Positions 1 to 64,000 of a stretch of 64,000 bases of DNA are shown piece by piece. Both the position numbers and the translations under genes were made by a program. Numbering within the stretch: position 1 is the first letter of the stretch; each line of letters starts with the position of its first letter. The DNA comes from Antedon bifida (Eukaryota; Echinodermata; Crinoidea; Comatulida; Antedonidae), in the NCBI GenBank assembly GCA_963402885.1, contig OY727099.1, positions 5,568,001-5,632,000 on the forward strand. The letters are read 5' to 3'. Under the pieces are notes generated by a model. It did no database searches and was not told the origin of the DNA. It saw nothing but the letters and a program-made list of their open reading frames with translations.

Positions 1-3000
1 TGGTTCACCAAGTTGATATGGCTGCTGATTAGAATCAAATGGGCTGGAAACAGAAGGAGAGTAAGAGCTTTAACCTTTTTTGTGTGCAAAATATTCACTA
101 GCGTTTTTAATGTAAACATAACAATACGCAATTTGAACGAAATTGCACAAGTATTTCTTGCGCAATTTAAAATTGGGTTGCTATACCGGAACCATGCCGG
201 CGGAGGTGTGAAAGACCCTTTAAAACTTAAACTAGATATTAACAAAGCTTGATTTGCCATTCAATGTTTTAAAACTTTTGCATCGTTGTGACGTCATACG
301 TCCACTCGTACTCATAACGACAAATTGCCACATTTATTCTCAAATTTCGCAGCAGTCTTGCGCATATCATAAAAATGACGTCATAGAGTAGCAGTCGACG
401 TGAAAATCTAAAAGTCCCTATTATCATAATTATACTACCACAGAGACGGTTGCCTAACACGGTTTAACTTGTTCACTGACTGTTCAGATTGGGATATGTC
501 ACGACAAAATTGGTTTGTGGCCGGCTACAAAAACCTATCCAGCCGGACCAGTTTTGGTGGCCCAAATTGGTCGGCCCCTTAGCATATTTTTCGTGACAGC
601 TATTACAAATAAGAGAAAGTTGTTTACCCTGGTGCATAGTAACAAAGAACTAATCCAATATGAAAGGAAGTAAAAGGACATGCTTTTATACCACAGCCGA
701 CGCTATTTGCTGAAGCCAATACTTGCTATAATATAAAAAAGTTATTTGAATAGTTAAAGTACAACCTCTGTGTGTTGAGGCAGCAATTGCAATAATCAAT
801 CTATTTAGATCCCCACGACCGAGCCTCCCAAACCATCTTGGAGCTGAGGTAAGAAAATGTTGTAAAATATTAAATTAGGCTGTTGGGAAATATATGGACG
901 TCAGTCACACTATAGTTGGGACTGAGGTAAGAGAATTTAAAAAAATATAGCTGCTAATATTTATCAAGTTTTGTCACTTCGTGAAATTGACTGTACCACA
1001 TGAAACATCATGTTAAACTTTGAATTCTAGAGTTGACCAGACGATTCCACGAGCCTTGAAAATAGTCTAGTGTTTATTCATAAACAAATGTATTTTATGA
1101 ACTAATCAAGTTCTACTCACTCGCTGCATAATTGCACATTGTTCATAGGCGTATAGGTCAACTGGCTTTAACAAGTGGACCTTTTACCTGGTTGAGGGGT
1201 AGTGATTGTTAAATGACAAATATCACAGTAAATGGAAGATAGTCGGCCTACAGGCTTCCACACTATTATATCACCAAAATAAACCGAGAAAAGTGTATAC
1301 CTTCTGGTAAAAATCACAATACTGTCCATCACACTCATTGGAATTATAGTCATAATCATTTCCATAGGAATTCCAGTGTTCTATTGATGCTGTTGTCAAA
1401 TTACCAAGCAGGTTAATATCTGGTAAACTAGTTGAATATATATTTTGTTCAATCGGGTCCGGGTAATCGTTGTCTACGATTCCCAGACTAACTTCACATT
1501 CATCGGCCCATTGCTGTGCCAAGTCTGCCAATTCGTCGTCCCATTCCTAAGATAAGACATTTTGAAATATGCAGTAATCGCATCTTGCATGGATTAATTT
1601 CTTGTAAAATGTTGTTAAAAATAAGTTGATATTCAAAGTCAAGACATTTAAACGTTACTATAACTTTGATAAAAAAAAAACCATGTGTCTCCCACAGTAT
1701 AGTACAGGAAGGCCTAAAAAAGGGTTAATTGCGGAACGGGCCCAAATATAATATAGGATAGGTATGTGTAGGTAATTTTGTCTTCATTAAAAAAGAATAA
1801 AAGGTATAACACTCAACCACTGAAATCATTCGCTTTTATTTAGCATTTTTAAGTATGTTATTTTTAAATGGTCTTTGTTTTTTTGTTTGTTTTTTTCTTT
1901 TTTTAATTTTATTTTTAAAGGGCGTTGTTGGCCTAAGCGTACGTTAACTTGTTGAGAAATGCGATTGATTTGATCACAATTCAAATCTAACTTTAATTAT
2001 CAACTACCAAATGAGCATGTCATTGTCAATACGGTACTCGGGTCAATCAAGTAAGTAAGCCAAAAACTTTTGACCAATCAGTAGATCATTCTACTCATTG
2101 ATAGAACACAGTTTAGGCCTGTATCACCCACTAAAGCGTGGTTCCCACTAGCGACGCAACGTAACGCAACGCTACGACGTGTTGACGCAAAGTGTTGTAT
2201 TGCAACCGACGACACAATAATGCTGCAAACATCGCAGGTTTGATTTCACGCAGGCGGGGGAAAGACACAATTATTAGAAGGGCATTTCCATACGTTGTGT
2301 AGGTTGCGTTACGTTGCGTCGCTAGTGGGAACCAAGCTTAACATAACAATCAACCAGAAATGTTACATTAATATTACATTAGTGGTTGATTTTTGTTACG
2401 TTAGTGATTAATGTTTCATTAGTGGTTGATTTTTGTTACGTTAATGGTTAATGTTACATTAGTGGTTGATGTTTGTTATGTTAGTGGTTAATGTTTCATT
2501 AGCGGTTGATTGTTACGTTAGTGGGTGAGTGGCCTGCTATTGGTTTAACCATAATATATAGATAGGGCAATCTAGTATAGAAACTCTTTAAAACACTGAA
2601 CAAATTCAGAAAAGGGTCTTAATTTTTTTTAAATAGGTGATCCACCTAAGTGATAAAATTGTCAACTAAAAATAAAAAAGATAACTAGTGAGGATCATCT
2701 TTAAAATCCTTGACTTTCATAATAGAGAACCAAGCGATGGTTGATTTCATATTGTTAGCAGGAATGCGTTACACACCGCAATCAAGGCGATTATTTAGGA
2801 ACATTTAAAAGATGGCGACCGTGAAAGGTTTTCAGATTTAAACAAGAAATATTTCTTACAAAAAACGCCGCTAGACATTTTAAAATTAATTATTGTTCTT
2901 TCTTCAGATATATTAATAATTTATAGAAAATATGTTTGTGTTACCACGGAAACGTGTAACATACAAGGTAAAATACACACAATCTAACATACCTATTTAA

Positions 3001-4183
3001 TTATAAATCACATCATGCCCATTTTGGTGGGTGTTAGTAATCTGGTTGCATTTCATTGAATAATTGATATTTCTGCTAATTTTCAACAGCATTTGAAAGA
3101 AGACATGTGCACCTTTCCAATAATGTATTATTTGCCTACAAATATTAATAATCTACTAATTAAAAAATGGCATTTAAAAATGGTCAATTTCGAACTTTAA
3201 TGTGCTGTGTGTGTATGTGACCTCAACCTGTAGGCATGCAACTGAATACCCTCTAGAGAGACAACGTGCCTTAGAACTATAGCTACCGCGACGATAAAGC
3301 TTCTTAATGAGTATGTCATCTTGGGACACTGCTGGCTAAAACCGCGGCGCGAAAAAAACAGTTATGTTTTCATCAAGACATTGTAAAGGTTGAGGAATGA
3401 ATGCAAAGGAACTATATCTCCCATTCATGAAGTTCAAACAAAAATAGGAAAAATCAATTACAACAATGATTAAGTTGCGACGAAAGAATGTGCACAGTTT
3501 ATGTGGATATGTAACTAAAAGAATCTCTTATTATTATAATATATTATTATAATGATTATATTCTCTATTATTAATAACCTATTCATTTTTCACCAGAGTT
3601 GAAACAGAAGCGTCATGACTATTCATTTAGCAGTTAAAATGTGGATTTTCGCCAGGCATTAATAGATCTAATTTGACATTAACATTACAACTTATCTATG
3701 ATGCTTGGCCTAATAACACGTTTCTCTTCACATAAATGTAAGAATAGGCCTATATACATCTTTACTTACACATTTTCAATGTTTAGCAATTTGTATACCT
3801 AATTCGTATAACCTATAATTATTTTTCGTTAGCGGTCTATAACGTTTGTCTCTAGGCCTAACCAGTAATGTAGACGCAAAGGTTAGGTGGTATTTGTACC
3901 AAATGTCAAGTATTTAATATTTATACCTTACCATGTATTGCATATCTGAGGCTGGTCCAGGAACGACATTCCTTCTGTATGTATTGATAAGATTAACCAT
4001 ATTTTGAATTGCTTCAGAGGTGATGACATATTCCGCGTTTCTTCGTCGTCTTTCGTGGTTCGTTTGACTTTGACTTCTTCTTACACCAGATTCATCTGAC
4101 GTGAGTGCCTGTGACTTTTCTAACGCCACTATATGGACAATCAGTGAAAGCCCAATTGCCTTAATAACCAATGTGTATAGCAT
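1..4183 (-). CDS. CAP-superfamily (CRISP/PR-1/GLIPR-like) secreted protein, 3'-partial
   Basis: Two well-supported exons and one likely exon. Exon 1 (4183 down to 3932, donor gtaagg) encodes a hydrophobic signal peptide, then a segment ending NTYRRNVVPGPASDMQYM, the first helix of CAP domains. Exon 2 (1546-1301, phase 0 on both sides, acceptor ttag, donor gtatac) continues in frame with EWDDELADLAQQWADEC and ends CDGQYCDFYQK, just before the usual VVW motif. A possible later exon at 43-1 (acceptor tttccag) reads PFDSNQQPYQLGEP, like the P-Y-x-x-G stretch after the CAP core. The exon with V-V-W and the next cysteines was not found between 44 and 1300, so it may be very divergent or lost. An upstream in-frame ATG at 4225 is possible; 4183 is preferred because it starts the signal peptide. 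CAP proteins are usually secreted; the specific function here is unknown. Confidence 0.72.
183..223. repeat. Solo terminal repeat of an inverted-repeat element
   Basis: Closely matches the right outer end of the nested element at 22360-23016 (a CCGGAACC..GCCGG..GGTGTGAAAGA.CCTTT layout). No matching left end was seen before it, so it looks like a truncated copy in the last visible intron of the CAP gene. Confidence 0.55.
2132..2340. mobile_element. MITE with about 38-bp terminal inverted repeats
   Basis: The left end TGGTTCCCACTAGCGACGCA recurs as its reverse complement at the right end (2301-2340). The arms continue with GTAACGCAAC. There is no coding capacity. Related, more diverged copies lie at 42648-42792 and 50725-50866. 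It sits in the long CAP intron 1547-3931, which otherwise holds only the adjacent minisatellite and AT-rich sequence. Confidence 0.8.
2378..2523. repeat. 40-bp minisatellite, about 3.7 copies
   Basis: Consecutive 40-bp units start ATTAGTGGTTGAT and contain GTTACGTTAGTG; units begin near 2378, 2418, 2458 and 2498. It directly abuts the right end of the MITE at 2132-2340. Confidence 0.8.
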
Positions 4184-4451
4184 GATGGTAAATGACTGAA
4201 TGGGTTGAATTGAAAGTTTAGCCAAATGAAATAGACTATCAGGAAGGCCAGCGAGGAAAACAAAACTATGCTAGGTGGCAGCACAAAATTATGCCAGATT
4301 ATGCTAGGCATAAAATATCGCCAAATGTCACCAACATATGGTATAAGAGGGCGGTATTTGAATATGTTGTATATGTATGTTATCGGAATACAAAACGAAG
4401 ATATACACCAACTAAATAGGCTTCTGTATACACAACGAAATTACTTATATT

Positions 4452-4926
4452 CTAAGATTATAATTCATTTTTCGTGCCCTCGACCTGTATCTAGGATAAT
4501 ACCGTGTTATATTAATACAATTAATACCACAATTTCTATACGAAGTACTAGTACAAGATATGGGAGTAAAGAAACATTTTTGGTCCGATGCACCTTTTGA
4601 TTTGTGTTGTTTGTTAAAATTATAATGCATTAAGCTTTGTATCCTTGCTTAATTGAAAGATGGGTCTTTATTAGTTAATCATGAAAATACTCCACAGTAT
4701 AGTTAAATCTTCACCTCGACCTGCAGGAATTCTAAGATTATAATTCATTTTTCGTGCCCTCGACCTGTACCTAGGATAATACCGTGTTATATTAATACAA
4801 TTAATACCACAATTTCTATACGAAGTACTAGTACAAGATATGGGAGTACAAGATATGGGAGTAAAGAAACATTTTTGGTCCGATGCACCTTTTAATTTGT
4901 GTTGTTTGTTAACATTATAATGCATT
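4452..4926. repeat. Direct duplication, about 170-bp unit, two copies
   Basis: The block starting TCTAAGATTATAATTCATTT at 4452 recurs at 4731 almost unchanged to the GGTCCGATGCACCTTTT end. The second copy carries a 15-bp internal tandem duplication (GTACAAGATATGGGA twice). The short open frames here are shadows of the repeat; I see no gene between 4226 and 9315. Confidence 0.85.
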
Positions 4927-5229
4927 AATCCTTGTATCCTTGCTTGAAAGATTGGTACTAAAGTAAAGAAAATACTCATCAGTAGTTAAATCTTAACTAT
5001 TCACTGGTTAAATACAGTTATCACGAGATTAATCTGTTTGTTTCTTTTATTTTATTTTTTTTTATATATCTTAATTGTACATAATTTAGTTTAAGTTTCG
5101 TTAAGGTCGTTTTAACTTAAACAAAATACTGTTTTATCTGATAGGGCCTCATTGGGTCGTAGACATGGGCCTACTAATGATTTAAAAAAATCTTTAAAAT
5201 GCTAGGCCTATAGTATTATGTTTTTACTG

Positions 5230-5490
5230 TAATACAGTAATAACTAAACCTCTGCCTACTGTAAAACATTTTTTGTGGACCTTGATCTTTGACTCTAGGC
5301 AGTAAAATAGTTAGTTGTGACCTTGACATATGACCTTTTCCCCTCAAATTCGACATAAATCATTGTGGCCAAATTTGAGAGAATCGGATAAAAACTGTGG
5401 CCTCCAGGCTGTTCACAGACACACACACACACACACAAACATACAGGGGTGAAAATATAACCTCCTTGGTTTTAAAAAAAAATAATCTGG
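5230..5490. repeat. Dispersed repeat with (CA)n core
   Basis: Runs of tGACCTTGAC.TATGACC precede a stretch ending in a CA microsatellite (5417-5437), followed by AGGGGTGAAAATATAACCTC. This arrangement resembles 3' ends of dispersed retroelements in aquatic animals. Family not assigned. Confidence 0.4.
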
Positions 5491-5539
5491 CACAAGTTCG
5501 TATTTGTACTAAGTGTGTGAAGTAAGCTCGCAGTGTAGG

Positions 5540-6320
5540 AATTGTGTGTACGTCGTCACGCATTGGTGAGCAACCTTACCGAAGAGTCGATCGAGTCCGA
5601 AACGAACCGATGGAGGAACTACGGTACGGAAAAATATCGCCGACGGCGACAGTAGTAGTGTCGGTGTGTGGTGGTGATTTTGCAGCCAGTTGATATGCCT
5701 ACTCTAGTGTGCCTATGCCTAGCCTCCTAGGCCTAGGCTAGCTACACTACTAGCTAGGTATCGTGTCGGTCTGATTATTTTGGCCGCCGTTTATGAACGC
5801 CTAAATTCATGAACTTTTATAATTTACTTACCATCGTCTTTGGGTGCAAGGGTTAGGCCAGTGGATTACTACAAACATCATCGTCTTTCAGCAAAAATCA
5901 TCCCGATCGTATAAAACAAGTTTTTAGTTCGATATGGTTGAATGATTCCACAGCATCTTACGTCATGTTTCTAGCTAGCTACTCTTTCGGGTAGTCTGGC
6001 AAAGCGCGAACATTTGTAGTAAACATACTTTTTAAATAAATCGTAAAAAATATAATTAAAATATATTTAATTGTTTCTTTTGCCTATCTGGATAATGAAG
6101 TGCTTCTTCAACATACCAGACAAACAATTTTGGCAAATTTAAACCTAATACAGGTCAAATTAACAATTGAAGTGACGGTACCCTATCTCTTGTATGGTAA
6201 CAACAGTGAAAACTCATGCGGTAGATTTTGCCATGCACTTGTGACGTCACAGCAATTTACGGCGACGGCTGTATGACGAGCGCATGCGGCGATATCCTAA
6301 AGCTCGCGATTGTTCTGAAA
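5540..6320. other. CpG-richer intergenic patch with a palindromic CRE
   Basis: No supported reading frame. Sequence around 5560-5700 and 6230-6300 is visibly richer in CpG than its AT-rich surroundings. A perfect TGACGTCA cAMP-response-element core lies at about 6242. It could be a promoter or enhancer, or an old repeat; no transcript is evident. Confidence 0.3.
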
Positions 6321-8583
6321 TTATATGTACATTCCTAATACGTTGTAAAAATATGGTTCTCCATAAAGTTACCCTTTAAGCATGACAGTCCAGTTTTTTT
6401 ACAAGACGAAGACTACTAATTTTACGCCGCTGAAATATAGAGGGCGGCAGACTGATTTTATTTAAAATATCATCAGATTTATAATTGGAGAATTATAGAG
6501 GGCGCCAGACCGATATTTTTAATTATCAGAGTAATTATTATTTTCCTGTATTTTATCTAGTTGAAACAGTGGACAAGCAGACAAGTTGACATTTTAAGTA
6601 CGAATGTGTCTATTATGGACGCATTGTTTAATCTGCCATTTAATTACAGTACAAAACAGAAGAATATGAGTTGATGAACAAAGCAAACACAACAAAACCC
6701 AAAAATTAACTCTCTATCAAAAGGAATGATTGAAGTTAAAAAAACGTTTAGCTTTTTTCAATGAAAAAAAATGTTATCTGTCCTCTAAAAAAAAATATGT
6801 ATAATTTAATAAAAAATAGCTAATAATAACAATAATAATTTGCATTACATTCGATTACGGTACAGATTTCAGAAATTTTTCTAGACATGAATACAAATTA
6901 GTTAACAATACCTATTAACGTTTGAAAACAAGGTTAGAATAATAATTTCAGAGTAGATTTTTATTTTAATTTAAAGTAAAAAGTAAAAAAACAGCTTTTC
7001 CATGATACTCTAACAAATAAGTGCAATACGACCCTCAAAATTGATAATGATTTAAGGATTCCAAACTTCATGGTATAATTTTTTTTTTCTTTTTCTGGTA
7101 CATAAAAAAGGCAAAGATATAGAATATTCTGGTACCATATATAATAAACTCAAAAGCTCCACAAGAAAAATTTGGTTTTCTAAATTAAAGTTCATAATAA
7201 TTGATGGGAAGTGTGAAACCGATACATTATATTGCTCAGGTGAGACTGAATTAATACACAAGTGTACAATAAGTTTAGTGAGAACACCCCTAAACAATAA
7301 TAGAACAGTCATCATTTCTAAAATCATACACACGTTCTCATTCACAAAAAGAATGAAATTATCAAGTGTGAGACGACCCATTAATACTTTTAGGGATGCT
7401 TAAAAAGTGAGTTGACAAACACATAGTACAGTATACACTAACTATCTGGGTTGTTTCACATAATCGATAAAAACACTTCAGCAAATAATATTGGCATTAC
7501 TGATTGTTTCTGTCTAGATGGAAGTATTTTTTTCTACAAATACAAATATTAAACATTGGAAGATAACTGAAACAATAGCGGCAAAACAAAGACAGCACCT
7601 CCATACAATTAAAGAAAACGTACGAAGATAGCATTGCAAAATTCAGGAGTTATTCATTAGTTGTTCTAAATATTACCATAGCAAATCTGAATAAATAAAT
7701 ATGTCTGGCCTAGATTGCATACTTGGGAATAACCTGATGCAAATTTTCACCTGTATGTAAATATATTGTTGAGTACATAATAAATTTGCATTTTAAGCCA
7801 CATGCAAACACAGTAAAATAAACAGAATTGTATATTTTCAAAGACATCATTTTACAAATACACGCATTTCATTTTTCCAACAGTATGTGAAATAACTTTC
7901 AAATCAAAACAGTGTAAACATATCTACATAGTTATTTTGTTTAATCGATTAACAAAATTGTGTGTTAATAGCCTTACAAATATGCTTACATATTGATAAA
8001 GACTTCATCTATGAATGAAAACACATTGTGTGTTATAAAAACCTTTACAATAACAGTATACAGTAAATTATGCAAAACATTAATCTTGGATGTAGGAACA
8101 CCTTTTGTAGTTGCATACGGTTTGAGGTTCATTAATATCAGTACAGTAACATTTGTAAATAAAAACTTGTGTACAAAAATTAGTCCTGGCAATGGTTGTA
8201 ACATAAAAAAAGATTATTTTACATAGACCTTCTTAAACATGCATCATCAAGTAAATTTGTTTATATCATAATCACTGGTAAGAGAGCCAAAAACGTAGAT
8301 TCATTGATTGTATTTGCATAACACGAGACGAGAGAACGAAACAATCTGGATATTACGATCCTCCACAGGACATTCCGCGTAAAGAGAGTTTTCCATCGCA
8401 TCCACAAAACACAAATTTTGATTGTTTGCCTTCATGCACATAATATAATGATAAAACGATCTATTATAACGTTGTCAAGTTTTGCAATCAAAAATTCCCA
8501 ATATATACAAAATTTATGGATGCATTGTGTATTTCATTATTCAAAATTACTTTAATGAAATGATTAGAGGAGGGATATCAGAG
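6321..8583. other. AT-rich non-coding stretch
   Basis: Contains A/T runs, a short pair of related segments with TATAGAGGGCG (near 6440 and 6495), and no supported open frame on either strand. The part nearest caprin may be 3' UTR if a distal polyadenylation site is used. Confidence 0.4.
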
Positions 8584-8589
8584 TTTATT
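8584..8589 (-). terminator. Candidate caprin polyadenylation signal
   Basis: TTTATT on the plus strand is AATAAA in the gene's orientation, about 730 nt after the caprin stop. Other AT-rich hexamers exist farther on, so this is only one candidate. Confidence 0.3.
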
Positions 8590-9029
8590 AAATTCCTATA
8601 AGCTGACTTAGGCATCGTATACAAATTATTACAGAAATGCATCCAGACCGGTTTTTTAAATTGTCCCCAAACTGATAGCTCGTTCGAAAAACAGCAAGAA
8701 CGAGAACCAACCTGGGTACATTTTTGTGGTATGAAATAATGTGTACATGCTGCCGTAATACAGTAGCACAGTTGTAGTTGTATTGCATCAAAAGTTTGAG
8801 GATTAAATTCTAGTTTACAAACAAATTTTTTGATAGTTGTTTTGTTTGTTATCTACTTAATCATGTTTGGTTAATAGTCAACTAGTATTACTACTGTACT
8901 ACTAACTAGAAAATAGTTGCATTCAATCAAATTATTATTTAATTTATGTGGTAATACCACTTGAAATGTAACTGTCCTGTGTTTTCAAAATCATCTAATT
9001 TAGAATTTATTACTCCATGGTTGTTTTTT

Positions 9030-9300
9030 TTCCAAATAGCCTAGGATATTATTTAATCTAGTGTTAAATCAAACTACATGTGCTGCCTGTCCAGTTTTGT
9101 ATTTGAGGTTGTGTTGTGTTACGTGGCCTAAAATAATCTAATCTATAGTGTTAAACAACTTACTGCGATACCTTCTTGCCTGTCGTGCGAGGTTGTGTTT
9201 TTTTTGCTAAATAGACTACGATATTCTTAAATCTACAGTGTAAAACCACTAGAAGATGCCTGTCCAGTCTTGTATGTGAGGTTGTGTTTCTTTGCTACCT
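9030..9300. repeat. Imperfect tandem repeat in the presumed caprin 3' UTR
   Basis: About three units of roughly 85-105 bp contain GCCTGTCCAGT, then GAGGTTGTGTT, then an ATCTA-GTGTAAA segment (starts near 9086, 9178 and 9260). The array begins directly downstream of the caprin stop codon. Confidence 0.6.
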
Positions 9301-9315
9301 TGCCTATGCTCCTAC

Positions 9316-12300
9316 TTATGCCGTTAGCTGTTGGGTCTTGCTAAATCCTCCTCTTCCACGATTATTGTATCCTGGACGGGGCCCTTGACCACGACCTTGA
9401 AAGACAAACAAAATATATATTGTTTGAAGGTTTGCACGGCGAAATAAATATGTTGATATAACGTTTGCTGTACACCACGTATATAGTTCTGAAAAGAACT
9501 GTTGAGTTTTTCGATGTTTTAATCTTTGATCATCGACATTGAAAGAAAAGTCGAGAAACTTAACAGACAAAATATATATTGATTATTTTAAAACCATCAT
9601 TGGGTTTGATCAAGCGCAGTGGTGTTCTGGTTGGTTATTGGAAATTCACATTAAAAATTCTTAGTATGTATGTGTTCTAAAGCCCTGTCTACACTATCAA
9701 ACTAGTTGACAAAAAGTGTAATGTGCTCAAATATGGTAGTGATGTGCCCAAATATCCATATATGGACACATCACATTTTTTTGTAACATAAAGTGTGATA
9801 GTGTAGACAGAGCTTCTGTATAAACCCAAATTTCTGTTACCTCCTCTGGAGTTCCCACCACGTGGCATATTTGTACGTCTGTCAAACGGCTGGTAGCCAT
9901 TATCCGGCAATGATCTGTACGTATTCGGGTACGAACCAGATGAGTGCATAGAGGTACTGGCTCCATTCCCTGCGCTGAATGTTACGTCAGATGCGCGAGG
10001 TTGAAATGTGCTTGTCATGTAGTTTTGTCGGTTAAATCCTAAAAAAAAAAAAAACAAGAAATCATGAATATTGTTTTAAGTTGATTTTACTAAGCGAATT
10101 TGTTCGCAGGAATTCATTGACAGAGAAAAAAGTTGCACTAACCTTTACACTACAAGAGTGAATAGCTGCGCTTTTCATGTTTATCTTGCGTCTGCTGAGC
10201 TTTGCTCATAAATGCATCATAGCTTATTTCCCGAGCTCTGATTGGTTGTGCAATTGTTCGCTTCGCAAAAAGTAGAAACAATTTGAACTACCACTATGCA
10301 CAAACAAATTCTAGTCTAGTGGAAAATTGGCTTTATTGTGCAGCATTTTAGTAACTTAGAAATTGAGTGGGCAATTGTGACCTTTTTATTTTTTGACACA
10401 ACTAGTTATATTTTCAGCCTCACCCCTATTATTTTGGGATCCATCACTATATCGAGTATTACCCCTATTATGTTGCTGTCCGCCTCCTCTGTTGTTGCGG
10501 TAACTAGCGTTCTGCACACTGCCACGGTTTCCACGATTACCACGGTTGTTACGATAGCCACCTTGCTGTTGGTACTGCTGGTAGCCCGAACCTGTAAACA
10601 ATTTTTTATTACATTTTTTATTAAGGATCTTAGGAATGATGTTCATCAATTTTATCTGTCCACTCCTTGACAAAGAGATCAGTTTGTCATGTTATATTGC
10701 ATGTCATTCTTTGGGGTTCCATATATATTATTATATTTATTAATCTTCTGTATCTTTCAATATGTGATAAAGTGACGCAAATAACTAGTATACTAATCAT
10801 TACTATCTCTGACTTTTTTTTACTCTCTAAACAGACCCATTTACACTAGGACGATAACGATAAATATGCATTTTTTCTACATAAAACAAAAGATATCTAA
10901 ACAGTTTTCATCATAGAACTATAGGATAGCCATCTATGCTGCCTTCAAATGACACATCCAATCAAATGACGTCATAATTAATAAGAGCAATAATATCGTG
11001 ACGATACAATGATTTTATTATTCTTTTTGATCATGATGTCATTTGATTGGATTTTAAAAAATTGTATTTTTTATCAAAGACAGAATAAATGGTTATTCTA
11101 CAGTTTTAGAATAAAAACTTTTCAAATTCTTTTATTTCATGTAAGAAAAATGTAAGTTTATCCATTTATCGTCGACCGTTATTGTACTAGTGTGTCGCAG
11201 CTTTTAGGTTTGATGTTTCATTATTGACTTGTATGTTTGGTGTCCGCATGTTGCGCTAGAATTTAAATGATGTCATACTTACCAGATACATCTGAACTTG
11301 CCGATGACAGATCCGGTGTTCGGCTGGCCGATCCATACGATTCTGAGCCAGAGCTCTGGTAGGCATCTTGTCCTTGAGTTACTGCTGTTGCGACTGGAGG
11401 CGAGGACTGCATCTGATACGATATGCTCGATTGAAAAGGAGGTGCGCTTGCGTTCATTGTTGATTTTGGTATGCTGGCACTAGATGGCGTTGTGACCTGT
11501 GTGCTGACCTGGGATGCATCGGTGGGCATAGCGATCATCTGCGGATCTTGCATGGACATAGCACCACTGGACAGCTGACCTTGTGTTAATGGTTCTTGTT
11601 GGAAAGCTGAATCTGCGATCTGGTCTAATGAAACATGAAATTCAGAGTTTAATTTCTTATTCAAAATAAATGAAACTGCTTAATGTGTATTTACATAGAA
11701 TTTCACAACAAATTTTAAAAAAAATCAACAATAAGCCAGTTATGTGGCAAATATAATCATCATACTCACTTGAATATTGCGAGGAGTTGCCAAGTTGTTG
11801 GGAGTAATCGGAAGCAGTGGTCAGTCTTGAGTTACTATACTGGTCTGCAGATTGACTATACTGGTCAGTGGATGCATTGTACTGGTCAGCCCCTGAAGCA
11901 TAGTGGTCACTGGTACTATATTGGTCAGTTGCCAGATTAGACTGGTTGTATGAGGAGCTAGTGTGGGTTGACGTATTGCTTTGGAGTACTGAATCCTTGT
12001 CCTAAAGGGTAGACAAAAAATACACATGTATATAGTCAGAGGATCGAGTTATATGGTTTGATAATCACAATCAGAAAGAAATGGGTTTTAAAACCTTTTT
12101 CTCATTTTTATGTCAGCATTTCTTTGTTTACACTATCAAACTTTATGTGACAAAGAAATGCGATGTGCCCATATATGACAACAATTGTGTCAACAAAATT
12201 GTTAGAATCTCCTTTGACTTACCACGTTATAGCTTTGTTCTGTAGACGATTGCGAAGGAATTGACGGTAAACCTTGAAGGTGGTGTTGGTCCAGTACCTG

Positions 12301-15300
12301 TCCTTGCTGCAGTGTTTGCTGTGTATGTTCCATCATGGATGGGTCTGTAAACAATTACAGCAAATTAAAATCACACTGTAATTAAGGGTTTTGAGCAGCA
12401 AGGGCGCTCAACCAATAGCTTAAGGGGCCCCAGAGCATAAGCAGCCACAAAACTAACCAACATTGGAGGGCTATTTAGGAGTGCTAAACTCAGAGCTACA
12501 CACCCTTTACCCAGTGGCGCAACGGCTCTGAGCACTCACTGGCTAAACCCAGGAGCCCTATAGCTTAAGGGGCTCGAGAGCATAAGCAGCCACAATGCAA
12601 ATACCCAACATTGGAGGGCTATTTAGGAGTGCTAAACTCAGAGCTACAGGGGCCACAGGGCATGAGCAGCCCCAATGCAACTACCCAGAGTTGGAGGGCT
12701 CTAAGTGCTAAACCAGAGGCCTTTTCCCCCTGTATGTAAATGCTTTGGAACAGCATCAAGTCAAAATATTACTGCAATTTGTAATTGATGTGGGAAAAAG
12801 ATTAAAATTTACCTGATGATCCGTAGCTCAGCTGTTGAGAACGAAAAGATTGTGAATGCTGAGAAACAGAGACGACAGCGGGATCCACTAGATGCGGTGC
12901 TGAAGAAAGAAATCAACATGTTATTGTTGTTAAGTTATTGTACAAGTTTTTCTAATAATTTTATTGTTATTTATGTGGATTTTATTGATCCCCATGTGAG
13001 ATTTTTCGTGTTGATTTTGTTGTTTTTCGTGTTGATTTTGTTGATTTTTGTGTTGATTTTGTTGTTTTGTCCTATGGAATTTGTTGTTGTTTATATTTTA
13101 TTGTTTTTCATTTGATTTTGATATTTTTCTATGTCGATTTTGTCATTTATATATCTCTTCACTCACATTCAAAGTCGATAGGATCCTGGACAAAACTGAA
13201 ACTGCCTTGCACCGATTTCAAGACCTCATCCAAATTGCGAGTCTTCGTCTCGACTGGGAAATCAATAGGTTCAGAAGGTGCAGCTGTTTCTGGGTGTACT
13301 GGCAACGACTCAGCTTCTGCTTTCATTGCAATTTCTGGCTGTAGTGAGGTTGGTATCTATGTACAAAATGAACATTATATATTAATTATCTCATTAATTA
13401 ATAGTATTAAAAGTAAGTGTTATTTTTCATTATTAATTGGCTGTACTTATAAATAACCCCTGTTACATATTTTATAATATTGTTTTTTATTTTTGTAAAT
13501 GATTGTTAGTTCTGTAATCTACGTTATTATGGTTATCATTATTATGGCTAAAAAAATTATCATGATTGATTGTTCAAATAAAAGTTTACAAGTTCAACAT
13601 AACAACACAGTTAACACATCTGCAGTGGGACTATTGTTTAGGACTAATATTATGTACAAAATCAACACAGTGAATAGGCAAGATTTTGACTTTGTTGTAA
13701 TTAGTGTAGTATAGTTATACTATTTATGTTTACAATTTTATATGGTTGACCAGTATGTGCCATATTTCATAGCCCCAAATTGAAATAATTATTTTAAGAA
13801 AATAAAGAGCAAAACAATTCCGAGTCAACTTACTTCCGATGCGTCTTGAGATGGAAGCGTCTCTGTGTTTGTCAAGTATTCGTCAGTTTTCAAGTCTGTT
13901 TCTAAATTTCAAAAAATGATTAAAACATATAATAAAATTACCAAACATAGCAAAAAACAAAACTCTAGCTTTGACCTGAGAGTTACTATTAAACCAAACA
14001 GGAAGTCTGGTTTCATGCAAGTTTAATAATACTAATAAAGGCCAATTTACACAGAGGAGCGGTAACAGTAATAAAAATATAGAATCTATGTTATTCCTTA
14101 TGACCACTAGGGCAAAACGGACAGCGGTTTTAACTCATGATAGATACATATGCTACATGGTTTTCCCACTTACCGTTGTCTGTGTAAATTGGCTTAAATT
14201 GTAGTCTTATATAGCACCTTAAACAATGTTTCTAAGCGCTTTACAAACAAAAATGAACCATAAAATATCCAAAGATAACCAAAAAATGAAGAAGAAGCAG
14301 AGGAACCATTTACACAGCTCCATTCTCCAGCAGTTTGAAGCCCCAAATGAGACCTCGCAGGCACAGTATTCACTGATGCTCAGTTTACTGTAGATCTTCT
14401 ATACCATGGTTGAAAGTGCTTACCCAAAATGTTGGTACTTCTCTTATTTTACCATGGCGTTCTACCATCTTTCACATCTAATTGTACTCACCCGTTTCTT
14501 CTGGTTCCTCTTCCGTGACCTCGGGCATGTTGTCCAAGTAGCCGCTATCTTCGATTCTCTGTATCAATGCATTTAATTCTTTGTCTGCAAATTATGGTTA
14601 AGGACATTTTAAGTAATTTTATTTAAAATCAAACAACATTGCGTTTTTCCATCCAGAGGCTTTTCAATAAAGGTAAAGGTTAGTTTGGTCTTCAAGCTTA
14701 ACTGGAAACTGAGGAAATTTGGATTAGACCCTCCACGGACCCACAGCAGCCAGCAGTGTAGAGCCTACCAAATCAACACACCGGGAGACGATCACCTACT
14801 CATTTCAAATAGTGTACCAAGTTCTTTAACGTGCACAATATGTACAAGTAACATCGTGCTTCCGATTCCTAGTGGATTTTAAGTCAGATGGCACGATACA
14901 GAGAGGTTCTAGTTTGCAGAAAATTGAAAGAGCTGTAATATGAAAACTTTGGGCTGTGATAATTAACGTAATCAGTATAACAAAGGATACATGTTGTTCC
15001 GCAAACTTTGGTCTCATCCCCTCGTACGTATTTGCCTAAATGCTCACTAGCAGCAACCCTTTTCTTCTCGTAACTAAATGTAAAAAGATAAAAATTAATT
15101 AAACTTAATTCACAAACGTACATAGCTTTTGTACATTAATTATTCGTAGTCAGTCACATTTACTGGTAGATAGTAATTAAGGGATCATGGGCTATGAAAT
15201 GTCTTCCTTGACAAATTCTGTTGACCCACTTTCCAATGTTTCTTAACTATTAATTGCACCGAGGAAGGATAAGCGTTATCTGTAAGCTCTGCGATTTCTG

Positions 15301-17526
15301 TCCCGGCCGTTTTACTCTCTACCATTTTGATTTAGGCTTTTGCTTACTTTATTATCTCCATTGAGATCTAGCCAGATACCCACAGCATTGTCATTTTATC
15401 AGTAATTTGCCTTTTCATTATTACTTGCCTTTCCTTTGGTATGCTTTCATCCTCCTCTTCTCTTGATGGACATGCAAGCTTATACAACTCATCTAGGTAT
15501 GTTAGCTCTTTTTCACTCAATACCTACAAAATTAATTTAATAATGCAAGGGATGCAAGTATGTAGGTCTAAAGATTCGATTTTCCTGTTATTACTCGGTA
15601 GAGCGCCAATTAAATGCTGTTAAACCTGTTTTAACATTAATTTGGATAATAATGGTAAAGAAAGTAAAGAGTACAAAGTATGTATAAAAATAATCTGGGG
15701 TTCAGTATAACACCTTCGGTGGGAAACCTCTATTAAGGGGACACTTTGCCGCGAAACGAACGTGGAACAATATATGTATGACTAACCCCTATTCAGGGCA
15801 CACCCCTATTAAGGGGACACTTTGCCGCGAAACGAACGAGGAACAATATATGTACCACTAACCCCTATTCAGGGCACACGCCTATTAAGGGGACACTTTG
15901 CTGTGTCGCGAAGGTGCTGATTAATAGGAGCTCTACTGTAGCCACTAACTGTAGTGACTAACTGTAGCCACCATATATTTAACTTACAATAGCTCCATTT
16001 GTTCCTGCCTCAAAATCTGCTCTAACATGTGTCTGGCCCATGTTGTCTAACACATTCTGTAGCAACAAAATTGTCTGTATTGTTTTCTGTTCCTGTTCTT
16101 GTCTCAACACCAACTCTCGTTTCACTCTCTTCTTCTCCAATTTTGCATACTGTTGTTCAGAAATAATTGAATTAAAATTTGTAATGAATTTACTTGCAAG
16201 ATAATTAAATGTAGAAAACTAGAATTATCTGGCTTTTAAAAAAAACCAGACATTTGGAGAATGGTAATGTTGGATCGGCCTACGAACTTCCAGTTTATTT
16301 CTTTAAGGATGGCCTGCAATACAAGATCTTTAATCTTTTGGTCTTTCCTACAGTACCATCATATTTACATTAAAAAAATTATTGATTGTATTGTACAATT
16401 TGATTATGACGGCAACTAAGGTGAACTTTGACCTGAACAAAACATGTAATGGACAATCTATTTTTGGAAGTCTAAATACAGTAGAATAGAATGCAGTGCA
16501 TTAAAATACAGTAGTTAGACAAGGATTTGATGGTTATCGTACAGCTACATTAGCCTCATTCACTATGTTAGGCAAGACGAATATTTTGGTACATGTGTCG
16601 CATCTTAGCTATATAATAAGACGATTTTCATGCTACAAAAGCCATCTTGCAGAGATGACAAACAGCTGTGACCAGCCGAGCATAAAAAGCAATGTAGGTC
16701 AATCTTTTAAGAACATTTTACAGTAATTTTTTTTCGGATACGACCCTCCGATATGAACGTACATCTGAAGCCATGGACTGGAAGGTCTTGTTAAGTTCTT
16801 TAGCAAACTCCAGGTTACCAAGCACCTCATCGTAATGTTTCAGTGATTGCCGTTGATCATCGTTCAACTCTTTCCCAGATTTTACTAGATCTCTGTAACC
16901 CTCAAGTTTACCCTGTGAATTAAAAACATTTTTTTAAACTTTACCATTAAAAATAGAATAGACAAACGTTTATTTATATAGATTGATCACTTAGAGGTGA
17001 GTCACCAGAAGGTCATGTTTCCATAAAAAAAACATTCAGCTCATTAAATAAAATCCAACCAACTGGTTTCTAAAAAGAACACTGTAATATTAAATACATT
17101 ATGAAACAAATCAACAAATAGGCCTACTAGATATTTCAATCAATAATATTATAAATATATTTAAATTCAGTATATTAACATATTTCCCAGACACAGCAAA
17201 TGTATACTTCTGTACCTGCATAATAGGCCTAGGCTACAGGATGGCAAAACACCTACCTAAAAGAAAGCAGCGATAGCGCCTAACTGACCACAACGGAGAG
17301 CCTACCTAGCCTACTCTCTAGGCCTACAGCCTATCATTCTTCCGGTTTCTCAACTTATAATTTTACGAATATTTAACATATAAACTATTAAAAAAAATAC
17401 CTTCTTTTTCTCTATATTTCTAATCTTCTTTTCCACCACAAGTAGGACCTGTTTCATGTGGTCCTGACTTTCTATGGTGGAAAATTGTGTAGCAACTTTA
17501 TTCGAAGCTGAAGGCATAGTTTCCAT
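9316..17526 (-). CDS. CAPRIN1-like: Caprin-1-like RNA-granule protein, complete, 15 coding exons
   Basis: Exons: 17526-17401, 16912-16763, 16149-15988, 15523-15429, 15073-14991, 14584-14492, 13901-13834, 13356-13167, 12899-12813, 12344-12223, 12001-11770, 11624-11283, 10591-10424, 10038-9841, 9395-9316. They sum to 2196 bp (731 aa plus stop), and all phases agree. The N-terminal homology region shows NLEFAKEL and the VCGTTYKEL segment. Exon 8 holds VQGSFSFVQDPIDFE, aligning with the vertebrate G3BP-binding segment, followed by a DPAVVS match. Exon 11 has repeated DQYS/DQYN motifs; exons 13-15 are rich in RGG/RG and end FSKTQQLTA. Vertebrate caprin-1 (about 709 aa) binds RNA, G3BP and FMRP in cytoplasmic granules; the same role is inferred here. 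Intron 4 has a GC donor (GGAAAG/GCAAGT). A second in-frame ATG lies three codons inside. Introns hold several MITEs and tandem repeats. Confidence 0.95.
9680..9815. mobile_element. MITE family M1 (TCTACACTATCAAACT ends), full copy
   Basis: About 140 bp, with ends GTCTACACTATCAAACTAGT and the inverse TTTGATAGTGTAGACAGAGCTT. The interior has ATGTGCCCAAATATGG-type motifs facing each other. It lies in the last caprin intron. Other copies are annotated at 12119, 23404, 25802, 32519, 42139, 54416, 57347, 58405 and 63788. Confidence 0.85.
10842..11193. mobile_element. Foldback/MITE element in a caprin intron
   Basis: Left end ACACTAGGACGATAACGATAAA pairs with the right end TTTATCGTCGACCGTTATTG..CTAGTGT. 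An inner inverted pair, CCAATCAAATGACGTCAT and ATGATGTCATTTGATTGG, sits at 10958 and 11032. Non-coding. Confidence 0.65.
12119..12185. mobile_element. Partial M1 MITE
   Basis: Carries TTTACACTATCAAACTTTATGTGACAAA.. and ATGTGCCCATATATG but no right end; in caprin intron 10-11. Confidence 0.55.
12380..12725. repeat. Intronic tandem repeat, unit about 100-160 bp, three partial copies
   Basis: The block CATAAGCAGCCACAA..TTGGAGGGCTATTTAGGAGTGCTAAACTC recurs three times with variation, the last shortened. It lies between caprin exons 9 and 10. Confidence 0.7.
14041..14193. mobile_element. Short MITE in a caprin intron
   Basis: The left end GCCAATTTACACAGAGGAGC is mirrored by TACCGTTGTCTGTGTAAATTGGC on the right. 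About 150 bp and non-coding. It is followed by a TATAGCACCTTAAAC..TAAGCGCTTTACA motif (14209-14246), which resembles a common dispersed repeat. Confidence 0.65.
15255..15430 (+). mobile_element. Penelope-like retroelement fragment, degenerate
   Basis: Matches, in opposite orientation, the fragment at 21530-21800: AAGCTCTGCGATTTCTG, GGCCGTTTTACT, GATTTAGGCTTTTGC, and the TCCATTGAGATCTAGCCAGATACCCACAGCATTGTCATTTT end. The positions matching the ribozyme-like core of the other copy are mutated (CCGAGGA instead of CTGATGA). Confidence 0.5.
15712..15935. repeat. Tandem repeat, about 79-bp unit, 2.5 copies
   Basis: Units read CTATTAAGGGGACACTTTG, CCGCGAAACGAACG, GAACAATATATGTA, CCCCTATTCAGGGCACAC. 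The block is flanked by ACCTTCGGTGGGAAACC and GGTGCTGATTAATAGGAGCTC, so it may be an expanded MITE interior. It lies in caprin intron 3-4. Confidence 0.65.
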
Positions 17527-17616
17527 ACAAAGCAGTGCTATATCACCGCTACAGTTTTCACGTGGGGTATCCCAGCCTTTAATTACCCGAATCCAAGAGA
17601 GTAAAGAAATATGTCA

Positions 17617-17628
17617 CCCACAATGCAT
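17617..17628 (+). promoter_or_regulatory. CCCACAATGCAT promoter-type motif upstream of caprin
   Basis: Lies about 90 bp upstream of the caprin start codon. It matches the CCCANAATGCA core of the ZNF143/SBS-type motif found in many animal promoters. Function is inferred from position and sequence only. From here to 18898 I see no further gene. Confidence 0.35.
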
Positions 17629-18898
17629 CAAGTAAGGATTTATTATTATATTAAGTTAAATTCATTTTTATTTTTTTTAAATATAAAATGGCAATTATTA
17701 AGCATTGCTAATAGTTAATTTTTGAAAACAATGAATTTGTTGGTGGAGAAGTAGGATAATAGTAGGATATTTTAGGAAATGAGCTTTCATTTTAAGCATA
17801 TATACAGATTAAGGTAAATGATGACGTAATCGAACGAATTTCAAAGACCACACACTCCACACCACCACTAGTAAATCCAACGCCACGACCACGCACACCG
17901 GTACTGTAGGTGCACCCCCAAAACTATAATAACTGGTGTTGATAAAAGTAACTGTTTAACTTTATTTTTTATCATAACCTATTATAACAAATGTATTCTA
18001 CTGAATGTATACACTGGAAGTTCAGGGGAATTTTCTAGAACGCTGATCTTTGTACATAAAGCATATCTGGTTGGTGGCGCTATATTTAAAAATGACCATT
18101 CCCAAATTATATCGGGATTGTAGTATCCACCCTACTCATAGACAAATAAATCACATTGTGAAACCTGTTCTTTTCAATTATTTTATTTCAGAAAAAAATA
18201 CTTAAAAAGTATTTTATACAAATTTTAAATCTTTTAAATATTCGTATTTTACATTTTGGATTTTTAAATTTTAATCTACTCTCTTTTTAGTAGGCCTATA
18301 AGTAGTCTGTTTCTCTGTGTTTCTGGACCCCGATGGAAATAAGTATTTTACTTGTTGGGATATCCTTTTAACTCGAGTCTGTTGTACTGATTTTTAATTA
18401 TTTACATGTTTTTATTGTATGTATCTGTGTTGAATCAGTTAATAAAGAAATCAATCAATCAAATCAATACCGTACGAAGTACATTTAAATTATGTAGCAT
18501 CTTTCAAAGGATTTTCCGGTATTATTCTACGGTGACTATATGTACATTTTGTGACAAAATAAAAATAAATAAATACCATTTAAGACTATGTTCAAGAACA
18601 ACAGGATCATAGGGCTATACTTGTTAATCCACCATGATTCGTTATAAAATTGGTTGTAGGGGTATCCGTATAGTTGTAACATCAAATTGTATTTGGAGGT
18701 GATGGTTTAGATAAAAACCGGAAAATAATATTTTTCCTCGATTTCTTATCAAGCCATGTAGGCCTACTAAATTGTAGGCTATTTTCACAAAATTGTTCTT
18801 ATTTGAAGGCCTGTAATCTGGTAACGTATCAGGGGCTTTTGTTAAAGTTGCGGCACACTGTTCCGTGATGTCTAGGCCTATGTTTACCCATCAAATAA
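17629..18898. other. Intergenic region between caprin and receptor A
   Basis: AT-rich, no supported open frame. It should contain the caprin promoter (minus strand) and the receptor A 3' UTR. The short frame at 18406-18612 has no recognisable features. Confidence 0.5.
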
Positions 18899-20779
18899 TT
18901 AGAGAGAGGTACTCTGTTCCTGGGTGGTCGAACGATCCACTCGACGCCCGAGCACCACCCGATCCCGACAACGGAAAGTCTTACAGAACCCTTGCTTGTA
19001 ATCAGGGAATTTGTATGCGTAAACGAACGGATTAGCTACCATATTAAATAAATATAAAACTATAGAAACCATTATGTAATAACTTAATTTACCAGATGTT
19101 GACACTACTGCTAACGAGAGATACAATAACATTGAAGGGCTCAAACAAATTATGTAAATCAAAGTAGTTATCAAAACAGTAATTGTAAAGTTTCGTTCCA
19201 TTTGGTTGTTTTGTTTTTGATTTGTTGATGATTCTGCATCCGTTTGTTGAGTCCTTGTTAACTCTTTCCGCGTTTTTAACTGTTCACATAATGCAACATA
19301 AACACGATGATAACAATACAACATTATAGAAATAGGAATTATTCCTGTTCCGAATAATAGTATAACTCCTGTGCTTATGGCGATATTTTTGTCTTCAAAC
19401 GATATTTTACATTTTCCTTCTTCGTTTATACCCAAAACAATAGCAAAATAAAAGCTCGTAAGAAAAGAAGAAACAAATGGAATGCTTAATCGTGGTAGCA
19501 AACTCTTATTTTGGTTACCCCTTGCCCAGTATTTAAATGGGTGGACCACTGCAATGTACCTCTCAACAGATATCAAGACAAGATTATGTGACGATGCAAA
19601 TATGATAAAATAGAAAATTGCACCCGATTTGCAAGCGATTGTTGTTTTTAAATCTACAAATGAAAACACAACGAAGGAACCACACCCTAGCATATCTATC
19701 ACAGCTTGCTGCAACACTAGAGTAAAGGCGAAGGATCTTGTATGTATCTTGCAGTTGATAAAAACAATAATCACCGTCAGGTTAGCAAGAACTCCAATGA
19801 TAGCCAAAATTGGTGCAATGACACGTGATGGACTTATCGTTGAAGATGATGTTTCCGTTGTATTCATGTCAGAACTGTATCCTTCATCTATATACAAAAA
19901 AAAATGTTTAAAGAATATGTTCAAAATAAGTTACAAATGCCAAAACAAAAGTTACTTGATACGTTGACGAAATGAATCCATCGGATCGGATTCATTTCGT
20001 CAACGGAATGATCAATTTGGTAATTTTTTGGAAAACTGAATCTTTATTTTTGTAAAGATTAATATAAACTATAATCGCTTCTTCAATTACTTTTATTATA
20101 GTATTAAAAGGACAAGTTTTAGAAACTATTCGCAAAATTAAAAATGGAGGAAAGGAAAAGGTGTTTAATTTACTTGATTACAACTTGAACTGTTCCTGAA
20201 AGATGTACTTTAAACAATGATTGAGTTTAGAAAAACATACACTGACTAATAACTACAATGACTAATGACTTCATATAGAAAGTAGAATCATTTAAAGAGG
20301 TATTGTTCCCAAAAACATGAAAAATAAAGATTAATTAAATCAGACCTTGAATATTTTATTTTGTAGTTTTAATAAAGTTAATCACTTCCATAGAAAAAAA
20401 ATCATGTTTTCACTTATAAAATGACAAAATAATGGTTAAATTCAACCAAAAATCCAATGGTTGGCAGCCAATTTGACCTTTTATTGCTTTAAATTACATT
20501 TTTTCAGGTAAATACATTTTTTTTCGATCCAATTTTTGGTCAAAGTGGATAACTATTATGTTACATTAAAATGGAATATTCAACAAAAAATGTTTTAAGA
20601 ATTATTTTTTCAGGGGGACAATACTGTACATCTTTAAGTTATTTTGGATTCGATATATTAGTACAGTAGAAATTACAAACTACGTGCCTACCTTGCTCAT
20701 TCACATCGTTGCTGCTGTGGCAAACTGCAACAAAGATGGCGAAAGAACTAAATGGTAACCAAGGAAACCGAATCCGCAT
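18899..20779 (-). CDS. Rhodopsin-like (class A) GPCR A, intact, 358 aa
   Basis: Exon 1 (20779-20692, phase 1 donor gtaggc) encodes a signal peptide starting MRIRFPWLPF. Exon 2 (19887-18899, acceptor tatag) continues DEGYSSDMNTTETSS and carries all seven membrane segments. Motifs: GVLANLTVIIVF (TM1), AVIDMLG (TM2 aspartate), IACKSG (TM3 cysteine), VERYIAVVHP (E/DRY variant), NPFVYAYKF (NPxxY). A TM6 C-W-x-P motif is absent, as in its paralogues. The tail ends TTQEQSTSL, which fits a class I PDZ ligand. It is the only family member here with a coding signal-peptide exon. Ligand unknown; a plasma-membrane G-protein receptor by family. Confidence 0.88.
20291..20638. mobile_element. MITE in receptor A intron 1
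   Basis: The left end TTTAAAGAGGTATTGTTCCC is mirrored by GGGGGACAATACTGTACATCTTTAA. The interior is AT-rich, with opposed CCAATGGTTGGC and GATCCAATTTTTGGTC segments. Non-coding. Confidence 0.55.
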
Positions 20780-20857
20780 ACTGACTTGTCTTTTATAATT
20801 ATCCGTTTTCATTTACATCTGAAGAAAAACAAATGTAATACTGTGATTTACATGTGA

Positions 20858-21206
20858 GTCATATAGCCGAGCGGTTAAGGCAGGGGCGCCGTTTACCGTA
20901 CCTAAAGAGCCAACAACAACATCGGCAAGGGTTCGAGGCCGACTCGCTCCTAGTTCTGGTGGTGGAACAAGTCTTCTCGGATAAGGACTATAAACCGTAG
21001 GTCCAGTGTACACAGTTATAACCTGTGTGTACTTTAAAGAACCCAGTTCATTATTCGAAAAAGAGTAGGGGGTTACCCCGGTGAACTGGTTCACACAATA
21101 GCCCCTGTATCAGGGGGATTACCACCTATCTGATAGGACAGTGATTAATTCACTATTGGTAATCCTTGGCCACATTGCCTAAAGACATAAAATAAATAAA
21201 TAAAAA
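20858..21206 (+). mobile_element. tRNA-derived SINE
   Basis: The head resembles a tRNA gene with promoter boxes: ATAGCCGAGCGGTTAAGGC (A box) and GGGTTCGAGGCC (B box), about 65 nt apart. A tRNA-unrelated body follows, then a TAAAATAAATAAATAAAAA tail. It is too long and imperfect to be a functional tRNA gene. The frame at 20813-21094 is a shadow of it. Confidence 0.75.
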
Positions 21207-21529
21207 TGTTACTTGACTGTTGTTTAATTTACACTGTTAACGTTGTAACATCTGACATCAGTTCTAGCAGTATTGTAATCATCCTAACTTCCTGGACTTA
21301 GAAAGTTTCACTTTATTCACAATTATTTAATTAATTTATTTGCATTCCGATTGTAAAGTTTGTTTTACATATACGGTCTCCTAAAACTTAGACAGTCTTT
21401 CCTACGCACACTACTGTACTAACGGCTAGAAGTTGACAATAAAACAAATTAGACTAAACAATCATTTCCAAATTACCGTGTACAGTCTGGTGTGACATAA
21501 CTATAACTATTCATTCATTCATCTTTTAT

Positions 21530-21800
21530 TTCGGAAAAAAAAAGAAATTCTCCATAGCTCAAGAACAAATAAGTGTCTACATTACAATAAATATAAAGGA
21601 AACAAAAATATATATATATATATATAAATCCAAAGGCAAATTACTGAAAAATGACAATGCTGTGGGTATCAGTGGCTGGATCTCAATGGAGATACAAAAA
21701 AAGCGCGAAAAGCTAAATCAAAACGATAAGTAAAACAGCCAGAAAAGTTAGCAGAGCTTTCGGGCAACACTATAGCCCTTCATCAGTGCAAGTGATATAT
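21530..21800 (-). mobile_element. Penelope-like retroelement fragment
   Basis: Shares with 15255-15430 the blocks TGACAATGCTGTGGGTATC and TGGATCTCAATGGAGATA. It also has an AGCTTTCGGGCAACACTATA block read as a hammerhead-like motif on the minus strand. Hammerhead motifs are known in Penelope-like element repeats. It includes a (TA)n run at 21611-21625. Confidence 0.5.
21745..21795 (-). ncRNA. Hammerhead-ribozyme-like motif, type I minimal
   Basis: On the minus strand: stem I half CUUGCA, core CUGAUGA, one extra A, stem II GGGC..GCCC closed by a nine-base loop, core GAAA, a near-zero stem III (A-GC-U), then C at the expected cleavage position and UGCUAA returning to stem I. Stem I has one mismatch. 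The layout matches minimal hammerheads of Penelope-like elements; activity is not shown. Confidence 0.5.
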
Positions 21801-22095
21801 ATATATATAGATATATAAAAAAAAAACCTACACCACATAGTCACGTGGTTAAAACAATAGCTTCATTCATCTACCATGTAGATTGGATGAAGGAAGAGAA
21901 AATTCATGAATACAGTTTGTGACAAACTATTGGTATTATACTTACTTAATGTAGAACATGCAGGCCTACTGCAATTTTCCATCTAATGATTTAATTGCAA
22001 AATGACCATTTATTGCTTATTATTTAACTCTTACAACAGGATTTCAACAACTATTTCAGTATCGCTTTCTATACGCAGAACGAGGAAACTGGAAA

Positions 22096-22340
22096 CTACT
22101 TCCTTAAAGCTATTCTTAATAGGCCTATCAACCATTCCACTTTCTCTTTAAATGTAAATAACTGTATGTCTTTGTAATTATTGGTTTTATTTATCGGAAC
22201 TAGGCCTGGCCTACTGACCATAACCATCTTCAAGAATTTTAGCGTGTCTCTCATTGTTTCAACATTATTAACATTTTCGTTTTGATGATCAACTAAGAAT
22301 AAAATGGCAAAACTTAAGTTTTCACTCGAGCTTTCACTGG
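22096..22340. repeat. About 240-bp segment duplicated at 36299-36535
   Basis: Shared blocks: AACGAGGAAA, TGGAAACT.CTTCCTTAAAGCT, AGGCCTATCAACCA, TGTAATTATTGGTTTTAT, and a CTTAGCGTGTCT-like stretch. The minus-strand frame here (to 22386) is open for 96 aa with no family recognised, and it is not kept in the other copy, so it is not called a gene. Confidence 0.6.
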
Positions 22341-22359
22341 TTGATTCATCGACACATAT

Positions 22360-23016
22360 AAAGGGTCTTTCACCCTGTTCCGGCACAGTTCCGGCACGGC
22401 GAATCGAACGTCAATAGAGAGGTTTCGCAATCTTACGAATACGATAACGAAAACGGATACGTCACGCACACGTATTCGTTTTCGTAAGCCAGTAAAAATC
22501 TGTTTCGCACGGCAACGAAATATTGAGGGCGTCGTCCAAAATATGACTGCGGTAAATTTGAGCGAAGCGCAGGTACGTGTTGCTTTGTGCTTGGCTGCCT
22601 AGGCCTAGCGTAACATCAAAGCGAGTGAGGACTTTAAAAACTGCTATTTATAAAAATTGACCTGGCATTTTAGTAAATTACTTTAGTAAATTACTTTCAA
22701 TAAATCTATAATTATATTATAATCATGAATCATTCCTGATTCAAACGCAAAATGTGCAAAATAGATCAAAAACTATACTATAATAGTTACGAATATGACT
22801 GGTGATTTTTGTCAACAGGAATACGCTTTACGAATATGAAGTGGGGATCAGCTCAAAAGTTTCACAAATGTGTGACGTATCCGTTTTCGTTATCGTATTC
22901 GTAAGGTTGCGAAACCTCCCTAATGTTTCGTTTTCACGACGCTATGCGCCAATCGATAATGAACATTCGATTGGATTTTCCGGAACCGTGCCGGAACAGG
23001 TGTGAAAGATCCTTTA
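22360..23016. mobile_element. Nested pair of inverted-repeat elements
   Basis: Outer ends: AAAGGGTCTTTCACCCTGTT at 22360 and its inverse ending at 23016, both followed inward by CCGG..CCGG blocks. Inside, a second element spans about 22415-22922 with roughly 50-bp arms containing GGTTTCGCAA and ACGAATACGATAACGAAAAC. The inner one looks inserted in the outer. The interior is non-coding. Confidence 0.75.
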
Positions 23017-23403
23017 ATCACGAGTGTAAGGAGAAGACCCCTCGGCAATCCCTTCTGGATGTTCTAATACAGATGGCGCTATACCAACTACAAGGTTTCT
23101 TGGTAACGTTTTCCAAGCTACATTGACTAACTCATGATTAATACTATATACAGAGAACAACATGAACCTTTTCGCTAATGTTTCAACACTGTTTTATTCT
23201 CTTTGCTATAGGCCTAGTGGCTTTTTAAAATTATATATTGCCGGCAATTACCTATTGTAAGCGAAGTAATCATTATACATCAAAAGCTCACTGCCTAAAC
23301 CTATTAATGATAGGTTCATGCATAAACTACTAATTGTACCGATATACAAATCATTATATTCAGCAGAGTTCAATATTACTTACCAAAAGCTCCGTCTACA
23401 CCG

Positions 23404-23510
23404 GGCGTCTACACTATCAAACTATAGTTTGATTTAAAAAAAGTGCCTAAATATGGTGATATGACATCATCATATCCATATGGGTACATCACATTTTTGT
23501 AGACAAGGCT
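23404..23510. mobile_element. M1 MITE, slightly shortened
   Basis: CGTCTACACTATCAAACTAT at the left, AAATATGGTGATATGACATC inside, and a truncated TTTTTGTAGACAAGGCT right end. Confidence 0.7.
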
Positions 23511-23868
23511 CAGATTGAAAACTGTTCGTTTTCTACTAACTACATTTTTTATTTCTCCATTAAATCTGAAATGCTCCAAACTATCTTTAAAAAGTTACCA
23601 TTAATGTATTTATTGCGTTGCTATTTTACTAATTTCAGCTACAATACCGCAAATTACTGTAAATCAACGAAAGAAGACCTCTGGATTCACAGAAATGACA
23701 CTTTTTTTGTTAAATTATTTCAGCCTTATCAATATTATTTTAAAAACCATTTTGTACATAAATTCCACATGCTAATTGCCTTTTGTATAATGTACAAAAC
23801 ATTTGTGATTTTTGTCCCCATCAAACTTCCGTTACTGTGGTCTGATCTATAGTTTACCCATCAAATAA

Positions 23869-24792
23869 TTAGAGACTCTGTTCCTGGGTGGTCGAACGAT
23901 CCACTCGACGGCCCAGTACCACCCGATCCCGACAACAGAACGTCTTACAGAACCCTTGCTTGTAATCGGCGAGTTTATATGCGTAAACGAACGGACTAGC
24001 TACCATATTGCATAACAATAAAACGCTAAAAATTAGGTAATAGCGTAGGTCATCAGTGGCAACTGCTGCCACCACAAATATTAATACTGATAGAAGATTA
24101 AATACTACATAAATCAGTGTGTTTATAAACATTACAGTTGTGAAGTTTCGTTCAGCTTCGTTTCTCAGTTGCCTTGCATCTGTCGGCGATTCAACACCTG
24201 TTGTCGTTAACTCTGTTCGTGTTTTCGACTGCTCACGTAGCGCAATATAAATTCGTCGATAACAGAATAACATTATAAAAATAGGCAGTACTCCACCTAA
24301 TATTGACAGTAAAACAGTTGAACCTATCAAAATGCGTCTGTTTTCAACAAAACATTCTCCCATCTCATTTACATCTACAAAAATCGGAACATGAAAAACT
24401 GTCAGAAGAGAAAAAACAAATGGAATGCACAGTCGTGGTAGCAATCTCTTCTTCTCAGTACCCCTCGCCCAGAATTTAAGCGGATGGACCACTGCAATGT
24501 ACCTCTCAATAGATATCAGGGCGAGATTAAATGCTGATGCAAATAAAATGAAGTAAAATACTGTGACCCCTGTTTTGCAAGCGATGCTACTTTTGTTTCC
24601 ATTTACACACGAAAACACGGCGTAACAAAAGCACCCTAGCATATCTATCACAGCTTGCTGCAACACTAGAGTATAGGCGAAGGATCTTGTATGTATCTTG
24701 CAGTTGATAAAAACAATAATCACCGTCAGGTTAGCAAGAACTCCAATGATGGCCAAAATTGTTGCGGCCACAAACAGTATCACAACAATCAT
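23869..24792 (-). CDS. Rhodopsin-like GPCR B, intact, 307 aa
   Basis: A single coding exon whose ATG is the first base after the acceptor (tttatag/ATGATTG). The upstream exon is apparently untranslated, with an in-frame TAG nine codons before the ATG. Seven membrane segments are present. Motifs: GVLANLTVIIVF, AVIDMLG, IACKTG, IERYIAVVHP, NPFVYAYKL; no C-W-x-P in TM6. The tail shares the CRDRVVLGRRVDRSTTQEQS block with receptor A. Its gene and upstream flank are part of a segmental duplication with receptor D. The ligand is unknown. The short extracellular N-terminus lacks a signal peptide, normal for class A receptors. Confidence 0.87.
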   Translation of the reverse strand: MIVVILFVAATILAIIGVLANLTVIIVFINCKIHTRSFAYTLVLQQAVIDMLGCFCYAVFSCVNGNKSSIACKTGVTVFYFILFASAFNLALISIERYIAVVHPLKFWARGTEKKRLLPRLCIPFVFSLLTVFHVPIFVDVNEMGECFVENRRILIGSTVLLSILGGVLPIFIMLFCYRRIYIALREQSKTRTELTTTGVESPTDARQLRNEAERNFTTVMFINTLIYVVFNLLSVLIFVVAAVATDDLRYYLIFSVLLLCNMVASPFVYAYKLADYKQGFCKTFCCRDRVVLGRRVDRSTTQEQSL

Positions 24793-24963
24793 CTATAAAA
24801 TATTTAAACAAACACTATTGTAATTATTTACATTATAATAATATTACACCAAATCTGCCCAGCTATATTTCAAGTAGTTACTTAGTTATTTAATTGTAAA
24901 TAAAATAACTAAATAAAATAAAACATTAATTTATATAATAAAATAATTTTCTTTAATACTTGC

Positions 24964-25030
24964 CTTTAACAGTGTTACCCAGAGACTCTATAGATGGCTG
25001 AACTTAAGACAAATGAAAGTTATACCTTAA
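24964..25030 (-). other. Candidate 5' untranslated exon of receptor B with GC donor
   Basis: Donor AAAG/GCAAGTATTAAAGAA aligns with GAAG/GTAAGTATTAGAGAA near receptor F. The equivalent in D is at 32031 (TAAG/GCAAGT). The upstream boundary is not defined. Confidence 0.45.
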
Positions 25031-25224
25031 TAGGTAATAATAATAGGACTGAAACTGAAAACTATTTTTTAGTTTCCTTAAAAAAAGACAATACGATACT
25101 CTTTTTTATGAGAAATACTGACGGCCCACGCAATTAATAGTTTTTATGTGTTTGGCGTAGGCCTATCTGATTGCGGTACTCAACGATACTCAGAATATCA
25201 TTATCATAATCATTATCAATAAGA

Positions 25225-25355
25225 TAGAAGAAGCTCCTAGCTCTAGAGGAAGGATAACAAGAAATTGAAAAGACCTTTTGGAAGACCGAAGAAAATATGG
25301 ACACAAATAATACAGGATGACTTAAAAACAATATTAAATTGTGTTTATTAAACGA
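25225..25355 (+). mobile_element. LINE reverse-transcriptase C-terminal fragment
   Basis: Reads RPFGRPKKIWTQIIQDDLK then a stop, the typical basic tail after the reverse transcriptase of non-LTR retrotransposons. The paralogous stretch near receptor D (32290-32470) carries more of the same tail. Confidence 0.6.
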
Positions 25356-25383
25356 GTGCTTTTGCATTATTCTGATAACCTCA

Positions 25384-25786
25384 AACATAGAATATGTTTC
25401 TCCATCTACAATACATTTTGGAGTTATGGAGCATATGTTTGCAAACACAAGCAACAAGGATGTTATCACTATTCAACATACGTTGCATGAAACCATAGGT
25501 AGATTTTCGCATGTACTCATTAAAGGAAGGAACACCATGTTCAATAAACATTGCACTGGCACTACTACTTCTAGAGACATTAAGTATACGGCGCAGAGCA
25601 TTATTGTAGCATACATTAAGAGATCTAATATTCTTCATACGATAGTTACACCAAAGGGCTGCACAATACATATTAATACAGTAAGATCTAAAGAGACAAC
25701 ATTTAACATTGGTAGAGCATTTCATAAATTTACGATTGAGTGAGTTGCTTCTAATACACAAAGACCTGTACTGAAGCGTACTGAAA
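25384..25786 (-). mobile_element. LINE ORF2 fragment, absent from the paralogous segment
   Basis: The minus-strand frame reads KCCLFRSYCINMYCAALW, then NNALRRILNVSRSSSASAMF, as in the post-catalytic part of LINE reverse transcriptases. In the duplicated D segment the flanks CCTCAAAC and GTACTGAA are directly joined (32500), so this piece was inserted in B or lost from D. Confidence 0.65.
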
Positions 25787-25801
25787 CGTACTGAAGTGTG
25801 T

Positions 25802-25961
25802 AAAGCTAGTCTGTCTACTATCAAACTAGTTTGACAAAAACAGTGTAATGTGCCAAAATAGGCGGAGATATGCCTAAACATGGTAATGATATGACATCAT
25901 CATGTCCATACATGGGCACATCACATTTTTCACATAGAGTTTGATAGTGTAGACAGAGCTT
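25802..25961. mobile_element. M1 MITE, full copy
   Basis: GTCTGTCTACTATCAAACTAG to TTTGATAGTGTAGACAGAGCT. It sits at the same place as the copy at 32519-32661, so it predates the B/D duplication. Confidence 0.8.
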
Positions 25962-25975
25962 AGAGAAGAATATTA

Positions 25976-26163
25976 TAGAAAACAAGGCCAACAGCCATTA
26001 AGTCGCGTACTACAATGCATAGTGATACCGGACCGACAGACAGACCGACAGACCGACAGACCGACAGACCGACAGACCGACAGACCGACCGACAGACAGA
26101 CCGACAGACCGACAGACAGACCGATCGACATAGTGAACTATTAGAGTCGCGTCCACGCGACTA
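25976..26163. mobile_element. SINE-like element with (GACCGACA)n core
   Basis: Contains an 86-bp GACC/GACA microsatellite (26030-26126), then CATAGTGAACTATTAGAGTCGCG and an ACGCGACTAAAAA end. The D segment lacks it at the matching site (about 32675), giving an empty-site comparison. Relatives at 28575-28650, 28880-28975 and 37175-37230 share the TAGTGAGCT..CGCG end or the TAGTGTTTACCGACC start. Confidence 0.55.
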
Positions 26164-27083
26164 AAAAGATTTCCGTGATCAAAATACGGTATATAACAAT
26201 GCAAAAGACTGTTTATATTCAACTTTTTAAAGTTCATATCAATAATATTCGTTTATAACAACAGATTTAACCAATTCATTAGATAATCATTTTTGCAACC
26301 AAATAGTACGGTGCACTTTTTCATCAATAATCGAAAGTATAATGTTTCGAACAATCAAAACTATTACGCGTTAGTTTCTATATGACAATGTACAATAACA
26401 TTTATCGGTCAGTTATAGGTCATCTGTTTATACATTATAATCATTTAGCTAGACAACCCAACATATTAATGGTGGCGATAATAATACAAATGATTAACAT
26501 TAATTTTCTGTTCAACACAAATGATTAGTTTTAAAGAAATGCTTTTGAAGGAGTACATTTTTTTGCAAAATATACAGATAATAGATTGTACATGACTGTC
26601 TTTCACTGCTCGGGTATTCTAAAATTATTATGTTTCTGCTATTGCGGTTTTTTTTCTTCTTCAGTTTACTACACGTTTTTAACAGATATACGCTGTAAGA
26701 GTGTTAAAAAAACATTACGTTAAAATACGGAAACTTAAACGATCACCGACTGTATTATGTTCGAAACTGAACTTAGCCAAAGGTCGGTATGAAAATCAAC
26801 CTGATCTGTGCCTCTATAATACACTTGTACTGGCTATTTTACCGTTACATTGTGCCAAAGTACGAAAGTTTGCGGCTTAAACTTCCACGAGTAATAAATA
26901 CACTAAACTCTACAATAAACAAACCTACTGTAAGTTGGAATTTAACCATCAAAATGTCTAGAACTGGCTGAATTAAAACATTAAAACATGTTAGAATATA
27001 GATTTAAAATATTATTTTTTATGCTAAATAAAATCAACATTTTTTTCGCCAATCACTCTGAAATGTTTTACTTTTCCACTTTT

Positions 27084-27815
27084 CTATGACAGTGGTAGTC
27101 TGTACTGTATAGGTATAGTTTGATTTACGTGTTCCATCCGACGACCCTGACAACGGAAAGCCTTACGGAATCCTTTCTTGTAATCGGTGAATTTGTATGC
27201 GTAAACGAACGGATTAGCTACCATATTACATAAAAACAAATGTTTAGAAATCATAGAAATGATCATAGAATGCAAGTTATACCATTCAAAAATTGCTATC
27301 AAAAGATGGACTAACATCGATGGAGAAACAAGTATTATGTAAACAAGAGTGTTTATTAACATTGTAGTTGTGAAGTTTCGTTCAGCTTTGTTTCTTAGTT
27401 GCGTTGGATCTGCTGGTGATTCAGTACATATCCAAATTCATTTACATCCATAACAAGCGGAGATAAAAGCATGTCAGAAGAGAGGAAACGAATGGAATGC
27501 ATAGTCGTGGTAGCGACTTGCCCAGTATTTAAATGGATGTACCACTGCAATGTACCTCTCAATAGATATTAGTACGAGATTATGTGACGATGCGAATATG
27601 ATAAGCGATGGTATTTACATTTACAAATGAAAACACAACATTACAACAGCACCCTAGCATATCTATCACAGCTTGCTGCAACACTAAAGTATAGGCAAAG
27701 GATCTTGTATGTATCTTAGCAGTTGATGAAAACTATAATCACCGTCAGATTAACAAGAACTCCAATGATGGCCAAATGTGTCATAGTACACTAGGATTAT
27801 TGCCTCAATAGTCAT
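27084..27815 (-). pseudogene. Rhodopsin-like GPCR C, decayed
   Basis: TM6-TM7 remain open (LINTLVYIILVSPSM; NPFVYAYKFTDYKKGF) with a tail unlike A or B. Upstream, the TM5 and third-loop region is largely deleted: the loop joins straight to a TM4-side remnant near 27430. TM2-TM3 survive only as out-of-frame pieces, and the segment corresponding to IACK is missing. The start region ends at a tttacag acceptor near 27811 followed by ATATGAC. Confidence 0.8.
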
Positions 27816-29501
27816 ATCTGTAAAAGACGGAGAATGTTTTCCTGGTTATAATTCTAGAACAACAAAGTACACTAACGTTGATCCATATAAAACAGTTCAA
27901 TTCACTAATTTTTCTACGGTACATGAATATTAAACAATTTACAATAGACCACCAGTTTGTCTATTATTTATCAAAGTTACAGTTTTTATGCAAAAGACGA
28001 TTATAGAAATGATGACAACATATATGGCGATAAAGGGTCGTGTTATTGGGGTTGCTTTTCGACTGAAACGAACCATACGCCATTAATGCAATTTTTTTAT
28101 AAGAAAATAAGGGTAGAAGAAAATTGTTTTGCGATTTATTTATTTGTTAAATATCAGACAGCTAAATAACCTTAAATTCTAGTTTTTATAGTCACTTATT
28201 TCAAATAATCTTACCTTCTCTCTAGTACTCCCAGACTCGTTAAATCACGTTTATCCTGACGTTTGCAAAAGTAAAATGAACAAAATTTGTTTTCATCTTT
28301 TATGTTAATAACTGAAACTGCATACTCAAATATATACTTTTAGAATTAGTAGATCTAGTTTCAAAACGATGTAACAAAAACAAAAGTATCAGGAAGAGTT
28401 ACCTTTTTGTGACAACTACATGGCGCCACCGGCCAACACGCAATGTGTAGTTTGTAATAGTAGGCCTATCTGGCGTACCTGACTCCCGCAGTCATAGTAG
28501 TGTGGAACGTTTCTCAGTGTAAACACGTTTATCTATTCCATCGAACTTCAATTATTATATTGAAAAAACAAGACCATATACATGGCTGCATTCGCGTGCT
28601 CAAGTTAGTGTTTACCGACCAACCAACCGACCGACCGACCAAAATTGCTGAACATGTTTAAAAATGTTGAAAATGTTTTTATTTTTTAAATTTACACGTG
28701 CGTAGCCTGTCAATTTTGACGTGCTCGTATAACGTAATTTCGAGTTGGAAAGTGAATCAAATATGATGACATTATTAAAGAAAGGTTGTACAACAGAAAA
28801 CGGGCAAAAAGTGTGCGTATAATGTTTAACGTTCAGTGCGCGTGCAAATCTGCGCACTCATTGCAATTTTTAAACGCTATCAAGACAAGGCCATATACAA
28901 GTTAGTGTTTACCGACCGACCGACCGACCGACATAGTGAGCTCTAGAGTCGCGTTGCACGATTTAAAAAAAATGGCTTACTATGTCAAAATGTTGACATC
29001 AGCAATTCAAATGGAAAATTAAATGATAGCAAAAAGAATAGACTTTCATAGAAAAGATAAATATGTAAAAAGACCTTTTTTAGTTACTAAAGAAACATTT
29101 ATTTCAATCAAATTTTGTAATTATGGTATTAGGATCAATAATTAAAGATAATGTGCTGAAAAAAAATTGCAAATTTAGTACGTTTTATTGCATTTTGGAC
29201 AGATAATCATTATAAGCTGAGAGTAGCAAAAGAACTGATAAGTATATTTACGTAATGACAGAGGCTAAAACTATTATTAGTTAGGCTATTATTAGTTTTA
29301 TATTTAACAGCTAGATAGGAAGCTTTCGACTTCGATCCACGAGACGGACAGATGCCGTATCCGATCGTCGTTCCTGTTTCAAAACCAACCGTCACGGATA
29401 CTGACAAGATATTGACATTCAATTTCTTTCTTCAAAAATAACATTTAAAATATCTTTGTAAAGTACACACTATTTGATATATATATCTCGTTTAATCTTC
29501 A
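27816..29501. other. Flank of receptor C with a copy of the family 5' exon
   Basis: At 28195-28440 lies a diverged copy of the receptor-F upstream block (GACTCGTTAA..; donor GAAG/GTAAG at 28215; GCCAACACGCAATG end). Two GACC-type SINE-like elements follow, at about 28575-28660 and 28880-28975. No open gene was seen. Confidence 0.5.
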
Positions 29502-31851
29502 TCAAACTTCCGTTACTGTGGTCTGATCTCGACAACAGAACGTCTTACAGAATCCTTTCTTGTAATCGGTGAACTTGTATGCGTAAACGAACGGATTAGC
29601 TACCATATTGCATAACAATAAAACGCTAAAAATTACGTAATAGCGTAAATCGTTAGAACGACCTGCTGCAGCTATATGTATTAACATTGATAGAAAATCA
29701 AATATTACATAAATAAGAGTGTTTATCAACATTACAGTTGTGAAGTTTCGTTCAGCTTCGTTTCTGAGTTGCTTTGCATCTGTCGGCGATTCTACACCTG
29801 ATTGCTTTATGCTTCCTTTCGCCGTTAACTCTGTTCGTGTTCTCGACTGTTCACGTAGTGTAACATAAACTCGTCGATAACAGAATAACATGATAAAAAT
29901 AGGTAGTACTCCACCTAATATTGACATTAAAACACTCGAAGATATCAAAATGCGTCTGTTTTCAACAAAACATTCCCCCATCTCATTTACATCTACAAAA
30001 ATCGGAACATAACAAACTGTCAGAAGAGAAAAAACAAATGGGATGCACAGTCGTGGCAGCAATCTCTTCTTCTCAGTACCCCTCGCCCAGTATTTAAGTG
30101 GATGGACCACTGCAATGTACCTCTCAATAGATATCAAGACGAGATTATATGCTGATGCAAATAAAATAAAGTAAAATACTGTGACACCTGTTTTGCAAGC
30201 GATGCTACTTTTGTTTCCATTTACACACGAAAACACAGCGTAACAACAGCACCCTAGCATATCTATAACAGCTTGCTGCAACACTAGAGTATAGGCGAAG
30301 GATCTTGTATGTATCTTGCAGTTGATAAAAACAATAATCACCGTCAGGTTAGCAAGAACTCCAACATTACAATTTGTTTTATGTACCCAAAAATCCGGGC
30401 GATTTCCGCTAAACGGCACGAAATCACCGAAAAACAACTATTTTTTTTAGGTTTTTTCAATGTAACTTTGTTATTAATTGACCGATTTTTATGGCTGTTT
30501 CGACATTGTAATGCCTAATTAAGTACCTACGATGTCATGTTATTTTTAATTTAAAAAAACTTAAAACGTCGTCGGCATTGATTTTTAAAGTTAGACGATT
30601 TGAAAATTGCCCTGTGTTAAAGAATAGGCTTGTTTTGCAAATTTGTTGAGATCTTTACAAAAACGTTCATAACGTTTGACCTAGTTATCCAATGGTATTG
30701 GCTGTTCCACCATGCAAAAGCTAATCAATCAAGCTTTCTAATGACCTAAAGTAAAATGTGATTGGTTCAGATACTTCGTCGGCACAGCCCCTTTTTTGAA
30801 GCAGTGTTTTGGTTTGTCAGTGACCGGGTAGTGTTAAAGGATAGGCGAAAATTTTCGAAGTCGTCCAACCTTTCATAAGCAGTCAGAACGTAACGTTAAA
30901 ACTAAAATTACAGTTGCTGAAAAACTACTTATCCAAAACGCTTTATTTTTTCACGAAAGTTAAGAGTTATTATCCCTTATTTGTAATATGTAAATGTATT
31001 TAAGATAAGGGAACAGGATTTTTTATATAAGTAGTTTTAAAACACTTGGTTTATTTGAAAACCACCAGCGTGGTTTTGCAGTATTGGCGGACTCGTCCAT
31101 TTTACTAATAGGAAAAGGATTGTAGCACAAAACGTTGAATTTGACCTATATGGTTTCCATTTCTAATGTCAAATTAATATTATATTATTAGTATCTCTAT
31201 GTAATATATAATATATTCATATTGTACTAGTTAGCATCTACATACCGTTATACTGCACTTTAAATTTGTTTTGGTGATTTTTCAATGAATTGTATACACA
31301 GGGAGTTGGTATACCATTGGTTCTACTAAAAGTATTATTACTTTTATTTGTTTGTGCAATATTTGAAGATTGCTACAAAAATAGAAATAATTTAAATATA
31401 ATATATTTAACAGATTAAGTGTACGCACTATGCCTATGGAACAGATTACCTATCGGGCGTAGTTCAGTATGATATTCTATTATTACCTTCTGTATCAGCC
31501 TCCGCCCTTTTGGGCTTTTTTTTCTACACAATACTTATTGTTAATGTACCATAGTTATTTTAAGGGGAGTAGTCTCCTAATAAATAGTTCTTAGCACTCT
31601 ATCATTGTTCTTTTGTACCTATTGTATTGTTTTGTTTTCTTTTATTAAAAACCTTTGTTAACTGTCTGAAAGTTACCTCCTAGTAAAGTGGAACGACCCA
31701 ACATGGTTCATTAAACACCACTGTGTTAGGGAGCAGATTGAGATCAACTGATAAGAGCCCGACGCACTAAAATTAAATAGGCCCAAAAAACAAAACAAAT
31801 TGTAATGATGATGGCCAAAATTGTTGCGGCCACAAACAGTATCACAATCAT
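29502..31851 (-). pseudogene. Rhodopsin-like GPCR D, interrupted in TM1 by a 1.44-kb insertion
   Basis: The reading frame from TM1 to the tail (30364-29502) is open and very close to receptor B. The first codons (31851-31808: start codon at the acceptor, then the beginning of TM1) lie beyond the insertion 30365-31807. Motifs otherwise intact: ANLTVIIVF, AVIDMLG, IERYIAVVHP, NPFVYAYKF. The tail differs from B, ending CRDQTTVTEV, through an 81-bp deletion between two GATC repeats. Broken unless the insertion is spliced out. The insertion is called young because nothing else in the frame has decayed. Confidence 0.85.
30365..31807. mobile_element. 1.44-kb inverted-repeat insertion in receptor D
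   Basis: The 16-bp ends CATTACAATTTGTTTT are perfect inverted repeats. Flanks rejoin to the paralogue sequence ACTCC..AATGATGGCC with at most one duplicated base, so the target duplication is unresolved. No long frame lies inside. Internal near-repeats TGTTAAAG.ATAGGC occur at about 30615 and 30835. Probably a non-autonomous DNA transposon. Confidence 0.75.
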
Positions 31852-32289
31852 CTATAAAAGATTTAAACCAACACTATTGTATTCATTTTCATTTGTTTAT
31901 AATATTACACCAAGGTGAAATCTATCCAGCTCTATTTCAAGTAGTTACTTAATTATTTAATTGTATAATTGTATAAATAATATAACTAAACATAAGTTTA
32001 TATAATAAAATAATTTTCTTTGATACTTGCCTTACATTTATACCCACAGAATATATAGATGGCTTAGAAGTCTGGACTTAAGACAAATGAAAGATATAAC
32101 TCATTAGATAATATTAATAGGCCTGAAACTGAAAAAAGGACAATACGATACTTTTTTTCTGAGAAATACTGGCGGCGCACGCAATTAATAGTTTTTATAT
32201 AACAGTGTGTTTGGCGTATCTGATTGCGGTACTCAATATGGAACAATACTTAGAATATCATTATCGTTATCATTATCAATATCATTAAG

Positions 32290-32470
32290 ATAGAAGAAGA
32301 CCAAACTGGTACGGTCATCTAATGCGACCCCTAGATAACACACCTGTAAAACTAGCTCTAGAGGAAGGATAACAAGAAATTGAAAAGATCTTTTGGAAGA
32401 CCGAAGAATATATGGACACAAATAATACAGGATGACTTAAAAACAATATTAAATTGTGTTTATTAAACGA
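32290..32470 (+). mobile_element. LINE tail fragment in the D segment
   Basis: Reads RRRPNWYGHLMRPLDNTPVK, then after a frameshift a copy of the GRPK-type tail. It is the paralogue of 25225-25355 and retains an earlier part that the B copy lacks. Confidence 0.65.
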
Positions 32471-32518
32471 GTGCTTTTGCATTATTCTGATAACCTCAAA
32501 CGTACTGAAAAGTGTGTA

Positions 32519-32661
32519 AAGCTAGTCTGTCTACTATCAAACTAGTTTGACAAAAACAGTGTGATGTGCCAAATAGGCGGAGATATGCCTAAACATGGTA
32601 ATGATATGACATCATCATGTCCATACATTTTCACATAAAATTTGATAGTGTAGACAAAGCT
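32519..32661. mobile_element. M1 MITE, orthologous to the copy at 25802
   Basis: Same flanks and interior as 25802-25961 but with a short deletion (TGGGCACATCACAT region) in the right half. Confidence 0.8.
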
Positions 32662-32997
32662 TAGAGAAGAATATTATTTAAAAAAAAGATTTCCGTGATA
32701 AAAATACGGTATATAACAAAAGACTGTTTATATTCAACTTTTTAAAGTTCATATCAATAATATTCGTTTATAACAACAGATTTAACCAATTCATTAGATA
32801 ATCATTTTTGCAACCAAATAGTACGGTGCACTTTTTCATCAATAATCGAAAGTATAATGTTTCAAACAATCAAAACTATTACGCGTTTATCTATATTACG
32901 ACAACAGTTATTGTTTAGTAATGATTGGTATTAGTTTCTATATTATGACAATGTACGATAACAGTTATCGATCAGTTATCGATCAGTTATCGGTCAC
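32662..32997. other. Rest of the B/D segmental duplication
   Basis: Matches 26164-26380 (AAGATTTCCGTGAT to the CAATCAAAACTATTACGCGTT stretch). It ends in a short TCGATCAGTTA repeat at 32965-32995, directly next to the truncated receptor E. Confidence 0.7.
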
Positions 32998-33791
32998 GGT
33001 AAACGAACGGATTAGCTATCATATTACATAAAAATAAACAAAGAGAAAAATAAACGGAATTAATTCTAGAAACTCTTAATATCAGATATAATATCATCGC
33101 CGAAAAAAGAAATATTATATTGTAGTAGTGAAGTTTCGTTCAGTTTGCTTTGCAGCTGGTGATTCAATACCTGGTTTCTTTATCCTCTGTGGCGTCATTA
33201 ACTTTGCTCGTGTTTTCGACTGTTCACGTAGTGTAACATACACTCTGCGATAACAATACAACATTATAACAATAGGTAGTACTCCACCTGATAATGACGA
33301 TAAAACACTAGCATATAACTCCATACTTTCGTCTTTAATAGAACAATACCCATTCGAAAAATTATAAACAATCGGAAAATAAAAGCATGAAACAATAGAA
33401 GAAACAAATGGAATACATAGTCGTGCCAGTACCTTTTTATTCTTGGTCGTGGTAGCAATCTCTTCTTCTGAGTACCTCTTGCCCAGTATTTAAGTGGGTG
33501 AACCACTGCAGTGTACCTCTCAATAGATATCAAGACGAGGTTATGTGACGATGCTAATAAAATGAAGTACTATAGCGTTTTTCCAAATTTGCAACCGATG
33601 CTATTTCGTGAACCTAAAAATGAAAACACAAGGTTGCAACTGCAACCTAACACAGCTTGTTGCAACACTAGAGTATAGGCGAAAGATCTTGTATGTATCT
33701 TGCAATTGATGAAAACAATAATCACCGTCAGGTTAGCAAGAGTTCCAATGATGGCCAAAATCAATACGATTATGTATAATATCACAATCAT
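32998..33791 (-). pseudogene. Rhodopsin-like GPCR E, frameshifted and truncated
   Basis: The start codon abuts a tttatag acceptor at 33791. TM1 is intact (ANLTVIIVFINCK), but TM2 lacks the IDM segment (QQAVLGC). Frames break after IGCKFGKTL and again after the IERYTAVVHP region, where a short CGTGCCAGTACC/GGTCGTGGTAGC duplication occurs. The third-loop piece (33115-33324) is open in another frame. TM6 is mostly gone, and the copy stops after the NPFVY codons at 32998. Confidence 0.85.
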
Positions 33792-34740
33792 CTATAAAAG
33801 ATTAATGTTGTTTAAAGAACCATTACCTATAAACCCTTGACACAATTATGCTTCAATTTCTGTAATAACCAGCAATAGATCCAATGTAATAATTATTCAT
33901 AACGTTTATCATTAAAATATTTTGATTAAATATTTGTACTTGTACTTACTATTGTTTGTATGCACTTTGAATTATCTGAATAAATAATTTGAACAATCAC
34001 CTATTAAACATAAAAATAGCCTTTTCTCGAAACATTAACCTACATGAAGCTACGTTTAGATTGTGTGTAATAAAGTCTACTGCATTTTTTTAAACGCAGC
34101 ATCGCTGCATCTATCATCAAATGTGGAATACAAAATTACGTTTTTGTTCCCTTTTGTGGCAATTTGCACACGAAATTTAACCAAAATACAATTAAAAGAA
34201 CTATCTTTTAATTCTATCTTAATCTTTATACATTTAGTCTGTTGGTCGAACAGTTTACAGAAGTTTGAACTTACAAATAAATGAAAAGTTGTGTATATAC
34301 CGGAGCTTACGAGATAATAACTGTTACTGAAACCATACTTTCAAAATTTAGTAAGTTTTAAAAGGCATTCTGACAAAATTAAGAAGATACTTCATCATGA
34401 CAAAAAAATGACAGTCAAATTACAAAATAAAAATCAATCACCGTTCATGAATTTTAGTACGTAAGCGAGTAACAATGTTCAATGTGTTTTTTAAATAAAT
34501 ACAGTATTATTATTATTTTTTTTATTATTTATTATTAAAACATATTTAGGCAGGATAACATAGTTCAGAAAAGAAAAGATCACAACATTTCTGTTTTTCA
34601 ATATGGTCCTGCAAAAGTATATTGCTATTAACCACCTGTTTACACAAGTAATGCAGATACTGGTTTGTTAGATATTACACTAATACGACTACTACAACTT
34701 TTTTGTATTTATCATAAGTTGACATTGTATTATCTATTCG
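33792..34740. other. Intergenic, AT-rich
   Basis: No supported gene. The short plus-strand frame at 34063-34284 has no recognised features. It includes a (TAT)n-rich stretch near 34505-34540. Confidence 0.45.
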
Positions 34741-35636
34741 ATCCCGACAACAAAATGTCTTGAGGAATCCTTGTTTGTAAACGGTGAATTTGTACTATGC
34801 GTAAATGAAAGGGTTAGCTACCATATTGCATAAGAATAAAGCATTAGAAGCTATTATGTAATAGCGTAAATCGCCACCGACGATCGTTGCAGTTAGAAAT
34901 AATAACATCGACAGAGAACCAAACACTGTATAAACAACAGTGTTTATTAACATTGTAGTTGTGAAGTTTCGTTCAGCTTCGTTTCTCAGTTGCTTTGGAT
35001 CTGGTGATTCAACACCTTGTGGCGTCGTTAACTCTGCTCGTGTTTTGGACTGTTCACATAGTGTAATATAAACTCGGCGATAACAGTAAAACATGATAGC
35101 AATAGGTAGTACTGTATCTAATAATGATGTTAAAACACCTACACTAATCATAATGCTTCTGTCTTCAATCAAGCACCATCCCATCTTATTTACATCCAAC
35201 AAAATCGGAAAATAAAAGACTGTCAGGATAGACGCAACAAATGGAATGCAAAGTCTTGGTAGCATTTTTTTAGTACGTGTACCTCTTGTCCTGTATTCAA
35301 GTGGATGGACCACTGCAGTGTACCTCTCACTAGATATCAAGACGAGATTATGAGATTATGTGATGATGCAAATAAAATGAAGTAAAAGGCCATGATACCT
35401 GTTTTGCAAGCGATGCTACTTTCATCATTTATCAACAAAAACAGAATACAAAAACTGCACCCTAGCATATCTACCACAGCTTGCTGCAACACTAGAGTAT
35501 AGGCGAAGGATCTTGTATGTATCTTGCAGTTGATGAAAACTATAATCACCGTCAGGTTAGCAAGAACTCCAATGATGGACAAAGGTGTCGTAATAAAAGC
35601 TGCAACTAGATTTAGGCCTACTGTCTCATTTGTCAT
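34741..35636 (-). pseudogene. Rhodopsin-like GPCR F, two small lesions
   Basis: Nearly full length. The ATG abuts a tttacag acceptor at 35636 (MTNETVGLNL; N-glycosylation site), and TM1-TM3 are open. An 8-bp tandem duplication (GAGATTAT twice, about 35342-35357) shifts the frame in TM3, just before the ERY motif. The remaining frame (35340 down) is open through TM7. There, an in-frame TAG inserted after FIYA at about 34796 precedes YKFTVYKQGF. The rest of the tail is unlike A or B. Both lesions are small, so F died recently or is polymorphic. Confidence 0.85.
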
Positions 35637-35929
35637 CTGTAAAAGACGAGGAAAACTCTCTGGATTATAATTTTAGAATAGTGTAAATACGAAAACATAT
35701 TTTATCAATATAAACACCACATACTTCTACAGCAGTAAAGTGAATTTGAAGTCTATTATTTTATCAAAGATCCAGTTTTGATATGCAAATAATGTTTTAA
35801 AAAAACAATTACTATAGGAAGAGTTGTCGACAGTGATGAATAAAAACATACATTAATTTGGGATATATTTTTGACATAAACAGCCATCAGCTTTAATGAA
35901 AAATGTAAACGAAAATAAATAAATGTGTA

Positions 35930-36870
35930 GAAGAAATCGTGTTGTGTTTGATATTTGCTTAATGTCACACGAAAAAATAATTTAAAATATATACTTCAAT
36001 AGTTAAAATTTAATTTTGTATATCTTAAAATAATTTTAATAATTTCAGCTTCTCTAAAACTTACCTTCAGACTCGTTATCCCTCGATTTTCCACTTCTAA
36101 ACAAATCATAAATTATTTATATAACGTAAGAGACAACTGAAACTGTACTGTACACTAAAAACTATACTTTCAAAATCAGTAGCTCTAGTTTTAAAAGAAG
36201 ATGTACTTAACAAAAATTAAACTTTCAGGAATATATACGATATTTTCTTATGACAAATACATACCGGCTAACACGCAATGGTTTGTATCCTTTTATTCGC
36301 GGAACGAGGAAATTGGAAACTGCTTCCTTAAAGCTATTTTTAAAAGGCCTATCAACCACTTCAGTTTTTCTTTACATGTTAAAACTGTATTTCCTTGTAA
36401 TTATTGGTTTTATAGTATCGGAACTACTACTGACTCCAGGACTACTAACCTCCTTCAAGAAACTTAGCGTGTCTAACATTGTTCAACACTATTAATAGTA
36501 TTTTCTTTTTTGATGATGATCCAATAAGAATAACATTGTAGAAGAAATCGTGTTGTGTTTTATATTTGCTTAATGTCACACGAAAAATAATCTCAAATAG
36601 TTAAAATTTATCTTTTTTTATACTAAAATAATTTTAATAATCTTCTCTAATACTTACCTTCAGACTCGTTAACTAAAGTTAGACTTCTAAACAAATTATA
36701 AATTATTTATATGACGTAAGATAACAACTGAAACTGCACTGTACACTAAAAACTATACTTTCAAAATCAGTAATTCTAGTTTAAAAAAAGATGTACTTAA
36801 CAAAAATTAAACTTTCAGGAGGATATACGATACTTTCTCATGACACATTCATACCAACTAACACGCAATG
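35930..36870. repeat. Tandem duplication of the receptor upstream exon region
   Basis: Copy 1 (about 35930-36275) and copy 2 (about 36536-36870) share GAAATCGTGTTGTGTTT, TAATGTCACACGAAAAA, the donor CTGAAG/GTAAG (36065 and 36658) and CTAACACGCAATG. The 36299-36535 block between them is the copy of 22096-22340. The donor-bearing stretch is probably a 5' untranslated exon of receptor F. Confidence 0.7.
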
Positions 36871-37044
36871 TTTTTTTTTTTAAATTGTGTGTATCTGGGA
36901 GCGCGTAACTGATGCGCGGAACATCTCTCAGGTCCGTTGCGTTTTAGGTTTTATTTTATATTACTGAAGTGTTAACGATCTAACCTTCGATTTAAACTAC
37001 TTCTATGATAAAACAAAAAATACAAATATTTTGATAAAACCACC

Positions 37045-40000
37045 TTATGTTAGCGTCATCTCGGTAACACCAATACTACTTGACATGTGCTGATTATGGA
37101 ACTTTCTCCAAGCAGCATTGACCTAAGAATAAAATGTAATGTCAATTCATTAGGAATAAATGTTGAAAATGCAGCAAGACCATCGACCAACCGACCGACA
37201 TAGTGAGCTGAGAGCACGCGACCAAAAACGATCGACGATTTTAAACCATTCAAAGACAACATTATAGCAATAAAATAGAAATTAAAGGAACTTTCTTTTC
37301 ATTAAATTTAAATTTTTAATGAAGTTATTCTGCATGGATATTTACCTCTTTGCTAAGAAAACACTGTGTAAACCATATGAGAAAACCTTGTAAAGACGTT
37401 GATATAACAAACAGATATTGTAAAATGATGTTGTCATCAAACAGAGTCAAAATACCAAAAACCCACGTCAGTCCAACAACGGGGCTTAGAAGAAGAATTC
37501 TGTAAAAAAGGTTCCTACGAAAAAAAAACCAGATTACTCAACTTAACGTTATAAACTAAAGAATAGTTCAGGCCTATGGCTACTTTTGAAATATAGGTCA
37601 TATAATAACAATTATTAATAGTCCCGAAACAAGAGATTTAGTACTTGAGAAGTCTATACAAGGAGCTAAAGTCAATTTTGAAAATAATAATGAAGTAATA
37701 ATTATGTATGTTACCGAATAGTAGTTAAGCTCACCGAATATTCTTAAGGTTACTTTTATTCTCATCAGATTGGTGAGGCATACGAGCTTTTGTGAACGCC
37801 ACATACCCAATTATACTCAGTTGGAAAGAAACAACCTAGATTCAAATTAAGAAAACAGTTTTGTTGATCATTTTATAGTGGCGATCATTTTATAGTAATA
37901 ATATTTTCTTCATTTTTTAACAGTAACAATGCCATACTAACCACTATTGATATGATAACAGGGACAATGAATGTCCACGTGACCCCAGTGTCAATATTTA
38001 ACCAGCAACTACAATAAATAAAGTACGTTTTAATATTAGGTTAAAATATTCAAATGTTGTTGTTTTGAGTTTATTTTGTACTCTGTCTCTAAATGAGCAA
38101 CGAATAAGCCTACATTTCGTCATAATTGTATTTAATAAGAAGGATTTCATAGCATAGAATATAAACAAACGATGCATTTTGACAAAAAGGGCCAAGGTGT
38201 AAATATAAGAGAACAAGTCCATATCTTACTATAATGTTGATTATAACACTGATCTTCAGAATATGGTAAATTGATACAAACGCCAATGTGTTCATAAATG
38301 CTAAAAAGCTTTATTATTTTACCTCTTAGACGCGTAGTTCTCTCTCGTCACAGAGACTGTAACAGCGACTACTAGAAGAGGAAATATCCACCCAAATAAT
38401 CTACAAAATCGAAACCTTTTCTCTGAATCATGGAATACATATTGGATCGACATGTACATGTCAGAAGAGAGAATAGTCATCCAGGTGAATGCAACAATTA
38501 AACAGTAATGGAGGCAAGAGGCGACGATGGAACAGGCGATCTGAAGAAGAGCAAAACGCATTGATAGGTAAATAAACACATAATAGAAAAAGGTAAATAA
38601 ATAAGAATTGCTAATTTAAAAAAATCTTAGACTTAGACTATTTAAACCGATCTAGACGATTAGTTTCGTAGTATATTTAACTTAAAATAGCAGCAGTAAT
38701 ACTGATAATAACTTAAAATATTCTTTCCAGTTCTAAGGTCTGGGGTTCAGTCCTGAACTAGTGCCAGGGTTGTGACTCTTTCAACTCCACGCCCTAAGCC
38801 TCAAATGAGACTTAGTTTATAAGCATGATAAAGTATTAAATATATTTATCCATCCTGTAATTGGCGAGTCACTCGCTGTTGGATGCGTATGAAATTTAAA
38901 AACAAATATGTTTACCTTATTTTCAATTTCAAAGACAATGGCAGTAAATAAACAGTTCGACAAAAACAGAGACGCAACCAGATGACCCAGTATGCTGTAA
39001 CGAAGTGATCTTCTTAAGTCGCTACAAAGAAATATTAGTGTTTGTATAATACACTGACACAACTGAACGAGTTGTTTGCAACGTTTTGTACGTAACGGGT
39101 TGTACGTAAAAGTGTGTACGTAAACTTTTTAAGCAAATATTTTTTAAACGCAAACTTTTTCCACTTTTGTACGTAAACTTCTTACGTATTATTTTTCAAA
39201 CTTAAACTAATCTACGTAACATGTGTTACGTAACATTTTTTACGCGAATAAAAATAATTCATCAAAACCTTAAACATGTGATGGTTCCAAAAGTCAACAG
39301 TAGAAATATACTTGAAGAGAACAAGCCTATATACGTGATCACATGAAGACCGACGTCATCAGTTATTATCTCCTCCTAAAAAAATGTCAAATAAATTAAA
39401 TGTCTTGTTAACAACATCGTCTAAAGTATTTTATGCTTTATTTCTTTGTGTATAGTCGTGATTTGTTAAGTTTAGACTCACATATGTTGTTAATTATGTT
39501 TCTGATGAAACACTTTTGAACATGTATTACAGTATTTTGGTCACTGACAGTTTGCGATGAGAGATCAAATTTCAATGATCAGTACTAAGTAATATAAAAT
39601 GAAGAAGTATAACAAGTATAAGATAATCAACCTACCTCTTTAGTTCTCATAAGGACAGCAAATGTTGTTAAGTGGTCACACGAACATGTTACTCCTTCTG
39701 TATGGAAATCTTTAGATATTGTAACACAGCCTTTGGTTGACCATTCCCTGAAATTATTATATGTATTGAGCTTACGACGTGTAATAATCGATAATCAATA
39801 ATTATCGATTATTATTAATAATAATCGATAATTATTAATAATAATTGATAATTATTAATAGTAATTGATAATTAGTAATAATAATCGATAATTATAAATA
39901 ATAATCGATAATTATTAATAATCGATAATTATTAATAATCGATAATTATTAATAATCGATAATTACTAATAATCGATAATTATTAATAACGATAGAACAT

Positions 40001-43000
40001 TGTTAGATAATAATCCAGGGAAGGGGAACTTTTATTTTTATTATTTATTTATTTTTGCTGTTTTATTTCAAATTGTTCAACTATCTACTATTGTTCAAAA
40101 AGCACACGATAGAGATGTAAGACTTACCAAGGGTTTATTTCTTCGTTGATAAACGAGCAGACAGGTTCTACTGTTGTTATATTTTCATCATTATTAATCT
40201 ATTGTGTTGAATAAATAGAGCTTAGATTAAAAAAAGGCCAATCTAAAGTCAATTTGTTAAAGATGTATATGAAATTGTAAGTTCTTTAAACTATTGATTG
40301 ATGTTTACCCGTCATAACCTCACTATTGCAATAATCGTATTAATAAGTACAAGTTACCTGTGTAGGTGGGTATATTATTGTTGTTTTTACTTTTGAAATA
40401 ATGTTACCATTAGCATCGTAGTACACTACAGAGACTAAATCGCTTGCAACAGACGTATCCTCATCGGAAAACCTGTGAAGTTTGAGAGAAATTAAAGTCA
40501 ATATAAAACTGAAAAACATATCTAGGTGTGGAAGTGAAGTCTGAATATTTTGCATAAAGTAAGATCCGATCACCGTATGCAGTAGCCACAACCAGCACCA
40601 AAACCATCACCACAGCCACAACCATAACCAGCACCACCACAACCAAAACCATAACCAGCACCAACACCAACACCAACACCACCACCAAGGTTTCTTAAAC
40701 TGCAATAGACCACCATTTATTTTGATGCAATGTTACTTACGTCAAAAGTGGCAGGACGTATTCCAATTCCATCACAGACACAATAACACTACCTGATCCT
40801 GCGCAAAAATATATTGAACACAATAAGTAATAGATAGATGGTAATAGAATAGTGAAATAGTTTAGGTCCTCATTTTCAACTATATCCCTAAAGCAAACAT
40901 TTAAAACTAGGCTCCTTGCTTCTTAAAAGCTTCACTTACGAACAAACTGTAAATACGCAAGTAGGCCTATTCCTACAAAAAGTTTAGCTATATAACATTA
41001 CCGCTTGTATCGCTGTCTGTTTGTAAAGAAAACGAAATGCTGTCCGGATCAGTTGTTATATATGTCAGGTTAATATCAGATGATGATGATTTGATAAGCA
41101 AACCCTCTAAAAAAAGTATACAGTTTTGCAAAACTATTAGCATTACGTGACAAAGTTGATGTAGTAAATAAATGAATACATTTAATAAATAAACAAATGA
41201 ACTTATGTTCCTATAAACAGCGGAATATGATACGAAGACAACTTTTTTTTCATTTCATAGAGCAACTTGCCAATTAGCATATGGCTAAACTATTAATGTA
41301 TCGTGCTTACAAACTAAGTCTATTTTGAGGCATAAGGAGTGGAGTTTAAAGAGTCGTGCAATAGCTAAGGATTGAACTCTGGACATTGGGATTGGAAGGC
41401 AAGCACATTAACCACCAAGCTAGCTCCACTATTATAAACATCTAAAACACTAAATTTAAAATGGTTTACCTCCTGTGTCCGTTGTAAAGTACTTCATTTC
41501 GTCATCTTCGAGTTGTTGAAGTTCTTCTAATTGCTGGGAATTTAAATCGTCAAGAAGTTGCACCAAATCTATGGAAATTCAATTTTGTTAACATCTGATC
41601 GTTCGAGGATCTTTTAAACTCATTTACAAGTGTAGAATCCTACTATGAAGCAAGGCAATCTATCAACATGATGCAAGCTCCGGAGAAAAGAGTTTTTTCT
41701 GTCTGCCACGAAATACCAACAGTACTGTTACTGTCGCAGCCAGATATAAGATCAAACGACTGTTACGAGTTCCTATCCTTTCAGGGCCAGCTCAGCGTGA
41801 TTCCCTTGATAAAGCAATCCTCTTTTGTAACAAGCATGCATCCAATTCAATCATGCAACAAATAATAATCATAGTGATCACATCAGAATAGACTTACCAA
41901 GTTCATTCGGTGTTGATTGGGTCTGCTGACTGATGGACCAATGTTTTGATACGTAATCATCTTCGAAACAAAACCAAAAAAATAATTACTATGTTAAATA
42001 AAAATGGCATATTTAAACAAATTAAATTGGTATAATGTGTAAAAATGTAAATAAAATAGTAATTTTAAAAATATTCTGGTACTGAAAACATTCACAAAAT
42101 GTGTAGTCTATACTTACTCAAAGAAACATAGTAGATATACGTGACGTGCCCATATATGGATGATAATGACATATCACTACTATATTTGGGCATATCACTA
42201 CTATATTTGGGCATATCATCACTATATTTGGGCACATCACATTTGTTGTCAAACTAGTTTGATAGTGTAGATAGAGAACCATACCTCTTGATTCATTCAC
42301 ACACACTACGCTTGCAATCCCTCCATCACAAATAAATTCTCTGTTAAATCCGGTATGCATACACTCGCTAAGTGTTTTTGGGTTTCCTGCAACACCACAC
42401 GACATGAATTCAACCAGCGGTTGAAGCTCATTATAAGGCGCGAACTGTTTTGAATCACGGGTATGTGATACAATATCTTTGAATCCGGCTTGGTAACAAG
42501 CGACTATAGCGTCCACCGATCCCCACTTTTTGCCGCATAAAGACCTCCATTTTCCGTCATAAAATAGCTCCACACGTCCTTCATTTGGTACCTTTCCATT
42601 AATCAATCTGATATCTGAGAAAAATGTGTACAAAATGGTTTTCTGAGCTTATAAAGGTTGTTTCTGACTGTAGGACGCAACGCAAAGACGTACGAGCAAT
42701 GCAAGGAATCTGACCAATCACAAGCGATGGACTATTCGAACTGTTGCTTGTCATTGGGCAACTAGCTTGCGATGCTCTTACGACCTGGGAAGCAATAAAT
42801 AAAATCTTCTAACAATTACAGTGTTAGTTCGCTTTTGACATTCCTTGATATTTCGTTACTTTGCAGCATTTTTTTATGACGGCATTTTTTGTTTTTTGTA
42901 CAGTAGATAAAATATAAGATAATTGAATAAACTATAATTTTATTTATATAATAATTATTATTTCTCTATTTACCTAAAATAGAATTACTACAGTTCACAC

Positions 43001-43970
43001 CATCCGCTAATCCATCCAAAAGACAACTATCGCTTATATTTCCCCAGCCGTTGTTTTCGCATTTCAATACATTGCTTTCATATCCTAAACACATTACATT
43101 GTCTAACCCAAACGTGGTGTTAGTGATGTATTCCGACTCGTAGCGGATGTAATCAAAACAGACTCGGTACCCGAGTGAGAGGCACACAACTGCGCATGCT
43201 CTGAATCGAAATTTATCATCACCATTACTGAATGAATTTATTAGACCATAGCTTCCATTAAAATATACTTGGATATAACCTTCATTCGGGGCGGATCCAC
43301 CTGAAACAATCATATCTGAAATATAAATTAGAAAAGTCGGAAAAAAATACGAACAACGATGAATATATTATGCCTAAGGCCGCCATCATAATTATGTAAC
43401 AATGACATAAAGTTAGAAAATGCCATTACTTAATGTAATGAATCTAGGTTTATGCTTAAATCATATTTGTATTCAAAATGCTGATGTTAATTGCCTAACT
43501 GGTTAAAAAGAAGATATCTCTTGCCGTTTCGTGGTCTTCAGAACACACAATTCTATTATCCTTACCAAATATGGTAAGGGCATGCAAAGAGAGTCGGTAC
43601 TGAGCGTTATGAAATCCTTTATTCAGAAATGATTCGTATTACGGTATCCAATACAACACGAAGTTACTAGACTGTTTTGTACATCATACATACCTCCATC
43701 TTTGGGTTCGATGGCTCCACTATGAACACAAACATCTATAAAAGATTTAAATTACCGATTTTTTAATTTATCTTTTGTAATTTTAAAATTACTGTTTACA
43801 AAAAAAAACCAATATTGACATTCAATTTCAGAATTGATTTTCCTGTATCATAATTTACAATGGTTAATTTATACAACAAAAAACACGTTTTCAAACAATT
43901 ACAACTAGGCTAAATATAAAATGCATAGGATCTACTTACATATAAAAAGTAGAATAATATATTTCTTCAT
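37045..43970 (-). CDS. SRCR adhesion-type GPCR 1, complete, 735 aa
   Basis: Eighteen coding exons: 43970-43940, 43735-43694, 43315-42974, 42614-42285, 41960-41898, 41568-41470, 41106-41002, 40792-40741, 40472-40358, 40198-40128, 39747-39636, 39375-39269, 39021-38916, 38540-38323, 38008-37942, 37835-37735, 37514-37346, 37122-37045. They sum to 2208 bp with all phases agreeing. Order: signal peptide (MKKYIILLFIYVCVHSG), SRCR domain 1, SRCR domain 2 (RLINGKVPNEGRVELFYDG), acidic linker, GAIN-like stalk, GPS site (WSTKGC..CSCDHLTTFAVLM; predicted cleavage between L and T), then seven membrane segments (for example PVVGLTWVFGIL in TM6). SRCR domain 1 lacks the usual first-cysteine motif. The short tail ends TEMTLT. 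A surface receptor; ligand unknown. Confidence 0.92.
37175..37230. mobile_element. GACC-type SINE-like fragment
   Basis: ACCAACCGACCGACATAGTG then AGCTGAGAGCACGCGACCAAAAA, the same end as the elements at 25976 and 28880. In the last intron of adhesion receptor 1. Confidence 0.45.
39782..39999. repeat. AT-rich palindromic satellite
   Basis: About a dozen units of ATAATCGATAATTATTA (17-21 bp), each nearly self-complementary around ATCGAT. It lies in the intron between exons 10 and 11 of adhesion receptor 1. Confidence 0.85.
40580..40685. repeat. (CCAACA/CCATCA)n low-complexity tract
   Basis: Degenerate CCA-rich triplet and hexamer repeat in the intron between exons 8 and 9 of adhesion receptor 1. 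The Val/Leu-rich minus-strand frame over it is spurious. Confidence 0.85.
41331..41440 (-). mobile_element. Probable tRNA-related SINE fragment
   Basis: On the minus strand, TAGCTTGGTGGTTAATGTGC resembles an A box and GAGTTCAATCC a B box, about 45 nt apart. It lies in the intron between exons 6 and 7 of adhesion receptor 1. Confidence 0.5.
41640..41800. repeat. Dispersed repeat shared with 61381-61500 (inverted)
   Basis: AGGCAATCTA.CAACATGATG, GCTCCGGAGA.AAAGAGTTT and CTGTCGCAGCCAGA-type blocks appear inverted at 61400-61500 as GTCGCAGCCATAGATAAACTC, CTCCGGAGCATCATGTT and AGATTGCCTTGG. Both copies are in introns of adhesion receptor genes. Confidence 0.6.
42139..42279. mobile_element. M1 MITE with internal tandem expansion
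   Basis: Right end AAACTAGTTTGATAGTGTAG is intact; the left end is lost. The interior has three units of CATATCACTACTATATTTGGG. It ends six bases before the splice donor of the second SRCR exon (42285). Confidence 0.7.
42648..42792. mobile_element. MITE related to 2132-2340 and 50725-50866
   Basis: GGACGCAACGCAAAGACGTA at the left and a diverged inverse at the right; the centre ACCAATCACAAGCGATGGA faces TGTCATTGGGC. Shares its centre with 50725-50866. Confidence 0.55.
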
Positions 43971-44310
43971 GTTCAACCTAAAATCTGCAAAACAATGAAA
44001 TATATTTATATTATATTATTTTGACTCACGCGTAGAAACTGTGTCCTATCGAGTAATCGAATTTTAGAAATAAAAACAAATCGAAAATGTATAGAATATA
44101 AAGCATGTTTAATATCTAACACGGACCATTTATTTGATATTAAACAAATGAAGTAAAGGACGAACAACATGCATTATTGTTTTGTGCACGTTCGTATTGA
44201 CGTTCAAATTGTTTGTAATATTTATTGCTATCCATAAAATACACAATACAATACGTTATACTATAGTTTGAAATTAACAAAATCATACAAAAACAATAAT
44301 AATTAAACAG

Positions 44311-44982
44311 TTATGGAATAGCAGAGGATAACCCTTTAAGCTGGGAAGCTTGTTATGGAATAGCAGAGGATAACCCTTTAAGATGGGAAGCTTGTTATGG
44401 AATAGCAGAGGATAACCCTTTAAGCTGGGAAGCTTGTTATGGAATAGCAGAGGATAACCCTTTAAGATGGGAAGCTTGTTATGGAATAGCAGAGGATAAC
44501 CCTTTAAGCTGGGAAGCTTGTTATGGAATAGCAGAGGATAACCCTTTAAGCTGGGAAGCTTGTTATGGAATAGCAGAGGACAACCCTTTAAGCTGGGAAG
44601 CTTGTTATGGAATAGCAGAGGATAACCCTTTAAGCTGGGAAGCTTGTTATGGAATAGCAGAGGATAACCCTTTAAGCTGGGAAGCTTGTTATGGAATAGC
44701 AGAGGATAACCCTTTAAGCTGGGAAGCTTGTTATGGAATAGCAGAGGATAACCCTTTAAGCTGGGAAGCTTGTTATGGAATAGCAGAGGATAACCCTTTA
44801 AGCTGGGAAGCTTGTTATGGAATAGCAGAGGACAACCCTTTAAGCTGGGAAGCTTGTTATGGAATAGCAGAGGATAACCCTTTAAGCTGGGAAGCTTGTT
44901 ATGGAATAGCAGAGGACAACCCTTTAAGCTGGGAAGCTTGTTATGGAATAGCAGAGGATAACCCTTTAAGATGGGAAGCTTG
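44311..44982. repeat. 42-bp satellite, exactly 16 units
   Basis: The unit is TTATGGAATAGCAGAGGATA plus ACCCTTTAAGCTGGGAAGCTTG. Units start every 42 bp from 44311 to 44941 without any indel. Only two positions vary: C/A before TGGGAAG (A in units 2, 4 and 16) and GATA/GACA (GACA in units 7, 13 and 15). It lies between adhesion receptors 1 and 2. Confidence 0.95.
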
Positions 44983-46363
44983 TTTCAGAAGGGGTCCTCG
45001 ACAATTATTAAACATCTAAACATTTTTAAAAAAAATAGAAAGATATAATTTAGTTATATACTACAATTTACATTACTTTAATTATTAGATGAAATAACAA
45101 TAGAGTATTTTATTTTATTTATTTTACAAATGAATATACAGTACCCTTATTATTAGTTCGAAAAAATTATTTATATTACAAAATAGTTTACCAAAATACT
45201 AAGTCATTTTATATTATTACTTATTAAAAAAATATAAATTGTAATTTTAATATAGTTAACATTTTCAATATAGTTAAAATGAGAAGTATATCAGAATACA
45301 TTTGTCAGCATTATTAGTTTTACTAGAATATAAAGGCCTTGATTTTAGAATAAAAGGCATAAAGAACTCATATCTGAATGCTTCTACAACTTGGAAATAA
45401 TATGAAATAAAGAATAAACTGCTTACCTTTAATTCATAAAGAAATAATATAAATTGCTTCAATCAATAGGTTACAATAGCTTTCTAATGCATACTACTGT
45501 ATAATTCACAATATACATTTACGAAATTCTTCTAAATAATGCGTATAATAATGCCTGTAGAGACTTCACATCCCAGAAGCAGCTTTATTTCCTCCTGTGT
45601 GCGATAATACATTCAGCTTGTTTTCTAGTGCGAGTGTACACAAACCAATGTAATTAACTTAATTGAACCAGCCACAGAATGGTATAGCCAATATGTTTAG
45701 TTAATTACATAATATGTATACCTGTTAATTTTAATTACAAGATAGAGGTTTTCTTTCAAAACTATTTAAATTAATGCATACTTTATTAAAATGACATTGA
45801 CGACAATATCTAAATCTAATCTACTTATTTGCGCTAGATTATGTAATCTAACAAATGTATTGTTTGGTTTTCTTGGTTACAATCCAATTATAATGGCATC
45901 ATCAAATAATATTTTAGTATAACTTTTAATAACACGAGGCATGAATTGCAATGTGTAGGCATGAAAATCAATCTTTATTCACGCAATTTTTCTTTTTTTT
46001 TTCTTCGTTTTAAAATTAAAAAAGCTTTTTTCTTATTAATATTAGTGGTTATGAGACACATTTCATCAAAATGATAACACCATTACATTACCAATAATGA
46101 CACACAATTGCAATTTGATTAATTTAAATTGTTACATTCATTATTTTTTACTTCAAAATATGTGTATCAAGATAAATATTCGTTAATTATTTTGATAATA
46201 AAAAACCTTAAAAAATCTTTTTTATTTATAAATTTAAGTTGTTTCCATTCTTTGATAGTTCGTCTGATTGCACGAACGCGAAATTCCTTTGCGACTGCGC
46301 AATAGGTTTGATATCCAAAGTTTATTTTGTTAGGTCAATAGGAGGCGGTGTTCATATACTCTG
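44983..46363. other. Intergenic region between adhesion receptors 1 and 2
   Basis: Strongly AT-rich, no supported gene. It contains the promoter side of receptor 1 only if the array is upstream of its transcription start, and the 3' UTR of receptor 2 near 46200-46360. Confidence 0.45.
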
Positions 46364-49300
46364 CTATTCCGAAGATGTGTAAACGCTGTTTGACATGTGC
46401 TGCATTTTGAATTTCTTCCATGCTGATTTAACCTACGAAACAACCAATTCAATTGCTATAATTAGCATAAAATATTGGTTCATATTAAAAATGTTCACGT
46501 CATCATGACGTAAACAACGGATCTATTTTATTGAATAAGTACAGTTGAAGGATCCCAACTAAAAGGAAACCTTGTCTCACTTCTTAACTAATAAGTAATT
46601 ATCCAGCGTACTGTTTTAAAATATGAGAAGTGTGTATAGGTATGGCCTACACAGTAATTTGCTTTAACCTCTCTCACCTCTTTGCTTAGAAAACACTGAG
46701 TACACCAGATCAAAAATCCTTGAAAAGATGACGAAAAAACAAACAAGTATTGTAACACGATGCTGTTGTTAAAAAGTAGAAAAATACCGAAGATCCAGGT
46801 TAACCCAACTGCTGGCGTCAGAAGAAGGATCCTATACAACAGTGTTCTAAAATTAAATAAACATGGTGTTGAAAAAGTAAAAAGTTCAGTCTATCAATCT
46901 CTTATGTCGTTGTAGTTTTTCAGGAAAAGGTGTAACTCGCGCTCCCTTAGTTTATTGTGAGCTTTAAATAAAGGACGAATCATCGTACTTAGCAAGACAC
47001 AGTCAACTTCATTTCACAGATTACCTTATACGGAACTCTCATAATCATCATATAAATAATTGTTTTCTCAGAGGAGAGGACAGAACGAACTTAATAATAG
47101 TTAACCTTAACAAAAGAAACAATCGAATTTGTTTTGGATCAAAACAGCCTTTTTCCTGGATTACTTAGCTATAAAAAAAGAGTAGTGAATTGTTACCTTA
47201 TCTGCTGCAGTTTACTTCTCTCATCATCGTTCTGAATACTTTTTGATTTAGTGTACGCAACATACCCTACAACACTCAGTTGAACGGTTACAACCTGAAA
47301 GCCAAGTTAACCAGTGTAAATGTAATACCTACTAGTCAAATTGTAGGTCTAGACATTTTCCAAATCTTTCCAATAAATCAAAACGAAAGACAGTTAGTCA
47401 ACAATTTTTAAAATAGTATTTACCAATATTGTGAAAATAACTGGACCGATGAATGTCCACGTCACGCCATTGGCAGTGTTCAGCCAACAACTTAAAACAA
47501 AAAAAGGAAAATAGTTTAAAATAAACATCCCACACAACACAAACATGTACCCTTACCAACTATATTCTATCGCCAAATATAAACATTATCTATCTTGAAC
47601 TATTGTTACATTAATCAATATTGTAAATATGTAAAGTTGTTCATGTCGATTCCTCGGCTTGAAGCTCCAATGTGGTGAAGTAAGACGTTTGCAAAGTCTT
47701 ATGGTCTTTTTATTGAGATTACAATTAACGCTTTGAGAGGTCATGCTTAGCTAAAGTTTTAATACCTTTCAGATGCGTAGTGTTTACCACCAATAGAAAC
47801 GGTAATTATAACCAACAGCAGAGGAAATGCCCATCCAAATATTCTGAAAAATACAAATCTTCTTTCTGGATCCCAAAACGCATGTTGAATGCACATGTAC
47901 ATATCTGTAGACAAAATTGCCATCCACGAAAACGCCACCAACAGGGAGTAATGCAGACATGCTGCGATCAAAGAACAGACGACCTGCGATGCAAGTGATT
48001 TGATAATTAATAGAGATGTTGTAGTTTATTTGTGGTTTATTATAGTTAAATTACGTTTTAAACAGTTCATAATAAATCGTAACGTAAAGTATTGGTTGTT
48101 TCTTGCTCTTTACGGATTATAATTCTGATTATCTATCCGAATTCAGTAATATAGGCCTATACAGAAAACTAGGAATGTCAATTTTTAAGTTCGTAACCAG
48201 CCAAGCAACTCTCCTCCATTCCCCTCCAAAATACAATACAAATCCTCAGTTTTCTGATGTACAGTAACCGTAACTACTTACCCTGTTTGTTACGTTTAAT
48301 GACAGAAAAGAAAAACAAAAGTTTGTACACAGCAACGAGATAACCAAATGCCTTAACATCCTATACCGTCTGGATTTCCTAAGGTCACTAAAAAAATTAA
48401 AGTAAATTTACAACATTTCAAAATAGAAAATTATCATGTTTTGTTGACGTTTTTGGAAAATTCCAAGAAAAATCTGAAAATTTTCCGGGTTCTATTCAAC
48501 ACCAGCTTAACTTTTATACGTTTATCTCTATTTTATATTTAAAAAAAATGTTTCTCCAACCTGAGAAAACATATGATACACATTGTGAATATAAGAAACC
48601 CATTGGATATTGTCAACCCTGCATACGATAGTACTTCCATACCAACGGCAGCATCTTCGTCTGTTTTTGAAGTATCCTGAAAATGAACATTTCAATTAGT
48701 CTATCCATAGAGGTATACAATAAGCTTGAACGAACAGTGTGTATGGTAAAATACTGCGTACTTTAAAATATGGATAAGAAGCATTACAAAAAACAGAATG
48801 ATTGTGATTTGGATGTGTATCAACAACTTATACAATTACCAAGAACAAACATTCTGCTTTTCTATACAGTCATTTAGTTGTCAAAAAGGTAACTTAAGGC
48901 TCCCAACAACTATTTTTGTAGTCGTGCTTGCGGTTTACACCCAGTTTTATGTTCGTATAGTATAGGCTCTCACTACCGACACAACATTCAATCACTTGGA
49001 TTAGTTTAATCTGGCAGGGAGAAGAGTCTTCCCTTGATCAGGTGATCAATTTAATCGGTAGTGAAAACCTACTAAAAACAAAACAACCTTATGAGATGAG
49101 GAACGAAGGCATACCTCTTTAGTTTGCATAAGAATTGCAAACGTTGTCAGGTGGTTACATTGACATACTATTGGTTTAGTCTTAACATCTTCTGATAAAG
49201 TTTCACAACCTTCTTTTGACCAAGTGCTTAAACAAACAAGTAGAGTAATACTTTTATTATTAAAAATTGTAAGTAGCAACTTGGTGTGAACACGCTCCTA

Positions 49301-52300
49301 AATGTAGATATACTTGCATACGCATGACACTTACATAGGACTTGCGGATTCATCAATAAAAGAACAGATTGGTTCCCTGTTTGTAAGTTCTGTTTCCTCA
49401 GTTAGCTAAACAAAACACAGTTTCATTAATCAGCACGGAATACAGTAATCACCATTGATTCTTCTTTGTTGTTTTCATTTGTTTTACTTGGTAAAATTAT
49501 TGCAAAGACACAAAATAGTCCACAATTTGAAATACAGACTATGAACATTGATGATGATTGGTCTCTCTGCATTTTGCCAACTATTATTTCGACATGTCGC
49601 TTCTTATTTTGATCATTGGGGCCCTCGACAATACAATACAATACAAACAGTACAAAATACATTATCATAAACAAATAATTATAAAAAAACTACTATATTT
49701 ATATTAAAATTGTGATAAAATTTCTAGATTTCATAAAATTTAATAAGTAATGTTTTTAACACATCACTTAATATATAATTATTTTATTTACAATGTTAGG
49801 CATATAGTTGATCTATGTTTAATTGAACAAATCATTCATTACCTTCAATGTGGGGAAAACAAGTTTTATATTTGCATTTCTTGTATCATTTCGTCCATTA
49901 ACATAAACTGTTACAGATACAAGATCACTCACAACCTCCGAATTCGTAAGATCGCTACTAAATCTGAAACAAATTAAAACACAAATACTTTGACAAAGGA
50001 GGTAATTGTCCTGTGTTTATTTGAAAAGTTCTGTTTCTTTCGAAAGGGTGTGGGTGATAATTTTTGAAATAAAGCTAGATATTACCAAAACCCCTAGTTT
50101 TCCTTACTCAATTATTACTGTCTTATTACGAATACTTACGGTATTGACAAATTTACAGATATCTTGGCTGCAATTACTCCAATTGTTTCTTTAAATAATA
50201 AATAAAACTACAATTAGTCAAACCACGGACCTATTCAATCATGTAAAACGTATTACTGAACTGAGTTCTAGTTAGGGCCTCTATGGCAACAATTCTCACA
50301 TTCTCTTAAAAGCGCTTCGTATTTGTAAATTTTTACTTTTACTGCCTATAATAGCATGGCTGTTTTATTCTATGGTTATTCCAATCAAATAAGTACTCTA
50401 AACTAAACAGTGTTTAACCTTTGATACAATAACTTACCTTCCATATCTTTGTCCGATTCGAGAGCAAATTCGATTGCATTTGCTTCTCTTGTTATAGGAG
50501 TCAAATCAATCGTTGGGTTTGATGACTTAATGAGTACACCTGCTAATAATGTATTAAAACAAAATATTTTATAATTTTTTTTAACAACTGAGGTACTACT
50601 TCCGTCGAATCCATTGATCCTGCAGGAGTGGATACTGAATTTGCTTGTTGTGCATTTACCTTAGATGTTTCTATCTTTAAAATGTATATAAGTAACATGC
50701 CTAATGTTGAAAATGTCATAGATGTTAAGTTTGGTTCCCACTAGAACGTAACGCAAGGACGTAAACGCAACGCAAGCATGTTAACCAATGACAAGCGACA
50801 GTTCGAATAATCCATCGCTTGTGATTGGTCAATTCACTTGCGTTGCGTTACGTCCTTGTGTTGTGTATACTATTCCTAAAATGTATAATTAATTATTACC
50901 TGCTTTGTCATCCATCGTAAAATATTTCGATTCTCCGTCTGCTAGTTGATCCAATTCAGGATATTGCTCAGAAGTGATGTTATTAACGAGGGCAATGACA
51001 TCATTTGAAATAGCGGTATCTGGTCGTTTAAGGGGGAAAATAATTTGATAAGTATGTATGTTTAGATGTTCTGTAGTTAAAAAAAAAATTGTTGTAGAGA
51101 AATGGATTTTCTAAAATAATGACAATGAATAATAGAGATGAAAGCAAGTTGTTATTAATAATAAATTTAGCACTTTATTAAAACCAAAAGTTCCGCGAAG
51201 AAGGCATCGATAGGACCCTTTAACCGGCACCATAAGGAATGAAGGTCAATTATCTCGTATCTGAGTATCAAGTAAGTAAACAGAATGTCCTGACATTACT
51301 ACAGAAAGTCGTCTTTGTGTTAGATATTCATTCGCTTGCCCAAACAATACCCCTAAACTGAATCATACCTTGTGGATCGTCATTAGAACATCTGACACTA
51401 GCTGTTTCGGTGGCCGTGCAACCACCACGTCTGCCCACTCCGTTATGTAAACAATCAGTAAGTGCTGCCTCGGAACCAACACAATCCATCGAACTAACTA
51501 TTGATATTCCTTCTCCGTGATACGAACCCGTGTAGACTTCTATGACAGACGAGTAACCTAGCTGTCGACAAGCAACTGTCCCATCATCAATGTCCCATTC
51601 GTCATCACAAACCGCTTCCCATGCTCCGTTTTTGTCTTCTATCTCCACTCGACCTTCGTTGGGAGATGCTCCGTTTACTAGTCGAATATCTAGAAAAGTA
51701 ACTTTAATCTGTAAATAAATCTTAATTTTTATTTGATTATATATATATATTGGTATTTTGATATTATACTAATTGCTTCACTTACTAATACATAGCATTA
51801 TAAAATGTTCTGTGAAAAAAACAAAAAAAAACCAGATTTGATAATTATGAAATTGAATAAAAGTGTATCAATTTGATATTTTCTATATTATTTTTATCAG
51901 TGAGGCTAGTAATTACCTGTTAATGGTATCTATGAATATTTGTGTATGAAATTGAATAATTGTATCAATTCGATATTTGTTTATCAGAAGGCCAATAATT
52001 GACTGTTTAATGGTATGATGATATATTAACCAACAAAAGGAACACTTGTTGGTGGATGTTATAATAAAAGTAGTCTAGTTAATCAGGCCTCAATAAATAT
52101 AAGTACACCCTGATGATTAATTTGGAGTTTTATACAGTACATTTATGTATAATATTGGCAATACCTAGTGCTGTATTCATACACTGAACTGAAACTCTTC
52201 GAACACGCGGTGTATAACAATCATCCGATACATTTCCAAATTTTCCAACACCATTTGTACATTCACTCAAAGCATTTTCATACCCATTACAATCGACGTT

Positions 52301-55300
52301 ATCTGCAACCATGATACTACTACCAAGTCTGGCGTATCTGTCGAAATTATAACAGGATCTATAGTTTAAATACCGACATACGACTGAACAAGCCTTGAAG
52401 TTCCATCCATGTGAGCAGATTGTACCATAGGAACCATTGAAGTAGAGTTCAACAGTGCCTTCATGAGGTCCACTTCCGTCCACAAGGATGAGTTCTGAAT
52501 GAGCAAAATAAGAGCATGGTTAATACTATAAACTAGAAATAGTGCAAGCGAGTCCTGCAAGCAGATCTATGGACATACACTGTCCTCAAACAGCTATTTA
52601 AATAATACATATACTTAATTAGGTGATCATTTAGAATAAAATGATCACCTATTGTTATTGTATCAAATCTTTATTGTTATTATTGTTTCTGGGCACTATT
52701 TTGTGTAACAAATATCTAAAAAAGTTTAATGTCAATGATTACCAAAATTTCACAATGTCTTTCAAATACTTTAACTTAGTCCTAATAAGCTTTTCAGCGT
52801 GATCACTCATCCGTGACGTCATTTATACGCCATTTTGTGAAATCACATTATCAATCATATCTCCATAATTCATTATCACATATTAATGAAATTTATTACA
52901 CGTAAACTTCAGGTCAAGGGTAAAAATATTAGCAAGTAAAAACGCACGCGCACGTAGGGTCATGCGCGTAAAATCGCGCGTTCAAAATTTAAAAAGCTCA
53001 AAATTAAGTTTTAATCAATTTAGAGCATGAATTAGGCCATTTGCGTGTTTCAAAAAATTACTGCGCAAAAATGCGTTTTTGAGCGCGCGATTCTTAAAAA
53101 GCGTAAAAATACGATTTTTTTGTAGAAATCGCATTCTACTCACCATCCTTAGTACATTCACCGAATTTGAGTTCGTTCCGACTTAAAATAACGCTATACG
53201 AGCATGTTAAAAATGACAAAATGCGCACATTAATTTCACAAAAGTTCTGAAAATAGTGAAAAATATGTCTTTTTTAAAATGAAAATAACTCTTCAGAATG
53301 GACGATGACCCTTAAATTTTTTAACTTATTCGGGAAGCCATTGAGTTGTAGATATAAATGTATATACACATTAGACGTACAAAATGGTATTACGTCATCA
53401 CATGGCCACTTGAATTAAAAAATTAGGTTTTTTTCTCTTTTGTCATAGATTATCACATTCAACTGAGCGCATCTCGGTTATTTTGCGCCCGATTTTCGCT
53501 CAATTTTTTGTATATGATTGCTCATTTAATTATCTTTCTCATAAGTTGTCAACATTTTTATTTCGATGACGTCATCACGCGTAAAAATTTGAATAACCTA
53601 GGTCGTGTAATTTTAGCTACACCATACATTTGAATATCTAATAGCTCTTCAGAATTAAAGGTGACCTTGAAGATTATAACTTATTATGAAAGCTGTTGAA
53701 ATGTAGATATGAATTCATATAAAAATTAAGCCTATCGGATGTTGTGATGTTATCATATGGCCAGTTGAAGTTAAAACGTAGTTTTTATATTTCTTTAGTC
53801 GAAGTTATACAAATTTCAATGAGCGCGCATTGCGCTTCTACGTATCAAATTCTCTTCCAATCCTTATATTTATTTGCTCAATTCATTATCTTTCGAAATT
53901 GTCATCTTCGAGTTTATTTTGATAATTCCATCATACCAACAAATTTGAACATGATGTGGGTCCAGTAATTTCACCTATGCTACACTGTATATAGATATAC
54001 AGTATATACTGTACATAATAGGTACAACTCAGCACTATAAGTGTATATGCATCATGTCATAGGATGGCGTACATCAGCTTTTTACGATCGTATGTTAACG
54101 TACGTGCATGTTTAAAAAATGTTAATTTCATTAAAATGATAAAAATGATCACCTATAATTCGTCAAAGTGACGAATTAAATTCTAGTTGTACCTTGTGGT
54201 TCGGCGGTTACTAAAAAGAACCCAGTTTGACAGTCTGCAAGAACAATACGTTAAACTGAATAGAATGTTTCTACTTAAGTTAGTTGAATATGAATGTTTC
54301 TTTGTGCGAGTATTAAATACTATTTTGACAGTAATATCAGGCAGATCTCTCGCGTTGTATAATTCTCCATCATATTTTGTTCAAAATTCACCTAGAGAGT
54401 ACCAGAATTTGATTAAGCTCTGTCTATACTATCAAACTAGCTTGACAAAAAACGTGTGATATGCCCAAATATGGTAGTGATATAACATCATCATGTCTAT
54501 ATATGGGCAAATTATATTTTTCGTGATATAAAATTTGATAGTGTAGACAGGGCTTTAGGATCTCGAGAACACGATCGACCAAACAACCTCTAAACTGGTT
54601 ACGAATAGACAAAGTTGAATTATGAATTATTCTCGGTAGCTGTTTTGCGATCAAGACAGCGAAATCTCCAGAAATTCACTCTTCCCTAATACGATTGGAG
54701 TTTTTATAAATAATTAAATTAACTGGTGATAAAGATTTTGTTATTTATATTACCTGAACGAAATGTTGTAAAGACCAAAACAATCTTGAGCCAAATGTCA
54801 AGGAAGTACATACTAGAACATAAAATAAACGACACCACTCATTATTATACATTGTTTAAACATGCTAAAACCATTTTTGATGTTAAAGTTTGGAACCAAT
54901 TTCTCTACGAAACATCTAATGTATGTTTTGAACACTTGTGCACTTGATGTTTTCTTGTATAGGTATTTTTGTTGGTTTCAGTAAACTGAGCGAGTTAAAT
55001 CGAATTCTTTTAATACTTTATAGCACTTTAATTTTACCATATCTTTCTTATGGTAATATTGCATGGGGAGTCTTTATCAATAAATTCGAAACATTACGTC
55101 CTTGGCTAAGTACCGAAACGTCAAAATATGACTACCTATTTAGACTCCAGAAACGCGCATTGCGAATCTACGCAGGCGTTTCTTTTCAATCTCATACCAA
55201 AAGTCTTTTTCATAATTTTCGAATTCTTAATATATGATTTGAATAAACTCCAAATAGCTGCCTTTATGTACAGATTACACAAGCAAACACTGCCTTCACA

Positions 55301-56035
55301 TCAAAACAATTTATTAATTTCTACTTCTTCTGTTTACAATTATTCAACTAGATTTTCTGCCAACAATTTATATTCAATATCACCCTGCAATTCCCATCTT
55401 AGACTACATTCCATTTTTTATGCTGGCCCCAAATTATGGCAAATTATTTCCAATTTAAACTTAGATAAAACATTAGCAAATACCTTTAAGCGTGCGTTTA
55501 AACTGTCTCTGATCTCGATATATGGTGAGTAAATACCACTCTACTTATTTATTATTTACTATATATCATACAATATATATGAAACATGGAATAATTTCTT
55601 TTTTTGTATACTGCCTTACTTATTTATTTATTTATTTACTTATTTATTCAATGCCTTTATGTTTATTGTAATTATTATTATTGTCTAAGGTTGCTTATTA
55701 TCTTAAAGATCTATGCTTCGCACAGATCTTAATATATGCATCTTCCATGTACTAGGTTGTAGTAGTTGTGTAGTATGTGGAAAATAAATTGAAATTGAAA
55801 TTGAAATCACTCCGGAGAGACGCCTCTCATTCACACAAAGCACCCTGTTACAAAGTTCCAAATAAATTATCACATTATTTAATATCAAACAAGGCATACT
55901 AGTCCTAGTAGGTAATATCTCATTTACATTCAGTAGAAAAGCAGGTCTAAAAACAATGTTTTGCTAATATTTGAGGATAGCAAGGAGTAAACTTACCTGC
56001 GCTGCTAGTGTTACTCTGTACTCTCTCTCCAGCTT
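46364..56035 (-). CDS. SRCR adhesion-type GPCR 2, first exon not found
   Basis: Exons: 56035-55997, 52494-52165 (SRCR 1), 51689-51369 (SRCR 2), 51019-50900, 50542-50438, 50188-50140, 49963-49843, 49405-49335, 49226-49115, 48676-48561, 48387-48282, 47983-47766, 47490-47424, 47294-47197, 46846-46678, 46432-46364. Phases agree; 702 residues plus a missing signal-peptide exon. Each exon matches its partner in receptor 1, except that the small linker exon (41960-41898 there) has no counterpart. [25 protein letters not shown], cleavable HL/T. SRCR 2 is canonical (RLVNGASPNEGRVEIEDKNG; CDDEWDIDDGTVACRQLGY). Seven membrane segments follow; TM6 is [12 protein letters not shown]. The tail ends SVYTSSE. 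The start exon lies upstream of 56036, where a long foldback and a LINE occur. Confidence 0.9.
50725..50866. mobile_element. MITE with TTGCGTTACGTCC-type ends
   Basis: GTAACGCAAGGACGTAAACG at the left mirrored by TTGCGTTGCGTTACGTCCTT at the right; the centre is CAATGACAAGCGACAGTTCG. Same superfamily as 2132-2340, with GGTTCCCACTAG at its left edge. Confidence 0.7.
52619..54160. mobile_element. About 1.5-kb non-coding element with TAGGTGATCATTT ends
   Basis: Ends TAGGTGATCATTT and AAATGATCACCTA are inverted. Inside are at least two diverged units about 350 bp apart sharing CTCTTCAGAAT, TTGTAGATAT/ATGTAGATAT, TGAGCGC and a CATTATCTTTC-like stretch. It is rich in CGCG motifs (52940-53100). No coding capacity; lies in the intron before SRCR 1 of receptor 2. 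Confidence 0.65.
54416..54554. mobile_element. M1 MITE, full copy
   Basis: AGCTCTGTCTATACTATCAA to TTTGATAGTGTAGACAGGGC, with the usual ATGCCCAAATATGGTAGTGA interior. Confidence 0.85.
54930..55806 (+). mobile_element. LINE (CR1/Jockey-like) 3' fragment
   Basis: Two overlapping frames, related by one frameshift near 55235, encode the post-catalytic region of a reverse transcriptase: LILYSTLILPYLSYGNIAWG, LQKRALRIYAGV, then DLNKLQIAAFMYRLHKQTLP and GPKLWQIISNL. The 3' UTR ends at 55806 in TTGAAATTGAAATTGAAA, a typical LINE tail. Opposite in strand to the host receptor gene. Confidence 0.85.
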
Positions 56036-56515
56036 CTGGAACATAAACCATCCAGCAAATAAATGCCAAAACTTTTTATTATTATTATTATTATTGTAAT
56101 CTACCATCATCCTCAATTTATTAATGAAATTATCAAAAATGTATTGTACTAAGAAATAACCTTGAAAAGCTCTCTTCTTTAATACTGAAATTTGTCAGAA
56201 TCGTATTAAATGCTAAGCTGGTCGCACTTTCTAATTTATACAAGACAACAAAATATAGGCCTATACAAAGGAATACATCATCAATGCATGAAATGCACAT
56301 AAGTTGCATACGCCTTTTTCTTATTTGATGAAACTTAAGTTGCATAATAATAACATTATATCGATTTCACAATTGTATCTAATATACCTAATCAATCATT
56401 ATTGACGCACATTTCTCACTATCTAATTAATCTGCGCGATACAATTTTCATCAAGGAAAATAATGTCATTATGTGTAAATAACGCAACATGTGTGCAATT
56501 GCCTTGCGGTGGTAT

Positions 56516-57054
56516 TTTAGTTATCTAAATAAGTACGGTAATTACTATACTACTTACTACTATACCTAAAATTAAAGATGTAATATTGTCGCAATTAAAA
56601 CATTTCACATAGTTATTCAGTTTAACGATTTAATGATTGGAAAACAAAAAACAATATTTACCTGATAAACGTGAAAGGGAAAATAGTACATGGGTTAAAT
56701 TTAACTGTTAATGTTGTCTTTTTTATAGAATTTTTGCTTAATTTTTTTTCTTCAAAAGTGAATAAGTTTATTAGGTGGTGGTGGGGTGGCGGATACATCT
56801 TTGATCTTAATTATAAGAGTGAATCACGATCATTTAATTTATTTAACATTCATTATCAGAAGCTGTCTGTCTGTCCTCCTTGGTCAGTTGATAAGCGAAG
56901 AATAGGAGAAAAAGTATTTTTTGTTTTCCAATCATTAAATCGTTAAACTGAATAATTATGTGAAATGTTTTAATTGCGACAATATTACATCTTTAATTTT
57001 AGGTATAGTAGTAAGTAGTATAGTAATGACCGTATATATTTAGATAACTAAAAT
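56516..57054. mobile_element. Foldback element with about 138-bp arms
   Basis: 56516-56654 and 56917-57054 are near-perfect inverse complements (TTTTAGTTATCTAAATA; ACTATACTACTTACTACTAT; GATTTAATGATTGGAAAACA). The 260-bp loop has a plus-strand open frame (56671-56946, 91 aa) without recognised similarity. Confidence 0.85.
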
Positions 57055-57346
57055 TCATATATCTTAAAATACGGTAGCAATACAAGTATTATCTATAAAT
57101 AAATGCAAATTACTAGTTTCGTTCATCCTTTTAACATGCAAAATGGAGTGTTTGCTATTCAACATAGCTATGTTGTGGTTCCGTAGTTAAGGAGCGTCAG
57201 CTAATCAGAAAGCTCAATCGAAGTAGAATAATTAACTTATTGTTACATCATGAACTATTTAAAAAATACATTATAAATTAATATCTTCAAAATATATGAA
57301 TAAAATGTAGTAACTAAACGTTGATGTACAGTGATAGACAGTGTAA

Positions 57347-57463
57347 AGCTCTGTCTACACTATAAAACTTTAAGCGACAAAAAAAGTGTGATGTGCCCAT
57401 TAATATGGTAGTGATATGTCCGAATGTGGTAGTGATATGACATTACCATGTCCATATACATAT
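57347..57463. mobile_element. M1 MITE, right end lost
   Basis: AAGCTCTGTCTACACTATAA, then GTGATGTGCCCATTAATATGG; sequence departs from the family after CATGTCCATATACATA. Confidence 0.65.
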
Positions 57464-57684
57464 ATACCAGCCACTGATACTGATACTGATACCCAACCTT
57501 TTATATATATAAACACATCAGGCAAAGAACATTAATTCTAAACCGCCCGGTGATATACTGAAATTTAATTAATTAATTTCAAATAAAGATGAAGAAACAA
57601 AAACAAATATGGTGATGGTAGTGGTAGCGAGTGAAGTGAACCAACAAAAAATAACGTGACTTTTTTAAAATTAAAAATATTCTG

Positions 57685-60600
57685 CTATTCCGAAGAGGTA
57701 TCAACGCTGTTTGACATGTGTTGCATTTTGAATTTCTTCCATGCTGATTTAACCTACGAAACAACAAATTTAAATGCTATCATTAGCATAAAATATTGGT
57801 TCATATTAGACACTTTCACGTCACATGACGTAAACAACAACGGAGCTATTTGGACTTGGTGGTGACTTCGTTCCATAGTTGCTAACCTGTGAAAACAGTC
57901 TAATGTAAACCATTGTTCTGGTGTGTATAAAATGTTTCAGAAATATTCTCACCCGAGAATTACTTGCGTATTTTTTCGCATGTATTCTCGATGTAGGGCC
58001 CAGTATACATTACACATTACGTTAGAGTATAGGGCAAACATCTGACCAATTAGTAATATTCTAATTATCCAGAGTGTTGTTTCAAAATAGAAGATGCGTG
58101 AATAGTCTAGTCAAGGCCTACACAAAACGTTAAGCTTTCTCACCTCTTTGCTAAGAAAACACTGAGTGAGCCAGATGAAAAAACCTTGAAAGGACGAAGA
58201 AAAAACAAACAGGTATTGTAAAATGATGCTGTTGCTAAAAAGTTGAAAAATACCGAAGATCCAGGTTAACCCAACTGCTGGCGTCAGAAGAAGAATCCTG
58301 TACAACAGTGTTCTAAAATTAAACGAAAATAATAATAGGATAAGAAACTTAGCATCACTACCGTACATTCTCTTCAAAAAAATGCATTTAATGCGTCACA
58401 GCCCAAAGCTGTGTCTACACTATCACACTTTTATGAGAAAAAACAATTTGATTTTCCCGTAAATGGAAAAGATGACGTCATATCATTACCTTATTTTGGC
58501 ACATCACATTATTTTTGTCAAACTAGTTTGATAGTGTAAACAGAGCTTAAGTCTAAAAAATAACCAAACGCATTGCCACCGTCATTTTACAGATTTAACT
58601 GAAAATAACTATTCATCATATAAAAACATTATTTAAACTAATAGAACGTTCATAGAAATGCTATTTTACATGTAAAGTTGAAAGATAGTATGAAATAAAT
58701 TAGTGTTCTACGAAGGAGAGAGAAAAAAATGACAGAGACAGATCAACGGTTTCCGGACAAACTTATTGGAGTTGAAATACGAGCCAAAGAAACAATCACA
58801 TTTATCTACAGTTTGCTCACTCACTTCGCAACCATTCCTAGATTTTCATAGTTCTATTTAAAAAGAGTGGCAATTAGACGTAATTTACCTTATCTGCTGC
58901 AGTTTAGTTCTATCATCATCGTTCTGAATATTTTGTGACTTAGTGTACGCAACATACCCTACAACACTCAGTTGAACGGTTACAATCTAGAAGCCGAATG
59001 AACAGAAGTTAATAATGTCCAATATCAAATAATTAGAGGACGACATTCTGTTGCCTTTATCCGAATGAACACTAAACCAATGTACAGAAAAATCAATTAC
59101 CGTATTTATAAACGTAAAGATGCGGAAATCTTTGATAATGACCAAAAGATTCGGAATTTTCTACTTGATAATCATACTGTTATACTTTTGGAACCTGCAT
59201 GGAATGGTTGTTTGTTGTTATTGTTTTTTATGGTTTAGATTCGATTGGAATTTACTTTACTATTACTGATTGTTATCATTTGCATTACGTAATGTTAGCT
59301 CTATACATTCTTCTGTTAGGAATCAAAAAAGGAACATTAAAAATTACCAATATTGTGAAAATAACTGGACCGATAAATGACCACGTCACGCCATTGACAG
59401 TATTCAGCCAGCAACTTGAAAAAAAAAATAATTGAAATTAATTAAAACTCTCAAAATTAAACAGAATGTCTTGTTTTCCATCTTGAATTATTGTAAAAAC
59501 ACCCTAATAGAAGAGAAGATAGGCTTAACTAGTGTTTGATACCTTTCAGATGCGTAGTGCTTGCCGCCAATAGAAACGGTAATTATAACCAACAGCAGAG
59601 GAAATGCCCATCCGAATATTCTGAAAAATACAAATCTTCTTTCTGGATCCCAAAACGCATGTTGAATGCACATGTACATATCTGTAGACAAAATTGCCAT
59701 CCACGAAAACGCCACCAACAGAGAGTAATGCAGACAAGCTGCGATGAGAGAACAGACGACCTGCGATAAACAATCAATATTTCTTAATAGTTAAATAGTT
59801 TCTATCATTTTAACCAGCTCATAATAAATCTAACATATTTATTTAGATTTTTAAAAAAATGTTAATTAGATGTAAATACTTTGTATTAATGCTTATTCAG
59901 AAAACTAAAACACTAAATGAATGCTAATGTTTACTAATGGTATGATAATAAAGGTTAAAATTATGATATCAATGTGGGAAAAACAGAAAATAATGAAAAA
60001 AAAGTAGAAAATGTTTAGAAAATTTGTAAGGAAACATTGACTGAATAACGGTGATGGTGAACCACAACAGAAAAATAAATAAATCTAACATATTAGTTCT
60101 GCCTTATCTATGATCGATGTAATAAAAACACTGTTCATATCTGAGATGGATGTCACTCACCTCTTCAAATAATTTCTTCCACTTCATATACACATATTAT
60201 AATCAAAATCGTAGAAGGAAGCAGACATTACAAACAAATAGCAAAGGTGAGCAGTATGCTACAGTGTAGCAAGGACACGTTAATTATATCAACTAAATTT
60301 ACCTTGTTGGTTATGTTAAATGACAGAAAAGAAAAACAAAAGTTTGTACACAGCAAGGAGATAACCAAATGCCTCAACATTCTATACCGTCTGGATTTCC
60401 TAAGGTCACTAAAAAAAATAATTATTACGTTTTAAGTAAATTTTAAAGCTGTCAAAAATGTTTCGTTTACGTCTTTCTTTACGGCTTTCATCAACTTATT
60501 TTTACGTTCTATTTTTAATATTTCTATTGAAACAAGTTTTTTTTTTCAAACCTGAGAAAACATATGATACACATGGTGAATATAAGAAACCCATTGGATA

Positions 60601-63557
60601 TTGTCAACCCTGCATACGATAGTACTTCCATTCCAACGGCAGCATCTTCGTCTGTATTTGAAGTATCCTGAAATGATAACATTATTTATACAATGCATGC
60701 ATTTTACAAAGTGGATACTTTTCGATTGCCGGTGTGATCAAGCACTGTGTTGAATCTTGTATAATGCTGTCGGTTTGCGCCGAAATTGATCAGTTGATAA
60801 AATGGCAAACTCTACAACCGATCAGAACGATACAAAATGTATCAATCACTCCTTCGGAATTGCTTAGTTGTAATCGGTATGGGGGCACCAACCTGGCAGA
60901 CATAACAATCATGGTAAATAACGAACGAAGTCATACCTCTTTAGTTTGCATAAGAATCGCAAACGTTGTCAGGTGGTTACATTGACATTCTATTGGTTTA
61001 GTCTGAAAATCTTCTGATGTAGTTTCACAACCTTCTTTCGACCACGTGCTTAAACAAACAAGCAATACTTTTACTACATTATTTAACATTTGAAGTAACA
61101 ATATTATTATTTATTATTATTATTATTATTATTACTCCTAAACTCACTAATTATATTGTTGTTTCTGATTTGGTGTGACGCACAACACTTACATAGGGCT
61201 AACGGCTTCATCAATAAACGAACAGATTGGTTCCATATTTGTAAGTTCTGTTTCTTCACTTATCTAAACAAAAACAATATTATTGATCAGCCACAGAGGA
61301 TTTTCGTTGGTGCGTCAAACCAAGACAATAACATGACAATGAGTTCGCCTCGCCAATATAGGAACTCCTAACAGTCCTTTGATCTTATGTCTGGCTGCGA
61401 CAATTACCAACAGTACATACTGTACATGTTAAAGGGCGTGGAACTGATCATGTCGCAGCCATAGATAAACTCTTTGATCTCCGGAGCATCATGTTATTAG
61501 ATTGCCTTGGTCTAACTAATTAGGCCTATTTTCTATCATTGCACATAGTATTGTTTAATTTACAATGATATTCTGATATTAACATATATAATATTGAAAA
61601 AATTGATATACATAAATTGTTCGTAGGCCTATTTACCTTTAGTGTGGGAAAAACAAGTTTCACATTTGCATTTCTTGTATCATTTCGTCCATTAACATAA
61701 ATTGTTACAGATACAAGATCACTCACAACTTCAGAATTGGTAAGATCACTACTAAATCTGAAAAAACAAATAATTGTAAAATACAGATATCGATTGTCAA
61801 ATGACTGATAACAGGGATGATAGTGCGCACGTATGTAAATAGATTGTTTTTTAAGATGTTAATTTGTTTTAATAAATGGAGATATTAAAATGTAGTACCG
61901 CATATTTTTTACACCATGCTTGCGCTAAATTGAATACAAAGTATAAAGCTACGTTTCTTCTGATGGGGTGGGGGAGGGGAATGTGTTTATTTTGAAGAAA
62001 AAAAATGGAAATAACGGTAGATGTTACCATGAACTACTTCTTCTCTTTCACCAGTGACTATTTGGAATTATGAATAATTGGGTTGATTCTTATGTCGCCC
62101 TATATCACCAATGTATTGCAGAATCACCACTGTATTGCAGAATCACCACTGTATTGCAGAATCACCACTGTATTGCAGAATCATCACTGTATTTCAGAAT
62201 TACCACTGTATTGCAGAATCACCACTGTATTGCAGAATCATCACTGTATTGCAGAATCACCACTGTATTGCAGAATCACCACTGTGTTGCAGAATCACCA
62301 CTGTATTGCAGAATCACCACTGTATTGCAGAATCACCACTGTATTGCAGAGTCACCACTGTATTGCAGAATCATCACTGTGTTGCAGAATCACCACTGTG
62401 TTGCAGAATCACCACTGTGTTGCAGAATCACCACTGTGTTGCAGAATCATCACTGTGTTGCAGAATCACCACTGTGTTGCAGAATCATCACTGTATTGCA
62501 GAATCATCACTGTATCGCAAAATCATCACTGTATCGCAAAATCATCACTGTATCGCAGAATCACCACTGTATTGCAGAATCATCACTGTATTGCAGAATC
62601 ATCACTGTATTGCAGAATCATCACTGTGTTGCAGAATCACCACTGTATTGCAGAATCATCACTGTATTGCAAAATCATCACTGTATTGCAGAATCATCAC
62701 TGTATTGCAGAATCATCACTGTATTGCAGAATCACCACTGTGTTGCAGAATCATCACTGTATTGCAGAATCACCACTGTATTGCAGAATCACCACTGTGT
62801 TGCAGAATCACCACTGTATTGCAGAATCATCACTGTATTGCAGAATCATCACTGTATCGCAAAATCATCACTGTATCGCAGAATCACCACTGTATTGCAG
62901 AATCACCACTGTATTGCAGAATCATCACTGTATTGCAGAATCACCACTGTGTTGCAGAATCACCACTGTATTGCAGAATCATCACTGTATTGCAGAATCA
63001 TCACTGTATCGCAAAATCATCACTGTATTGCAGAATTACCACTTTATTGCAGAATCATCACTGTATTGCAGAATCATCACTGTATCGCAGAATCATCACT
63101 GTATCGCAGAATCATCACTGTGTTGCAGAATCATTGCCTACGATACTTGACGTATAATGCCACGTGGGGATACCGTACAGAGAATCGGGTGAATACTTAC
63201 GGTATTGACAAATTTACATATAGCAACTTGGCTGCAATTATTCCAATTGTTTCTAAGTAAACAAAAAAAATAAATCCTGTATAAACTGTTAACAACCTAG
63301 GTTGTTCTCTGGGTGAAGGACCAGGTTCTAATATTAGGGAAACAATTGGCCCACTATATTAAAACTCCAGTTTGGTTATTATATATTACATTAGGTTCGT
63401 TAGTTACTGAATTTAAAAATCGGCGATATAGGAACAATACAAACTAACTTACCATTCGTATCTTTTTCCGATTCGATTTCAAATGCAATTGCATTTTCTT
63501 CTCTTGTTATAGGAGTCAAATCAATCGTTGGACTTGATGACTTAATGAGTATACCCT
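57685..63557 (-). CDS. SRCR-type adhesion GPCR 3, 5'-partial
   Basis: Exons in view: 63557-63453, 63252-63201, 61757-61637, 61263-61193, 61048-60937, 60667-60552, 60408-60303, 59760-59543, 59414-59348, 58986-58889, 58312-58144, 57753-57685. All phases agree (1302 bp, 433 aa plus stop, after the first split codon). It is very close to receptor 2 from stalk to tail. [26 protein letters not shown]3-TM4 are almost identical to receptor 2; the tail ends SVDTSSE. Exon 63252-63201 is one codon longer than in receptor 2. SRCR exons are not seen up to 64000, so they are expected beyond the edge; their presence is inferred from the paralogues. Intron 61758-63200 holds the 19-bp satellite. Confidence 0.9.
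58405..58548. mobile_element. M1 MITE, full copy
   Basis: AAAGCTGTGTCTACACTATC to TTTGATAGTGTAAACAGAGC, in an intron of adhesion receptor 3. Confidence 0.8.
61381..61500. repeat. Inverted copy of the repeat at 41640-41800
   Basis: Shared blocks are listed under 41640-41800. In the intron between the exons ending at 61263 and 61637 of adhesion receptor 3. Confidence 0.6.
62112..63137. repeat. 19-bp satellite, 54 units without indels
   Basis: Unit TGTATTGCAGAATCACCAC, starting every 19 bp from 62112 to 63119. Variation is nearly all transitions (ATTG/GTTG/ATCG; CACCAC/CATCAC; CAG/CAA). Because 19 is not a multiple of 3 and the unit has no stop in any phase, all three plus frames are open for about 350 codons. 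These frames have no protein-like composition and are opposite to the host gene, so they are not called genes. Confidence 0.95.
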
Positions 63558-63787
63558 CTAATGTATAAACATGTTTAAAGTCAACATAATAATGTATAAG
63601 CGTATTTAGGATTTTTTTTTAAACAACAAACTTGAGATGTTACCTCATCAATTTTCCCTGCTCATACAGGAGTATGATGATTTGTTTGGATCTATAATAG
63701 CTCATTTTTTAAATGTAAAATATACAATTAAAACAAACATTGTCGAACTGTACACCATATGTTCGATAGTCTCGAATACTATTCTTA

Positions 63788-63842
63788 AGCTCTTTAACTC
63801 AAACTTTATGTGACAAAAATGATGTGCCTATAATGGTGTATC
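63788..63842. mobile_element. M1 MITE remnant
   Basis: AAGCTCTTTAACTCAAACTTTATGTGACAAA, then GATGTGCCTATAATGGTGT; the remaining half is absent. Confidence 0.45.
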
Positions 63843-64000
63843 CCCATACTCCGGTTTGGGTGCTAGCTTGGTGTTTTTGATTTTTTGTTCTCTTCCTTTT
63901 AGTTTCCCCTCTTTCTCTTTATTGTCGAGCGCATAGAGACATCGTTTATTTACGCTATATAAATATATTATGATTATTATTATAATGGACATGATGACGT

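Follow-up and report, generated by a model that had tools for sequence, protein, structure and literature searches.

A tandem array of adhesion GPCR genes with twin SRCR domains in the crinoid Antedon bifida

Layout of the array and exons of its genes

The window analyzed here, a 64,000-nucleotide stretch of contig OY727099.1, together with the sequence past its end, holds four tandem genes (A–D), all on the minus strand. Each runs from a signal-peptide-like exon through two SRCR exons and stalk exons to a GPS that carries HLTTF, followed by the 7TM part; in all four predicted gene models the frames are open, internal splice sites are GT-AG, phases are consistent, and the exon order matches. 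The SRCR exons of gene C start 388 bases beyond the window end, and gene D follows C. The original prediction was of a tandem trio, the third gene leaving the window, with twin SRCR domains in two members. Gene C does continue past the window and A and B do carry both domains, but the array counts four genes, and C and D also have twin SRCR exons, outside the window. The proposal of a locally expanded class coupling SRCR domains to a 7TM receptor is borne out by the four tandem copies with the same order. The stalk exons before the GPS exon comprise ~156 codons and, labeled GAIN-like here, lie where a GAIN domain would be expected.

Gene A
43970-43940, 43735-43694, minus strand: signal-peptide exons (MKKYIILLFIYVCVHSGAIEPKDG), phase-1 joins, GT-AG; signal peptide judged by eye
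42974..43315, minus strand: SRCR1 exon, phase 1-1, without the first usual cysteine (cysteine pattern read); Pfam SRCR 4.5e-10
42285..42614, minus strand: SRCR2 exon, phase 1-1, 6 Cys; Pfam SRCR 2.8e-16
41898..41960, minus strand: linker exon (model)
41568-41470, 41106-41002, 40798-40741, 40472-40358, 40198-40128, minus strand: GAIN-like stalk exons (model; aligned with B–D)
39636..39747, minus strand: GPS exon, ...CSCDHL/TTFAVLM; Pfam GPS in the joined protein
39375-39269, 39021-38916, 38540-38323, 38008-37942, 37835-37735, 37514-37346, minus strand: 7TM exons; 7tm_2 in the joined protein
37045..37122, minus strand: tail exon including stop (model)

Gene B
56036..56166 (blocks 56166-56113, 56071-56036), minus strand: region upstream of the gene (blastn)
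54754..54811, minus strand: signal-peptide-like exon holding the start codon (MYFLDIWLKIVLVFTTFRS); similar exons also in C and D
52165..52494, minus strand: SRCR1 exon, 8 Cys including an extra pair; Pfam SRCR 7.7e-18
51369..51689, minus strand: SRCR2 exon, 6 Cys; Pfam SRCR 1.9e-23
51019-50900, 50542-50438, 50188-50140, 49963-49843, 49405-49335, minus strand: GAIN-like stalk exons (model)
49115..49226, minus strand: GPS exon; Pfam GPS 3.6e-10
48676-48561, 48387-48282, 47983-47766, 47490-47424, 47294-47197, 46846-46678, minus strand: 7TM exons; 7tm_2 in the joined protein
46364..46432, minus strand: tail exon including stop (model)

Genes C and D
66490-57685, minus strand: gene C (predicted model)
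66490-64092, minus strand, past the window: signal-peptide, SRCR1, SRCR2 and first stalk exon of C (model)
65263-64925, 64708-64388, minus strand, past the window: SRCR exons of C (model)
63557-63453, 63252-63201, 61757-61637, 61263-61193, minus strand: GAIN-like stalk exons of C in the window (model)
60937..61048, minus strand: GPS exon of C (model)
60667-60552, 60408-60303, 59760-59543, 59414-59348, 58986-58889, 58312-58144, 57753-57685, minus strand: 7TM and tail exons of C (model)
78152-68400, minus strand: gene D (predicted model)

Gene B had been given a start at 56035; this was discarded, the start codon lying at 54811 in a signal-peptide-like exon matched in both C and D. Read by eye, a frame from an ATG in the block upstream of B would, if spliced to the 54811 exon, run into a stop. 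The two upstream blocks resemble sequence upstream of C by blastn and one also resembles sequence upstream of D, a partial conservation; they are a possible promoter or 5' UTR. The donor-like GTAAGT following the upstream block in B was not seen in C. One intron of gene C contains a minisatellite, and the SRCR2 exons might in principle read through their own donor to a stop.

Domain content and joining of SRCR and 7TM exons

In single-exon scans, all four SRCR exons inside the window scored above the Pfam cut-off for SRCR, the gene B GPS exon matched GPS, and 7tm_2 was matched on three TM exons. A scan of joined proteins covered A and B, with C and D known as models. Joined A (737 aa) matched 7tm_2 (1.3e-40), SRCR in two stretches (3.2e-26) and GPS (1.1e-8); joined B (709 aa) matched SRCR in two stretches (5e-39), 7tm_2 (2e-37) and GPS (1.6e-9). 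In both, 7tm_2 was covered over its full length (profile positions 4–250 of 250) and GPS as a whole (positions 1–45 of 45), with the HL/T site ahead of TM1. The original prediction that A and B each unite twin SRCR, stalk, GPS with HL/T and 7TM in one gene was thus upheld, both by the open, phase-consistent GT-AG models and by the domain search of the joined translations. Carrying 7tm_2 and a GPS with an HL/T-S site, the array genes are, as judged from sequence, predicted class B2 adhesion GPCRs.

A fifth, A-like gene (E) was found on another contig (C1), where eight modeled exons follow the same order through the stalk; GPS and TM search matches adjoin these exons, and it is as such matches that the GPS and 7TM of E are known. 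The linker exon of A has a 48-nt counterpart in the model of E and none in those of B–D. A and E form one group and B–D the other, a division by identity rather than by a tree. Between A and E, SRCR1 shows dN 0.43 and dS 1.23, and SRCR2 dN 0.42 and dS 1.86; between A and B, synonymous sites are saturated in both SRCR exons. SRCR2 has six cysteines in each of A–E, the group A SRCR count. SRCR1 has 7, 8, 9, 9 and 8, respectively, with an extra cysteine pair, read by eye, common to all five genes; its positions are, we presume, different from those of the eight-Cys group B SRCR domains.

Since five gene copies on two contigs share the same domain order, separate genes that were misjoined are unlikely, and the SRCR-SRCR-stalk-GPS-7TM combination is confirmed in A–D. 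That SRCR and 7TM exons instead belong to separate neighboring genes, duplicated together, is highly improbable. Symmetric phase-1 SRCR exons shuffle easily between genes, and the genome has 409 SRCR candidates (150 scored, all 150 matching), yet the models are unbroken, open and phase-consistent in four array copies, and the order through the stalk is identical on another contig. Furthermore, a control HMM built from the SRCR domains of A–E recovered its 10 source exons and found no match in ~9.8 kb upstream of any of 20 other GPS loci; these, the best-scoring of 118 non-array loci, are a non-random sample whose GPS exon match is longer than in the array genes. The number of SRCR candidates suits an echinoderm, as it would a sponge or amphioxus. 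Comparison by eye of SRCR with GPS/7TM search matches (up to 150 scored SRCR candidates per list) gave at least two candidate places beyond the array and C1:

C15, 17.91-17.93 Mb: candidate place and possible many-SRCR receptor, with 12 SRCR search matches and a 7TM exon match (17.907-17.940 Mb)
C15, 21.03-21.05 Mb: candidate SRCR + GPS/7TM place

Divergence and exon relationships among B, C and D

Pairwise dN/dS among B–D was 0.09–0.18 for 7TM, 0.32–0.42 for the GPS exon, 0.27–0.38 for SRCR1, 0.57–0.63 for SRCR2 and 0.43–0.76 for the stalk; these are NG86 values from three sequences, without significance tests, and would be distorted if conversion occurs. With every domain below 1 there was no sign of diversifying selection at the pairwise level, the SRCR exons included. 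Synonymous divergence was deepest in SRCR1, whose dS (0.69–0.83) exceeded that of the 7TM exons (0.17–0.24) three- to fourfold.

Two-against-one sites numbered 130 for BC, 122 for BD and 105 for CD, and exons disagreed on the closest pair (heterogeneity p = 0.0001 for all sites, 0.0044 for third positions). Agreement of adjacent sites exceeded chance over all sites (p = 0.0001); the same test at third positions was not significant (p = 0.61 for all exons, 0.16 for exons 2–15). For introns, 28 of 45 pairs gave no blastn match, and elsewhere matches spanned 4–63% of the shorter intron.

B–D therefore look like exon mosaics, and because the deepest synonymous divergence is kept in SRCR1, gene conversion is suggested elsewhere in these genes. 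Exon heterogeneity could also stem from lineage-specific selection or uneven rates. A related account, in which B–D arose by recent duplication and have fast intron turnover, uneven exon rates and no conversion at all, fits the non-significant third-position test over all exons and the minisatellite in C, a sign that introns do turn over; we consider it unlikely, although with appreciable weight, given that the closest pair changes from exon to exon, at third positions too, and given the excess of SRCR1 dS over 7TM dS. We infer that the mosaic was produced by gene conversion: B, C and D probably swapped exons, such that the signaling half stays alike and the membrane-distal SRCR1 exon stays divergent. 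More speculatively, and on balance doubtfully, exon-limited conversion would keep the signaling half alike and spare SRCR1 with its extra cysteine pair, giving a diverging sensor on one GPCR output, possibly alongside a many-SRCR receptor on C15.

Proposed function and relation to known receptors

Overall, the best explanation, which we hold to be likely, is that each unit is one adhesion GPCR gene with a twin-SRCR ectodomain on a GAIN/GPS stalk, followed by 7tm_2, in which the exon exchange proposed above is joined to the following mechanism. A putative microbial, matrix or cell-surface ligand is the most likely target of the two SRCR modules; once bound, it would uncover the predicted tethered agonist TTFAILM, directly after the HL/T site, where we infer cleavage, and the exposed agonist would turn on G-protein signaling. 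Receptors for cell adhesion, matrix sensing or self-recognition, with no part played by microbe recognition, are a serious possibility that falls somewhat short of an even chance. Among vertebrate adhesion GPCRs, many have ligands in the matrix or on cell surfaces, and dN/dS below 1 in the SRCR exons is in keeping with this. On the other hand, tandem expansion would suit receptors meeting varied ligands, and a survey of nine species ties raised SRCR expression in digestive tissues to immunity (PMC10855680); an immune link for the array receptors would be by analogy with SRCR domains elsewhere. For the twin-SRCR adhesion GPCRs proposed here, the array offers a clean, repeated coupling of recognition modules to a signaling receptor, one gene plan across copies that makes ectodomain and tethered-agonist step separately testable, and a receptor family in which conversion may have acted exon by exon.

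Among PDB sequences, a ranking of matches rather than a tree, the best for B were ADGRD1 (3e-43) and ADGRL3 (5.1e-40), and for A ADGRL3 (2.9e-43) and ADGRD1 (2.2e-40), similar scores with the order swapped. These human receptors share GPS, tethered-agonist stretch and 7TM with the array genes, the stretch of B at its HL/T site aligning with HLTNFAILMQ of ADGRD1; the ectodomains differ, and to our knowledge neither human protein has SRCR domains.

The architecture, at first not matched to a standard adhesion-GPCR subfamily, is not unreported, with kin published for sponge, amphioxus and starfish; the new details are the extra cysteine pair of SRCR1 and the exon-mosaic look of B–D. In Amphimedon queenslandica, Aq712029 and Aq715659 are described as adhesion GPCRs with multiple SRCR repeats (PMC4302439), placed, as in the array, within the ectodomain. 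Amphioxus adhesion GPCRs, likewise compared by description, carry SRCR among several novel domains (PMC2246102), in the N terminus as here. No SRCR–7TM gene appears in the available portions of ctenophore genome, domain-architecture and sponge transcriptome papers or of PMC6208332. For another echinoderm, Acanthaster planci, the likeness is a table entry, 7tm_2 being among the top five domains co-occurring in SRCR genes (Table 1 of PMC10855680, whose main text lacks the words GPCR and GPS). In placozoans, one report describes expanded C-type-lectin adhesion GPCRs (28 of 36 CTLD receptors; PMC6321704), in which a recognition-type module is similarly fused to a secretin/adhesion GPCR, theirs being CTLD and that of the array SRCR.

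Gene models of the tandem array

The genome searched comprised 315.6 Mb in 27 contigs, with the window at C12:5568001-5632000. Four tandem adhesion GPCR genes (A–D), each with a first and a second SRCR exon (SRCR1 and SRCR2), were modelled on the minus strand, running from 37 kb to the window end and into the adjoining sequence beyond.

Gene models of the array (window positions)
43970-37045, minus strand: gene A, 18 exons, 737 aa
54811-46364, minus strand: gene B, 16 exons, 709 aa
66490-57685, minus strand: gene C, 16 exons, 713 aa, with exons 1–4 beyond the window end
78152-68400, minus strand: gene D, 16 exons, 713 aa

Internal splice sites in all four models are GT–AG, and each reading frame stays open throughout. 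Phase 1 holds for the introns from the signal peptide into the early part of the stalk (the stalk being the exons between SRCR2 and the GPS exon), so that the SRCR exons are symmetric modules. A Pfam scan of the joined proteins, which covered A and B, showed that each carries a complete 7tm_2 domain together with one GPS and two SRCR stretches, in agreement with the domain content originally predicted for these two genes; C and D match B exon by exon. The original prediction of a tandem trio was correct as to tandem SRCR/7TM genes, the number being raised here from three to four by gene D, beyond the window end. Its gene ends at 37045 (A) and 46364 (B) and its exon edge at 63557 coincide with the models, and its start for gene B (56035) was wrong and is replaced by 54811.

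The window also holds a tandem group of single-exon rhodopsin-type GPCRs (18902-35672, minus strand), two minisatellites, and, at 9692-12001 on the minus strand, RGG-rich and Gln/Ser/Tyr-rich open frames. These open frames are reminiscent of a caprin-type C-terminus; no Pfam family was found in the two pieces of them tested.

Rhodopsin-type GPCRs and minisatellites (window positions)
18902-19930, minus strand: rhodopsin-type GPCR long open frame (7tm_1, 2.1e-24)
23872-24792, minus strand: rhodopsin-type GPCR long open frame (7tm_1, 2.3e-23)
29505-30437, minus strand: rhodopsin-type GPCR long open frame (7tm_1, 6.5e-25)
33118-33569 and 34798-35672, minus strand: broken-looking rhodopsin-type GPCR pieces
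44283-45019: minisatellite separating genes A and B, 42-bp unit, ~16 copies
62058-63260: minisatellite, 19-bp unit, >50 copies, within a gene C intron

Divergence among the array copies

Pairwise dN/dS (w, NG86), given here without significance tests, was below 1 in every domain with an estimable dS. In comparisons among B, C, and D, dS was 0.17-0.24 and w was 0.09-0.18 for the 7TM exons, SRCR2 gave dS values of 0.20-0.32 and w values of 0.57-0.63, and SRCR1 gave dS values of 0.69-0.83 and w values of 0.27-0.38; for the short signal-peptide exon, dS was 0.52-0.69. The greater difference in SRCR1 among these three genes is therefore attributable to deeper synonymous divergence and not to raised w. 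For the introns of B, C, and D, blastn returned no match in 28 of 45 pairs; matches in the other 17 covered 4-63% of the shorter intron.

The closest pair among B, C, and D varied by exon (p = 0.0001 at all sites and 0.0044 at third positions). Agreement between neighbouring sites was above chance over all sites (p = 0.0001) and not above chance at third positions (p = 0.61; p = 0.16 for exons 2–15). Exon-wise gene conversion that spared the 5′ end of these genes would explain the pattern.

Related loci elsewhere in the genome

Searching with gene B SRCR1 gave a match at C1:6222424-6222756, spanning residues 2–108 of 111 and lying upstream of GPS and TM matches on the same strand. From 4.5 kb of sequence, a fifth gene (E) could be assembled here as one open, phase-consistent model, in which a start exon is followed by SRCR1 and SRCR2 and then by a linker and four stalk exons; the model extends through the stalk, and the GPS and 7TM of E are known as nearby search matches. 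E and A are 50% identical in SRCR1 and 55% in SRCR2, and the corresponding values for A and B are lower (43 and 39%).

An HMM built from the SRCR domains of the array and E found all 10 SRCR exons of A–E, its own source, and gave no match when run on ~9.8 kb of upstream sequence at 20 other GPS loci, these being the best-scoring 20 of 118 non-array GPS loci. Because these loci were chosen by score and 16 of the 20 are clustered on C16, C7, and C13, they are not a random sample. Large clusters of other GPS genes occupy C16:5.96-6.27 Mb, C7:4.64-4.77 Mb, and C13:12.73-12.76 Mb; for the 16 loci examined within them, the HMM found no SRCR in ~9.8 kb upstream.

On contig C15, 12 SRCR matches lie at 17913577-17931753 (minus strand), flanked on the same strand by two weak adhesion-GPCR TM6-7 matches.

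TM6-7 matches flanking the SRCR group (C15 positions)
17907260, minus strand: 39% identity, E 1e-4
17936275, minus strand: 37% identity, E 5e-6

As judged from these sequence matches, the locus could be a candidate many-SRCR adhesion GPCR, or the SRCR group could be a separate gene.

Domain features and comparison with known receptors

Six cysteines are present in SRCR2 of all five genes, A–E. The count in SRCR1 is seven in A, which is without the first usual cysteine, eight in B and E, and nine in C and D; by eye, an extra SRCR1 cysteine pair is common to all five. The GPS sequence is HLTTF in A–D, and a 10-residue stretch of gene B aligns with the human ADGRD1 segment HLTNFAILMQ. Top PDB sequence matches were ADGRD1 and ADGRL3, and because their order is reversed between A and B, neither gene was assigned to a vertebrate subfamily.

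In the excerpts of open-licence literature searched, we noticed no comparable tandem array of twin-SRCR genes. SRCR is described in adhesion GPCRs of amphioxus (PMC2246102) and SRCR repeats in those of sponge (PMC4302439); for Acanthaster planci, 7tm_2 is listed within the top five domains accompanying SRCR (PMC10855680, Table 1). The architecture combining SRCR with an adhesion GPCR is thus already published for amphioxus and sponge and, at the level of a domain table, for A. planci.
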